From NCBI GenBank assembly GCA_034401795.1, contig CM067373.1, forward strand, positions 38,613,669 through 38,677,668: a stretch of 64,000 bases of DNA, read 5' to 3'. Under the pieces are notes generated by a model, which saw only the letters and a list, made by a program, of their open reading frames with translations, had not been told where the DNA came from and made no database searches. This document shows, one piece after another, positions 1 to 64,000 of this stretch (within the stretch, counting starts at the first letter, position 1; every line of letters begins with the position of its first letter). The translations under genes were made by a program, and so were the position numbers. This DNA comes from Chaetoderma sp. LZ-2023a. Taxonomy: Eukaryota; Mollusca; Caudofoveata; Chaetodermatida; Chaetodermatidae.

Positions 1-1655
1 TGTGGCTCTGCTTCAGAACTTCTATACAGAATTTTGATTGGTCAATTTTTTGGGGTGAAAATTTTATGAAAAAGGCACCGGAAATGCTACTCATCATTAA
101 CCGCTATTTCCCACCCTAGTTGGCTGGACAGACCCTATCACGGTAGGCTCCAGAACATCTATTTAGAATTGTAATGGGTCGATTTCTTTGGTGAAAATCA
201 TAAATTTTATGAAAAATTTAATGGAAATTGTCAAACTGCTACTCATTAACTGCTTGGCGGATCTCAACCTAATTTGGCCGGAAGGACCCTAATGTTTTCA
301 GCCTCAGAAATTATTTACAGAATTGGTCAATTTTTTGTGTGAAAGGTTTACCGAAATTGTCAAAACGCTACTCCTTATTAATCGCTTAACAGATTTCACC
401 TTCCATGTACTTTGGCTAGAAGGACCCTATGTGACTATGCTTCAGAGCTTATATACAGAATTTTGATTGGTCAATTTTTTTGGTTGAAAATCTGATTTTA
501 TGAAAGATTTACCGAAGTTGTCAAAATGCTACTCCTTATTAATCGCTTAACAGATTTCACCATGTACTTTGGCTAGAAGGACCCTATGTGGCTATGCTTC
601 AGAGCTTATATACAGAATTTTGATTGGGCAATTTTTTTGGGTGAAAATCTTAGATTTTATGAAAAATATACTGGAAATTGTCAAAAATGCTACTCATCAT
701 TAACCGCTTGACATATTTCAACCCTAGTTGGCTGGACAGACCCTATCGCGGTAGGCTCCAGAACAATTATTTAGAATTTTAATGGGTCGATTTCTGTGGT
801 GGAAAAGTTCACAAAATTGTCAAAGCGCTACTCCTTATTAACTGATTTCACCGTATAAGTACTTTTGCTGGAATGACCCAATGGGGATAGGCTGCAAAAC
901 TTGTATACAGAATTTTGATTGGTCAGGTTTTTGGGTGAAAACATTGGATTTTATGAAAAATTTACCGTAAATTGTCAGAACACTACTCCATTAATTGCTT
1001 GGCGGGGTTCAACTTACTTTGGCTGGAAAAAGCTTATAGTGCTCTGCTTCAGCTCTTATATACAGAATTTTGATTGGTCAATTTTTGGTGGTGAAAATCT
1101 TAGATTTTATGGAAAATGCTACTCATTAACCGCTTGACATACTTCAACCCTAGTTGGCAGGACAGACCCTATCGCAGTAGGCTCCAGAACATCTATTTAG
1201 AATTTTAATGGGTTGATTTCTTTTGTGAAAATCATAAATTTTATGAAATATTTACAGGATATGGTCAAAATGCATGTTCTCCATAACCACTTATTGGATT
1301 TTATCCCAATTTGGCTGGAAGGGTTCTATAGTGGTAGGTTCTAGAACTTCTTTTCAGAAATTTGGTTGGTCAATTTTCTACGGGTGGCCATTTATATTTT
1401 TTGAAACCCTTCCAGAACCATTTAAAACGCCACTCCTTAATTAGTGGCCCGATTGCAATGAAACTTGGGTGGAATGATCCTATGACGGTAGACTTCAACA
1501 TATCAAGCGAGAATTCTTATTGGTCAATTTCTTTGGTGGCCATCTTTGATTTTTAGAAAATTATCCATATCTAGTTGTCTACCTGTATTTAAATGCAAAT
1601 GTTTCAAATCCTAATGGTCCAGGTTTAACGTTACAAGCCCTTGGGGCCCCTTGTT
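1..1655 (+). repeat. AGCTCACC-family repeat, 5'-truncated at window edge
   Basis: At least six degenerate internal units of about 200-240 bp. Each has an AGAATTTTGATTGGTCAATT block, a TTTTATGAAAAATTTACC block, an AATTGTCAAAACGCTACTC block and a GGCTGGAAGGACCCTAT block. The copy ends near 1655 in CTTGGGGCCCCTTGTT, the same end seen at about 43500 and 58815. It has no coding capacity: the small ORFs in it are chance. Confidence 0.75.
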
Positions 1656-1689
1656 GACAAGGGTATTGATAAGCCTTCTATATTTATTT

Positions 1690-1915
1690 TATGTTTAAAG
1701 TCCAGCTTCATAGTTCATTGTAAAATCATTAAGTCGAGCTTCATGGGTGCATTGCAACCACATTTCTGGTTGAACTTTTACCACTATAATGACTGGCTCA
1801 GTTTTTGAGCCGAGCATTGCAGGGGTAAATATTAAAATGGTCTTCTTGTTCTGCAAATCGACATGTTCCAAGAGCACTGCAAAAGCCGTTTTTAGCCAGC
1901 TTAAGTATTAACCCG
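1690..1915. repeat. TTAA hairpin MITE (family B), degenerate
   Basis: Contains the family B palindrome (TACCACTATAATGACTGGCTC facing GAGCCGAGCATTGCAGGGGTA) and the outer TCTTCTTGTTCTGCAAAT block. It ends near a TTAACCCG. Confidence 0.55.
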
Positions 1916-1959
1916 TTCACCGACAAATCTCTGAAAAAGTACATTCTTTATGATATATA

Positions 1960-3452
1960 CTAATCAAAAAAAGAAGTTTCCACCCCAAATATTGGAATAT
2001 TCAATAGTTACTCTAATCATTGCTACTATAAACTTAGGCCTACTATGTTTGTTTTGGACGCCGAGGTAATGCGTATGGTTGTGTTTTAACGCGCTCAATG
2101 ATGCATGTCCATGTGCGTGCACTGTTTGTGTGATTTGCACGTGTCCCACTGGGGTATAACCATGTGCTAGTGTCAGTGTCAGTGACTTTCTGCTGTTTTC
2201 ATGTGTATCCAACTTGAAAGCAACTTAATTTTGTTGTGTCTGTAAGAATTCCACCAAGCTGGGATGCCGAGAATTCCTGCAAATCTGCGAGAACGAGCTG
2301 TTGGTCTTCTCCAGGCCGGTACAGTGATTGCAGAAGTGGCTCGTGTTGTTGGTGCCTCTGCCAGGGCTGTGAGAAATCTGAGGAACCGTTCGAATACACT
2401 GGAACTGTTGCTGACCGTCCACGTAGTGGACGCCCACGTGTCACCACACGTGCCCGGGACAGACACATTACCCTGACACACTTACGAAACCGCTTTCAAA
2501 CTGCCACCAGGACTGCAGACAACATTGGCATTAGTGATCAGACAGCCCGTAATCGTTTGCATAGTGAAGGCATCAGGTCACGTCGCCCTTACGCAGGATG
2601 TGTTATGATAGATCGTCATCGCCGAAGTCGTTTGGATTGGGCTCGTGAACATCAATGCTGGACCAGACGGCAATGGAACACTGTCCTTTTCTCAGACGAA
2701 TCTCGTTTTTCCCTGTCTGGAAGTGATGGGAGGGTACGAGTTTATCGCAGATGAGCGTTGCGCCAACTGCTGTGTCCTGGAGCGGGATCGTTTTGGTGGA
2801 AGGCCATCAGTTATGGTGTGGGCAGGTGTAGCACATCATTACAGGACTCCGTTGGTCATCATTCCTGGCAATCTGAATGCTCGTCGTTACAGAGAAGAAA
2901 TCCTTGCACCATTCGTTGTTCCTCTTTTCCGTAATAATGGTCGTATCCAAATTTTGCAGCAAGACAACGCCACTAGTCACACAGCTCGAGGCACTGTGAG
3001 GTACAGGCAAACAGAGAACATGAACTTTATCAATGACTGGCCTTCAAAAAGTCCTGATCTTAACCCTATTGAACATTTGTGGGATAACATTGACCAGAGG
3101 ATTCGACGGCGCCGAAACCCACCAGAAAATGTGAATGAACTTCAACAGGCACTGTTACACGAGTGGAACAACAAGAAATCAACAGTCTTGTGAATTCCAT
3201 GCGCAGAAGATGTTTCTGTTGTCTGTGCGCAAGGTGGTCACACACGATATTGAAATGTGAATTTGGAAAATTACCCCTTGCCTGTATCAGCTCTTTGTGA
3301 ACGACCCTCTGATGTGCCCTGCAGAAGTTGATAGCTGATTGATAATTCCCATACCACATTGAATTATTTATTGTCATTAATGAAATAATTTCACCCACAG
3401 CGAATAAATTTTGACGAGGTGAATTGGTGCGGAAGTTTCTTTTTTTGACTAG
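1960..3452 (+). mobile_element. Tc1/mariner-type DNA transposon, full-length but inactive
   Basis: Inverted ends CTAATCAAAAAAAGAAGTTT (left) and the reverse complement of CTTTTTTTGACTAG (right) are each flanked by TA (1958-1959 and 3453-3454), the expected Tc1 target duplication. About 1.49 kb with one broken transposase reading frame inside. Confidence 0.85.
2264..3193 (+). pseudogene. Tc1-like transposase, broken by two frameshifts
   Basis: The protein cuts and pastes a Tc1 element. The start MPRIPANLRERAVGLL leads into a helix-turn-helix and a GRPR-type AT-hook region. The frame shifts near 2390-2400, continues in another frame to about 2750, then returns to the first frame. Catalytic residues are visible: D in FSDESRF (2695), D in QQDNATSH (2963), E in NPIEHLWD (3071). 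The second D and the E are separated by 35 residues, so this is D35E spacing rather than the usual 34. It cannot make a full product as it stands. Confidence 0.85.
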
Positions 3453-3460
3453 TATATAAT

Positions 3461-3561
3461 TTGATCCGTTAAATATTTAGAAATTAATTTAACTGAAAGC
3501 TGTTGCTGCCTTCGTCAACCCGCACCAACAGCTTTCAGTCAGATTAATTTCTAAATATGTA
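3461..3561. repeat. Hairpin core of MITE family A
   Basis: About 40-bp inverted arms (AATTAATTTAACTGAAAGCTG against CAGCTTTCAGTCAGATTAATT) around a short loop. The same core, with variations, lies inside the longer family A copies elsewhere in the window. Confidence 0.6.
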
Positions 3562-3564
3562 ACA

Positions 3565-3967
3565 CAGGGTTCGTACTGGTCATGGAAATACTGGAAAGTC
3601 ATGGAATTTTACATTTTAAATTCCAGGCCTTGAAAGTCATGGAAAATCCGAATTTTTTATCTCATTTTACAATTTGTTAATTTTGCAAATTGGTAATCAT
3701 GCAAAGTAAAAGAAATTTGTTGTCATAAATTTCCACCATCACCTCTGCAATAAAGGATTACGGCAACAGCTTTGTAAGCTCATCAAGACTTGGTTGTTGT
3801 AAGACGCTATGTTCAGACATTTAGCAGAATAACTTGGATCGTAATTTAAATAACTATGTCACAAACACAAATCTCTTAGATATTAATTGTTGTAGGTCAT
3901 GAAATTCATTAATTTTGGTCACGGAAAAGTCATGGAATTTCAAACCCAGAAAGGTGCACGAACCCTG
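3565..3967. mobile_element. Short TIR element, possibly hAT-like non-autonomous
   Basis: Ends in CAGGGTTCGTAC and in GTGCACGAACCCTG, and both ends carry inward GTCATGGAAA-like repeats. No coding sequence. No clear target duplication, so the hAT label is tentative. Confidence 0.4.
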
Positions 3968-4426
3968 GCAACAGTTTTCCTGTATGGTTGCCATGAAAAT
4001 GAGATATGTGTAATTTGTCTGTGACAGGGTTAAAGTGTTGATGCATTCCCCTTGCACTTCTTAGGCTTAGACATGTATCTGCAATGTACAATCTCTAGGT
4101 CCATTTCATTTTGTCATGAAATTTCATTCAAAGTACCCATGACAGTTACATTTTAGTAGGCAATATAAACAGCCTTCTTGACACATTAATCCGGTTTCGT
4201 ATCTGGCATGAAGGTGTGTCTTTAAGGCTTCACGATTAACCCATTAATGCTCAAGTCAGCCAAAACCAACTTCTCAATTTGTTTTGAAAAGTATCCATTT
4301 TCAGGCCAAGAGGTTAATTTTTTGAAATTTTAATACTGGAATGACATGTTTGATAGCTTTGTCAGTCACTGCAAAAGATTAATTGAAGTATGGCACCAGG
4401 AAAATGGGTAACTTCTATGATCAACT

Positions 4427-4800
4427 AATGGAGGAATTCTGTTTTAGCCATTTCCTGCCCATATCTAGCTACATGTAAGCTCTACACACACACTTTGTCT
4501 GTGGTGGAATCAATCGACCCATGCACATTCTGAATCTCAATTTCCAGAAAACTACTGGTAAACTGTTGAATAAATTTTGAAACTAATTTATCTGCATAGA
4601 CAGCAACAGCACACAGTCAAATTAGTTCCAAACTATTCAACAGAATATTTATTAACTAGTAAAGACATACAATTTGTACAACTTGGCAGACTATTAAGCA
4701 TTTATGATGGGCCATATGACATCATTGATTATGACATCAGCCTACATGTGATGTTGTTGATTATGACATCATATGATTGATCGATAAATTGGATTCCATT
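4427..4800 (+). repeat. MITE family A copy
   Basis: It begins with a GGAATTCTGTTTTAGCC-type end and ends TAAATTGGATTCC. In between lie the hairpin core (ACTAATTTATCTGCATAG side) and the TGACATCAT-rich right end. Same order as the copies at 35322 and 56319. Confidence 0.7.
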
Positions 4801-4805
4801 ATTGC

Positions 4806-5190
4806 ATAGATTTTCCCTGATTCTATGCCTATTTCCATTCAGATTTTCCCTGAGTCTAGGCCTATTTCTATTCAGATTTTCGCTAATTCTAGGCCAATTT
4901 CTATTCAGATTTTCCCTGATTCTGGGCCTATTTCTTCAGATTTTCGCTAATTCTAAGCCTATTTCTATTCAGATTTTCCCTGATTCTAGGCCTCCTATTC
5001 AGATTTTCCCCAATTCTAGGCCTATTTCTATTCAGATTTTAGCTAATTCTAGGCCTATTTCTATTCAGATTTTCCCTGATTCTAGGCCTATTTCTGTTCA
5101 GATTTTCCCTGATTCTAGGCCTATATCTACTCAGATTTTCCTTGATTGTAGGCGAATTTCTATTCAGATTTTCCCTGATACTACCAGTAT
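4806..5190. repeat. 33-bp minisatellite
   Basis: About 11 units of ATTTTCCCTGATTCTAGGCC plus TATTTCTATTCAG. Because 33 is a multiple of 3, a 144-codon frame stays open; it is not a gene. Confidence 0.85.
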
Positions 5191-6119
5191 GTTTCCATAC
5201 ATGCTTGAAAACATATATTGTATCTTGGCTCAATGAAAATCTATAGCCTACATAAACGTATCATGATAAAAAGCAAACTTTAAATTCTGGGAAAATGCAT
5301 TGACACACAATTTTACATCATTTACAGGAACAGCTTTTTGTATCCTTCATCTTTTTGAGATATGAATAATAGTACTAATTTTGCTAACGTTAAAGATTAA
5401 ATCTGTATTAAAAAAAAAAGATATTCAGCCAATGCAATTTGAAGCATAGATCTGTTTTAACAAAAATACAGTCTTCATTATATATCCTCACACGCATGCA
5501 CACACACCTTTCAACATGGGTCCCCAATTTTTATGAATCTGGATCTTTTTCTTGACATGTTTTGATCCCCAATTATATAAATTAATATACCGGCTATTGT
5601 CGGTTTTCTTAATTCTTTAAGCCCCAAAGTTTAACATATTTCTGTCAAGTGTTTTGTAAAGAAAGATACCATATATGTACATGTCATTGTTGAAACGTCG
5701 GTATAGCCAATGTAAATTCGTGAAAATGTTCAATAATTTCCGGAATCCTGGAAGAATTAGCTTCAATATTGCATAAATTATGTTATGGTATATGAAGACT
5801 ACCTAGTTACATACAAAGTTTTAAAGGCGTTAAATTTGTGAGTACTAAGGATAGAGAAATATTGACCCGGTGTCTTACGACTCTATGACCATCCCGGTGA
5901 AATGTTATCGTGCTCATTTCCAGATTTCAGCATAGCATTTAAGCAAGTTATTGCGCTATTTACCCTACTTGTTTTCACTCCACGGTGATGTTAGTAATTT
6001 CATAGAATTTGGTAGTTCAAATAAATGTTCATGAAATATGGTCATTCAAATTATAGAGATTCATGGAATTAAAGTCATTTAAGTCATATATGACCATAAT
6101 TATTGACTCCTATTTTCAG
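5191..6119. other. Intron sequence, nothing recognised
   Basis: AT-rich unique-looking sequence leading to the exon 1 acceptor. No ORF, TIR or tandem repeat I can support. Confidence 0.5.
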
Positions 6120-6170
6120 ACTGCTTTGAGCACTACACCATGTTCTTCATTCAGGGAAACATTGGTAGAG
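6120..6170 (+). CDS. TADA2B: TADA2B exon 1 of window (end of SANT domain)
   Basis: Acceptor TTTTCAG ends at 6119 and donor GTAAGT starts at 6171. Two nucleotides complete an upstream codon, then CFEHYTMFFIQGNIGR, then one nucleotide of a split codon (phase 1). It corresponds to the end of the SANT domain in ADA2b. The last ~30 nt of this exon plus its donor are repeated several times in the following intron. Confidence 0.88.
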
Positions 6171-9100
6171 GTAAGTCTGAACTCAAGCATGACATTATAG
6201 TGGGGGAATGTTCTTCATTCAGAGAAACATTGGTGGAGGTACGGTTGAGCTCAAGCGTGACATTAGCGTGAGAATGTTCAGGAAACAGGTAGAGGTAAGA
6301 TTGAACTCGAGGTAGAGGTAAGATTGAACTTGAGTCTGCCTTTATTGTGAGAATGTTCTTCCTTCAAGGAAACATTGGCAGAGGTACATATAAGATTGAG
6401 CTCAAGCGTTACTTTATAGTGAGAATGTTCATCATTCAAGGAAACATTGGTAGAGGCAGGATTGAAAGCGAGCGTGACTTTATAGTGAGAATGTTTAGCA
6501 TTTATAAGTTCAACAGCATGTAGATGTCCTTATAATTACTGCCGGCAATCATCCAATGCCTCAATGGCTATAGTACTCACCTTCATACCATCGACAAGTC
6601 ACAATATATTCAGGTTTTATTGAGTTAGGGTTATCCAATCTCAATAAAGCATTCCAGATTTGTTCTATATCATCATTGCATCTAGTCTCCATCATAATGA
6701 AAATGATTCTCAAATTCTGTCCGTACTTTTACATTTACTTTGCACCAAGAATTGCAAGAATGTTCAAGTTTTTCCTTGGACATTTAATTCATGAAGGTTT
6801 TAATTGATCTCAATAAAGCTACAGATTTGTTCTATACCATCATTGCATTCAGTTTGTATCATAATTAAAATGAGTTTCTAATTTGTTCGTGTTTACATAG
6901 GACTTAATTTATTTGTGTGTGGTCCAAGAATCAGAAGTGGACGTTGAAATCATCACGACCTTTCAAGGGCTTATAACCGATTTCAACAAAATGTCAGACC
7001 CTATACAAATGCAATATAATACCATGCCATACCATACCATCATGACCATTGACCATGATGTATACAATAGCATACCGCACCATAACACGCCTTATTTCGT
7101 GTCGCCACCACATGTGTGATATGCAGAAAAATAAAATGTCGCGACATGGAACGCAGTCCATCGAGTTATTGATAAATGTAATCGTTATCCTTTTGCAAAG
7201 AACAGTCACATAGAATTATCACAGTCAGGCGAGGTTCATAATTACATTGTTTGTTATGGTATAAATTTTGCAGTGATAGAAATTGCCTTTTGGAGCCCAA
7301 GATAAAATTACCTTTGAGAATTCACGATTGTAATGATTAGCTTGATAGCTGTACCAATAATTCAATTGCTATGTTTTCAAAAATATGTCTTGTTTTTCAA
7401 ATGCATATACACTAAACAGAATTCTAGATTTCCATGACTGCTGTTGACCGCTATTAATTATTTTATTTTGTATGTTTTTTCTAGCTACATTTCCATTGGA
7501 GATTTCGACCAAAATAACTGACCACACATGTCCGATTGGAGGTGAGCTCAATTTCTGCTGGCCAACATCTGAACAGTAGCCATTTGTCCCCAAGCAGAAA
7601 ATGTATGGAGGGGGAAACCACTCATCCCAATGATTTCATGTTCTAGAATTAGTTCCAAATTTTTAGTTATTCATTTTAAATTTGACACGTTTGATCAAAA
7701 TTTTTAATACTTGACATGGTGTAATTTGTTTTTGTTTGTGTTAGTATATTTTTAAAATCTTATTTCTCTTATCAGTATTGTATAATGTGTTATTATAATT
7801 ACCAGGTCCACTATCACCCAGTCTTTCATCTCCTTTCCCACCCGTGGAGATCGCACTTCAGGAACAACGTGATCTCGGCTACATGCCACTTCGTGATGAT
7901 TTTGAATTGGTGAGTTTAGCCTGCCAGCTATAGCACTTTATTCAATAGTACATATTTGTTCATGTTATCAGATAATATTAAGTGTTGACCATTCTGCATG
8001 ATTGTTGATATACAAGGCTCCCTGAAGAGTGATGGAAATGTGTAGTAAGCATGTTAAGCTGTAGTGAAATACTAGGTCACTGATTACAGAGGCTGTGAAA
8101 CTTGTTAGGTCATTGATGAAGCACATTTATGTATGAAAGGGTGTCAAAAAGGAACTTGTTTTGATCAGTATTCTAATATTTACTAGGTCAAACATACACA
8201 GGTAAAAACGTGTTTTGACATATATTATAGAGACAAATAAGAGTATTTTATTCATTGAAGTTGGCTCTTTATACAGGTAATGTATTGTTATATAATGTTG
8301 AGTTTATAACTTCGGATGGGGTGGGGGTGGGCAGAGGGGTAGGGGGACAGCCTACTGGCTAAGGGCTCTTTAACCATATGGCTGGTGCCTAGAGACACCA
8401 AGGTGTGAAGATTATATATGCTGTGCGCTTCTTTTTTAATCTCCTGATTAGAGTTTGTTTTCACATGGGTCCCCTCTTATAACCTGGGTAATGCGGTTAG
8501 AAGCATGCTCCGTCCTAACGTTACAGTACAGATCATATATGCGTCTATATGTCGTGATTTTCCCGTAGTGACCTACTTAGACATAGCGCGTTTGGTAAAA
8601 TCTCAAGCCGCATCTTGAATTTTATCTTGACGGGTTTAAATTTTGACTTTTTGCCCTACGTGTTTGGTAGCATTTGAAAATTTTCTGATAAATTAAACGC
8701 GCCATCAATTCCAATCGCGGATCTCCAGTTCTTTCGCCGAGTCCTATGGCTAGAAGCAAACGGGTACTCGGTTCCTAGTCTAGGCAGACTGTTGTTCAGA
8801 TATCAGTACACTTTCTACGTACATGTATCTTGCGTGCTTTGCAAACTTTGAGCGATTCGTACAGCAGATTTTAACTTATTTACATCAATTTGTGGCTGGA
8901 TTTATCAGAAGATGTATTTAATTTAGTGTTTCTTCGCGATATTCGTGTAATTTCTGCATTTTTATAGTGAAAATCTCGATATATCTAATGCCGAATGGAC
9001 ACTCGTCTTGAACTGGAACACCATTCCATTCTGATGACGTCATCGCGTATATATTTGACCTAGTTATCTTTGATTGGCAGAGATATTTTTTAAAAAGCCA

Positions 9101-12100
9101 TCAATTGCAAATCTGATTGGTTGAACTAATGTCATGACGCTTTGACAATTGAGTACTGTCAGTAAAAAAGCAACATAACCTAAACAAGGATTTCCAGACT
9201 TAGGCTGTGATCGGGACAAAAACCAAGTTAGATCCAGATTGGGTACAAATTTTAATCTATGGATATATCGGAAACAAACTGGTCAGATTTTGCTCAAACT
9301 TTAATTGATTGATTCAATATTCTTGTTTGATATGTTGAAGCCTACAGCCATATGATCATTCCAGCCAAGTTTTGTTGAAATTGGCACACTAATTAAGTAC
9401 CGGTAGTAGGGTTTTAAATGGTTGTGGAGATTTCAAAAAATCCAAATGGCCACCAAAAATCACCACACAAAATTCTGAATAGAGCCAACTCTTACAGAAT
9501 CCTTCCAGCCAAATTTGGATATAATCCGCCAAGCGGTTATGGAGAATATGCATTTTGGCAATTTATGTCCAGCCAACTAGGGTTGCAATCTGTCAAGCGG
9601 TTAATGAGTAGCGTTTTGACAATTTCCGCAAAACTTCATAAAATCAAAGATTTTCACACAAAAAAGGACCAAACAAAAAATCTGAAAGCAAGATCGGAAG
9701 CCAAAAAGCAATAGGGTCCTTCCAGCCAAAATAGCTTGAAATCTGACAAGCTGGAGTGGCATTTTTAAACAAGTTGACGGATGGACAGCGGATAGCAGAT
9801 GGTTGCCATGCGTATCAGTGACTTTGACCTTTTGGCCAGAACATCATTGTGTGATGCCGTGGCATTATAAGGAGGCATGTGTCCAAGTTTTGGGCCAGTA
9901 TGATTAACCAAACATGAGATATAAACAGAAAAGTTGAGCTAAGCGCAAATTAGACGCGGCCGGGCGACGTGCGGGGTCTCACAATAGCTCGTTTTACTTC
10001 ATAGTTGAGATAAAAATGGCTTCTTGCACTCCATAGTAACCTACAACATTGGTTTGAATTCCATCCACCGGTTTCGGAGGAGTTGCATTACACAGAGACT
10101 GGCCTGGATCGCTGTGAAAAATCTGGATGTCATAAGGGGAAATGATCTGTGAGAGCAGGGGTTAAAATTAACATGAGCTCGAGGTTAGCAGAAATTGATC
10201 AGGGCTAGTACAACTTGTAACTGACTAACCCAATGGTAACAATTTGACATGTCAATCCTTTAATGGTCATGGTGGTCAAAAAGTTCCTCTGCTGTGATCT
10301 TCAAAAATGTCGATTTGCAGAGCAAGACGACTATTTTTGGAAATTTACCAGTAGAATGACTGGCTCGATAACTGAGCCAGTCATTCCAGTGGTAAAATTA
10401 AAAAAATTACCTTCCCTTGGTCTGCAAAGAAGATTTGAAGGGCTATAGTAGAATCTTGTAATCACTAGTCCTATCTAAATGTAGTGGCTTAATTAAAAAC
10501 TATAGAGGGGTTGTCAAATGATGTGCGAGAGTGTGGGCAGGACTATGGGAAATCTAGATAAATTTGGAAGACTCCAATCTCTGACTACATAAAATAAATT
10601 TTGTCAGCCAATCCGCAATCATATGGATATCCCGCCTAGCAAATTTGGTTGAATTCCACCCAACTGTTTGGGAGGAGATAGCATGATGGATGGACGGAGA
10701 CAAATGTATCCTAATTTTTTCAAAGCATGGATAAAGAAAAAACTTAAGATTTTAAAGGTAGGTTATTAATTCAAAGTCATACTAAAATGTAATTTTCTTT
10801 CAGATTGAGAAATTAGGCTACCGGAATCATTTGCCATGCCACGTTGTTTTCAGGACTTGTCGGTGAAAGGGATAAACATAGTAAAAACTGGAATTGGCAA
10901 AGGATAAAGCAGAAATTTAGATTTTCTAATAGATGGATCCACTTTTAGCTATGCCCCGGCCATCTCTAGGTAGGCTCCATCGATGCTTTGCGACTGCGTG
11001 TGTTGGGATCAGTATGTACTTTGAATCCTGAATTCCAAATTTCATGGTAACTATAGATACAGCTAACCTGTTGAATATTTTGAAACTAATTTCAAGTAAT
11101 TTGGCTGGGGTCTGTTGTTAAATATTCAACAGAATGTTTACTAAATAGTAAAGACATACAATTCGTACAACTGACTCTTAAAAGTTTAACAGATTTAGGT
11201 ACGTCAGCCTACATATGATGTAATTCATTATGACATCATATACTTAACCCTTTAACACTCATGCAGGGTTTTGCCGAGGCGGGGCCCTTGCACCATTTAG
11301 CGCTCTAAAATTCACAACGTCCAATCATTACCTTCACACATGGTTCACTGGCCTAATGGATTTTAGGACATAGATATCTTCCATGTATGTACTTGATCCA
11401 ACATTTGTAAAAATGACACATGATTTCTTGAGGAAGTGGGCCAGTTCACCCCACTAAGCAACCGGATTGGCAGAACCCTTCTCATATCATCCAAAACCGG
11501 CTTCTGCAGTGGTGTTGAGAAATATTTATTTGCTGACCAAGAAAAGGCTATTTTTGAAAGTTTATCACTAGAATGATTGTCTCGATAACCGAGCCGGTCA
11601 TTCCAGTCGTAAATTAAAAAAAATAGTCCTCTTGTTCTGCAGATGGATATTTTCCTATCGGTCATTGGCGATCTGACTTGAGTCAGTCTTTCACTCTTCT
11701 GACATTTGCGATTCACTGTCCTCGGCAGCGGCTCACCTGGAAACACCAACCCTCCACCGGAAAACTTTGAAGTCTAGTTGCTCTCCGAGAGCAGCTGAGG
11801 TGTTTCCAGGTATAAATAATTTTCCATAGAATTTTTTGTTTCAAACTTCACATCACCTGAGTTGTAACCACCATGCATGTCACCCGGAAAAATTAATGAA
11901 TAATCCAGCACGCTTATCAAATACCACTGTACCACCATGCATGTCACCCAACAAAATGAATGAATAAACCAGCATGATTATAATCGTGCTGGTTTATTCT
12001 AACAAATATCGATGAGGTACGTGGTGGTATAGTGAATATCACTATGAGCAATGTACGTGGTAGTCAGACAGAGTAAGATTATAGTAGCTAATTTATTATG

Positions 12101-15100
12101 GCGTGAGACTGAGTGCTGGTAGTAAACACCTGACCGGTCAGTGCGCCAGTATCATGTCAAAATAGCATTCTATCAGTATTTGTGTTGGTACACTTTTTAA
12201 TAATTTATTACATAATGTACTTGTACCAACACAGATGTCAGATAGAATGCTATTTTATCATGCTACTGTTGCAGTGCTAGGTCAGGTTTTCACTACCACC
12301 GCTCAGTCTGACTTATAGTTTTGCCGAATGGGGGGGATTCCAGTTTTAGCTAAGCTCCACCCAAGCTTTACCTGCGTTGGGATCGATCTCTGTACTCTTT
12401 GAATCTCAAATTCCAGAAAACTATACATGTAAGCTGTTGATATGACAGCAAAAGCTCCCAGTCAAATTAGTTTTAAAATATTCAACATCATTTTTATTAA
12501 ACCCTTTATGGTTATGCCAACCAAAACTGGCCACTGTTATGGCCTTGTGGAATGTCCATTTACAGGCCAAGAGAATAGAGTTTTTGAAAATTCACCACAA
12601 ATGACTGGCTCAATGACCGAGCTAGTAATTTGTCATAAATTTTCAACAAGAGTTTTAGTGAACCTCAACATACGCCCGCAAACATACTTGTTTGAGGAAT
12701 GATAAGGGTGAATAACTAGTCTGTTTGAATCTTAAGCTTTGTAGAGGAGATAACACCAGTTGGTGTATGCGAATATATCTCACTGAAACACCAATACAAC
12801 TGATCACATCTTGAAACATGTTTATCTTTATACCAAATTTTCCAGCGGAAACAATATTTCTAATGAATTTTATTTTTTTCAAAGGAGATATCATTAGAGA
12901 ACCAGAAATGGTCAGATGGGGAGTGCTATCATATGATGTCCAATTTACAAAAAAATTCTACGTGTATAGGTTGAAATGTCTTCAAGATCTGGCCCGGACA
13001 AGAAAATTTTGACGAATTTTAATCTTTCAGGGGAGATAACTCTCAAGAATATGCGAGGATTTTGTCAAAAGGAAATCATGAGACTTCGTCTCTACCTAAC
13101 ACATCTGCCGGTAAAAAAATTGCAAGTGTAGGTTCAAAACTCTTCGAGATCTGGCCTGGAAAAGAAAATTTGGACAAATTTTAATCATTCAAGGGAGATA
13201 ACTCCCGCGAATATACGAGGATTTTGCCGAAATGAAATCATGACTCCCGCGAATATGGGCGGATCATGCCAAAACAAAATCATGACACTTCGGCTATATG
13301 TACCACATCTTTTGAAAAAAAATTTGTGAGTATGGGTTCAAAGCTCTTCGGAATTTGGCCTGGACAAGACAATTTTGATGAATTTTAATCTTTCAAGGTG
13401 GATAACTGTGGCGAATACGGGCAGATCTTGCCGAACGGAAATCATGACACTTCGCCTATACATAACGCATCTTCTGAAAAAAAATTGTGAGTGTAGGTTC
13501 AAAACTCTTCGAGATCTGTCCCGGACAAGAAAATTTTGATGACTTAAGCTTTCAAGGGAGATAACTCTAGCGAATATGGGAAGATTTTGCCGAATCGAAA
13601 TCATGACACTTCATCTATAGGTAATATATCTGCTGAAAAAAATTTGTGAGTGTAGGTTCAAAACTCTGAGATCTGCTCCGGATAAGAATCAGACGAATGC
13701 ACGGACGGACGGACGGCGAGCGCCATCACATAATACTTTGCGCGGGCGTATAAAAATTGTATTCTCTTGGCCTCTAATTGGACATTCAATAAGCGGATAT
13801 TAAAATTTTCTTCACCAAATTTTACCATTAAAGGGTTAAATAGAATACATATAGTCCGTCATCAATTAAGATTGATGAACTCATCTACGTCATTCATTAT
13901 GTCATTGATTATGTTGTCATCCTTATGCATCATGTAGTTGATTATGACATCATGATTGATGGATAAAATTGAAAGGTCCATTATGTAATATTTATAACTC
14001 CCTGTGTAATCATATTTGTTTCACTTTCTATTTCAGCTACTGTTGAAACATAGCCAGACCACAAACACATGTTGCAAAAATAAACGTACAAAATCTGGAA
14101 CAGTAGGACAAAAATTTGAAAGACCACTCAGTCCTGTGACCAGCAACATCGTTCATCAACACGGACAGTAGCATAACCATAAACCACCACTGATCACCAG
14201 CATGAGCAATATTATATAGGACCAAGATAGTTTACGGTTGTTCTAGAGACTGGACTTGTATTGTTCATCAATAACAATACAAGTCTCAAAATCAACAGTA
14301 AAGTAAACTTAATCTTGGTCCTATATAATATTGCTCATGCTGGTAATCAGTGGTGGTTTGCGCTACTGTCTGTGTTGGTGATTGTTTGAGCAAACGCTGC
14401 ATTATATCAATATGGCAGCATTCAATAACAATGACATTAAACTTTAAGTGAATGAATAAACAATTTAATCAAATCCAAAATGACCTGGTTGACTTATTTA
14501 CTGTATGTAGGTAAAGGTTGTATGGTGTTTTCACTTCAAGAGTATACTTACCTCCCTAATACTTTTGATATTGCTAAATATTGGCTTTCACTCAATAAAC
14601 ACTCAGATTTAAAACAGTTAGGTGCCCCTACTGGGCAGGGAGTCAGAGCGTAGTCCGGCGGATGCCAGCCCCACCACCGCGCATGCGCAGACTAGCACTT
14701 CCTCTTTGCTAGATTATTGGCAAAGAGATCACACATGTTTTTTTGTTCAATAGCTTTTTCGCTCTCTTAAACTGTTTAAGTGGTGTTTGTTTGGAGTGTT
14801 AGTCACTTTTTTGGATGGCGGATAGGAATACGTCGCCACAGGAGGACGGAGGACCTTTAAATCAGGTGACTTCTAGTAAAATTAGCGAGTTTTCTTCCCG
14901 GTGTATTGTGTTTCCGGGACTCGCGTTTACCGTGATAAGCGCCTTGGTTGGTTGGGTTATATCAACTCGGTGCTACCTAGGACTAATTTCTCTTTCTGTT
15001 TATGTCCACAGGTCTGTATGACGCTAGGTGGTGACGTCACAGTACCAGAGAATTAGTATTCTCTCCACCATGGTTCCATTTCCTACTAACACTGTTAGGT

Positions 15101-18100
15101 TATCTAACCAAATGAAAAATTATGTCCAGTGAGTTGGAGGCCTGGTATAAAGGTCTTCTCACTTTGCCCTCTTGATCCAATTCCTTCCCCATGAGGTGGA
15201 GAGAGTTAAGAGGCGTGCAGATGGTGGAGTTTCCGGTTCGTCACGTTGGATGGTTTGTCTATACAAAGTGTCAGGTATCTAGTTATTGATAATGTGGTGA
15301 TGTTAATTATTGTAAACAATCAAAGGGAGATAATTAACATTTTTGCCAGAAAAGAGTTATCTATATGTATCTGATGGTTGTGTAGTCAACTTATCCATTC
15401 AGCATACAATTCGTCTTTGCACTTGGATGTTTTGTTGGGATCGAATTTTTCCTGTCACGGGATTAATGACGTCATAATCAGCTGGCTATGTATTTATTAG
15501 CTATTCAAGGGCTATGCTGGTTTTTGATGTATATTGATCTTTATGATCGTTTTCCTTCTCCTTGAGTTGGATTGAGTTTCTAAGCTTAACTAGTTGCTCA
15601 TACTCCTTGTCCTTTGCCCTGTTTCAGGGACCGGGTTGCGCGTCCTGTGGACGTTTTATGCATGTGAAGTTCTGGCCGCATCTGTGTTATCGATGTAGCC
15701 CTTGTGGTCCATTGATTAATTGTGACATATGTAAGCACTGGGGGGGCGAGTTAATGTCCGAATTCTTGTGCTGCTTACAGGCGACGGACAAGGTGGTAGA
15801 GGAGGAGAAGAAGAAGAAGCGGAAACGAGAGGTTGTAAGTAGGAAGGGTAAGGGGAAGGTCTCGTCCGCAGTGGATATGGAGACCTTCCGGACCGAGATG
15901 TTGGGAGAGATGAAGAGGACAATAAAAGATTTGGTTCCAGGGTTGCTTCGTGGCATGCTTCCTGGACCAGATCCTTTATTGTCCTCATCATCGGCTTCGG
16001 AGCAGGTAATCCCCGCCTCTGGATCGATTTTCCTTAGTCCGCTTCCGTTGTCCGACGATTCAGAGGTGGCCCCATTAGAGGGGGCGTTCCACGGCCCTGG
16101 CAGCAGGCTTATTGCCGCGCCGATAGGGGACCGTGGACGGTTGTCGCTGGAACCCGCTGGCTGCTTATCAGTCCAGGGGTATCCGCACGCCGCGGTGGCC
16201 AGTACCTCCTATGGCACCGTTCCTGGTCAGCCCGGGTTAGCTCTCTTTGCTGACCCGGGGTCTAATCTTTCTGACCAGGGTGATGAGGATTACCTGCTAG
16301 GGTCGCCGTCTGACGACGTGGACATGGATGAAGACGTTTGTGCACCCCTCGCGGGGAATACAGGCGCTTTTTTCCACGGTATTACTCACCCTGGAGTAAG
16401 GTCCGCGGTTCAGGTGGTGGCCCAGGGCGCTGCTGATGGCCAGCGGTACCGCATACCTCGGCTTGCCGAGAGTGTAGCTGGTGCTGGCCGGGCCCGTGGT
16501 AGGGCTATATATACCCCGCGCTCTACCGCGGTGCCTGCTCCTGGTCAAACCAGTGATATTCTCATGCCGGTGCTGTCAGGCCCGCATGTTTTCCCTGGCT
16601 TGCCAGGTGTATCAGCGTACCCGCCGTCAAGCTCTACTGCTTGCGCTCAGGAGGAAGACGAAGGACCCCGTCTTGTAGAGCGCTCGCAGTTTGCCACGGA
16701 GGAGGATTGGTATGACGCTTGCCAGTGGTTGGTGAGCGTTAGGCCTGATCTGCCCGTGGAGCAGTCGGCTAGCCACCGTGTTCACACGCCGTGGTTAGCT
16801 GGGAAACCAACTGCTAACGCTATGCCTTCTCTGCCGCTGGCGGAGCATGTCGTTGACATGTTCAAGGCGGCGGAGGCGTCCATTAACACGAGTGGACGTC
16901 TCGCGAAGGCCCCTCGCGAGGTGGCCAGGCGTTGTCGCATCGTGCCCCTGGACTACCAGCGGTACGGTGTGGTACCCAAGCCCAGCGTGGATGACCGCGC
17001 GGCTTTGGGTGAGGATACGCGGCCAGGCTCCCGTTCTGACGCGGGGGTCTTGTGCGCGAACGCGTTGCGTTCGGCGAATACCGCGTTGCGTGATGCGGAG
17101 GAGAGTGGGAGGGCTTCGATTGCCGCTCTGTCCCACGTCTCCCAGCTGTTACAGGGGGTAGTAACGGCATCCGCATCGCGCCAGCCAGGCCCGCTCGCGG
17201 TCCAGCGAACCATCCAGGATGGTATTAACCTGGCGCTGGACTGTATGACGCGGGCGGTGACCAGGAGTGTCAGGGCAAGACGCACATTTGCCCTGGACAA
17301 TCTGTGCCCGTCTCAGGACCTGTATAATAGGCTACTCCGTACGCCTATGACGGGTCCTGGTCTTTTTGGAGGTGAGGGATGTCGCCACCTCCAGGAGACG
17401 GTCACCCTGGTGAATAACCAGAGGGCGCTGCGCGAACAGTTTGAGGTGCTGCGTCGTGCTAACGTTCGCGCCGCGGCCCCTGCGTATCGTCCCCTGCAGG
17501 CTCGAGGTGGTGCTGGCCAAGTCAGAGGCCAGCCGCCGTCGCAGCGCCGGCCTCGGCCGCGTGCGATTCGGCCAGCAGTGAGGGGGGCGCAGGCTCCTCA
17601 GCCGCCGTCAGCCAGGCAGCCGCCCGTGCACCGAGGTGCACGCGGGGCGGGGCGGGTCGCGCGAGGATCTGGGCGTGGTTATCGTTCCTGACAGGGCGCT
17701 TACCGCGGTAAGGACCACGCCGGTGTGTATGGCGACGGAGACAGTGCCGCTCTTGCATGCCTTGTGTCCACCGCGGTCCCTAGGTGGACCGGTGGGAGGC
17801 CGGCTAGCCGACCACATGCAAGAGTGGGAACGGTTAACTCAGGACCGTTTAGTCTTGCGATGGCTTTCCGTGGGGTATCATCCAGAGTGGATGACAGGCC
17901 CGCTGTCGCGACTGTCTCTGGTGCCAGTCTGGACTCCCGTTCCGAGAGATCCAGATCAAAGGTTGTGTATCGAGGAGGAGATAAATTCCCTCATACAAAA
18001 AGGAGCTATTCAGCCGGCACAAAGGTGTCCGGGCTTCTATTCAACCCTGTTCTTGGTAACAAAACGCACCGGTGGGTGGAGACCGATTCTCAACCTCAAG

Positions 18101-21100
18101 CCATTGAACAAGTTCATCGAGACGCCCAGTTTCAAGATGGAAACGGTGCGCTCGGTGTTGGCGGGGTTGGAGAGGGGGATGTGGACGGCGTCGATAGATT
18201 TGAAGGACGCTTATTTCCACATCCCCATCCACAGGAGTTTCTGTCGCTTCCTGAGATTTGCATTCCAGGGCAGACAGTGGGAATTCAGGGTGTTGCCCTT
18301 CGGAATTTCCACGGCTCCTCGGGTTTTCACCCATGTGGTTCTTGCGATCACAGCATACCTCCGCAGGAGAAGCATAGCAGTCCACACGTACATAGACGAC
18401 TGGCTGTTGAAAGCGCACACCCGGGAAAGTTTGTCCGCCAATCTGGAGATTGTTTTGAAAATTCTCACAGACTTGGGCTGGATGATCAATTTCCCAAAAT
18501 CAGAGCTGACTCCATCCCAGAAGTTTGTTTACCTGGGGATGTTCTTCGATCTGGAGACAGGATATGTTTATCCTACTCAGGAGAGAGTTCAAATACTCAT
18601 CTCGTTGATTCAGTCAGTGTGCGACAGTCGTCATGTCCTGGCACGGGTTTACTTGAGAATGCTGGGGTTGATGGTTTCGTTGGAACCAGTCATTCCTCAG
18701 GCCGCCTTACGCAGGCGGCCGATCCAGTTGTTTCTCATGACACAGTGGACCCAGAGTACAGGTTCGCTGGACTCGAATGTGTCAGTGTTGGCGCCTCTGA
18801 TTCACCACCTGCAATGGTGGTTGAATACAGAGAATCTCTTACCGGGGGTTTTGCTAACCCCTCCCCACCCTCAGGTGACTGTGTATACAGATGCATCGAT
18901 GGAGGGCTGGGGAGCTTGCCTGGAAGAATCCACGATATCAGGGCTTTGGGATCTGGAACAGTCACAGGAACATATAAATCTACTGGAGCTAAGAGCAGTA
19001 GTCCTGGGCCTGGAACATTTCTTACAGAAAGTTCAGGGCAAGATTGTTCTTATTCGTTCAGACAACTCAACAGTTGTGACTTACATAAACCGCCAGGGCG
19101 GAACGAAGTCGCCCAGTCTCTGTATGATGACATGGAAACTGCTTTGTTGGTGTCTGGATCACCAGATTACCTTGAAAGCAGTTCATATTCCGGGAAGGTT
19201 AAACCTGCTAGCAGACTCATTGAGCCGAAGGATGAGTGTTTTACCCACGGAATGGCAACTAAATCAATGTGTGGCGGATCGTCTGTTCGACCATTGGGGG
19301 AAACCCAACATCGATTTGTTCGCAACGAAGAAGAATGCGAAGATGACGACGTACGTCTCTCCGATTCCGGATCCAAGCGCTTTCGCAACAGATGCGTTAG
19401 CTATCAGCTGGGGGAGAATGTATGCATACGCATTCCCTCCAGCAATCCTGATTCCAAAAATTCTTCAGAAAATCAGACAAGAGGAATGCCAAGTGCTTCT
19501 GATCGCCCCGGATTGGCCAAGCCGATCATGGTATACGGATCTGCTGGACCTTCTGGTCTGCAATCCGGTTCCTCTGCCTCTGATGGACGATATTATCTTC
19601 CAGGGCAAGGCCCTTCACAACAATCCGTCAATGTTCAGATTGACTGCGTGGATGTTGTCAAGGAATCTAGAATTAAGGAGGGCTTTTCTGAGCAAGCAGC
19701 CATGTTTATGGCCAAAGCCAGGAGGGGGTCAACCTCCAGAGCATATAATTATAAAATCAACAGATTTGCAGAATGGTGCTCAAAAAGATGTATTGATCCA
19801 ATGGATTCATCTATTCAAGTAGTAGCTGATTTCCTCTGTCACCTCTATGATGCCTATAGCCTCAAGCCTAACTCTATTGCTGGTTATAAGTCAGCATTAA
19901 TGTCTGTTATTCCTTGCTTGGCTAAGAGGGGAAGTGATGAAGTAAATACATTGAATGTATTAATTAAAGGCATGGGCAATCTAAGACCAAGGAATCCTCC
20001 TGTGATTCCGTCTTGGAGTTTATCGCTAGTGCTTCAAGTACTAGGTGATAAGCCTTTTGAACCACTTAGTTCCATTTCTATGAAACTATTAACACTGAAG
20101 ACTGTGTTTTTAATTGCTGCGGCCTCGGCTAGGCGTAGGGGTGAGATTCATGCCTTATCAGCCGAGGATGACCGTTTTGTGGTTTCAGGGGAAGGCCTTA
20201 AGCTGCTACCTAGGATTAATTTCTTGGCTAAAAATCAGTCGTTGAAATATCCAGGTCAACCTATTATTTTGCCTGCTTTAACTAGATATGATCCTAATTC
20301 TAAAGCATGGTGTCCCGTCCGGGCGCTGCGCCGGTACAAACAACGTACGGCGGCATGGCGCACCGACCAGTCAGCGTTATGGTTGTCATATATTGAACCC
20401 CATGGGAGGGCTTCTAAGGACACCATTTCCAGGTGGATTGTGGAATGCATTCAGTTTTGCCATGAATCCGCCACCGGGAAGCAGGTTGACGTGGCCAAGG
20501 CTCACAGTGTCCGCGGCGTAGTGACATCCACGGCCCTATTTAATGGGGTCCCTGTGGATGATATTATGTCGGTGGCTCAGTGGCACTGTGAGTCAAGTTT
20601 TACAGACCATTATCTCCGTGACACCTCTAATCCTCTCGCCTTGTCGGTTTTGAAAAAATAAATCGGTTTATATTTTTTGAGGTGATTTCCTCATTACTTA
20701 TATATATCACAATTAATTTATGGAAACACCCACTTTTTTGGGCCTGCATCAGTCTTTACCGATGGGAAGATGATGTCAGCAGCCATTTTTAACAAGGTCA
20801 GTCTTGTTCATGTGTTGTCCGTTGTTGATTGTATTGTCACGATTACCCGTTATTAATATGGTGATGGTTTGTGTATTTGTGTGGTTCATTGTTGAGAGTT
20901 ACGAAAATGGAGCTTTTTCGTCTCTGTCCTGTAGTACATGGCACTTGTACGTAGAGAGCGTATAGGACATTGAGGTCAGTCGACTCTTCCTCCCAGGAAG
21001 GAGGGGGGGGAGCGCATATGACATTCGGTCATCTCTCATACATCGGTCGTGTTATCCGATGGTTAGTCAAATCCTGACTGTTTTTTCTTACAGTTTCAGA

Positions 21101-24100
21101 AGTTTAAGTGCCTTAAACGCAGAAAAGCGTATAGGGATGAGCTGGTCTTTTGACCTCGCCTCCCTCCCGCCAGATTCACTTTCGAATTCTGGCAATATCA
21201 AAAGTATTAGGGAGGTAAGTATACTCTTGAAGTGAAATAAACGAAATCTAGGATTTCTTTTTTCACGAGAGTTGATACTTACCTCCCTAGATACGGACCC
21301 GGCCTCTCCACCCCACAGAGGCTCGGTCTTCAGGCTCTTAATAGTTGCATGTGTGTCAGCCAATAATCTAGTCAGAGGAAGTGCTAGTCTGCGCATGCGC
21401 GGTGGTGGGGCTGGCATCCGCCGGACTACGCTCTGACTCCCTGCCCAGTAGGGGCACCTAACTGTTTTAAATCTGAGTGTTTATTGAGTGAAAGCCAATA
21501 TTTAGCAATATCAAAAGTATTAGGGAGGTAAGTATCAACTCTCTCGTGAAAAAAGAAATCCTAGATTTCGTTTATTTCATAATTTCTTTGATCTTCAGTG
21601 AAACAAGGATTGAGAATTTTTCCCCACTGTGAACAGCGGAACAAGGTAGATAAAGGTAAGTAAAACTTCAGCTTTACAACCCTTTACTGTCCAATATTTG
21701 TCAAGAAAATTCCAATTGTCTCATAAAATGTCAATTTGCTGACCAAGAGTATTCTGGGAGCCAGTCATTCCAGTGATAAATTTTCAAAAATAGTATTCTC
21801 TTAGTCCGCAAATGGGCATTTCTCAGGAACACTGCAGAGGCTGGTTTTGGCCGATTTGACCATTAAAGGGTTAATAAATGCCCATTTGCAAGCCAAGACA
21901 ATTTTTAAACATTTGCGGTAAAATTTAAAAAAAATAGTATTCTCTTGGCCTACAAATGGTAATTTCTCAAGACAATTTGATTTCAGAGGCCGTTTTTGAC
22001 CACTCACTGAGGAGTCACGGTAACGTTTTCATATGTCGTGGACCTTTAATCCTAAAATTGGTTCAAGAAATTTAAATTTTCCTATAGAAAATGTCCGTTT
22101 GCAGTGCAAGGGAAATACATTTTTGAAAATTTACCAGTGGCTCAGTTATGGAGACACTCATTTCAGTGGCCAATTTCCAAAAAAATAATTCTTTTGTTTT
22201 GCATATTGACATTTCTCAAGGCCACTACAGAACATGTTTTCACCAGCTGGAGTGTTAAAGGGTCAATTGCTAAAATGTACAATTCTTATAACAGTGACTA
22301 ACTACTAACTTGGTATGTTATTGGCATGGACTTCTAGATAATAACATCTGGACTGGAAGCTCCAGCTGAGGCCGTACCGCATGAGGCTGACTAAACTGTC
22401 TAGGGTTTTAAGGTGTCGCACATAAACTAAAAGCTAAGATCATTGAAACTTTACCACCAACCTATCTCTGTGTATCTACTAATGCTATAGCGCTTCATGT
22501 ACCAATGGAGATAACTCGTTGGGCACGGAGAATAGCCATGCATATACGTGTACATGCAGGGAGTATGTTTTGACAGCTTTGCATTGATATGACCGAATCT
22601 TTAACAAGTCTAACGTACTTATATCAGAGAACTGGTTTCAAAAGCAGTCACATACATGGCTGTTTATTCATTATAGGAGTTACCTCCCCTGTCAGTAAAG
22701 AGTTAAAATATGTTATAATGGACAATAAATAGTGTAATTAATTGCTGAACGGTTTTACAGCTCAATACATTGTAATGGCTGTAATTATGCTTACATGGCA
22801 TGGACAATGTCAACAGATTAATGGTCAATCTGGACACAAATTACTCCAGGCTGTCACATTGAAGAATGTCCGTTTGTAGGCCAGAAGAACACTTTTAAAA
22901 TTTTTATCAATGGAATGTTAAATTGTTAAAATTTTGCAAAATAGTCTTCTCTCAGCTTACAAATGGACATTCACTAATAAGGTATTTCAGATGTATGAAA
23001 AAATTGTACATGCGGGCGAGTAGCGCCTCATACATTTAGCCACAGTTCCAAGCTTTAGCTGTTCCAGCAAGAACTGAACATGTTTTATGTCATCACTATT
23101 TGTATCAGCAACATACGCTTCCAGACATGATATCACCATATCAAGTGAACATGTAGCCAGTTTTGATGTACCATTCCAGGCCTTAGATTCCGCCATTATA
23201 TAGAGAACTTTACTAAAATTTGTTATCTTCTGTATAATGTATGCATAAGAGGTCTTTGGAATCACTTTGCTACTTTAACAACACTAATACATAGATCGTC
23301 TTCGATGATGATCGATATTGGAATATCTGGAATTTGATCAGTAAGATTGATAACACATTAAAAGCTTGTTATCCTTTTCAATATACGAATATCCTTGTGC
23401 ACGTTTTCATTCGCCTTCAACCTCTGCACAATGTCGTTCACATCGACTATTTCATCAGCTGCCCAAAATGAATCGCACACTTCCACAAGTATTTGCTGCA
23501 CGTGTATGCGTCGGGTCTCTGAAGATCCACGTGGAGAAGCCAGTTTACACAACATGTACGAGGGCAAGTTTGGAAAAATAGATGGCACTGCATCTGGTTT
23601 CAGCTGACTGAAATAAAACAGAGACATAAGTCATTGCTTGGGCTTACGCACATGCATGCACGCACACACACACACACATGCGCACACACATACCTATGCA
23701 CATATGCATGCACAGACACACCTAGATACAACGCACGCACACAATACCATCCACCACCACACTTAACTCTCATCCACACCAATCAAAGATATCAGTTGAG
23801 GCTGTTGATGGACAAAATGGTTTTATATTTTCCTCACCCACGCACCCGCAAAAGAACAAACAAATAAATAGTTGCAACTGCAATCATTCAGTCACCTCAT
23901 CATGGCAATATTATAAGAGTTAGCGAATTCACCAGTCAACGACCTGCATCTAAGTACAAATTACTTTTATCCCATAATCTTATTAACCATTTAATGGTTA
24001 AGCTAGCCAAAATAAGTGTTTGATGTGGTCTAATCAAATGTCAATTTACACACTGAGAGGATATTATTTTTGAAAATTTACCACTGGAAGGCCTGGCTTG

Positions 24101-27100
24101 ATAACCAAGCCAGTCAGTTCAGTGATAAATTTTCAAAAATATTCTACTAGTCTGCAAATGGAGTGTCCATTTGCAGGCCAAGAGGAGACTATTTTTGACA
24201 ATTTACCACTGGAATGACTGGCTCGGTTATGGTAAATTCTCAAAAATAGTCTTCTCTTGGTCTGCAAATGGACATTCAATAAGTAAATATTTTAATTCTT
24301 TGAACAAATTTCGTCACTAAGGGGTTAATGGCTAAATTTGGTAAAGAGATCAAAATATTTGCTTACTGAATTTATATTTGCAGGCCAAGAAGACTATTTT
24401 TGAAATTTTACCACTGGAATGACTGGCACGTCTATTAGCCAATCATTTCAGTAGTAAATGTTAAAAAATAGGCTCTTGGCCCGCAAATGTACAATTCTCA
24501 AGACCACTACAGAGGCCGGTTTTTGCTGGCTTCGTCATTATGAAGACTTAAATTTATATATAGAAAATAACTGATAATTACAATACTTACCGTTGTAGTA
24601 ATTCGAGAGGCTTTTTGCTCAATCTCCATGGGTTACTGTCAGTCCTTCCCTGAACAAAACAGCATTCATCAAAATGAATTGAACACAGTCTGGAATGTAT
24701 GACGGTGTAAAGTTTTCCCTCAATAATTTGCTGCTAATCCATTGACGAAGTAGATCCGGGTTTTGTAATGGAAATTTGTGAAAGGTAACACCACGCAGTG
24801 TTTCTACACTATCATACCCACTTTTACATCAAACAGCAGCACATTTAATTCACCATAATTAATTGTGTCACGCTAAACTTTCATAAACAAACGCATGAAA
24901 ATGTTAACAATGTACCCCATATTGTTTGAAAATTAGCGTCTCAGCATAACTGAAAACGAGGCTCTACTCAGTCAGCCTCAAGTGGTACAGAAATTAATTG
25001 CTGCTGAGTGAGCTTCTAGTCCAGATGTTATTATCTAGAAGTCCATGGTTATTGGTATATCTAATCATGTTTGTTAGAGCTAATTCAATATAACAAACTT
25101 TAACAGTTAATTAAATTCAAACGGCACAAATGTCCATGGTGAATGCACCAAAATAGCCCAAACTTCAGGGCAAACTCTTTGTCACTGATTGGAGAAATTC
25201 ACTCAATCTGTAGTGTACCAGCTTCAAGTTCACCTTCAAGTCTTTCCAGTAGTGGTGGCTTCCTCATCGTCAAACATGTCATCATTAAGATTCACTGTCC
25301 AACACATTAACTGTCTCACCATTACTATCAGTGCCTGATTCCACGTTTACAACGCCACGATGAGTGATATTTGGTTAAAAATATACGGCACTATATAGCT
25401 AGTAATATACGATATACACATACTGTTAGGCTCTATGACCTGACAGCGGCTGTCATACACCGTCCTCAGACTTTAGCACAGAAATCAAACACATTATATA
25501 ATACAGGGTGGGAATATCGCATCCAACAAGGGAGTGCTTCTACTATTGCATTAACAATTTCAACTGACAAGAGAAAATAAAAAATTTGTTACGAATGAGT
25601 CAAAATTCTGTTGAATATTTTGAAACTAATTTGACTGAAAGCCAGCTTCCAGTCAAATTGCTTTCAAAATATTCAACATCATGCTTATATAATGACTGTA
25701 AAAGTGGAATTCTGGGATTTCAGGTTCAAATGGGTAAAATGTGATAATTCATTGGTTTTGATTTGGGGTACACTTCGCTGATAATGAAGGTACTAGGCCA
25801 ATATTGGCCCAGTATCCTGCATTATCATTCTTGTTTTAGTAAATGTGATGTCACTGATAATGAGAAAGTTATAGATTGTCGCAGGAGAGCCGCAGACACA
25901 CACACATATATATATATATCCATTTCGTTTACCTCTGGTCACGAAAAACCAATAATGTTGAAGATAAACAATCCAATAGGGTCGGATCATCGATGCGTGC
26001 GTTTGTTTGCAATTTTCGAGAAAACGAACTTCAAGCACTTACTAGTTAAGATGCTGAAGCGGTCTTCACACTTTCTGATTGGCAGTTTCATTATTCCGTG
26101 TTATCTGTCTACTTTTTAGTCTGTGGCATATAAGAAATGTGCATAGATTGATGTATTGCACACACAAAAATGTTATTTTCTAAACAGTTCACACCATCTT
26201 TGCTAATTAAATATACTTGTATTCTCGACCAATCAGACAATGATACCCGTTGCCCAAAACGGGTAATAAGGTTACGTACTCGGATACTCCTGGAGTGAGT
26301 TCAGGTAGGCGAATGTTCGGCGAATATTCGCGTTCTGCGCAGTACAGTGTTGAGTAGGCACGGGTAAAACAACTATGTATGCATGTGCATGTCTATGTAA
26401 AAGCGGAGATTTTCGGTTACATATTATGTATGAAATAGCGAAATCAAAAACAACGGAATGTCACGTTTGCAGATTTTGTAAATCGCTTCCCTTTCCGTTA
26501 TAAGACAACACTATAGCCGCAGCTGGTGCATATATTGTTCTAAAAAGTTATGCCTATTACGTTGGCTCAAGTTAGACTATATTGTAATAATCCCATTTCA
26601 GAGAATATCTTGGTATATCCAGAAATTGTGGATTGAAAATTTATTAAAATATACGCACTGTCATCACACTAGCTTCATACACAGTAAAGAATACCCAGGT
26701 GCGGAGTTCACACACATCTATTTAATACAAAATTACGATTGATGATTATGATGATGACATTTCGGCAATTATCATTTACGGCCAAGAAAAAAGCTAAAAG
26801 CGATGCATGTACTTAACACATATACGGCTCCAATTGCAATTTAAATTTACATGTACGGGTCCTTGACAGACTGTAGACCGATTCCACTTCATGTTTAATG
26901 ACGTGTAGTAAGAATCTTTGTCGCGTTACTGAATACATTTGATTGAGCGTTTGACTTTATTCATGACAGGTTTAAAATATTTCATGATGCGTTTAACATA
27001 TTGTAGGACGGGTTTGACTTTCCGTTACACGCGCCTATAAAATAAATTTAAATGCGTTTGGTGTTTAGCCACGCCTGTAAACTGCTACGAGCTTTTGACG

Positions 27101-28934
27101 CTAAAAAGGCGCATTTTTGTTTCGTTTTTGCTTCGTCAAACAGTAAAGCTAACTAAGATCTGTACTGTAGGTAGTGCTGTATTGCTCTTGAAGCCTCAGT
27201 TTGAAGAGTCCTTTTGTTTCCCCTATATAAGCCTTGGGAAAGTGCTTAGCCATGGGTGAGTCTTTTTGAACATCCCTGTAGTGCTCCTGACTACTCAGTT
27301 TGAAGTCTTGTTTCCCTTACATATATGTTGATGAGGGGTATGGAACTCATGAATGACTCATTATTCTTAGCTGGATCCTGAATTCAGGGTTCCTGCTACT
27401 GAACATGTGCATGGAAATATTCACTGATTGGTCTTAACTGAACCCTGTATGTGGGGCCCCTACCACCGATGAGTGTCGGCGTTCATGCTACTTCTGTGAG
27501 ATGAATTAGCTATAAAATGGAGGGGAGGATTATCTCGGGGGGGGGGGGGGGGGGGGGGTGGTGGGGGGTGCTCCTACCATGTTTTACTGATTAACTCAAA
27601 CTGGTAAAACGTGATAAGCCACAACGCTGACACTTGTCTTCATTTTGGAGGACGAGGTTCAGATGCCCGACACTGTTGCAGTACCTCCTATTTATAGGCC
27701 ACATGGCCCCGATATAAGAGAATGGCTCATTAAATGTAGTGCTCGCTTAATACAGGTAGCATGGTATGAATGGTGTATTTATGGTGTGCCTTATAGAGAC
27801 TAATTGATAAAAGAAGCTCATTAACCGAGGTTCTCTTGAACTTGTACATTTAAGACAGATGTTTTATTTTCAGGAATGTGAAAATGAAGTTGAGGCATTA
27901 ATTAGTAGCTTATCATCAGATGACAACGATGCCGAACTAGATATCGGTAATAATCTTCTTTCATTCTGATACACATCCCCCCCTCTTGCCAGTTCTACAA
28001 ACACTCAAATACCCTCATATCAAGTTTACAAACACTCGGATGCCAACATATCAATGTTGTAAACACTCCTTCATACCAACGTTACAAACACTTGGATACT
28101 CTCATAATGTTACAATCACTCAGATACCCTCGTATCAATGTTGCAAACGCCTTCATACCTATCAATGTTGCAAACACTCCTTCATACCAACGTTACAAAC
28201 ACTTGGATACTCTCATAATGTTACAATCACTCAGATACCCTCGTATCAATGTTGCAAACGCCTTCATACCAATGTTGCAAACACTCAGATACATGTCAGA
28301 CCTATGACATTTCATTGTGATGTCAACCACCAAGTGTCATGTGAGTGTCAATGGACATTTCTTGTTTTAGCTATCCCCTGCCCATTTCTAGTTAAGCTCC
28401 ACCCACCTTTCAACCGTTTTGTGATCGATCGATCCCGAACACCCTGAATATCTATTTCCAGAAAACTATACCCTCATCAATGTTACTAACACTCGGATGC
28501 CCTCATATCAACAATGTTACAAACCTCAGGTACTCTCCTAATGTTAGCAACAGCTCCCAGTCAAATTAATTTCAAAATATTCAACAGAATGTTTATTAAA
28601 TAGTAAAGACATACAATTCGTGCAACAATGCTTAGTCCATCTATAATTATGCATTCGTGACATACTTATCGGTGTCATTCATGACATCATTGATTATGAT
28701 GTCATCCTACACATCACGCAGTTGATTATAATGTCATGATGGATGGATAAACTGGAAAGGTCCACTGATCGCATATATTGACTACCATTATCAAACCTGT
28801 CTATAGCAGACACCTCCTGCCACCACGGCGTGTTTAAGCAAATATATTATCAGACATCCTAGCCATTTACCATGTTTAATGATCAAGAATGGGCAAGAAA
28901 ATCAAATCTTTTACTTAGTCAGTCGCCATTGGCA

Positions 28935-28988
<54 letters not shown>

Positions 28989-31900
28989 GTCAGTGGTAAA
29001 AGATAAAATACAGTTTGTTCTTGGCCTGTAAATGGACATTCCTCAAGACCATTACAAAGGCTGGTTTGAGCCTCCTTTACCCGTAAAAGCTTAAAACGTA
29101 ATCTCTCAACCAGGTCTGATTATATGAGATTTCATCGTATCACAATACATCAGTTTGTAATTAATTTTATAATATCTTTGCAGCTGTCAAACTTAGTCAG
29201 GTAGATAATTATCGAATGAAATTGCGTGAGCGAGAGAAGAGAAAGCGGATAGCTCGGGATTATGGTCTTATCGCTGCTGCTGCAGCGGCCGCTGCTGCTG
29301 CCGGGAATAAACTCAAACCACCACAACCAAAGAGGAAATTTGCCAAGGATGAAAAGTAAGATGATTAATCAAAAATCTTTGTGAATAGCAATATATATCC
29401 CTGGTGAACTAAGCATTCTACCATCAGGGAATAACAGTAGGTATATCCCTGGGGGTGCTAGACCTCCAACATCAGGGAATAAGTAGACAGTAGACAGCCC
29501 TGGGTAGGTGGGCCTAGACCTTCAACATCGGAGAATAACAGTAGACATCCCTGGGTAGGTGGAAGCTAGACCTTCCAACATCAGGGAATAACAGACATCC
29601 TGGTAGGTGGGGACTAGACCTTCAACATCAGGGAATAACAGTAGACATCCCTGGGTAGGTGGGGACTAGATCTTACACATCGGGGAATAACAGTAGACAT
29701 CCCTGGGTAGGTGGGAGCTGGACCTTCCACATCTGGGAATAACAGTAGACACCCCTGGCTAGGTGGGAGCTAGACTTTCCAAATCAGGGAATAACAGTAG
29801 ACATCCCTGGGTAGGTGGGGACTAGATCTTCCACATCAGGAAATAACACTAGACGTCCCTGGGTAGATGGGGGCTAGACCTTCCAACATCAGGGAATAAC
29901 AGTAGACATCCCTGGGTAGATTGGGACTAGACCTTCCACATCAGGGAATAACAGTAGACACCCCTGGGTAGATGGGGACTAGACCTTCCAAATCAGGGAA
30001 TAACAGTAGACATCCCTGGGTAGGTGGGGACTAGATCTTCCACATCAGGGAATAACACTAGACGTCCCTGGGTAGATGGGGGCTAGACCTTCCAACATCA
30101 GGGAATAACAGTAGACATCCCTGGGTAGATTGGGACTAGACCTTCCACATCAGGGAATAACAGTAGACACCCCTGGGTAGATGGGGACTAGACCTTCCAC
30201 ATCAGGGAATAACAGTAGACATCCCTGGGTAGGTGGGAGCTAGACCTTCCACATCAGGGAATAACAGTAGACATCCCCGGGTAGATGGGGACCAGATCTT
30301 CAACATCAGAGAATAACAGTAGACATCCCTGTGTAGGTGAGGACTAGACCTTCCACATCAGAGAATAACAGTAGACATCCCTGTGTAGGTGAGGACTAGA
30401 CCTTCCACATCAGAGAATAACAGTAGACATCCCTGGGTAGGTGGGGACTAGACCTTCCACATCATGGAATAGCAGACATCCCTGGGTAGGTGAGGACTGG
30501 ACCTTCCAACATCAGGGGATAACAGATATCCATTGGTAGGTGGAGACTAGACCTTCCAACATCAGGGAATAACAGTAGACATCCCTGGGTAGGTGGGGAC
30601 TAGATCTTCTGACATCTCTGGGTAGGTCGGGACTAGACCTTCCAACATCAGGGAATAACAGTAGACATCCCTGGGTAGGTGGAGACTAGACCTTCCTCAT
30701 CAGGGAATAACAGTAGACATCCCTGGGTAGGTGGGGACTAGATCTTCTGACATCTCTGGGTAGGTCGGGACTAGACCTTCCAACATCAGGGAATAACAGT
30801 AGACATCCCTGGATAGGTGGAGACTAGACCTTCCTCATCAGGGAATAACAGTAGACATCCCTGGGTAGGTGGGGACTAGATCTTCTGACATCTCTGGGTA
30901 GGTCGGGACTAGACCTTCCAACATCAGGGAATAACAGTAGACATCCCTGGATAGGTGGAGACTAGACCTTTCACATCCGGGAATAACAGACATCTCTGGG
31001 TAGGTCGGGACTAGACCTTCCAACATCAGGGAATAACAGTAGACATCCCTGGGTAGGTGGAGACTAGACCTTCCTCATCAGGGAATAACAGTAGACATCC
31101 CTGGGTAGGTGGGGACTAGATCTTCTGACATCTCTGGGTAGGTCGGGACTAGACCTTCCAACATCAGGGAATAACAGTAGACATCCCTGGATAGGTGGAG
31201 ACTAGACCTTTCACATCCGGGAATAACAGACATCTCTGGGTAGGTCGGGACTAGACCTTCCAACATCAGGGAATAACAGTAGACATCCCTGGGTAGGTGG
31301 AGACTAGACCTTCCTCATCAGGGAATAACAGTAGACATCCCTGGGTAGGTGGGAGCTAGACCTCCAACATCAGAGAATAATAATAGATATCCCTGGGTAG
31401 GTGGGGATTCAGAAAGTGGTCCCCTCCTGACCATCTCAGAAATCGCTAATATTTTGTACACAGCTGGCTGACTATTTTATTAAATTATCCCGGAGGATTA
31501 GACCTCCAGCATCAGGGAATAACAGGAGCTATTGCTGGCATGCTTGGAGGGGGAGACATTAAGAGATGCAGTATGAATCAGAAATCCTCAATGTTATGAC
31601 GGCACATGATGTCAGAACACGTATGTCATTTCTGTCATTTACTTTATGTAAAAGCTTTTCAGACTTTCTTGAGATAGCAGAAATTGATAGAATGATTTAT
31701 CGGTTTTTTTGCACAACATTCACGCCAGAGCTAAGTGGGCTCTAATTGTACTTTTATGTTTTTAGTTACGACTCAGAATTAGTATATGTCGTTCGGTTTG
31801 CAGACTTGTCAGCCTGAAAAATGTTATTTCTCTCATTTGAGCTACATTTATAAGTCACAGCTCGATGTGTAGTGTGTTGCCGTTGTTCCCTTAAAGGTCA

Positions 31901-34900
31901 TATTTGGAGAACAATTTTGCAAGTATTTATGGCATTGTATAGTAATTAATAACAAACCAGCTGTATGTGTCTAACATTCACCAAATAGCTAATATTAAGC
32001 CGCGAAGCATTTTCCCGATCAGGCAAAGTTAAAAATAGCTTATTCAGGTCTTATGCCAATAAAAATAATCGAAAGTTATATGTTGATTGATTTTAACCCT
32101 AAATAAACAACTAACCATAGAGTCTAATGCACGCTCTTACTTAACATACATAATATAGCCTACATAGCGGAATGACAGATTTTTGTTGCTGAATTAAATA
32201 CATGTGCATACATAAAACAGACACACGTAGGTCAGCTAGATCGTTCTTATCTGTCTAAAACAAAAATTGTATGAGATCTCAATGCATTTTCTTTAATTCT
32301 GACATTTTTGCAGCGGCTATGTAGGCTACATGGTTTAGGCGTAGAGGGTGGGTGTGTAGTTAGAATCACGCAAAAACGGCAACAACTACGAAAAACCAAT
32401 GCGGCAGATTTTTATCGGTTTTATGTTTCCAGACATGTTTGAGAACGTGATTGCTTCAATGGCGATTTTGGCTCGATAGAAATGTGCGTGAACAAAATTA
32501 GCCTGTAAATGACAAGATAATTTAATGTACAAGTATGTGAGTTTTTAAAGCTTAGCATATACTCATCATTTTCGAGACCAACTGTTTGTAGGTTTTATCA
32601 TAAACCCTTCTGGTTTTACCTAACATGCATAGGCCTGTGTCAATAGTAAGATTACGGTTGAATAATCGAAGAAAAATAATCAATATTACATGACCATAGC
32701 AATGGTTGTATGGTGGGGTGGGGGCAGGGTGGGAGGTGTAGTGGTGAGAGGGTGGGTGGGGTGGGGAGGGCTTGCCAGTTGGGGAATCGACGGGCCTGCA
32801 TATTTTCATGTTGATGCAAAGCATATTATTTTGAGAAATTACCACCAGGCTTATTAAAAATTACCACCGGGTAATAAAACAAGCATTCTGTGTGATGGAA
32901 GCACTTAAATAGTAGCAGATGAACGAATTCATAGGAAGACTGACATATCGGTTATCGATTGTCTCTCTCAGTTCATGTGGACGTCAATGAAAGCTTATAG
33001 TAAACAAACAGTTTTGACAGTCTTCGACGCGTAAGCTATCCAATGTAAATTTGTGCACTGTTAATAAACGTGGACCTATCCAAATATGACAATTTAGTTC
33101 ATCTTACCCACCTGTTATAAATTACTAGTGTCACGTTTTTTTGCGCATCTTCGCTCATATATGTGCTTTTTCAGTATACGCAACAATTGGACACACTCAG
33201 AGCCAGCATTTGTCTCTAGTACTTAAACGTACAAATTACTCCAGTAAAAGCGTGGGAGAGTGGGTGTTGTTATGCGTAAATTTACACATTAGCTACATTA
33301 CATTCAAAGAATGGTAGATATATACCCAGAATTTACCTCCTCGCCCACATACATATAGGATATGCACGGATGTGTAGGCCTATGTTTAGAATGACTGCAG
33401 TGTTATTTGCTTGTTCAAGTCGGTTAGACAGGTAGCCTATGAGAGGTCCATGAGATACATCTGAAAAATCATAACAGATTCTGCTGAATTATAGGCGCAG
33501 TTTGGATACAAAATAGATATGTTGTTTATCAAATGGAATCCAGGAAATGACTTCGCATAGTATCAGAATTTTCAGGGAGAAGAACCAGCCCGCCCATATC
33601 TCCCCAAACGGCCATTTGGAGGGGACACGCCCTCACTCACAGACCCTCTCCATTATTAGACTAACTCAATAATAAAATCCTAGATCTGCGCTTGACGGCC
33701 ATCCCACCAATACTGGATGCAGCAAGATATAGTGTCATAAAAATACAGTATCTACAGAATCACACTGAGATATTTTCTCGAAGCAGATCTCGTGTAAAAA
33801 GGGGGTTTTCGTGCCCGAGATTAAGTATGACATCGGCGCTATTATAAGCTTCTGACTGTCTACCGGGAATATCATTGAGATCATTGCCTATTTCAAAATT
33901 CATTGCTAAATACAATAGAATGAAAAGTTGCCCTGGTTAGACAGTGTTGTCTGTATTAGCTTTGCTTAGCAGTTGTTCCACTATGACGTCACAGCTGCTT
34001 GGAATACAAGGGAGATAATTCATGACGCGGTATTCTAAAGCTATGTACTTTATCGGCAATTAATATAAAAATATGCCATGTATTAGCAAATTGATAACAG
34101 CTATATGATTTGGAAGGACTGGATATATTATAATGTCTTAAAATACACTCCATGTATTACCTTTAAGAATACTGACATTTATGAACATCAAGTACCCTAA
34201 TGACGCAGGTTACTGGCCCAATACCGGTCCATTACGGTACCTGCCTTGTCAGTTAAAAGTTGTGATAGCCATGTTACTCTGTTGATAATGATACCTTTAA
34301 AGACCAACTTTATTATTTTTCGACCAGCTTTCGCACATACAGGCGCATCTTCATCAACCTGATGAAGCGTGTGTCAAAAAAAGTTAGTCTTTTGTACCCT
34401 GTTACCAGTGCATTATCAGGAGAGTCTCTCTAATAGTGCTTTTTTGTTTTTCCAGGGAGTTTCAGGAAAAGATGCGGACATTTACACAGTTCCAATCATC
34501 AGCAGAACATGATAGGTTCTTTGAAAATTTACAAAGTATGTCAAGATTATTATTACCTGCTTTAGTAAGATTATGAATACATATGTGTAGCATCCAGTTA
34601 ATTAGTGTCTAGCATGTCTACAAAGTATGTATTTAACTCTTTAACCATTAAATTTGTCCAAGAAAATTTAGATTTTCTTATGTCAATTAGTAGACCAAAG
34701 GATTAGACTATTTTAGAAAATTTATCACTGTAATGAGTGATTCCGTTCTCGAGCCAGTCATTGCAGTCATAAATTTTCAAAAATATTCTGCAAATGGACA
34801 TTTCTCAAGATGACTGCAGAATCTGTTATTGGTCGGTTTGAGTGTTAAAGGATTAAGTTATTTATTTTTCACCCTGAGGCAGATAGCCGTGTATAATTTT

Positions 34901-37900
34901 ACAATTAATTGTAACTTAATTTTATGTACAAAGTATCCAAATCTATATATGGGTATTTTTAAAGTATTGAATCCTTTAATAAAATATATTTGTGTCACAT
35001 CTTGTGATTGTTCAATGAATAAGTCCAAGACTCGGTACTAGTCTGTTGAGATAAAGAATAATTAGAATATGTACGAGACTGAGGAAAAATAATGTTACAT
35101 GTTATCTTAATACAGGTTCGTGACACTCAGTGTTTGGTCCTAGCAAGAAATGGGGCATCCTGACTGAATCTATCCATGATTCTCACTTAAAAATGTCTAA
35201 TCTGACAATGCTTGATGGCGCACGCCATCGAAACAAAGAAACAATACTCGTCAAGTATTGTCCACGATTCTCAAGCGAGAATTATGAATAGGCTTGGATT
35301 TGTTAGGATGTCCCTAAGAGGAATCCAGTTTTAGCTATGCCCCGGCCATCTCGAACTAAGTTCCACCCACACTTTGCCCGTTTTGGGATCAGTCAATCCC
35401 TGTACTCTGAATCTCAATTTCCAGAAAGCTATACATGTGACCTGTTGAATATTTTGAAAGTAATTCATAGGTTCACAATATTAGCCAAAATGTTTTTTAA
35501 ATAGTAAAGACACAATTTGTACAACTTGACAAACTATTAAGCATTTATGACAGACTAAATTGTGTCATTCATGACGTAATTGATTATGATGTCAGCCTAC
35601 TTGTGACATAGTTGATTATGATGTCATATGATTGACTGAGAAACTGGATTCCACCATTGATTCAAAGCTTTGGAAATCAATTAAGTATGGTATCCATTTG
35701 ATATAGCCACCATTTTGAAAAAAATTATTCTCCATATAACATCAATTTTTTTACCAATTGATTTCAAAATCAATTAAGCATTGTGTCACTTAGGATTTGT
35801 CTGGATGTGAAATACACTATTGCTAGCATGCATATGTCTTTAATATGAAAGTAGGCGAACGCAGACACCATTTATTGCTTAATTCTTCTTTTCGTTCGCT
35901 AATCATACCGCCAGTCCTGTAAGTGACTATCGACATGATCATATTGCTTAATTAAATAGGACGAATTTGTATGTCGAAATGTCCTAAATACGTATGCCCA
36001 TGTATAGTACATTCGAAGCTAATTTTTAATCATGCGTGGAGGGCATTCTGGTAAATCCAGTCCACGATATTCACAACAATGCGTCTGCCCATTTTCAGTG
36101 ATATCCGCCAGCATTATTGCATCGTTTACCGGGGGCCTGCACCATTAAATAGTGCGCCAGTCCAATAACTTTATAAAGTTTGTAGGCCTACAAATGTATC
36201 GCGGTGCTCCTCGCTATTTGGGGAAATACAGACAAGTCTATATTAACTATGACGTCATAATGAAATGTCGTCCACTAGAATTTTTAGATCGTATATCAGA
36301 CATAAGCTACAAAAAATGGGAATTAATGCATGTCTACGAGTATATACGTGAATGTACATTCCATCCGGGTGCGAATCGCGTGGTACCCGGCCTTAAATTT
36401 CCTGCTATCAGCGCTAAATGCATATAACATTGACAACGACGACTTTGATTCCACGGCCATGAGCATTAAAAATAATACGAGACAGTCAACCAAACATATT
36501 GCATTTACAGACGCATAAATAGGAATAAATAAAGCTTGTGTCTGGTCTGCATCAGATGATTTAACCATTTTACATTCTGAAATAAATGTGATAACAACAT
36601 CACACAAATCTTGGACATTGGAAATGCGCAGTAGGTTGCCCTAAAATAACTAGGGGAACATACATAATGAAGAACCATATCCCATAATGCAATGGGGGCC
36701 CATGAACAAACCACAAAAGCTATATCATAAGCCGAAACTGGAAGCAAAAAAAGCTCGTCAACCGGAAACGAAGCTTTCTCAGTCACATGGTATATGTATT
36801 TTAGCCTGGTTCCCTGTCTCATTTTCTGTTCATTTTTCCTCATTACATGTACGTACATGTTATCTATATACGTTCACTTTGTTCGCGATGGCTTCGCACG
36901 AAGCCATCGCTCACTGCGTTCGCTATAAAAGTCTTCAATCTAATAATAAGCATGTCAGACTTTACTGGTTTACTATTGTATCTGGAGTTCACAGTTAATT
37001 ATCTTTTCATTTGCAGAGGAAAAAGATGTCAAATCTCGAATCAAAGAACTCCTTCGCTTTCGGAAAAATGGCCTGACTAAACTTGAAGGTAAGCGAGGCC
37101 TTAGAAAAAATGGCTGTGCCAAACTTGAAGGTAAACAAGGCTTTAGAGATTTGGGTGAAGCACAGAAACCAAACCCGATGGCCATTTTCACTTCAAGGGT
37201 ATACGTCAATTTAACACAGAATTTAAAATAAACCTGCCCCTAATAAGCAGGTAGCCTAGAAGTCAGACTGGCGCATGGGCAAGCCAAGCTGTGCATCCGT
37301 GGCTCATGCACAGAATGACACAACACCATGACAATGCGTTTTTTGAGCTAGCTTAAATGTTTTTCAAATTTAATACTAGTTTTATTGTGATAGAGCTAGG
37401 TTGTTATCGCAATAATGGAATCTCTACCCTCGATGAGCTATGTGGTGGACAACGGCTTTGCTCACCAGGTGTAGAACATCTGATTCGGATGGCACGTATA
37501 GTGTCATCTGTTTCCGGGATTACCTAAATCTCATTCAAAAGTTATGTTCAGTATCAAATATGGCTTATTTACATGGTATAGAGTAGTGTGTTTCCGTGGA
37601 CATTTGTAAGTGTGAACTTCAATTGTTCAGTAACCGCTTGGTCCCAGCTACCCTCTGTTAGTTTATTATCGGCGACGTAGTGGTAATGGTCTGTCTGTAA
37701 ATGAAATGTTTACATTTTTACACCCTTGAATGCCCAAATGCATTCTAAGCCAGCGGTTTTCTCATACGCGCAACTTGGTTTCTGGTAGGTAGGGAGGCTG
37801 CCGGAGGACTTCTCTAAATTTACTTTTGAATGTGTTTTGCGTGTCAAGCCTTTCTACTGCTCTCCAATCTTAGTAACATATTGGTTTTTATTTGGCTAAC

Positions 37901-40900
37901 CTGTTTTAACATGCGTGCATGCGTGATAAAATGTTGGATAATAATCATTTATTAGCTCACCGGGCCAAGTGAGCTTATGCCATAGAGGCTGTTCGTCATT
38001 CCATCCGTCGGCTGTCCATCAAATCACTTCTCCTTAACCGTTTGACCGATTTCAACCAAATTTCGCTGGGAGCTTTCTGGCGGGCATCTTGAGTTTCCAA
38101 AAATTATCCAGAGATACTTTAAAATGCTACTCCTCCAATATCAATGGGCCAATTCCGATGAAACTTGTGTGGAATAATCCTGTGGTGGAAGGACCCTAGG
38201 GTGGTGTACTTCAGCAATTCTAATGAGAATTTTGATTGGTCAATTTTTCCGGCAGCAATCTTCGATTTTCTGAAATCTTCTGCAAATAAGTTAAAGTCTG
38301 CTCCTCATTAACCACATGGCTGATTTCAAGCAAGTATGTTGTGAAGGACCCTAGAGTGGTATGCTTCAGAACTTGTATACAGAACTTTGATTGTTCAATT
38401 TTTTTCAGCGGCCAGCTTAAATTTCTAAAAAAAAAGGGCGGGAAATCATTTAAAACGCTACACCTCATTAACTGCTTGGGCAATTTCAACCAGACTTGGG
38501 TAGAAGTATACTAGGGCCGTAGGTTTCAGAACTTGAATACAGAATTTTAATAGGTCTATTTTTTCAGCATGTTGAGTGAAAATCTGAGATTTTATGAAAT
38601 TTTCTGGCAATCAACGAAAAGGCCACTCCTTATTAATCGCTTGAACGATTTCAAGAAAACTTGGCTGGAAGTACCCTAGGGTGGTGTGCTTCAGAGCTTG
38701 TACACAGAATTTTGATTGGTCAATTTGATCGGCCAATTTTCCGAAAAATAGCTGGAAATCATTTAAAACGCTACTTAGTATAACGTTCTCATATATTGAT
38801 AAAAGATACATATCCTAGCAAAATTTAGGAGTATTTGTTACTTTCGACGGCTTCTCTGGGCTTCACCACAGTAGTCGTTGCTATCACAGCATACTTCCGC
38901 AGGAGAAACATAGATGGTACAAGTCTACTTGAGAATGTTTGTGTCTCTAGAGCCAGTCATACCAGACAGTCTTAGCAGGCAGCCTATCCAGTTATTTCTC
39001 ATGACACATTGGACCCAGTGCACAGACTCGCTGTACTCAAGGGTGTTGGAATCTCTTATTCACCACCTTCAATGGTGGATGGAAAGGGAAACCTTGCGAG
39101 TGTGATATCTCGTCCCCAACCTCAGGTGACGGTTTACACTGATGCAGATGGAGGGTGGAGTTTGTCTGGAAAAATCCAAAATATCAGAGCTTTGGAATCT
39201 GGAACAGTAAAATGAACACATCAAGCTGCTGGAAATGAGAGCAGTAGTCTTAGCCATGGAGCGTTTCCTCAAGGAAGCTCAGGGCAAGATAGTCCAATAT
39301 AGATCTAGTCGCAATGAAGAAAGGATCTAGTCGCAGTGAAGAAAGCGAAGATGACGAAGTACGTCTCCATTTCCAGAACTAAGCGTTATCGCAACAGATG
39401 CACTAGCTATCAGCTGGGAGGGAATGTATGCATACAAATATCCACCAGCAGTCCAGATTCTAAAAATTCTTCAGAAAATCAGAGGGGAGGAATGCCAAGC
39501 GCTTATGATCACCCCGAATTGACTAATCCAATCATGTTATACGGATCTGCTGGACCTTCTGGTCTGCAATCTTGTTCCTTTGCCTCTGATGAACAATATA
39601 ATCTCCTAGGGCAAGACTGCACAACAATTCATCAATGTTCTAACTGATTGCATGGATGTTGTCAAGGGATCCGCAATTAAGGAGGGCTTTTCTGCGCAAG
39701 CAGCCAATTTCATGGTCAATGCCAGAAGGGGTCAACCGCCTGAGTATATGATTATAAAATCAACAGATTTTCAGAATGGTGCTCAACAAGATATATTAAT
39801 GTAGTGGAAGCATCTATTCAGGTAGGTGCTGATTTCCTCTGTTACCAATATGATATTCATAACTAACAGGGATGGGAATTTTCCTCTTTTCAGCTGATTT
39901 CCTCTTTAAAAAGAAATTTTAAAAATAAAAAGGTGATAATTCTGTCTGAAACGTCCAAAACAGACGTAGTGTAGGTAAGATTCCTCCTATTTCACTGACA
40001 TTTACTTTTTCTTTAGACCATTCTAATGCCTGTATTACGCCTAACTCTATAGCTGGATATAAGGCGGCTTTAATGAATGTTATTGCTTGCTTGGCTAAAA
40101 GGGAAACGAAGAGTTTAAATACTTTAATTAAAAGCGTTGCTAACTTGAGACTGAGGAATTCCTTTGTGATTCCATTTTGAAGTTTAATGTCTTGTATAAT
40201 TACAAGGCTTAGCTAATAAACCCTTTGAACCACTAAGTGCTATTTCTCTGAAATTGTTAATATTTAAAGCTAGATGTAGAAGCTTTGTCAGCTGAACCAA
40301 GGCGTTTTGTTGTTGCATGGGGAGGCCTTAAGCTTCTTCTACCTCTAGAGAACTTAATTTAGTGCTAAAAACTAGTTTTTGAAATACCCTGGTCAGCCCA
40401 TAACATTGCCTGCTTTAACAAGATTTCAAACTCAAAAGCCTGGTGTCTGGTCCGAGCATTGATTCGTTACAACGAATGTAAAGAAAAATGGCGGGTGGAC
40501 CCCAGCTCGCTATCGTTCTATATTGAACCCCATGGCAGGGCATCCAGAGACACCATTTAAAGGTGGATTGTGGAATGTATTCAATTTTGCCACAAATCTG
40601 CAACCGGTAGGCAAGTAGATTTTGCCAAGTTTTACAGTGTCCGTGGCATAGTGGCATCCACTGCTCTATTCAATGGGTTTCCATCAAGGACATGATGTAG
40701 CCCAGTGACATTACGAGTCGAGTTTTACCGGCCATTATTTATGTGACGCAATTAAACATTGCCTTAGGGATTTTAAAATAATAAATCAAAGTTGTAAATA
40801 TTGTAATTAAAGACCATTGATCGCATGTGTTATACCTGAGATCAAGGAGCACACACAAACGTGCTACACATCTTCCGTCATAGTGACTCAAGATGTCTGC

Positions 40901-43900
40901 AACAACATAAAGGTCCGTTCAACATTGGTTGGGTTTTATCACGTATTAGTTATTTATGTAACTAAACTGGTGATGGTTCATATTTTATGTCAGTCTTTCT
41001 TCGAGATTATACAAATGTGACGTACATTTGTTTGGTTTCCTATAGTACTTAGCTACTAGGACAGAGAGCCTTTAGGATTTTGAAGCTTTTTTTATGCTCC
41101 CTTCTATTAAAAAGAGGCAAGGGAGCGCATTCTGCATAGCGGTTATCTCTGTGACGTCAGTATCAGCTGATCATTTATTTGCTTCCTGGTTGCTATTTAA
41201 AAATATTTCAGACATTTTGTGCCTCCAAAGAACATTCAAATTCAGGGAACAGCTGGTCATGTAACCATGCCTACTGCTCTCTGAATTCTCTTGCAAATTC
41301 TGGTTATATCAAAGAGTATTCGTTATGGTAAGTATACTCTTGAAGTGAAATAAACGAAATCTAGGATTTCTTTTTTCACGAGAGAGTTGATACTTATCAT
41401 CCCGTATCTGACCCGGCCTCTCGCCCTCTCCTGCTGCAGAGGCATGGCATCAATATCATGGTGTTGTGTCAATCAGTGCATGCGCTGCGAATGCGCGGTT
41501 TGCCTTGCGCATGTGTCAGTCTGACAGCTTGGCTCCCTGCCTATTAGGGGCAGGTTTATTGTAAATTTTGTGTTAAATTGAGCCAGAATATATTAGCATA
41601 TTTCAAAGAATATTCGTGATGGTCAGTATCAACTCTCGTGAAAAAATAAATCCTAGATTTCATTAATCCCTCAGAAAATCCTTATATCTGCATGTACATA
41701 GGACTGCTTTTAACTAATTCACCTTTCCAGAGTATCCACCCATCATTTGACGTTATAATCAACAACGTGATGTGTAGAATGACATCATAATGAATGTCAC
41801 GAACGCATATTTGAAGACGGTCTATACGTTGTTGTACAAGTTGTATGTCTACTATTCAATAAATATTCAACAGCTTCCCTGTATAGTTTTCAGGAAATTG
41901 ATAGGGCATTCGGGGATCGATCAATTCCAACACGGCGAGGTGTGGGTGGAGCTTAGCTAGTGATGGGCGGGGCATGGCTAAAAATGGAAAGGTCCATTAG
42001 CTAATGTTAAAAAAACAAACGACAATAACACAAACATTTCCCTTCGTACATACTGTACAGATTCTTTCCACCTTATGACTGCTTAATGTATATCAATGAT
42101 CGTGCGAGTGATTATTACCTGGGATGACATAAATGTTGGGTATGCCATTCTTTATCAATTACATACAAATTTGTCATAAATCATGTCATTGTGAAGATAT
42201 ACAAATCACCTGGTCTTGAATCCGATAACATTCAAGTTTTAGAATGAGTACTCGGCAGAGTCGACTAAGACTAACAGGATTGTGGCATGTGTGGTTTGGA
42301 CTTGGAACTCAGAAATTACTTTTTATTAGCTCACCATAGCGACCGTCCGTCATGTCTCCATCCGTCGTCCGTCCGTCCGTCAACTTTTCCATTAAACGAC
42401 TTCTCAAGAATCACTGGGCCGATTTCAATTATATTTGGCAGGAAGCATCCTTAGGCCATAGGGATCCAAGTTTGTTCAAATGAAGCCAATTTAGCCAATG
42501 GCCATCTTGGATTTTGGCCGATACTAGGAAACGTTTTTAAAAATCTCCGAAACCGCTTGGGGGATTGATGCAAACCTCATGAAATATGATCTAGGGCAAG
42601 AGCTGAACCAAATTTGTTTACGGGAACTTGATTGGTCAAATGGTTTGGCGGCCATCTTGGTTGACAATGTTTTAGCGAAAACGTCTTCTCCAGAACCATT
42701 GAAGGGATCGGGTCGAAATTTGGCAGATATGATTAGAGACTAAGGCCATTAAAGTTTGTTCAAGGGAAGTTGAACCATCAGAAAACATGGCTGCTGTGGG
42801 ACAATCAAAATATAGCGTGTTTGGCGGGTATATTGGATTTTTTTATTTGATGAATTTTGGGGCCGAAATTGGTTTTATGTGTTTTTGGGTATTTTGATCT
42901 CAAATTTGTAATTTTCGAAAGGGTCGGATAAACGATTTGGTGGCCATCTTGGATCATTTTCCTGCCATAATCTCCCATTCTAAAGCAATGGGAAACTTAA
43001 AATGTCTTCTCGAGAACTACTGGGACAATTTCAATTATATTTGGCAGGAAACATCCTTAGGGCATAGAGATTCAAGTTTGTTCAAACGAAGCCGATCGGC
43101 CAATTGGGCCGGTGGCCATCTTGGATTTTGGCTGAAAATCTCCGAAATCGTTTGTTTGAGGCATCGATTTAGAACTCATGAAATATCATCTAGGGCAAGC
43201 ACTGAACCAAATTTGTTCACTTGTGAATTTGATTGGCCAAATCATTTGGCGGCCATCTTGGATGACCCAGTTTTCGAGAAAACAACTCCAGAACTGCTTG
43301 TGATCGGGCCGAAATTTGGGAGATGATATTGATGACTAAGGGCCATTAAAGTTTGTTCAAGAAAAGTTGATACATAAAGAAACATGGCCTTTGTTTTCTT
43401 GTTACAAGTCTAAATTAGAGTTCTACTTATTGTTAATGAACATTCTAGTTGAAATGTCTATGGCCCAGGTGAGCGATACAGGCCCCTTGGGCCTCTTGTT
43501 AAATAATTATGTGATGATGACTGTGTAGTTAGTTTACTCACTGTAGGTCCTGATCCACATAATTGAGACCCTATTGAGCGTTGATAGCAATCATTTCATA
43601 CATGGAAGAGGGTTTTCAAGCAAACTCCATGAATAGTCAACGTTACACTGATCGATTTCATTGACTAGTCAAATAATATGTCAGAATCTGTCTCCCGACT
43701 AGTGGGATTTCCAGAGGAAAATAAAACATGATAATTAGATTGGGTATTGTCACACCTTTGGGAAAACAAAATTAAGATTTGCAATTTCTGGCTCGCCTAA
43801 GATTATTTCTATTGCTGTAGTATATGATTACATTATTAACCAGGTCCATTATACCATCCCAGACATGTAATACATGTAAATATTACCACTAATTAAGACT

Positions 43901-46900
43901 GTACAGAAAGTTGTTTCTCAGCCTGACACATATAATACATGTAAGATTTATCAAGTTTGTAGAAATCACAGGGTGAGCACTTTAATGGTGAAGCTGCACA
44001 TAATAGCTTGTCTCGTTGTCTTGAGAAATTCAAGCCAGGAGGATATTTTAGAAAACCTACTGGAATTACTGTAATGATTGGCAAATGGAACATAATTTCT
44101 TGACCAATTCTCGACATTGAAGAATTAAATGAAATTACTATTTTCCCCAGAAATTGAGGAGTTTGAGGATGACAAATATTGCCGGGAGAGAAAGAGGGGC
44201 GCAATCAAGAAAAAAACAGTGAGTAGAAGTACATGTACTCAAGTAGTTCTGTGTCCGTCTAAGTAGAGGATGGGTGTATTAAAAGTGGTCAGTTCTATGT
44301 ACCTCTAAATAGAGGTTGATGTGTAATAAGAGCGGTCAGTTCTTAGTTCCTCTAAATAGAGAATGGTGTGTAATAAGAGCGGGCAGTTCTATGTCCCTCT
44401 AAATAGAGGATGGTGTGTAATAAGAGCGGTTAGTTCTATGTTCCTCTAAATAGAGGTTGATGTGTAATAAGAGCGGTCAGTTCTTAGTTCCTCTAAATAG
44501 TGGATGGTGTGTAATAAGAGCAGTCATTTCTTTATCCCTCTAAATAGAGGTTGATGTGTAATAAGAGTTGTCAGTTCTTTGTCCCTCTAAATATAGGTTG
44601 ATGTGTAATAAGAGCGGTCAGTTCTTAGTTCCTCTAAATAGAGAATGGTGTGTAATAAGAGCGGGCAGTTCTATGTCCCTCTAAATAGAGGATGGTGTGT
44701 AATAAGAGCGGTTAGTTCTATGTTCCTCTAAATAGAGGTTGATGTGTAATAAGCGCGGTCAGTTCTTAGTTCCTCTAAATAGAGAATGGTGTGTAATAAG
44801 AGCGGTCAGTTCTTAGTTCCTCTAAATAGAGAATGGTGTGTAATAAGAGCGGGCAGTTCTATGTCCCTCTAAATAGAGGATGGTGTGTAACAAGAGCGGT
44901 TAGTTCTATGTTCCTCTAAATAGAGGTTGATGTGTAATAAGAGCGGTCAGTTCTTAGTTCCTCTAAATAGAGAATGGTGTGTAATAATAGCAGTCAGTTC
45001 TGTGTTCCTCTAAATAGAGAATGGTGTGTAATAAGAGTAGTCATTTCTTTATCCCTCTAAATAGAGGTTGATGTGTAATAATAGCAGTCAGTTCTTTGTC
45101 CCTCTAAATAGAGGATGGTGTGTAATAAGAGCGGTCAGTTCTAAATAGAGGATGGTGTGTAATAAGAGCGGTCAGTTCTTTGTCCCTCTAAATAGAGGTT
45201 GATGTGTAATAAGAGTGGTCAGTTCTATGTCCCTCTAAATAGAGGATGGTGTGTAATAAGAGCGGTCAGTTCTTTGTCCCTCTAAATAGAGAATGGTGTG
45301 TAATAATAGCAGTCAGTTCTGTGTTCCTCTAAATAGAGGATGGTGTGTAATAAGAGCGGTCAGTTCTAAATAGAGGATGGTGTGTAATAAGAGCAGTCAG
45401 TTCTAAATAGAGGTTGATGTGTAATAAGAGCGGTCAGTTCTTTGTCCCTCTAAATAGAGGTTGATGTGTAATAAGAGCGGTCAGTTCTATGTTCCTCTAA
45501 ATAGTATCAGTAATTAAAGCTGTTATAATGTGTTAAAATAGCCAGTGCTAATCTCTACCAGTAACATAATGTTATCAATAAATGTCTGTTTTCGGTAACT
45601 ATTATGAGTCAGGTATTGATACTTTAAACAAGACCCGCCTAACATTCGTGGTGTGTTGTGAAAGCATTCGCTCACTGCTTAGAATTGGATGTCAACAGGT
45701 AGATGTTGGCATGAGAACTTGTGGCCTAAGCAATGTGCAGACGACAGATCAGCTATAGAATATCGCCGTTTACTGCTTACCTGTCAAGACCTTCCGGCTA
45801 ACTGATAACAGCTTGTACTAAACCATTTTATAGAGGCTCAGAATGGTTCTTGTTGAATGAATCAATAAGCGGACCCATAATAAAGGTGCTGAAAGTGGAA
45901 CTTGAGAGGTAGCATTATGTTACTGTTAGAGAGGTGTAGTGAGAGGGATGAGGGATATAACATGAACTATATTAATATTTCAAGACACCTTTCACTAAAC
46001 ATACATCTACAACATGTTAATCTGGTTTTAATTTTCATATACATGAGACACGAGTAAAATAAATACAAATTATATTTTGTCTATTTGACATGTTTGATAC
46101 ACAATATTTGTATGTAACAGATTATACTTGTATTTGGGAAAATTGAGAAACGGTATATTTGTATCTGAAAGAAATAAAAATCATTTAGTTATCCTCGCCC
46201 TGTATGGGGATGGGGATATTTTATTCGGGTCTCTGTCTATGTATCTCTGTCTGTGTGTGTATGTCCATCCAGCGATGTATCTCCAAAACCAACTGATGCA
46301 AGAGGCCTCAAATTTGAACACAACGAAGGAACTTACAGTTTTCCAGACATTGGCCATGATCTGGATAAGAGAACCTGTATCCGTATCAGATCAAATTCTA
46401 GCCCTGTGAATATCTCAGAAACTTCTGGTCTGATTTGGCTCAAGTTTTAACACATAAAAGTGTGTGATACTACAATGTGATTCTTCAACTTTGGAGGTGA
46501 TCCAGGAAAATCGCAAAAATCTTGAAAATCTGCAATATCAGAAAACATTTTACAATGTGACCAAAATGGATGTGCGAGGGTCTGCAAGCACTCTCTAATT
46601 TATCTTGTTGTATTTGTATTTGATCAAACGTATTTGACCCTAGGCCTGGTTGACTATTTTGAAATATTCAACCAGTTGTTTTGGAAAAGTGGTGTTTTCA
46701 CCTTCGTCACCAATGATGCTCATTTAAAGGTGGTGTTTCTTGGCTTCTAAAAGCGTATTCACTCAGCAGAAATTTAGACTTTCATCACCAATGATGCTCA
46801 TTGAAAAGTAATTCCTAATAGCATCTCATAAGTACTGGGAGCTAGAAATTAACCACTGATCCCGTGACCCGTAGGCCTTTTTCACATACGGACCAGTACT

Positions 46901-49900
46901 GGATTACTGCTTTAGCACAGTAACTGAACCGGCCGGATCACTGTTTCAGTGGTCTTCTTCAGTGTTCTTGAGAAATGTCCATTTGTAGGCCAAGAGAAAA
47001 CTATTTTTGAAAATATACCACTGGAGTGACTGGCTCGATAAACGAGCCAGACATTCCAGTGGTCAATTTTCAAAAATAGTCTTCTTGGCTTACAAATGGA
47101 CATTAACTAAGCAAGCATTTGACTTCTTGATGATTGAATGATTAATTATTATAATAATATGGTGTAAATTATGCTTTCAGAACATTTGAGTAATTTTATT
47201 TTCTGCAGTACAAAAGTTTAGGGATCTGTGAAGTTTCTGGAGCGCTGATCCGTGTGGATCACCTTTCAAAAATGTTAATTTCTAGCTTTGAGTACTACAT
47301 GTTCTGTAGCGGATACAGTTTGAATTACCATTATGTGACTAAATGAATTCTGAATATATTATGCCATATAATGTGTTATTATTGCTGTCATTTTATCTAG
47401 GGCAGTGTGCTGTTGGCAAAAAGGACATCAATGGTTTCAAAGAAAGCAGAGTAAGTGTATGGTTGCAATCTGTATCTTGTGTGCACTTAGGGGAACACCA
47501 ACAGAGAGGGGTCACAGCATGCTAAATTATGCTAATTTAAATAAAATAAAATATATTGTTTGCATATTTTCGAATTCCTTAATAGTGAATTTTGTCATGG
47601 GAATGCATTTTTAGCTCACCTGGCCTGAAATGCCAAGTGGGCTTATGCCGTGGCGACCGCCCATCTGTCGCTCATCCGTCCATCAACTTTTTCTTTAAAG
47701 TACTTCAATTATATTTGGCAGGAAGTATCCGTAGGGCATAGAGATTCTAGTTTGTTCAAACAAAGCCGATTGGTCAATTTGGCTGGCAGCTATCTTGGAT
47801 TTTGGCCGATTTTAGAAATGTCTTTAAAAATCTCTGAAACCACTTGGGGATCGATTTAAAACTCATGAAATATCATTTAGTTCAAGATCTGAACAAAATT
47901 TGTGCAAAGGAACTTGATTGGCCAAATAGTTTGGCAACCATCTTGGATGACCTAGTTTTTGTGAAAATAACTTCTCCAGAACCACTGAATAGATCGGGCT
48001 GAAATTTGGGAGATATGATTAGAGACTAAGAAAGGTCATTAAAGTTTGTTCAAAGGAAGTTGTTAGGTTAAAAATCATGGCTGCCGTGGGCCAATCAAAA
48101 TATAGCATGTTTGGTGGCTATTTTGGGTTTTTTGATTTGATGGATTTTGTAACCAAAATCGTTTTTATATCGGTTTTGGGTATTCTGGTTTTAAATTTGC
48201 CATTTTTGATCGTGTCAGATAAATGGTATGGCCCACACCTTGGATCATTTTCCCGCCAAAAGCTCCCAAACTAATTTTTTCGAGAACCACGGCCCGCTTT
48301 CAATTATATTTGGCAGGAAGCATCCTTCGGGCATATAGATCCAAGGTAGTTCAAAGGAAGCCAATCGGCCTATTTGGCCAGTGGCCATCTTGGATTTTGC
48401 CTGATTTTCAGAAAAGACTAAAAATCTAAAACTGCTTGGGTGATCGAATCAAAAAGTTTGTTATGGGGAACTTGATTGGTCTATTGTATCAGTGGAAATC
48501 TTAGATGACCTAGTTTTCCTGAAAGCAACTTATTCTCCAGTATCACTAAACAGGTCAGGCTGAAATTTTAGAGATATGATTAGGAACTAAGGGCCATTAA
48601 AGTTTGTCCATGGAAAGTTAATACATAGAAAAAAGCAAGGCCAATATGGATCAGTAAAAATTGTGCATGTACTGAATATTTCTGTGAAAATCATACAAAA
48701 GATTACTTATTATCCACTGGGCCAATTTTAATCAAACTTAGTTCTTCATATAAACTGCTTAAAGTGCATTGTATCTGATTCTAATACATGTAATAGTAAA
48801 GTAATGCTGTTGGCGCATCAACTATCACATTTACCAGCCGAAAGCAATGCATTCTCGGAAGGTATTTTCCCAAAATGCACTAATGTGGGAAAGGTCTAAT
48901 AGTGTGTATTTTCTACTTTTCAAGGAGGTGCTTGATTCTGGTTAGGGTCATGTGTATGTTTGGTTTCATTAGCGTGTATTGTGTTTTCTATATTTCTGGT
49001 TTCATGTCCGGTAATTAACGCATGTATTGTGTTATGACTTAGGATGGACGTAGGCATTTTTTTTCTCTTCGTCCACATCTTCATTCTTCCTTAGCTTAAA
49101 CTTTTCTTTCGTTTTTACTTCCTACCCATTTATAGTCTGCTGTGTAATCATATTTTACCTCCTGATCCTGCCAGAAAACATCCAATCCTACCTTGAATGC
49201 AAACAGTGTTTTCACATTTATCAGTGCTGTCGGCAGACCATTCCACAATTCCATAACTCTGTAAAGGCATATTTTCTCAGATCCAGTCTACATCTCTTTT
49301 CCAGCTTTATGTTGTGCCCATTGTTGGCTAAAAAGTGGCCAATCTGCAGTAACGACAATGTCATATATTCCCTTCATGATCTTGAATACTTCAGTTGCAT
49401 CACCTCTCAATCTTCTATATTTGAGGATAGGCAGCCCCAATTTCCTCAGTCAGCTTGGATAATCTATTTCCTTTTGAGATGGTACCAGTCTGGTTACTAT
49501 CCTTTGCACATTGTCTAATAATGTAATATCCTTTTTCAACTACGGGCTCCAGACACTAACCACATGCTCAATATGGGGTCTTACCAGGACTTTGAATAGA
49601 TAGACAGACATATCCTCATATAAATATGTGAAGCTTCTTCGAATCAGATCCATTGTTGACTTGTGCTTGTATGTGGGTTCTATGGCCTCCTCTTTGTCTA
49701 CTTGTTCGAGTACCACATTCTCTATTTGATTTGTATAGATGATATTCCTTGCCTTTATCCCCATCTTGCTTCCTGCTTGACAGTCATGAGTTTGCATTTA
49801 TTTTGGTGGAAACGTAGTAGCCAAGTATCTATCCATCGCTGCAATATATCAGGGTCCTTCTGCAGCTGCTCCTCATCACTTGTGCTACTTATGTGTCTGT

Positions 49901-52900
49901 AGAGCTTTGTGTCATTCGCAAACAAATTAAGCTGTTGACTCCACAATATCTGGTATATATGACAAATAGTATAGGCCCAAGCACACTGCTCTGAGGGATT
50001 CCACTAGTAACATCTTTGCTTCCTGAGTCACTCCCATTCACCACCACCTTTTTTGTTCAACCTATCAGGAAATTTATTATCCATGTTATTAACTTCTCGG
50101 TGATACCATAGCTTTCTAATTTTCATAATAAGCGATGGTGGGGCACTGTATCAAATGCCTTCATGAGATCGATGTAAATTGTGTTGATTGAGCCACTCCT
50201 GTAGCATGGATTGTGTCATGTATATGTCTGGTTTCATATCCGATAATTAGCATGTATTGGGTCATGTATATGTCTGGTTTCATATCCGGTAATTAGCATG
50301 TATTGTGTCATGTATATGTCTGGTTTCATGTCCGTTAATTAGCGTGTATTGTGTCATGTATAAGTCTGGTTTCATGTTTAAATAACGTATTTGGTTTCAT
50401 GTTCGGTTATTAATGTTTGTATTTTCTGCTCTTCAGGGAGAAGCTGGATATCGTTATAGCACCAGAAGCAGGTAAATAAACATTAGAAAATAGGAGAATA
50501 AAACAATTTCATTCGAGTCTAAAAGTTTGTTGATATTTTAATATTTGATTCTGAATTTGGATTTTCTTCATGGTGTCTTAGAGCAATGAGGTCTATCTTC
50601 CACTCGCTTTCATATGATGACTGCTGTCTGTCTATTGTGTGAACAATATTCATGTCTAAAGCAGCAATAGCTTAAGTGTATCAGTATTGATCTTGAAATG
50701 ATTCCAAATGGAACACAAGCCTTTCTTATGCTGACTATTATTTCAATGACATCACTGTGATAATAGTCACTCACAAATGTGTAATAAATATGTATCACAA
50801 TTTCTTATTGCGAAACTGATATGAACCATAGCCCAATGAACCTTTCCAGTTTATCCATCTATCATATGACATCATAATCAACTACATGATGTCATAAACA
50901 ATTACAGCATGAATTACTCTATTTAGTCTCGTAAACGGTTAATAGTCTGACATATAGGGTTGCACGATTATTCACTTTTCCTAATCGCGATCATTTAAGA
51001 AAAATAATCGCGATCACACGATTAATCATGAACTATATTAACTACGTCAATGCTGCTTAGAGGACATTATTATGCTACTGCAGATTGTAAGATTATGGGT
51101 TAGGCACATGGGTATACATACATGGACAGAATACGCCAGTTGCTGATTGCAAACAAAGGAATGTATCAAGATTTTTCTAGACGCAAAATGGAAGGTACCG
51201 TATTTCGCGTAATTGTAGCCTATGCTCTAATAGAAGCCCACCACCTAACTTTGACATATGAGCTCCAATGATTTCTTTAGCAGTTTCAAAATGGTAAAAC
51301 TCTGTATTAGAAGCCCACCCCCTAACTCAGCAGATTGTATAGGAAAATATTTAAGAATAGCGTGTATAATAATAGCAATCATGTCACAGGGTGTGTCTAC
51401 TTCAGACCTATCTCTGCCCTGATACATTTCCGGCCCCTCTAGAAGTTAATACAGGCCTCAGATTTGTAAATCTCGATCACCTATTAGATTAATACTAATA
51501 GTAGGCCACGTATGTTCAAGATATAATAAAGTTTATTCCACACTTTTGTAGTCAAAATGCGCTTAAAACAGTCTTGGCATGATTAAATAACTTCCTTATA
51601 AATATATTTTAACGCTAACGGGAGTTTATCAAATGGGTACCCGTTACTCAGATCAGTATAATATTCAGTTCCTATCGCGCAATGATAATATATAGAAATT
51701 CTCGAGTTCCGAGTCCCCGATTCCAGAATATTTGTATCCGAGTACTCGCTCTAAAATAAACTCTTCAATTGGAGGCGAATCACGTGATTTGTATTTTTTT
51801 CGTACGCCATTTTATATCAAATTGTGGATTAATTTTGATGTAGTAAACGACCTTTATTAAAGGATACGCAATATTTTCACTTCCCCAGTGATGTTTTGAG
51901 GTATACATTAAACATAGGTGTAGGCAGTGAGAATTTTTATGGGAGAAAATGCATTGAATTTCCGTGGTATCAGTTTAGAGCTTTTTTGGGAAAACCGTTA
52001 GCGCATAGCTATTCAGAGAATGGGGAACGCGGGATAAGGGTGTGTGATTACAACAACAATGACAAATAGCGACCAAGTGAACAATCTTTATTCATCTAAA
52101 ACTAATCATGAGTCAATACAAACAAATCAGTTATTTATTTAGTTTATTTAATCATTCACACATTCGGCTGATAGCCGGATGTTTGTATCCATGATGGGTA
52201 ACGCGAGCAGAGTTTCACAAGCGTAAAGGTGTCTTGACAAAAATTTCAACATGACGATTATACGATTATTTCATTTTATAATCGTCCACGATCATTTTGT
52301 ATTATATAATCGTGATTAATCGAATAATCGAAAAATCGTGCAACCCTACTGACACATGAATTGTATGTCTTTGCTATTTAAGAAACATGCTGTTGAATAT
52401 TTTGAACCTAATTTGAACTTGGTGCTGTTGCTGCCATAGGCAATAACAGAGCCCAAACATCTTACCTATACAGTTTTCTGTGAAATGATAGTCGGTGTGT
52501 TCAGGGATTGATCGATCCCAACATGGGCAAAGTATGGGTGAAGCTTAGCTAGAGATGGGCGGGGCATGGCTAAATCTGGAATGGTCCATCTTTTCGAGCC
52601 CTTAGCGAAGCCGAGGATGGATCGACATAGCGATCCATATGTCATCCGCCACGCAGCGTGCACCAAGAATTAGCTAAATGTTAGGTTTTCAATGGACATT
52701 TATTTCACCATGGGCTTAACCGATCTCAATAAAACTTTGCAGATTTTTTCTATGCCATTATTACAGCAAGTCTGGCTGTAAATCATTTTCAAAATTGTTC
52801 CATACTTTTATGTTGTTTGGACTTTATGGCACCAAGAGTTAAAAGAATGCTACAAAAATACCCTGAAGGCAGACATGCAGCCCCCAGTCTCTAATTCTAA

Positions 52901-55900
52901 TAAAATTGGATGAAGGCTGTTGTCATTATTATCGCCTGTGCTCTTGCTATCTATCCCATACAACTGCTATCTATCCCATACAATTGCTATCTATCCCATA
53001 CAAATTTTGCCTTATGTCCCATACAATTGTTCTGTGTCCCATACAATTTATCTGTGTCCCATGCTGATGCTATGTGTCCCATGCTGATGCTATTTGTATG
53101 CAGTTGCTATTTGTCCCATCTCTTGCTATTTGTCTCATACTGTTGCTATGTGTCCCATATGTTTGCTATTTGTCCTATGCTATTGCTATCTGTCCCATAC
53201 GGTTTCTGTCTGTCCTATGCTGGTGTTATCTGTCCTATGTTGCTACTATCTGTCTCACTTTCGATCTAACCTATACTGTTTCTATCCGTTCCATGCGCTT
53301 GCTATTTGTCGCTGCTATTGCTATCTGTCCCATATCGTTGCTGTCTGTCCTATGCTGTTGCTATCTGTCCTATGCATTTGCTATTTGTCCCATTCTTTTG
53401 CTATTTGTCCCATACTGTTGGTATCTGTCCCATTCTGTTGGTGTCTGTCCTATGCTGTTATCTATCCTATGATGTTGCTATTTCTTCCATGCTGTTGCTA
53501 AGTGTCCTATGTTGTTACTATCTGTCTCACTCTTGCTATTTGTCCTATTCTGTTGCTGATATTGTGTTTCTGTAGCCGATGTCAAAGATGACATAGTGGA
53601 TATGGAGGAGGCTCGGGAACTGTCTGCGATGCCAGGATACCAGATGTTGTCTGATAGGGAGAGAAAGGTAGGCAATTCACCTTTTCAGACTATCCATCTA
53701 TCATCTGACGTCATATTAATGTCATAATCAGCTAAGTGGCGTGTAGGATGACGGCATAATCATTACTTCATAAATGATTCTATTTGGCCCGTCTTTAACT
53801 CTTAATTGTCTAACACGTCGTACGAATTGTATGTCTCTACTATTTAATAAAAATACTGTTGAATATTTGTAAACAAAATTGACTGGATGCTGTTGCTGCC
53901 TGTATAGTGTTCTGGAAATTAATATTAAGGGAGTTCACAGATCGATCGATCCCAACACGAGCAAGGTGTGGGTGGAGCTTAGCTACAGATGGGTGGGGCA
54001 TAGCTAAAAATGGAAAGGTTTAATAACTCCTCCACAATGACTATTTGTACCCCATCTGGTCCTGGGTATGACGATAAATTGCAAGCGGCAAAAGAGGCTT
54101 AGGCTAGGTGGGTGAATGTGGTTACCCGGGATCCCTGTTAGCACCGGGTGGGCAGAACTCGCTACTTTTACTCAAGCATGTGTATGAAGGGATCTGGGCT
54201 GACACTCGAGTATCTGACGTCATAGTCAAATGTGTCACTTGTTAGTTCACTTCACAATCCAATGACGTAGTTATAATAAGGAAAATTAGTTTTCTCTGGG
54301 ATGTAATATTTGTTTGAGTGTAGCTTTCATGACAAACTCGGTCAGTTATTCAGCATGTGATGGAATTGATTGGTAGACCACTGGTTCACTTAGCCCTCAT
54401 CTCATTTAATGAGTGATTCGTGTTTGTAAAGGTCATTGACCTCCTTGACCTTGTTTTTAAACAAATTAGTCTCGATATTAATTACAGAAGTCTTGTTTTG
54501 TGTGTGCTCTGCCACAGCCAAGTTGGAACCACCTGCTCAAACTCAAAGCCTGGAAAACATGAACATCATCGATCAAATGCTATATTTAAAATTTTGCCCA
54601 GGAACTGCCATTGTCCCATGATTCTATAGGCTTAAAAAAATTCATAAGACCAACATTTCTCTTAGACCTATCATTTCCAGCCTTGTATGCATCACCAATC
54701 AAGCCTCGAAATCTCGCACAGATCCTAAAATTACTAGATGGCCAGTTACATGACTTAGAACACCACATTGAGAACAAGAAAGACTTCGCTAGCAAAATCC
54801 TATCGCAGGAAGTACCACCCACTTACAAAGTAGTATCATTTGACATGTCTTTACTCTTCACCCGCATCCCAGTGGACAAGGCCATACCAGTCATCCAGAG
54901 AATTCTTAACCAATAGGTACACCACTCTAAAAGACTAAACCAGCCTCAGCCCTAACCAGATTATCAACCTCCTGAAGATAGTTCTAGACATCACATACTT
55001 TGTCCAACTTCTATCATCAAATTCGTGGAGTAAGTATGGGATCATCAGTGTCACCAGTGACCAGCTAACCTCTACATGGAATCCTTTGAGCAACAAGGAC
55101 GCATCATATCTACTAACCCACCATACTTCTGTACCATTATGTTGAGGACACTGTTAAAACATCAAACTTTTCGCCAACCACCTCAACAGTATTGACCAAT
55201 TGCATCCAATCCGCCAGTGAGATTGAAGAAGACGACCAGATTGCTTTCCTCGATGTCTCATTTCATTTCCTATCAGCCGTAGTTTAGCAAAATCAAAACC
55301 TATAGTTTAGCAAAATCAAAACCTACCAGCTGTAGTTTAGCAAAATTTAAACCTGCCAGCTGTAGTTCAACAACATCAAAATCTACCAGCCATAGTTGGA
55401 CAGCATCAAAACCTACCAGCCGTAGTTCAACCGCATCAAAATCTATCGGGCATAGTTCAACAACATCAAAATCCACCAGCCGTAGTTGAACAGCATCAAA
55501 ACCTACCAGCCGTAGTTCAACATAGCTTCAAATCCTATCAGCCGCAGTTCAACAATGTCAAAGCTTAGCAGCTGTAAACGCTACCAACCATAGTTCAACT
55601 CCATCAAAACCTGCCAGCCGTAGTTCAACAACATCAAAACTTACCAGCCATGTTCAACAAAATCAATGCCTACCAACCATAGTTCAACACCATTAAAACC
55701 TACCAACCATAGTTCAACAGCGACAAAACCTGTCAACCATAGTTCAACATCAAAACCTACAAGCCATAGTTCAACAACATCAAACCCTACAATCCATCCT
55801 TCAACAAAATAAAACCTACCAGCCGTCGTTCAACAACATCAAAACCTGCACGCCATAGTTCAACAACATAAATCTTACCAGCTGTCGTTCAACAACATCA

Positions 55901-58900
55901 AACCTACCAGCCATAGGTCAACAACATCAAAACTTACCACCTGTAGTTCAACAACATCAAAACTTACCACCTGTAGTTCAATAACATCAAAACATACCAG
56001 CCATAGTTTAACATAACTTCAAATCCTACCAGCCCCTTAACACCTTGAGATCACAACTTGTTAGAGCTAAAGACGAGCTCACAACAGATAAATGCTCTGG
56101 AGTCATCTATGAGATCAAGTGATGACCAAGAATGCTTTTTGATAATGGCTGCCATGATTGGAGGATTATACCTGTATTTTAATTATAATCTAGTTTCTTT
56201 GTGTTCTAGCACTTTGCTTTTTGATTGTCCTATTTCAGCTGTGCAGTTCTATAGGCATGACTCCTGCGAATTACATCACAATTAAGACATGTATTATCAA
56301 GGTAAGTCTACATCACAATGGACCTTTCCAGTTTTAGTTATACCCCGCCAATCTCTAGTTAAGCTCCACCCACGCTTTGCCCGTGTTGGCATTGATCTCC
56401 GAATGTCCCGACTCAATTTTCAGAAAACTACAGCTAAGCTGTTGAATATTTTGAAAATAACCTGACTAGGTGCTGTTGCTGCCAGCAACAGCGCCCAGTC
56501 AAATTAGTTTCAAAATATTCAACAGAATGTTTATTAAATGTTAACGACATACAATTCGTGCAACAACACTTAGCCCGTCTTCAATTATGCGTTCGTGATG
56601 TACTTAAATAAGTCATTCATGACGTCATTGATTATGACATCATCCTACACGTCATGTAGTTGAATGTGATGTCATATCATGGATGGATAAACTGGAAAGG
56701 TCCATTAAGACATGTATTATGTGAGTCTAGATCACAATTAAGAAATTTATTATTAAGGTGAGTCTCTTTTGCTGCTTACATCACACTTAAGACCCATATT
56801 ATCAAGTCTTATCTGCTCACTTCATCACAATTAAAACACGTATTATCAAGCTGAGTCTTACATGCTTATTTTAATTAAGACATGTGTTATCAAGCTGTGT
56901 CTTACATGCTTATTACACTTAATACCTGTATTATCAAGCTGAGTTACATGCTTATTACTTTTAAGACCTATGATATCAAGCTGAGTTTTACATGCTTATT
57001 ACAATTAAGACCTAATATCAAGCTGAGTCTTACATGCTTATTGCAATTAAGACCTGTATTATCAAGCTAAGTCTTACATGCTTATTACATTTAAGACCTG
57101 TAATATTAAGCTGAGTCTTACATGCTTATTACAATTAAGACCTGTAATGTCAAGCAGAGTCTTACATGCTTATTACATTTAAGACCTGTGATATGAAGCT
57201 GAGTCTTACATGCTTATGAACTCACCTGGCCGGAATGGCCAAGTGAGCTTATGCCATGGCGACTGTCTGTCCGTCGTCCGTCCGGCAACTTTTTTCTTTA
57301 AACAACTTCTCAGGAACCGCTAGGCCTATTTCAATCATATTTGGTAGGAAGCATCCTTCGGGCATACAGATCTCAGTTTGTTCAAAGGAAGTCAATGGCC
57401 AGTGGCCATCTTGGGTTTTGGCCGATTTTTTGAAACCTCTAAAAATCTTCTCCGAAACCACTTAGTGGATCAATTCAAAACTCACGAAATATCATATAGG
57501 GCAAGAGCTGGACCAACTTTGTTCAAAGGAACTTCATTGGCCAAATGGTTTGGCAGCCATCTTGGATGACCTAGTTTTCATGAAAACGACTTCTGCAGAG
57601 CCGCTTGAACAGATCAAGCCAAAATTTGGGGGAATATGATTATGGACTAAGGGTCATTAAAGTTTGTTCATGGGAAGTTGATAGGTAAAAAAATATGGCC
57701 ACCGTAGACCAATCCAATTTTAGTGTGTTTAACTGTTATATTCAATTTTTTGATTTGATGGATTTTGAAGCCGAAATTGGTGTTCTTAACTGTTGTATAG
57801 CAATGATCCCGTCCGTCTTCTGTATGTCCGTCCGTCCATCCATCTGTCCGTCACCATCAATGGTGGCTCGTTTTGTTATTTCTTGATGGATTGACACCAA
57901 GCTTGGTCACAATGTTAATGTTGGCATCTAATATCTGTGTTGTGAAAATGAAGCTGATAGAACGTCAAATGCCAGAGTTATCACCCATTAAATATTTGCA
58001 GTCTGACTTTCATAGGGGAAAAATAGGTTTGTTCCCACTGTCCACTGATTTATCACCATGTCAGATTTTTGTAGATAACTCCAATTAACAGATTATCTTT
58101 TCCCTCACTGCCTAAATATTTAAGATATGTATTATGTGCTCTGACATCTATTCTCTTAAATATATTTTGAAATGTATTTGATTGAAAGACTCAGTCAAAT
58201 TGTTTTCTAAATAAACTCCGGCTCACCTTACCCCTGCTGCTAACTTGGCTATTCAACCAAATGCGCATGTGTTAAATGGGTTGTGTGGTGGTTGGGGAAT
58301 AACCTGCTATAAAGACCACCTGTATTAAGAGACCACCTGTATTTAGAGACCATTTTCTTCAATTGTATTTAAACCTCAATTAACCGTTTGACTGCTGAGT
58401 TTTTGCAGACGACATTCCAAAGGTTATATCTCTGAACCTGATAAATATTTTGAAAAGAATTTAACTGAAAGTTGTTGGTGGCTAAGCCGTCAACAACTTT
58501 CAGTCGAATTGGTTTCAAAATATTCAACAAGTCAAGAGCCTTTGAAAATTGAAATTATTGCCTGAACTGGCTTGCAGCAGCGAGACAGTTAAGAAACCAG
58601 CTGTTGTTATTAGTGCTGATCTATTTTCACTTAAACAGTGTCCAAAATTACTATTGCAAAAAACAGTCCAGAGATTGGTGTCAATATCTCAAAAACTGAA
58701 ACCATTTGACTGAAAGTCATTGGAAGTGGCACCGATGAATGTAAAACTTAAAGTAAGATTAGTTGAAATGCCAATGTTCCAGGTGAGCGATACAGGCCCA
58801 TTGGGCCTCTTGTTACAATTAAGACCTGTATTATCAAGCTGAATTTTACATGCTTAGTACATTTAAGACCTGTAATATCAAGGTGAGACGTAGCTGATAA

Positions 58901-59226
58901 TAACATCACAATTAAAACCCATATTATTACGGCGAGTCTTAGCTGTGAATCACATCACAATTAAGACATGTATGGACAGCTTCCATGCTTAGCGGATGAA
59001 GCATGTATGTGTGAATAGTAGTATTGCAGGATGCTATTAGTATTGGAGGATGAACACGGATATCCTAAATCTTAAATACATATGTTGTCTGCTTACTTTT
59101 CAGGATTATCTTCAGAGACGACAAGGGTATCCAGTGAAAATACGCTATCCCAGTGGTCTAGATAAAACACATCGCCGAAAAATAATGAGCTTCCTTACCG
59201 ATAATGGCTGGATTGGTGTAACGTAA
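6120..59226 (+). CDS. TADA2B: Transcriptional adaptor 2B (ADA2b), 13 exons, 5' incomplete
   Basis: ADA2b is known to bridge GCN5/PCAF to ADA3 and SGF29 in the SAGA histone acetyltransferase module in the nucleus. Spliced CDS: join(6120-6170, 7485-7541, 7806-7909, 27874-27946, 29184-29355, 34456-34535, 37017-37088, 44151-44218, 47401-47450, 50437-50471, 53576-53667, 56239-56301, 59104-59226). Every junction is GT-AG, phases match throughout, and there is no internal stop; 1040 nt gives about 345 residues. Recognisable ADA2b landmarks in order are the end of SANT (FFIQGNIGR), DHTCP followed by GGPLSPSL, LGYMPLRDDFEL, RERE..RIARDY, RFFENLQ, RIKELLRFRKNGLTKLE, and a C-terminal SWIRM-like domain from MPGYQMLSDRE to NGWIGVT and the stop. 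The human protein is about 420 aa, so the missing part is the ZZ finger and most of SANT, upstream of the window. Odd points: a ten-alanine run in exon 5, splice-site-associated minisatellites, and introns full of transposons. Recognition comes from remembered family features, not a search. Confidence 0.93.
6171..6500 (+). repeat. Minisatellite derived from the end of exon 1 and its splice donor
   Basis: Irregular 56-75-bp units repeat the exon 1 tail (AATGTTCTTCATTCAGGGAA, then ACATTGGTAGAG) together with the donor. Copies of the exon/donor boundary fall at 6171 (real, GTAAGT), 6239 (GTACGG), 6295 (GTAAGA), 6318 (GTAAGA), 6384 (GTACAT) and 6456 (GCAGGA, donor lost). Confidence 0.8.
6620..6950. 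repeat. Two tandem units of an interspersed repeat
   Basis: ATCTCAATAAAGC..., TTGTTCTATA..., CATCATTGCAT and TTTGCACCAAGAAT blocks occur twice here and once more at about 52690-52850. Unclassified. Confidence 0.5.
7485..7541 (+). CDS. TADA2B: TADA2B exon 2
   Basis: The acceptor is a T-rich tract ending CTAG at 7484; donor GTGAGC starts at 7542. With the split codon from exon 1 it reads ATFPLEISTKITDHTCPIG plus one nucleotide. DHTCP followed by GGPLSPSL across the next junction is a clear ADA2b signature. 57 nt, phase 1 in and phase 1 out. Confidence 0.92.
7806..7909 (+). CDS. TADA2B: TADA2B exon 3
   Basis: Acceptor TTACCAG ends at 7805 and donor GTGAGT starts at 7910. The exon completes a Gly codon and then encodes 34 residues that include PLSPSLSSPFPPVE and end LGYMPLRDDFEL, the linker after SANT in ADA2b. 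It ends in phase 0. The following intron is about 20 kb and carries the DIRS and P elements. Confidence 0.95.
7910..9300. other. 5' part of intron 3, no gene
   Basis: The only landmark is a G-rich stretch at about 8316-8346. No coding potential seen. Confidence 0.5.
9310..9810 (-). repeat. AGCTCACC-family repeat fragment, inverted
   Basis: The reverse complement matches the internal blocks of 1-1655: TTTTATGAAG..., AATTGTCAAAACGCTACTCA, CCGCTTGACAGATTGCAACC, TTGGCTGGA. Confidence 0.7.
10256..10445. repeat. TTAA hairpin MITE (family B), partial
   Basis: Starts CCTTTAATGGTCATGG. Carries the palindrome TACCAGTAGAATGACTGGCT / AGCCAGTCATTCCAGTGGTA and the CTTGGTCTGCAAA block. Confidence 0.7.
10933..11243 (+). 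repeat. MITE family A, right end lost
   Basis: GGATCCACTTTTAGCTATGC start, hairpin core and TAAATAGTAAAGACATACAA block. It breaks off at TGACATCATATAC exactly where a TTAACCCTTTAA family B end begins. Confidence 0.7.
11244..11700. repeat. TTAA hairpin MITE (family B) material
   Basis: The left end is TTAACCCTTTAACACTCATG. The palindrome at about 11525-11660 pairs CACTAGAATGATTGTCTCGA with CGAGCCGGTCATTCCAGTCG. The right end is unclear. Confidence 0.6.
11963..12000. repeat. Short perfect-type hairpin
   Basis: GAATAAACCAGCATGATTAT faces ATCGTGCTGGTTTATTC with almost no loop. Confidence 0.65.
12105..12315. repeat. Palindromic MITE (~210 bp)
   Basis: Left arm GAGACTGAGTGCTGGTAGTA...AAAATAGCATTCTATC...TGTGTTGGTAC pairs with right arm GTACCAACACA...GATAGAATGCTATTTTAT...TACCACCGCTCAGTCT. 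Confidence 0.7.
12501..13835. mobile_element. TTAA-flanked family B element carrying a further insert
   Basis: It lies between TTAA (12497-12500) and TTAA (13836-13839). Ends are ACCCTTTATGGTTATGCC and TTTACCATTAAAGGG. The left half of the family B hairpin is at about 12502-12650 and the right half at about 13755-13835. In between sits another block bounded by TACGCCCGC (12671) and GCGGGCGTA (13742). TTAA plus CCCTTT ends resemble piggyBac-type elements; no transposase is present. Confidence 0.7.
12735..13690. repeat. ~155-bp tandem repeat, about 5-6 units
   Basis: Units contain GGGAGATAACTC, GCGAATATG, GAGGATTTTGCCGAAA, AAATCATGACACTTCG, GTGTAGGTTCAAAACTCTTC and GAGATCTGGCCCGGACAAG. They lie inside the innermost nested insert. 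Confidence 0.75.
14152..14381. repeat. Long palindrome (~230 bp)
   Basis: Arms pair CATCAACACGGACAGTAGC, CACCACTGATCACCAGCATG, AGCAATATTATATAGGACCA with their complements on the right side. The loop region around 14255-14290 is itself inverted (GACTTGTATTGTT/AACAATACAAGTC). Confidence 0.8.
14544..14736 (+). repeat. DIRS left inverted terminal repeat
   Basis: The reverse complement matches 21348-21535. It includes GGTGCCCCTACTGGGCAGGG and GCGCATGCGCAGACTAGCAC. The outermost ~160 bp look almost identical between the two sides. Confidence 0.9.
15562..17691 (+). CDS. DIRS ORF1, GAG-like protein
   Basis: A 709-codon ORF. Near the N-terminus is a Cys/His-rich block, CASCGRFMHVKFWPHLCYRC followed by a C..C pair, resembling the zinc-knuckle-like region I associate with ORF1 of animal DIRS elements. 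Next comes a lysine-rich stretch (EEEKKKKRKRE) and a long Ser/Pro/Gly-rich middle. The tail is rich in Arg, Gly and Pro (RGARGAGRVARGSGRGYRS) and likely binds nucleic acid. It stops at TGA 17689-17691. ORF2 overlaps its end. Candidate splice acceptors inside (near 15629 and 15780) leave the true N-terminus open. Assignment as GAG is by position and composition. Confidence 0.75.
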   Translation: MSWIEFLSLTSCSYSLSFALFQGPGCASCGRFMHVKFWPHLCYRCSPCGPLINCDICKHWGGELMSEFLCCLQATDKVVEEEKKKKRKREVVSRKGKGKVSSAVDMETFRTEMLGEMKRTIKDLVPGLLRGMLPGPDPLLSSSSASEQVIPASGSIFLSPLPLSDDSEVAPLEGAFHGPGSRLIAAPIGDRGRLSLEPAGCLSVQGYPHAAVASTSYGTVPGQPGLALFADPGSNLSDQGDEDYLLGSPSDDVDMDEDVCAPLAGNTGAFFHGITHPGVRSAVQVVAQGAADGQRYRIPRLAESVAGAGRARGRAIYTPRSTAVPAPGQTSDILMPVLSGPHVFPGLPGVSAYPPSSSTACAQEEDEGPRLVERSQFATEEDWYDACQWLVSVRPDLPVEQSASHRVHTPWLAGKPTANAMPSLPLAEHVVDMFKAAEASINTSGRLAKAPREVARRCRIVPLDYQRYGVVPKPSVDDRAALGEDTRPGSRSDAGVLCANALRSANTALRDAEESGRASIAALSHVSQLLQGVVTASASRQPGPLAVQRTIQDGINLALDCMTRAVTRSVRARRTFALDNLCPSQDLYNRLLRTPMTGPGLFGGEGCRHLQETVTLVNNQRALREQFEVLRRANVRAAAPAYRPLQARGGAGQVRGQPPSQRRPRPRAIRPAVRGAQAPQPPSARQPPVHRGARGAGRVARGSGRGYRS
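17636..19822 (+). CDS. DIRS ORF2, reverse transcriptase/RNase H polyprotein
   Basis: 728 codons, overlapping ORF1 by 56 nt in a different frame. RT spans about residues 135-300: LVTKRTGGWRPILNLKPLN, DLKDAYFHIPIH, LPFGISTAPRVFT, and the catalytic box YIDDW at about 252-256. RNase H spans about 413-532: TVYTDAS (D419), LLELRA (E451), IRSDNS (D476), LLADSLSRR (D527). The C-terminal part (PNIDLFATKKN, ...QVLLIAPDWPSRSWY) is the domain that follows RNase H in DIRS elements, sometimes described as methyltransferase-related; I see no diagnostic methylase motif. The real start could be one of several later ATGs (for example 17730). It copies the element RNA into DNA. Confidence 0.93.
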   Translation: MHAGRGGSREDLGVVIVPDRALTAVRTTPVCMATETVPLLHALCPPRSLGGPVGGRLADHMQEWERLTQDRLVLRWLSVGYHPEWMTGPLSRLSLVPVWTPVPRDPDQRLCIEEEINSLIQKGAIQPAQRCPGFYSTLFLVTKRTGGWRPILNLKPLNKFIETPSFKMETVRSVLAGLERGMWTASIDLKDAYFHIPIHRSFCRFLRFAFQGRQWEFRVLPFGISTAPRVFTHVVLAITAYLRRRSIAVHTYIDDWLLKAHTRESLSANLEIVLKILTDLGWMINFPKSELTPSQKFVYLGMFFDLETGYVYPTQERVQILISLIQSVCDSRHVLARVYLRMLGLMVSLEPVIPQAALRRRPIQLFLMTQWTQSTGSLDSNVSVLAPLIHHLQWWLNTENLLPGVLLTPPHPQVTVYTDASMEGWGACLEESTISGLWDLEQSQEHINLLELRAVVLGLEHFLQKVQGKIVLIRSDNSTVVTYINRQGGTKSPSLCMMTWKLLCWCLDHQITLKAVHIPGRLNLLADSLSRRMSVLPTEWQLNQCVADRLFDHWGKPNIDLFATKKNAKMTTYVSPIPDPSAFATDALAISWGRMYAYAFPPAILIPKILQKIRQEECQVLLIAPDWPSRSWYTDLLDLLVCNPVPLPLMDDIIFQGKALHNNPSMFRLTAWMLSRNLELRRAFLSKQPCLWPKPGGGQPPEHIIIKSTDLQNGAQKDVLIQWIHLFK
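19621..20661 (+). CDS. DIRS ORF3, tyrosine recombinase
   Basis: Its frame is -1 to ORF2 and overlaps the ORF2 end. It inserts the circular DNA copy by site-specific strand exchange. Visible parts: an N-terminal SAM-like domain (EGFSEQAAMFMAKARRGST...NRFAEWCSKR...SIAGYKSAL), then the catalytic residues R in AASARRRGEIHALS, H-x-x-R in HSVRG, and the Tyr in SSFTDHYLRD near the end. The frame is stop-free upstream all the way to 17692, so the start is uncertain; homology begins near 19650. AATAAA overlaps the stop codon (20657-20662). Translation may use -1 frameshifting or an internal start. Confidence 0.92.
   Translation, partial: QSVNVQIDCVDVVKESRIKEGFSEQAAMFMAKARRGSTSRAYNYKINRFAEWCSKRCIDPMDSSIQVVADFLCHLYDAYSLKPNSIAGYKSALMSVIPCLAKRGSDEVNTLNVLIKGMGNLRPRNPPVIPSWSLSLVLQVLGDKPFEPLSSISMKLLTLKTVFLIAAASARRRGEIHALSAEDDRFVVSGEGLKLLPRINFLAKNQSLKYPGQPIILPALTRYDPNSKAWCPVRALRRYKQRTAAWRTDQSALWLSYIEPHGRASKDTISRWIVECIQFCHESATGKQVDVAKAHSVRGVVTSTALFNGVPVDDIMSVAQWHCESSFTDHYLRDTSNPLALSVLKK
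20662..21191 (+). other. DIRS 3' non-coding region
   Basis: Non-coding, with a G-rich run near 20998-21011. It lies between ORF3 and the internal complementary region. Confidence 0.6.
21192..21289 (+). repeat. DIRS internal complementary region (ICR)
   Basis: The first half (GTAAGTATACTCTTGAAGTG) is complementary to the extreme left end at 14529-14570. The second half (AAACGAAATCTAGGATTTCT through GAGTTGATACTT) is complementary to the extreme right end at 21520-21579. The two halves meet at the shared TTTCA. In DIRS elements this region templates joining of the ends into a circle. Confidence 0.92.
21348..21535 (+). repeat. DIRS right inverted terminal repeat
   Basis: Complement of 14544-14736. 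The unique outer right tail continues to 21579. Confidence 0.9.
21680..21871. repeat. TTAA hairpin MITE (family B)
   Basis: CCCTTTACTGTCC left end, AGCCAGTCATTCCAGTGATA arm, and right end CCATTAAAGGGTTAA. A second half-copy follows to about 21995. Confidence 0.7.
22043..22267. repeat. TTAA hairpin MITE (family B), degenerate
   Basis: CCTTTAATCCTAAAATTGG start, AAAATGTCCGTTTGCAG block, and right end GTGTTAAAGGGTCAA. Confidence 0.65.
22850..22985. repeat. Family B MITE fragment inside the P element
   Basis: GAATGTCCGTTTGTAGGCCA faces CAGCTTACAAATGGACATTC across about 120 bp. Confidence 0.6.
23634..23790. repeat. CA-rich simple repeat
   Basis: Mixed CA/CATG/CACG repeats. They break no host exon and keep a frame open by chance. 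Confidence 0.7.
23977..24560. repeat. Two to three family B MITE copies in tandem within the P-element intron
   Basis: Left end near TTAACCATTTAATGGTTAAG. Palindromes at 24070-24140 and 24190-24250. Right ends AAGGGGTTAATGG at about 24317 and a further copy to about 24550. Confidence 0.7.
25056..27873. other. 3' part of intron 3
   Basis: Mostly unassigned. It holds a family A hairpin core at 25607-25690 (AACTAATTTGACTGAAAG / CAGTCAAATTGCTTTC), an ATATAT run at 25907, and a poly-G tract (listed separately). No gene seen. Confidence 0.55.
27537..27570 (+). repeat. Poly-G tract (22 consecutive G) with G-rich tail
   Basis: Twenty-two Gs at 27537-27558 followed by TGGTGGGGGGTG, about 300 bp before exon 4. 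It could form G-quadruplex DNA or RNA. The exact length may be a sequencing or assembly estimate. Confidence 0.85.
27874..27946 (+). CDS. TADA2B: TADA2B exon 4
   Basis: Acceptor ATTTTCAG ends at 27873 and donor GTAATA starts at 27947. It encodes ECENEVEALISSLSSDD followed by NDAELDI and one nucleotide, matching the acidic 'DAE.LIS.LS' stretch that follows RDDFE/Y in ADA2b. A minisatellite starts about 38 bp into the next intron. Confidence 0.92.
27985..28310. repeat. Minisatellite of mixed ~24-28-bp units near the exon 4 donor
   Basis: Units such as AATGTTGCAAACACTC and CTTCATACCAACGTTACAAA. A block of about 110 bp is repeated almost exactly (around 28048-28156 and 28163-28270). It starts about 38 bp after the donor. 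Confidence 0.8.
28352..28786 (+). repeat. MITE family A copy
   Basis: Starts AATGGACATTTCTTGTTTTA and ends AAACTGGAAAGGTCCA, with the hairpin half-core and TGACATCATTGATTATGATG at the right. A short stretch of the neighbouring minisatellite lies inside it (about 28465-28550). Confidence 0.75.
28936..28985. repeat. (TA)n microsatellite
   Basis: About 25 TA units in intron 4. Confidence 0.95.
29015..29095. repeat. Half of a family B MITE
   Basis: CTTGGCCTGTAAATGGACAT and AAGGCTGGTTTGAGCC blocks. Only one arm is present. Confidence 0.55.
29184..29355 (+). CDS. TADA2B: TADA2B exon 5, with a 10-Ala tract
   Basis: Acceptor TTTGCAG ends at 29183 and donor GTAAGA starts at 29356. The exon encodes AVKLSQVDNYRMKLRERE then KRKRIARDYGLI, matching the basic helix 'LRERQRRK.IARDY' of ADA2b. 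It continues with ten consecutive alanines from mixed GCN codons (29273-29302) and a lysine-rich stretch GNKLKPPQPKRKFAKDEK. The vertebrate protein has no comparable alanine run here as far as I recall. It ends in phase 2. Confidence 0.95.
29390..31470. repeat. ~52-bp minisatellite, about 2.1 kb, with an exact 240-bp higher-order duplication
   Basis: Unit: GGGAATAACAGTAGACATCC, CTGGGTAGGTGGGGACTAGA, CCTTCCACATCA. It starts about 40 bp after the exon 5 donor. The 240 bp at 30841-31080 and 31081-31320 are identical base for base. Each unit carries GGGTAGGT, a donor-like string. Confidence 0.95.
31480..34280. other. Middle of intron 5, nothing recognised
   Basis: No ORF or TIR pair that I can support. 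A G-rich patch lies at 32708-32770. Confidence 0.5.
34295..34400. repeat. Inverted repeat hairpin
   Basis: AAGACCAACTTTATTATTTT and CGCATCTTCATCA face TGATGAAGCGTGTGTC and AAAAAAAGTTAGTCTT. Confidence 0.6.
34456..34535 (+). CDS. TADA2B: TADA2B exon 6
   Basis: The pyrimidine-rich acceptor TTTTTCCAG ends at 34455; donor GTATGT starts at 34536. It reads EFQEKMRTFTQFQSS then AEHDRFFENLQ, matching the 'LY.F.S..EFD.FFENMHKE' helix of ADA2 proteins. Phase 2 in, phase 1 out. Confidence 0.94.
34632..34857. repeat. TTAA hairpin MITE (family B)
   Basis: Left TTAACTCTTTAACCATTAAA, palindrome CACTGTAATGAGTGATTC / GAGCCAGTCATTGCAGTC, right end GAGTGTTAAAGGATTAAG. It lies about 95 bp after the exon 6 donor. 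Confidence 0.75.
35322..35665 (+). repeat. MITE family A copy
   Basis: GGAATCCAGTTTTAGCTATG start and GAAACTGGATTCC end, so the TIR variant differs from the GGTCC-type copies. GATTATGATGTC blocks at right. Confidence 0.75.
35670..37016. other. 3' half of intron 6
   Basis: No gene recognised. A tight hairpin lies at 36885-36911 (GCGATGGCTTCG / CGAAGCCATCGC). The ORFs around 36150-36860 show no family features. Confidence 0.5.
37017..37088 (+). CDS. TADA2B: TADA2B exon 7
   Basis: Acceptor TTTGCAG ends at 37016 and donor GTAAGC starts at 37089. It encodes KEKDVKSRIKELLRFRK then NGLTKLE, the conserved 'RI.ELQ.YR.NGIT..EE' helix. A tandem duplication places a second donor (GTAAAC) at 37131. Using it would extend the exon by 42 nt, in frame and stop-free, adding 14 residues. 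Confidence 0.94.
37056..37147 (+). repeat. Tandem duplication of the exon 7 end and donor
   Basis: GAAAAATGGCCTGACTAAAC followed by TTGAAG|GTAAGC is repeated as GAAAAAATGGCTGTGCCAAAC then TTGAAG|GTAAAC, about 42 bp apart. Confidence 0.85.
37957..38830 (+). repeat. AGCTCACC-family repeat, 5' end present
   Basis: Starts TTAGCTCACCGGGCCAAGTG, then AGCTTATGCCATAGAGGC. Internal blocks match 1-1655. It is cut off where the decayed DIRS copy begins. Confidence 0.75.
38845..41663 (+). pseudogene. Decayed, 5'-truncated DIRS retrotransposon
   Basis: Homologous to the intact DIRS from mid-RT onward. It begins at the segment equivalent to about 18315 and has internal deletions equivalent to about 18385-18640 and 19050-19320. 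RNase H and recombinase remnants (39000-40770) contain many stops and a ~150-bp insertion at about 39850-40010. AATAAA after the recombinase end is kept. The right ITR (about 41480-41635) and ICR remain; the left ITR and GAG are missing. It belongs to a diverged relative, not a recent duplicate. Confidence 0.88.
41302..41403 (+). repeat. ICR of the decayed DIRS copy
   Basis: 58 consecutive bases (41327-41384) are identical to 21214-21271 of the intact element, while the flanking bases differ. Confidence 0.9.
41715..41999 (-). repeat. MITE family A copy, inverted
   Basis: Starts AATTCACCTTTCCAG, ends GGCTAAAAATGGAAAGGTCC, with GGTGTGGGTGGAGCTTAGCT inside. The hairpin core is shortened. Confidence 0.75.
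42326..43501 (+). repeat. AGCTCACC-family repeat, both ends
   Basis: From TTAGCTCACCATAGCGACCG (with GTCCGTCCGTCCGTC following) to CAGGTGAGCGATACAGGCCC then GGGCCTCTTGTTA. Internally GGCCATCTTGGAT and TTGGCAGGAAGCATCC recur, so it is made of about two related halves. The 5' and 3' ends share GGTGAGC in inverted orientation. Confidence 0.8.
44151..44218 (+). CDS. TADA2B: TADA2B exon 8
   Basis: Acceptor TTTTCCCCAG ends at 44150 and donor GTGAGT starts at 44219. It reads EIEEFEDDKYCRERKRG then AIKKKT, equivalent to the 'AEYE..RHKREKRK' basic segment of ADA2b. It ends in phase 0. A 47-bp minisatellite begins within about 20 bp of the donor. Confidence 0.9.
44226..45508. repeat. 47-bp minisatellite next to the exon 8 donor
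   Basis: Unit: GAGCGGTCAGTTCTATGTCC, CTCTAAATAGAGGATGGTGT, GTAATAA; about 26 units. Each unit has the perfect small palindrome CCTCTAAATAGAGG. The first unit begins within about 20 bp of the donor at 44219. Confidence 0.92.
45510..46910. other. Middle of intron 8, nothing firm
   Basis: 46190-46450 has a GTCTCTGTCTATGTATCTCT stretch and a short ORF with no family signature. Left unassigned. Confidence 0.45.
46915..47125. repeat. TTAA-type hairpin MITE (family B)
   Basis: Arms GTCCATTTGTAGGCCAAGAG...CACTGGAGTGACTGGCTCGA pair with CGAGCCAGACATTCCAGTGG...GGCTTACAAATGGACATTA. Confidence 0.75.
47401..47450 (+). CDS. TADA2B: TADA2B exon 9 (small, variable linker)
   Basis: Acceptor TTTATCTAG ends at 47400 and donor GTAAGT starts at 47451. 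The 50-nt exon encodes GSVLLAKRTSMVSKKA plus two nucleotides. It lies in the variable linker between the basic helix and SWIRM, so it is supported mainly by splice signals and phase: phase 0 in, phase 2 out, fitting both neighbours. Confidence 0.75.
47611..48740 (+). repeat. AGCTCACC-family repeat, 3' end decayed
   Basis: Starts TTTAGCTCACCTGGCCTGAA and CCAAGTGGGCTTATGCCGTG. TATTTGGCAGGAAG and GCCATCTTGGAT blocks match 42326-43501. Confidence 0.75.
48900..50432. repeat. ~50-bp minisatellite in front of exon 10, split by a retrotransposon fragment
   Basis: Units GTGTATTGTGTCATGTATAT, GTCTGGTTTCATGTCCGGTA, ATTAGC at 48950-49030 and 50200-50410. The last partial unit runs into the exon 10 acceptor. 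The first copy (48905-48945) resembles the exon 10 acceptor and start. Confidence 0.8.
49080..50190 (-). pseudogene. Non-LTR retrotransposon reverse transcriptase fragment (CR1/jockey-like)
   Basis: Read on the - strand: IYIDLMKAFDTVPHHRLL, TSGIPQSSVLGPILFVIY, then FANDTKLYR in place of FADD, then LQRWIDTWLLRFHQNKCK, then MDLIRRSFTYL and LFKVLVRPHIE, and near the end LWNGLPTALINVKT. It is the second half of an RT with stops, frameshifts and a D-to-N change in the catalytic box. It interrupts the minisatellite. Confidence 0.85.
50437..50471 (+). CDS. TADA2B: TADA2B exon 10 (micro-exon in linker)
   Basis: Acceptor CTCTTCAG ends at 50436 and donor GTAAAT starts at 50472. The 35-nt exon completes a Glu codon, then EKLDIVIAPEA and one nucleotide. 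It is supported by phase continuity (2 in, 1 out) rather than conserved sequence. The acceptor sits at the end of a minisatellite, and a decayed copy of this exon start is seen at about 48905-48945. Confidence 0.75.
50838..52590 (-). repeat. MITE family A copy, inverted, split by a hAT element
   Basis: The left part ends ...GGTTAATAGTCTGACATA. The right part resumes CTGACACATGAATTGTATGT, then the hairpin core and GGGCGGGGCATGGCTAAATC, ending GGAATGGTCCAT. Confidence 0.8.
50955..52348. mobile_element. Non-autonomous hAT-like transposon
   Basis: TIRs TAGGGTTGCACGATTATTC and the complement of ATCGTGCAACCCTA. Flanked by CTGACATA (50947-50954) and CTGACACA (52349-52356), an 8-bp duplication with one difference. 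Subterminal ATCGCGATCA and ATAATCG repeats occur. No transposase ORF. 1.39 kb. Confidence 0.82.
52690..52850. repeat. Copy of the repeat at 6620-6950
   Basis: CCGATCTCAATAAAACTTTG, TTTTTCTATGCCATTATT and GGCACCAAGAGTTAA blocks. Confidence 0.5.
52930..53560. repeat. ~21-bp pyrimidine-rich minisatellite ending at the exon 11 acceptor
   Basis: Unit TTGCTATCTGTCCCATACTG with variants, about 29 units. Period 21 keeps all three forward frames open (ORFs of 119-135 codons), which are artefacts. Confidence 0.92.
53576..53667 (+). CDS. TADA2B: TADA2B exon 11 (start of SWIRM-like domain)
   Basis: Acceptor TTTCTGTAG ends at 53575 and donor GTAGGC starts at 53668. It encodes ADVKDDIVDMEEARELSA then MPGYQMLSDRERK, matching 'LPGFELLSDREK' at the start of the ADA2b SWIRM-like domain. 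The intron in front is a ~21-bp minisatellite that runs almost to the acceptor. A MITE starts about 10 bp after the donor. Confidence 0.95.
53677..54021 (-). repeat. MITE family A copy, inverted
   Basis: Starts AATTCACCTTTTCAG only ten bases after the exon 11 donor. Contains TGACGTCATATTAATGTC and the hairpin half-core. Ends GCTAAAAATGGAAAGG. Confidence 0.78.
54290..55262 (+). pseudogene. Penelope-like element reverse transcriptase fragment
   Basis: In shifting frames: FYRLKKIHKTNISLRPIISS, then HHIENKKDFASKI, VVSFDMSLLFTRIPVDKAI, then QIRGVSMGSSVSPVTS and EIEEDDQIAFLDV. These match the order of Penelope-like RT motifs (LPKIHK..RPIVSS, VSFDV.SLFT.IP, G..MGSP.SP, PFLD). Several frameshifts and stops. 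The upstream GTTTGAGTGTAGCTTTCATG is shared with the inverted repeat at 63263-63606. Confidence 0.8.
55265..56035. repeat. ~30-bp minisatellite
   Basis: Unit AACATCAAAACCTACCAGCC plus ATAGTTCAAC, about 25 units. It begins right after the Penelope-like fragment. Confidence 0.9.
56239..56301 (+). CDS. TADA2B: TADA2B exon 12 (SWIRM-like)
   Basis: Acceptor TATTTCAG ends at 56238 and donor GTAAGT starts at 56302. It encodes LCSSIGMTPANYITIKTCIIK, matching 'LCSSL.LSPARYVTVKTIIIK' of ADA2b. Phase 0 on both sides, 63 nt. The 3' end of the exon is the source of a minisatellite in the next intron. Confidence 0.95.
56319..56704 (+). repeat. MITE family A, best-preserved copy
   Basis: TIRs TGGACCTTTCCAGTTT and AAACTGGAAAGGTCCA. 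The central hairpin pairs AATATTTTGAAAATAACCTG and GGTGCTGTTGCTG with CAGCAACAGCGCC and CAGTCAAATTAGTTTCAAAA. The right part carries TGACGTCATTGATTATGACA and TGATGTCAT. It has inserted into the exon 12-derived array: CACAAT before and ATTAAG after suggest an AT target duplication. Confidence 0.85.
56705..57218 (+). repeat. 44-bp minisatellite derived from the end of exon 12 and its donor
   Basis: Unit ACAATTAAGACCTGTATTAT, CAAG, CTGAGTCTTACATGCTTATT. The first part copies the exon 12 tail (ACAATTAAGACATGTATTAT, then CAAG) and the rest copies the start of the intron. In most units the donor GT has become CT. Units near 56721 and 56758 still have GTGAGT. The array resumes at 58816. Confidence 0.85.
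57219..58815 (+). repeat. AGCTCACC-family repeat, both ends, inserted into the minisatellite
   Basis: Starts GAACTCACCTGGCCGGAATG, CCAAGTGAGCTTATGCCATG. Ends CCAGGTGAGCGATACAGGCC, then GGGCCTCTTGTT. Minisatellite units flank it on both sides, so the boundaries are good to a few bases. A family A-type hairpin lies inside at about 58430-58530. Confidence 0.82.
58816..58960 (+). repeat. Remainder of the exon 12-derived minisatellite
   Basis: ACAATTAAGACCTGTATTAT, CAAG units continue after the inserted repeat. Confidence 0.8.
59104..59226 (+). CDS. TADA2B: TADA2B terminal coding exon
   Basis: The acceptor CTTTTCAG ends at 59103. It encodes 40 residues, starting DYLQRRQGYPVKIRY and ending SFLTDNGWIGVT, then TAA at 59224-59226. 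Compare 'DHLQKRQGIPSKSR...ILNFLTESGWI' in ADA2b. This is the natural C-terminus. I did not find a convincing nearby poly(A) signal, so the 3'UTR end is unknown. Confidence 0.95.
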   Translation, partial: DYLQRRQGYPVKIRYPSGLDKTHRRKIMSFLTDNGWIGVT

Positions 59227-59725
59227 CGGTTAATATTCGGAAAGCTATGATGATTCCAATCTACCCATCCTGTGTGACACTGAAACTCTTCTCTATGAAT
59301 TTCAAAGCAGCCATGCAGGATGTAAGCAGCTGAATATTTTGAGACCTATGTGACTAAATGCTGGTGCTCAAAAGAAGCAGCTTCTAGTCAATTTAGTTTT
59401 GGAATATTTAACAGAATATTTTGTACATCATAAAGACATTCTCTCGATGCTCCCAACTGTTTGATTCAGAGTTATGCCCAGCTCTGGCAGTATGCCAAAA
59501 CTCTTAATGTGTAAGTGTTAGTGTGAGCCTAGTTGGCTGATAATATAGACAATAGTAAGGCTCGGCCATTGTTAGTGTTTTTAGGTCATACTATGCGTGT
59601 CACATTTTCAATGCCAAAGATATTTAAGTTATCTAAACTGGCTCATTTATATTTGTGTCTTTACTGCTACATACAAATTAATGATGTTAATAGTAAGTTT
59701 ACTTTCCATACCAGCATGACACATA
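59227..59725. other. 3' flank or 3'UTR of TADA2B
   Basis: Begins directly after the stop codon. A family A-type hairpin core is at 59330-59415 (GCTGAATATTTTGAGACC side against TTTGGAATATTTAACAG). The ORF at 59533 has no recognisable family. Confidence 0.5.
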
Positions 59726-60115
59726 TGGAGGTGCGGAATAACGTGATACCAGTGGAGTCGCATGATGCCCGTAGAGTAGTGGAATAGCGTGATACCAATG
59801 AAGGAGTGGAATAGATTAATACCAGTGGAATAGTCTGATACAGCTGAGTAGCGGAATAATGTGATAACCGCGGGATAACGTGATACCAATGGATTAGCGG
59901 AATAACGTGATACTAATGGAGTAGTGTGATACCCGTGGGGTAGTGGAACAACGTAATGTCAGTGGAGTAGTGGAATAACGTGATATCAGTGGAGTAGTGG
60001 AATAACGTGATATCAGTGGAGTAGTGGAATAACGTGATACCAATGGAGTAGCGTGATACCCGTGGAGTAGCGGAATAACGTGGTACCAGCGGAATAACAT
60101 GATACCAGTGAAGTA
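59726..60115. repeat. ~27-bp minisatellite
   Basis: Unit GGAATAACGTGATACCAGTG plus GAGTAGT, about 14 units, some broken. Confidence 0.88.
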
Positions 60116-60119
60116 GTAG

Positions 60120-60520
60120 GATTTCTGTGACCTGGTGTGTAAAGGTGGCATAAATGACTTTCCCAATGACTGGTAACGTGTCCCCTTGTGATTGTTTTAT
60201 TTCTTAGTGGTAGTTTAAGGAGATTTATCCTTATGTCAGCATGTGAATACTCGTGTGTTTATCATAATATCCTTTTAGCAGTTATTATTGGCAAACATTC
60301 CACATTAAATTGGACCAAAACTGGAATCTTTTGAATCTTGCAATAGACTAAATTCAGTCACATTTGTACCTGGCTTTTATCATATACTCAAATTTTCACA
60401 CGTATGTATTATTAATAAGGTATGCTGAGAAATGGTTATGATGGCGGCCATCTTTCTTTTTCAAACTACCTCTGATGGCTGCGAGATCTCATAGTTACTT
60501 TGAGCTCTAGGACATCCATG
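60120..60520. other. Unassigned flank
   Basis: No gene or repeat recognised. Confidence 0.5.
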
Positions 60521-60524
60521 TGAT

Positions 60525-61680
60525 ACACGCACGGACACACCCACACTAGATCTACATCCATGGTAATTACATGCACTCATGCATCCTAGATCTACATGCA
60601 CGTTATACTCATGCATCCTAGATCTACATCCATGTTATACACACACGCTTGTGCATCCTAGATCTACATCCATATTATGCTCATGCATCCTAGATCTACA
60701 TCCATGTTATACACACGTTTGTCCATCCTAGATCTGCATCCGTGTTATACACAGGCACGCGTACATCCTAGATCTACGTGACCACATCCATGTTATACAC
60801 ACGCTTGTGCATCCTAGATCTACATGCATGTTATACACACGCACTCGTGCATCCTAGATCTACATCCATGTTATACACACGCACACATGCATCCTAGATC
60901 TACATCCATGTCACATGCACGCACACACGATCTATATCCGGGTTATACACACGCACACATCCTAAATCTACATCCATGTTATACACACGCACGCACGCAC
61001 ACGATCTACATCCAGGTCACACGCACGCACACACGGCTAATGAATCCTAGATCTACATCCATGTTATACACACACACTCATGGCTCATGCATCCTAGATC
61101 TACATCCATGTTATACACATACACTCATAGCTCATGCATCCTAGATCTACATCCATGTTATACACATGCACTCATGCATCCTATATCTACATCCATGTTA
61201 TACACTCCTAAATCTACATCCATTTTGTACACACACACACAATCTAGATCTACATTCATGTTATACACACTCACACATCCTAGATCTACATCCATGTTAT
61301 ACACACACGCTTATGAATCCTAGATCTACATCCATGTTATACACACGCACACACATCCTAGATCTACATCCATGTTATACACACACACTCATGGCTCATG
61401 CATCCTAGATCTACATCCATGTTATATACATACACTCATAGCTCATGCATCCTAGATCCACATCCATGTTATACACATGCACTCATGCATCCTATATCTA
61501 CATCCATGTTATACACACGCTTGTGTATCCTAAATCTACATCCATTTTGTACACACACGCACGCACAAGCACACGCACACGCACACACACACACTAGATC
61601 TACATCCATGTTATACACACGCACACATCCTAGATCTACATCCATGTTATACACACACACACATCCTAGATCTACAGTTA
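60525..61680. repeat. ~38-bp minisatellite
   Basis: Unit ATCCTAGATCTACATCCATG, TTATACACACGCACACATGC; about 28 units of variable spacing. AGATCT recurs in nearly every unit. Overlapping ORFs here are artefacts. Confidence 0.92.
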
Positions 61681-61890
61681 AAGTTCCTTTCCCATGTAAT
61701 GGTGCAGCCAGCCCTGTCTGATTGAGGTGTGATTGTGTATATCGGTATATTTTAAACACTAATTCACTCCGATACATTTTGAAAATAATGTACCATTTAA
61801 CCCTTTCAACGGCGCTTCCAGTCAAGTTAATTTCAAAATATTCAAAGAAATGTATATCGTAAAGAATTTAATTTTTCTGTGATTTGTCAT

Positions 61891-62104
61891 TGAAAGGGTT
61901 AATGATCAAGATTGGTAAAACAAATTGACATTTCTGCTTAGTGAATGTCCATTTATTTATCCCTAGAATGAAATCATTCAAGTGCTAAACTTTCAAAATT
62001 AGTCTCTCTTGGTCTGCAAATAGGCATTTCCCAAGACAACTTCATTTCTCAAAACCACTTCAGAAGCGTTTTTTGCAAGGTTGAGTGTTGAAGGGTTAAT
62101 GCAG
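61891..62104. repeat. TTAA hairpin MITE (family B), degenerate
   Basis: GGGTTAATGATCAAGATTGG start, TCTCTTGGTCTGCAAATAGG arm, right end GAGTGTTGAAGGGTTAA. Confidence 0.65.
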
Positions 62105-62478
62105 GATTTAGTCATTTATTTAGTATTTTTATCAGTGCTTTTTTAATATTAACATGCTAGCATCTGTTTTTTATAATTTGTACTTCCACGATGTTGGTGA
62201 ATATCGTGATATTAATGAATATCGTGATATCGGTGAATATCGCGATATCAGTGAAGGTCTGGAATATGCTTGTTAATTTCTGTCTAGCATTTTTTGTTGA
62301 AAATTTTATCTTTGTTAAGTTTTAATCATTAGTTCCATTGTCTTACACTAAATTTTAAATTTAGCAGTAATTCATTTAATATGTTTGTTGTTTCAACATT
62401 TAAATCTATCTTTAGATTTATATTGTGTATAACATTAGTGATCATTCAGTTACACTAATTGTGTAGCCTGCATTTTAA

Positions 62479-62672
62479 CCCTTTAACCCTCAGATTTGTT
62501 CAAGAAAATTTCATTTGTGTCATAGAAAATGTCCATTTGCAGACCAAGAGAAGACTATTTTTACAAATTTACTGCTGGAATATTTTCAAAAATATTCTTC
62601 TCTTGGTCTGCAAATGGACATTTCTCAAGACCACTGTAGAAGCCATTTTTGGCTGGTATGAGTGTTAAAGGG
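62479..62672. repeat. TTAA hairpin MITE (family B), complete
   Basis: TTAA on both sides (62475-62478 and 62673-62676). Ends CCCTTTAACCCTCA and TGAGTGTTAAAGGG. Arms ATGTCCATTTGCAGACCAAG and AAGACTATTTTTACAAATTT pair with the right side. 194 bp; the top of the hairpin is deleted relative to other copies. Confidence 0.85.
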
Positions 62673-62817
62673 TTAAAAGATTTGCATCAAATTTTAACAC
62701 AACGAAGGTTGTTACTGTGAAAAGGGGATCTCCAGATATTAACCATGATACGAAGTAAATAACCCGGATCAGCATGTCAAACTTTACCATCATAATAGAA
62801 ATTTGTCACTTTACTGG

Positions 62818-63000
62818 TCAAGATAGCCAAAACGGCTTGTGCAGTGCTCTTGAGAAATGTTCATTTGCAGACCAAGAGAAGGTCTTTATTGAAAATTTAC
62901 CACTGGAATGACTGGCTCTATAACAGATCCAGTCATTCCAGAGGTAAATTTTCAAAAAATACTCTTCTCTTGGCCTGCCAATGGATAGTTACTAAGCAGA
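62818..63000. repeat. TTAA-type hairpin MITE (family B)
   Basis: Arms TTTACCACTGGAATGACTGG and GATCCAGTCATTCCAGAGGT. Outer blocks CATTTGCAGACCAAGAGAAG and CTTCTCTTGGCCTGCCAATG. Confidence 0.75.
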
Positions 63001-63262
63001 ATTTTAGTTTTTCTTGACCAAAGTTTATGTAGTGCAAGCTTTGTGTGAATTCACCGTGATTGAGAATTTTACTAAGCGTCTGTTCATAGATCTTACTTGT
63101 ACCTTCAATAAAGTAATTTGAAAGTGACTATAGTATGAAATATTTTGAAACTAATTTGACTAGGGTTGTTCATGAGTTAGAATATTTCTTATATATACAC
63201 ATTGTTAAAAAAAACCATGTTATATCCGTTTTGAAAATGTTGGTCCCGATCCCAGGCTGATT

Positions 63263-63606
63263 CATAATGAAGAAATATTAGTTACATTGTACCTCCGAGA
63301 TGTAGAAATTGTTTGAGTGTCGCTTTCGTGACCATCTCGGCCACTTCTTCAGCACTAACTGATTGTCGCTGGCAACGGCACTCTTGTCAGTTCTTGTGGA
63401 GTCGCGTGACAGCATTGTATCCCTCGTCTCGGTTCATGGTTGGTTGGTGTTTGTAGATTTCAATGGCCTTTTTTAACTTTACGTTTGAACAAGTTGGTCT
63501 CGATGTTGATGACTAAGGCACTCCGAAAGAAGTGACCGAGATGGTCATGAAAGCTACACTCAAACAATTTCTACATCACAGAGAGGAAACTCATATTTCT
63601 TCATTA
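63263..63606. repeat. Long inverted repeat, probably Penelope-like terminal sequence
   Basis: Left GATGTAGAAATTGTTTGAGT and GACCATCTCGGCCACTTCTT against right GAAGTGACCGAGATGGTCAT and ACTCAAACAATTTCTACATC, outward to ATGAAGAAATAT. The GTTTGAGTGTCGCTTTCGTG block also precedes the Penelope-like RT fragment at 54310. Confidence 0.7.
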
Positions 63607-64000
63607 AGGGTATATCTGGTTTCTATGTTTGAAATGGTTAAAACAATGTTTTAGAATTTGTAATATTATACATACACTGCGTGCTACACAAGTGAGTTTG
63701 TGAAATTGAGGCTGACGTAAATGAGCTAATAGAAACTTGACATGGATCGTTCTATTTTTTGACCAGATAATGAGAGATACCGCGATTGACCAGATTATCG
63801 ACTTCATGATAGGATATTTCTGCATTGACAAGATGATAGGATATTTCTGGATTGACTCGAGCCATAATTATATCAACCCCATTAATAACGCAGATATGAA
63901 TGTGTATTTCTAATGACATATGCCTTTAATTAATTAATTGTATCTGCATGTTTGTGTACCAAACCCGACCGCTTATTACACAATCTTTGACAATTCCTAG
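63607..64000. other. Unassigned 3' edge of the window
   Basis: A direct repeat CATGATAGGATATTTCTGCA / AGATGATAGGATATTTCTGG lies near 63805-63850. Nothing else supported. Confidence 0.45.

Follow-up and report, generated by a model that had tools for sequence, protein, structure and literature searches.

How did tandem arrays come to lie beside so many splice junctions of a single gene, and does anything about a splice site itself promote duplication? These questions are raised by TADA2B of the caudofoveate mollusc Chaetoderma sp. LZ-2023a, which lies in a 64-kb window, i.e., the whole stretch of DNA that was analyzed. We argue that its arrays are probably minisatellites of the type known in amphioxus as mirages, which straddle a junction or occupy the strip beside an exon where other repeats are scarce, and which arose by ordinary local duplication.

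Anatomy of the TADA2B arrays

Exons were called within the window with a human TADA2B probe in tblastn, combined with checks of AG/GT borders and of phase. Twelve were resolved between 6120 and 59226, all on the + strand, providing 11 donors and 12 acceptors (23 splice sites), and all of the called borders were AG and GT. Exon 1, the first in the window (6120..6170), matched human TADA2B residues 105-122 by tblastn, had AG/GT borders and joined exon 2 in phase 1. Exons 2 (7485..7541), 3 (7806..7909), 7 (37017..37088), 10 (53576..53667), 11 (56239..56301) and 12 (59104..59226, with the end of the SWIRM domain and the stop codon) were also placed by tblastn and phase; exons 4 (27874..27946), 5 (29184..29355, with an alanine run), 6 (34456..34535) and 8 (44151..44218) were placed by homology and phase, and the small exon 9 (50437..50471) from its sequence and phases. 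The reading frame was unbroken across exons 1 to 8 and across exons 10 to 12, and exon 9 is in frame with exon 10 only via one more small exon between exons 8 and 9. The 12 introns (13 exons) counted in the initial annotation are therefore plausible, although no candidate for the extra exon emerged when the stretch between exons 8 and 9 was strictly searched. A probe for the 5′ part of TADA2B (ZZ and SANT) detected no exons. When 6090-7500 and 56230-59220 were searched against the genome, no second copy of the gene appeared among the matches listed.

The segment at 39230-39420 was rejected as a TADA2B exon because it resembles the RNaseH stretch of an element in intron 3; it is a fragment of an element of that type, with a 22-bp duplication. 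Three long overlapping open reading frames of 709, 728 and 978 aa lie in intron 3 at 15562-20661, and we take them to be those of a DIRS-type retroelement (reverse transcriptase/RNaseH and tyrosine recombinase). Upstream of the TADA2B exons, at 2236-3193, are two overlapping open reading frames that presumably represent a broken transposase of the Tc1/mariner type.

The donors of introns 1, 7 and 11 are crossed by tandem copies that include 25-31 bp of the exon end, as revealed by local alignment of each junction to its intron and, for intron 7, also by Tandem Repeats Finder (TRF); within TADA2B, donors alone are spanned by arrays. The array in intron 1 (6140..6500, + strand, defined by local alignment, with TRF detecting 6287-6334 only) contains about five copies, some of them shortened, of a unit of ~70 bp, i.e., the last ~30 bp of exon 1 together with the first ~40 bp of the intron. 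At the exon 7 donor, TRF, sequence and donor score identified two copies of a 42-bp unit (37064..37147, + strand) made up of 25 bp of exon and 17 bp of intron, the second of which retains a donor-like GTAAAC. The unit in intron 11, of 36-44 bp, consists of the exon 11 tail (30 bp) followed by GTAAGTC. Its main array occupies 56272..57217 (+ strand; local alignment, and TRF after removal of an insertion) and a distal remainder 58816..58973 (+ strand; local alignment), so that the exon tail and splice-site letters recur through the intron at about 56704-57217 and about 58816-58973. The initial annotation had described four cases in which the unit includes exon-edge sequence, and three were found here; the repeated local duplication that it proposed is upheld, and in these three introns it runs across the junction.

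Other arrays lie near splice sites without crossing them (all on the + strand). One in intron 4, with units of 31 bp and 111 bp (27991..28292, TRF), starts 44 bp inside the intron from the donor. That in intron 5, with a 52-bp unit (29383..31407, TRF plus a weak first unit), starts 66 bp from the donor by TRF, or 27 bp if the weakly matching first unit is counted. There are two in intron 8: 27 copies of a 47-bp unit (44245..45504, TRF) start 26 bp past the donor, and an array of a 46-bp unit (48947..50423, local alignment plus TRF) approaches the exon 9 acceptor to 61 bp by TRF, or to ~13 bp counting a degenerate last unit. The array in intron 9, with a 20-bp pyrimidine-rich unit (52939..53572, TRF), ends 18 bp from the exon 10 acceptor at a TRF score of ≥50 and 4 bp from it at ≥40. 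Local alignment detected no exon copies in the arrays at the donors of introns 4, 5 and 8 or at the acceptors of exons 9 and 10.

Eight introns had been said to carry an array within about 40 bp of a splice site. There was an array at all eight, but TRF alone confirmed that distance for three (the donors of introns 7 and 8 and the exon 10 acceptor, with the intron 4 donor at 44 bp), and at the remaining sites so short a distance is reached only if degenerate units are counted, local alignment is used or an insertion is removed. The units, of about 70, 31/111, 52, 42, 47, 46, 20 and 44 bp, had also been called unrelated in length and sequence; they look so when the TRF consensuses are compared by eye, rather than by alignment of unit to unit.

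A search for dispersed elements in introns 1, 5, 8 and 11 revealed several insertions. The second unit of the intron 11 array is split by a 390-bp element (56317-56706) that is bounded by 15-bp terminal inverted repeats and parts of which match other places in the genome; once this element was removed, the array detected by TRF spanned the exon 11 donor and included 30 bp of exon. The same array contains a 1.6-kb dispersed element (about 57218..58815, + strand), with TTA on each side, which the genome search found in at least 39 other places with 83-88% identity. The 46-bp array of intron 8 is split by an element at about 49037-50201, present in 7 other places among the matches listed (79-82% identity). 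Dispersed elements entered two arrays later than the arrays were formed. A further dispersed element, in intron 5 (31890..34168, + strand, genome search), occurs in at least 39 other places with 85-92% identity.

Once the identified elements were excluded, arrays delimited by hand accounted for 82% of the sequence in intron 11, 72% in intron 5, 39% in intron 8 and 36% in intron 1. Without its two elements, intron 11 is 816 bp long and consists largely of degenerate copies of its own donor junction, with TRF arrays making up 539 bp (66%). These proportions would fit the creation, or extensive rebuilding, of intron 11 from copies of its donor junction, a route envisaged by the Rogers and mirage models, and the amphioxus globin paper proposes intron building by junction duplication (PMC3087553). 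As in the tandem duplication described as a case of intron gain in a report on potato RdRp (PMC4974935), the duplicated segment here runs across an intron-exon boundary and its additional copy turns into intron; unlike that case, there is no evidence here for a new intron position. Moreover, the distal remainder of the array stops 130 bp short of the acceptor, and local alignment found no copy of the unit in those last 130 bp, so that the acceptor was not visibly made by duplication of the donor junction. The derivation of both new splice sites from the duplicated segment, which characterizes intron gain by tandem duplication, was thus not found for intron 11, and we regard this origin of the intron as unlikely.

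Tandem repeats at other splice sites of the genome

Another explanation would make exon-intron junctions hot spots, with breaks or R-loops linked to transcription or splicing duplicating these borders preferentially. Clustering within the window favors it. TRF detected 21 merged arrays of period ≥7 in the window, and 13 TRF arrays lay wholly in introns. In chance tests that used several cut-offs, chosen after the distances were known, 5 of these 13 had an edge no more than 70 bp from a splice site (0.44 expected, P = 1e-4) and 2 were within 40 bp (0.25 expected, P = 0.025) when arrays were confined to introns; with each array kept in its own intron, the P values for 70 bp and 40 bp were 2e-4 and 0.055. 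When arrays were placed anywhere, including exons, there was no excess at 60 bp (5 of the 23 sites vs 3.28, P = 0.25) and a weak excess at 100 bp (P = 0.027). The hot spot explanation also gains from copies of the exon-edge 40-mer, found at 3 of the 11 TADA2B donors and at none of the 12 acceptors, but the three donor-side and two acceptor-side arrays with no detected exon copy count against it.

We extended the comparison to 114 exons with 225 splice sites, sampled from CCT, myosin and SNF2 genes of the 2.44-Gb assembly. Among the solved structures listed, the muscle-type myosin of this genome came closest to 3i5f and to the 1dfk/1b7t/2ec6 group, i.e., squid and scallop myosins, as would be expected of a mollusc. 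Set 1 comprised 24 CCT and 30 myosin exons with borders called by hand (52 donors and 53 acceptors, of which one donor and two acceptors were positioned by score). Set 2 comprised 40 SNF2 and 20 myosin exons with borders called automatically, by a caller that agreed with the hand calls of set 1 in 51/53 and 51/52 cases; the question put to set 2, but not the exact far bins, was set before its sequence was viewed. The CCT search listed 56 matches, of which 30 were taken as loci, and 24 of the 34 SWIRM and CCT loci were used. Those left out were L001-L004 (SWIRM exons) and L012, whose borders were not called; L005 and L006, which are bacterial; L007 and L011, which consist of long open frames; and L009, which is the same exon as L010 and contains N. 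Second exons present in some CCT loci were excluded from the counts. For myosin there were 30 loci plus 20 more fetched out of 65 matches, and for SNF2 40 of 63 matches were taken from the top of the table, minus bacterial contigs and a few others. One locus (L036) provided a donor only, and two last exons (L030 and L032) an acceptor only.

The two bacterial loci are full-length, uninterrupted GroEL genes on contigs C18 (4.76 Mb, L006) and C19 (0.54 Mb, L005), which for this reason look bacterial (symbiont or cobiont). Of the best 80 relatives of the C18 GroEL, most belong to gammaproteobacteria and none exceeds 77% identity.

Minisatellite edges lying 0-70 bp from a splice site, compared with 140-500 bp, numbered 4 vs 10 in set 1 (P = 0.18) and 7 vs 25 in set 2 (P = 0.26). 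The corresponding figures were 6 vs 4 (P = 0.002) and 3 vs 4 (P = 0.09) for microsatellites (period 1-6), and 10 vs 13 (P = 0.002) and 10 vs 28 (P = 0.08) for all tandem repeats. At a TRF score of 30, the P values for sets 1 and 2 were 0.09 and 0.17 for minisatellites, 0.002 and 0.16 for microsatellites, and 0.012 and 0.12 for all repeats. With the sets pooled at a score of 50, P was 0.12 for minisatellites, 6e-4 for microsatellites (9 vs 8 edges) and 0.001 for all repeats. Repeat cover, defined as matches on another chromosome within the sample, was 18% within the first 70 bp of the intron and 38-50% farther in. In repeat-free sequence at the 225 sites, the near/far ratio for minisatellites was 1.36 (P = 0.26), i.e., no significant excess, as compared with 3.8 for microsatellites (P = 0.0065) and 2.1 for all tandem repeats (P = 0.011), although the masking drew on only a few hundred kb of sample and is incomplete because of this small size, making the argument from dilution approximate.

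The idea that splice sites are general hot spots for minisatellites is therefore not supported, and the initial annotation's proposal that duplication is tied to splicing signals finds no support in the minisatellite ratio. The check that it had suggested, a comparison of TRF arrays with splice-site distance, was run on the sample and came out negative for minisatellites and positive for microsatellites and for all repeats pooled. Some proximity effect does exist, but it is borne by another class of repeat, the microsatellites, and this excess lies outside what tolerance of mirage-type duplications accounts for. The microsatellites that lay no farther than 70 bp from a splice site were those at L033, L035, L046, L047, L050, L064, L087, L099 and L102; seven of the nine have a period of 3 and two a period of 4, and they are several-fold denser than in the deeper intron.

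Exon edges were themselves seldom copied. A copy of the exon-edge 40-mer within 480 bp was found at 2 of the 225 sampled sites, compared with 11.3% of 3831 intronic controls (11-15% of intronic 40-mers had such a near copy at a score ≥26). This is a difference of about ten-fold (Fisher P = 3e-9, which is overstated because the control windows overlap); since the control is any 40-mer inside an array, the test bears on exposure to arrays and not on how often single duplications occur. In an early copy test of 46 CCT splice sites there were no exon-edge copies, and with a 36-point cut an intron-edge copy was seen at 2 of 22 donors and 0 of 24 acceptors. The pooled microsatellite excess and the 2.1-fold ratio for all tandem repeats after masking speak for a junction hot spot, but the unraised density of minisatellites and the rarity of exon-edge copies speak against it, and we consider a hot spot distinctly improbable as the source of the TADA2B arrays.

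Compared with the sample, TADA2B is an outlier, having exon-edge copies at 3 of 23 sites vs 2 of 225 (Fisher P = 0.006, a value that ignores the choice of window) and arrays that span the site or have an edge at most 70 bp away at 6 of 23 sites vs 13 of 225 (P = 0.004). This outlier status counts against the reading that we favor, i.e., tolerated mirage-type duplication, as do the excesses of microsatellites and of all tandem repeats that persist after masking.

Junction arrays were also present in other genes. As a first estimate for this genome, an array straddles the junction, or starts exactly at it, at 4 of the 225 sampled splice sites, and exon edges are otherwise rarely copied. At the donor of a CCT1 exon (L016, position 1689), 17 copies of a 28-bp unit (97% matches) start exactly at the GT, so that the units repeat the donor letters GTGAGG. 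Arrays of 41 bp at the L074 donor and 26 bp at the acceptor of a myosin exon (L100) straddle the junction with few exon bases, and a 49-bp array straddles the L124 acceptor with 4 exon bases by TRF. Upstream of the L100 acceptor, at 610, nine units in 300 bp repeat the acceptor and first exon letters, with TTTCAG in eight and TTTCGG in one. In a fifth case, the L070 acceptor, a short 14-bp array ends 1 bp away.

Probable tolerance of duplications, and the amphioxus mirages

The cause of the arrays, and their splicing, we infer as follows. Slippage, unequal exchange or break repair would produce duplications anywhere in an intron. Where one end of the duplicated segment lay in the exon and the other in the intron, the outer exon would stay intact, and such a junction-straddling duplication may be tolerated because the exon-proximal copy keeps working and the rest is removed as intron. 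Mobile elements would then lengthen the intron away from the exon, so that old arrays would tend to survive near its edges. Proximity to splice sites may also reflect survival, because other repeats occupy the intron least in the strip next to the exon; the gradient of repeat cover and the insertions inside arrays both point in this direction. The junction arrays can be explained without any special link to splicing, and for minisatellites no significant link emerged from the sample. The series of arrays in TADA2B could be the tail of an ordinary process, noticed because it is striking.

It might be supposed instead that the arrays were selected because they aid splicing, perhaps as sources of pyrimidine tracts or of additional donors. 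In intron 9, the 20-bp array does merge into the polypyrimidine tract of the exon 10 acceptor, and the intron 1 array has kept three donor-like GT sites, at +68, +124 and +147, with two donor-like copies scoring 6.1 against 7.7 for the real donor. However, the extended exon 1 frame encounters a stop before the copies at +124 and +147, the donor GT has been replaced by CT in 7 of 8 aligned copies of intron 11 (56823-57211) and by CA in the other, and the units look unrelated among introns, all of which makes a selected function very unlikely. An artefact of assembly or misplacement of exons, which the one small exon lacking from the frame might suggest, is scarcely credible, given that the exon ends at the donors of introns 1, 7 and 11 fit TADA2B homology and phase on both sides, that the units differ from one another and that the pattern recurs in unrelated genes.

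The original paper on the Adh mirage is reportedly that of Canestro, in 2002. According to later reports, mirages in amphioxus are minisatellite-like tandem duplications of exon-intron boundaries, found in the genes for Adh3, the globins BflGb6 and BflGb9, troponin C and PGBD5; both types of boundary are affected, repeat number varies between haplotypes, and RT-PCR suggested regular splicing (PMC3087553, PMC3902484). The arrays described here are alike in unit size (tens of bp or more), in unit content (an exon edge, a splice signal and an intron edge), in occurring on both donor and acceptor sides, in keeping AG or GT in some copies, and in a unit length that varies by gene. Units span the exon-intron boundary at the donors of TADA2B introns 1, 7 and 11 and, with few exon bases, at L074, L100 and L124; both ends of introns are affected, i.e., acceptors at L100 and L124 and donors at L074 and in TADA2B; and splice signals persist in many, though not all, copies, as donor-like scores at the three TADA2B donors indicate. 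They differ in their host, a mollusc, and in being interrupted by inserted elements. Ordinary intronic minisatellites and microsatellites share with them local, unrelated units and arrays throughout introns, whereas three of the TADA2B arrays contain exon sequence.

A broader claim would be that junction copies build most repeat-free intron sequence, with mobile elements inserting later, and that this occurs genome-wide in molluscs, genes such as TADA2B being the extreme; we view this as possible but rather doubtful. If it were true, some introns would be made largely of their own splice junction, and mirages would be no oddity of cephalochordates. Should mirages exist in both molluscs and amphioxus, junction duplication would be a wider source of intron sequence, of decoy splice sites and of allelic length variation than has been reported. 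The open-licence literature searched yielded junction-spanning minisatellites in amphioxus only, together with single intron-gain duplications such as that in potato, which does not prove that no other case has been published. For comparison of alleles within this genome, the CCT4 region could be used: parts of it lie on chromosome C15 (at 132.7 Mb) and on the unplaced contigs C1286 and C1564, and the pieces on the two contigs are probably retained haplotypes.
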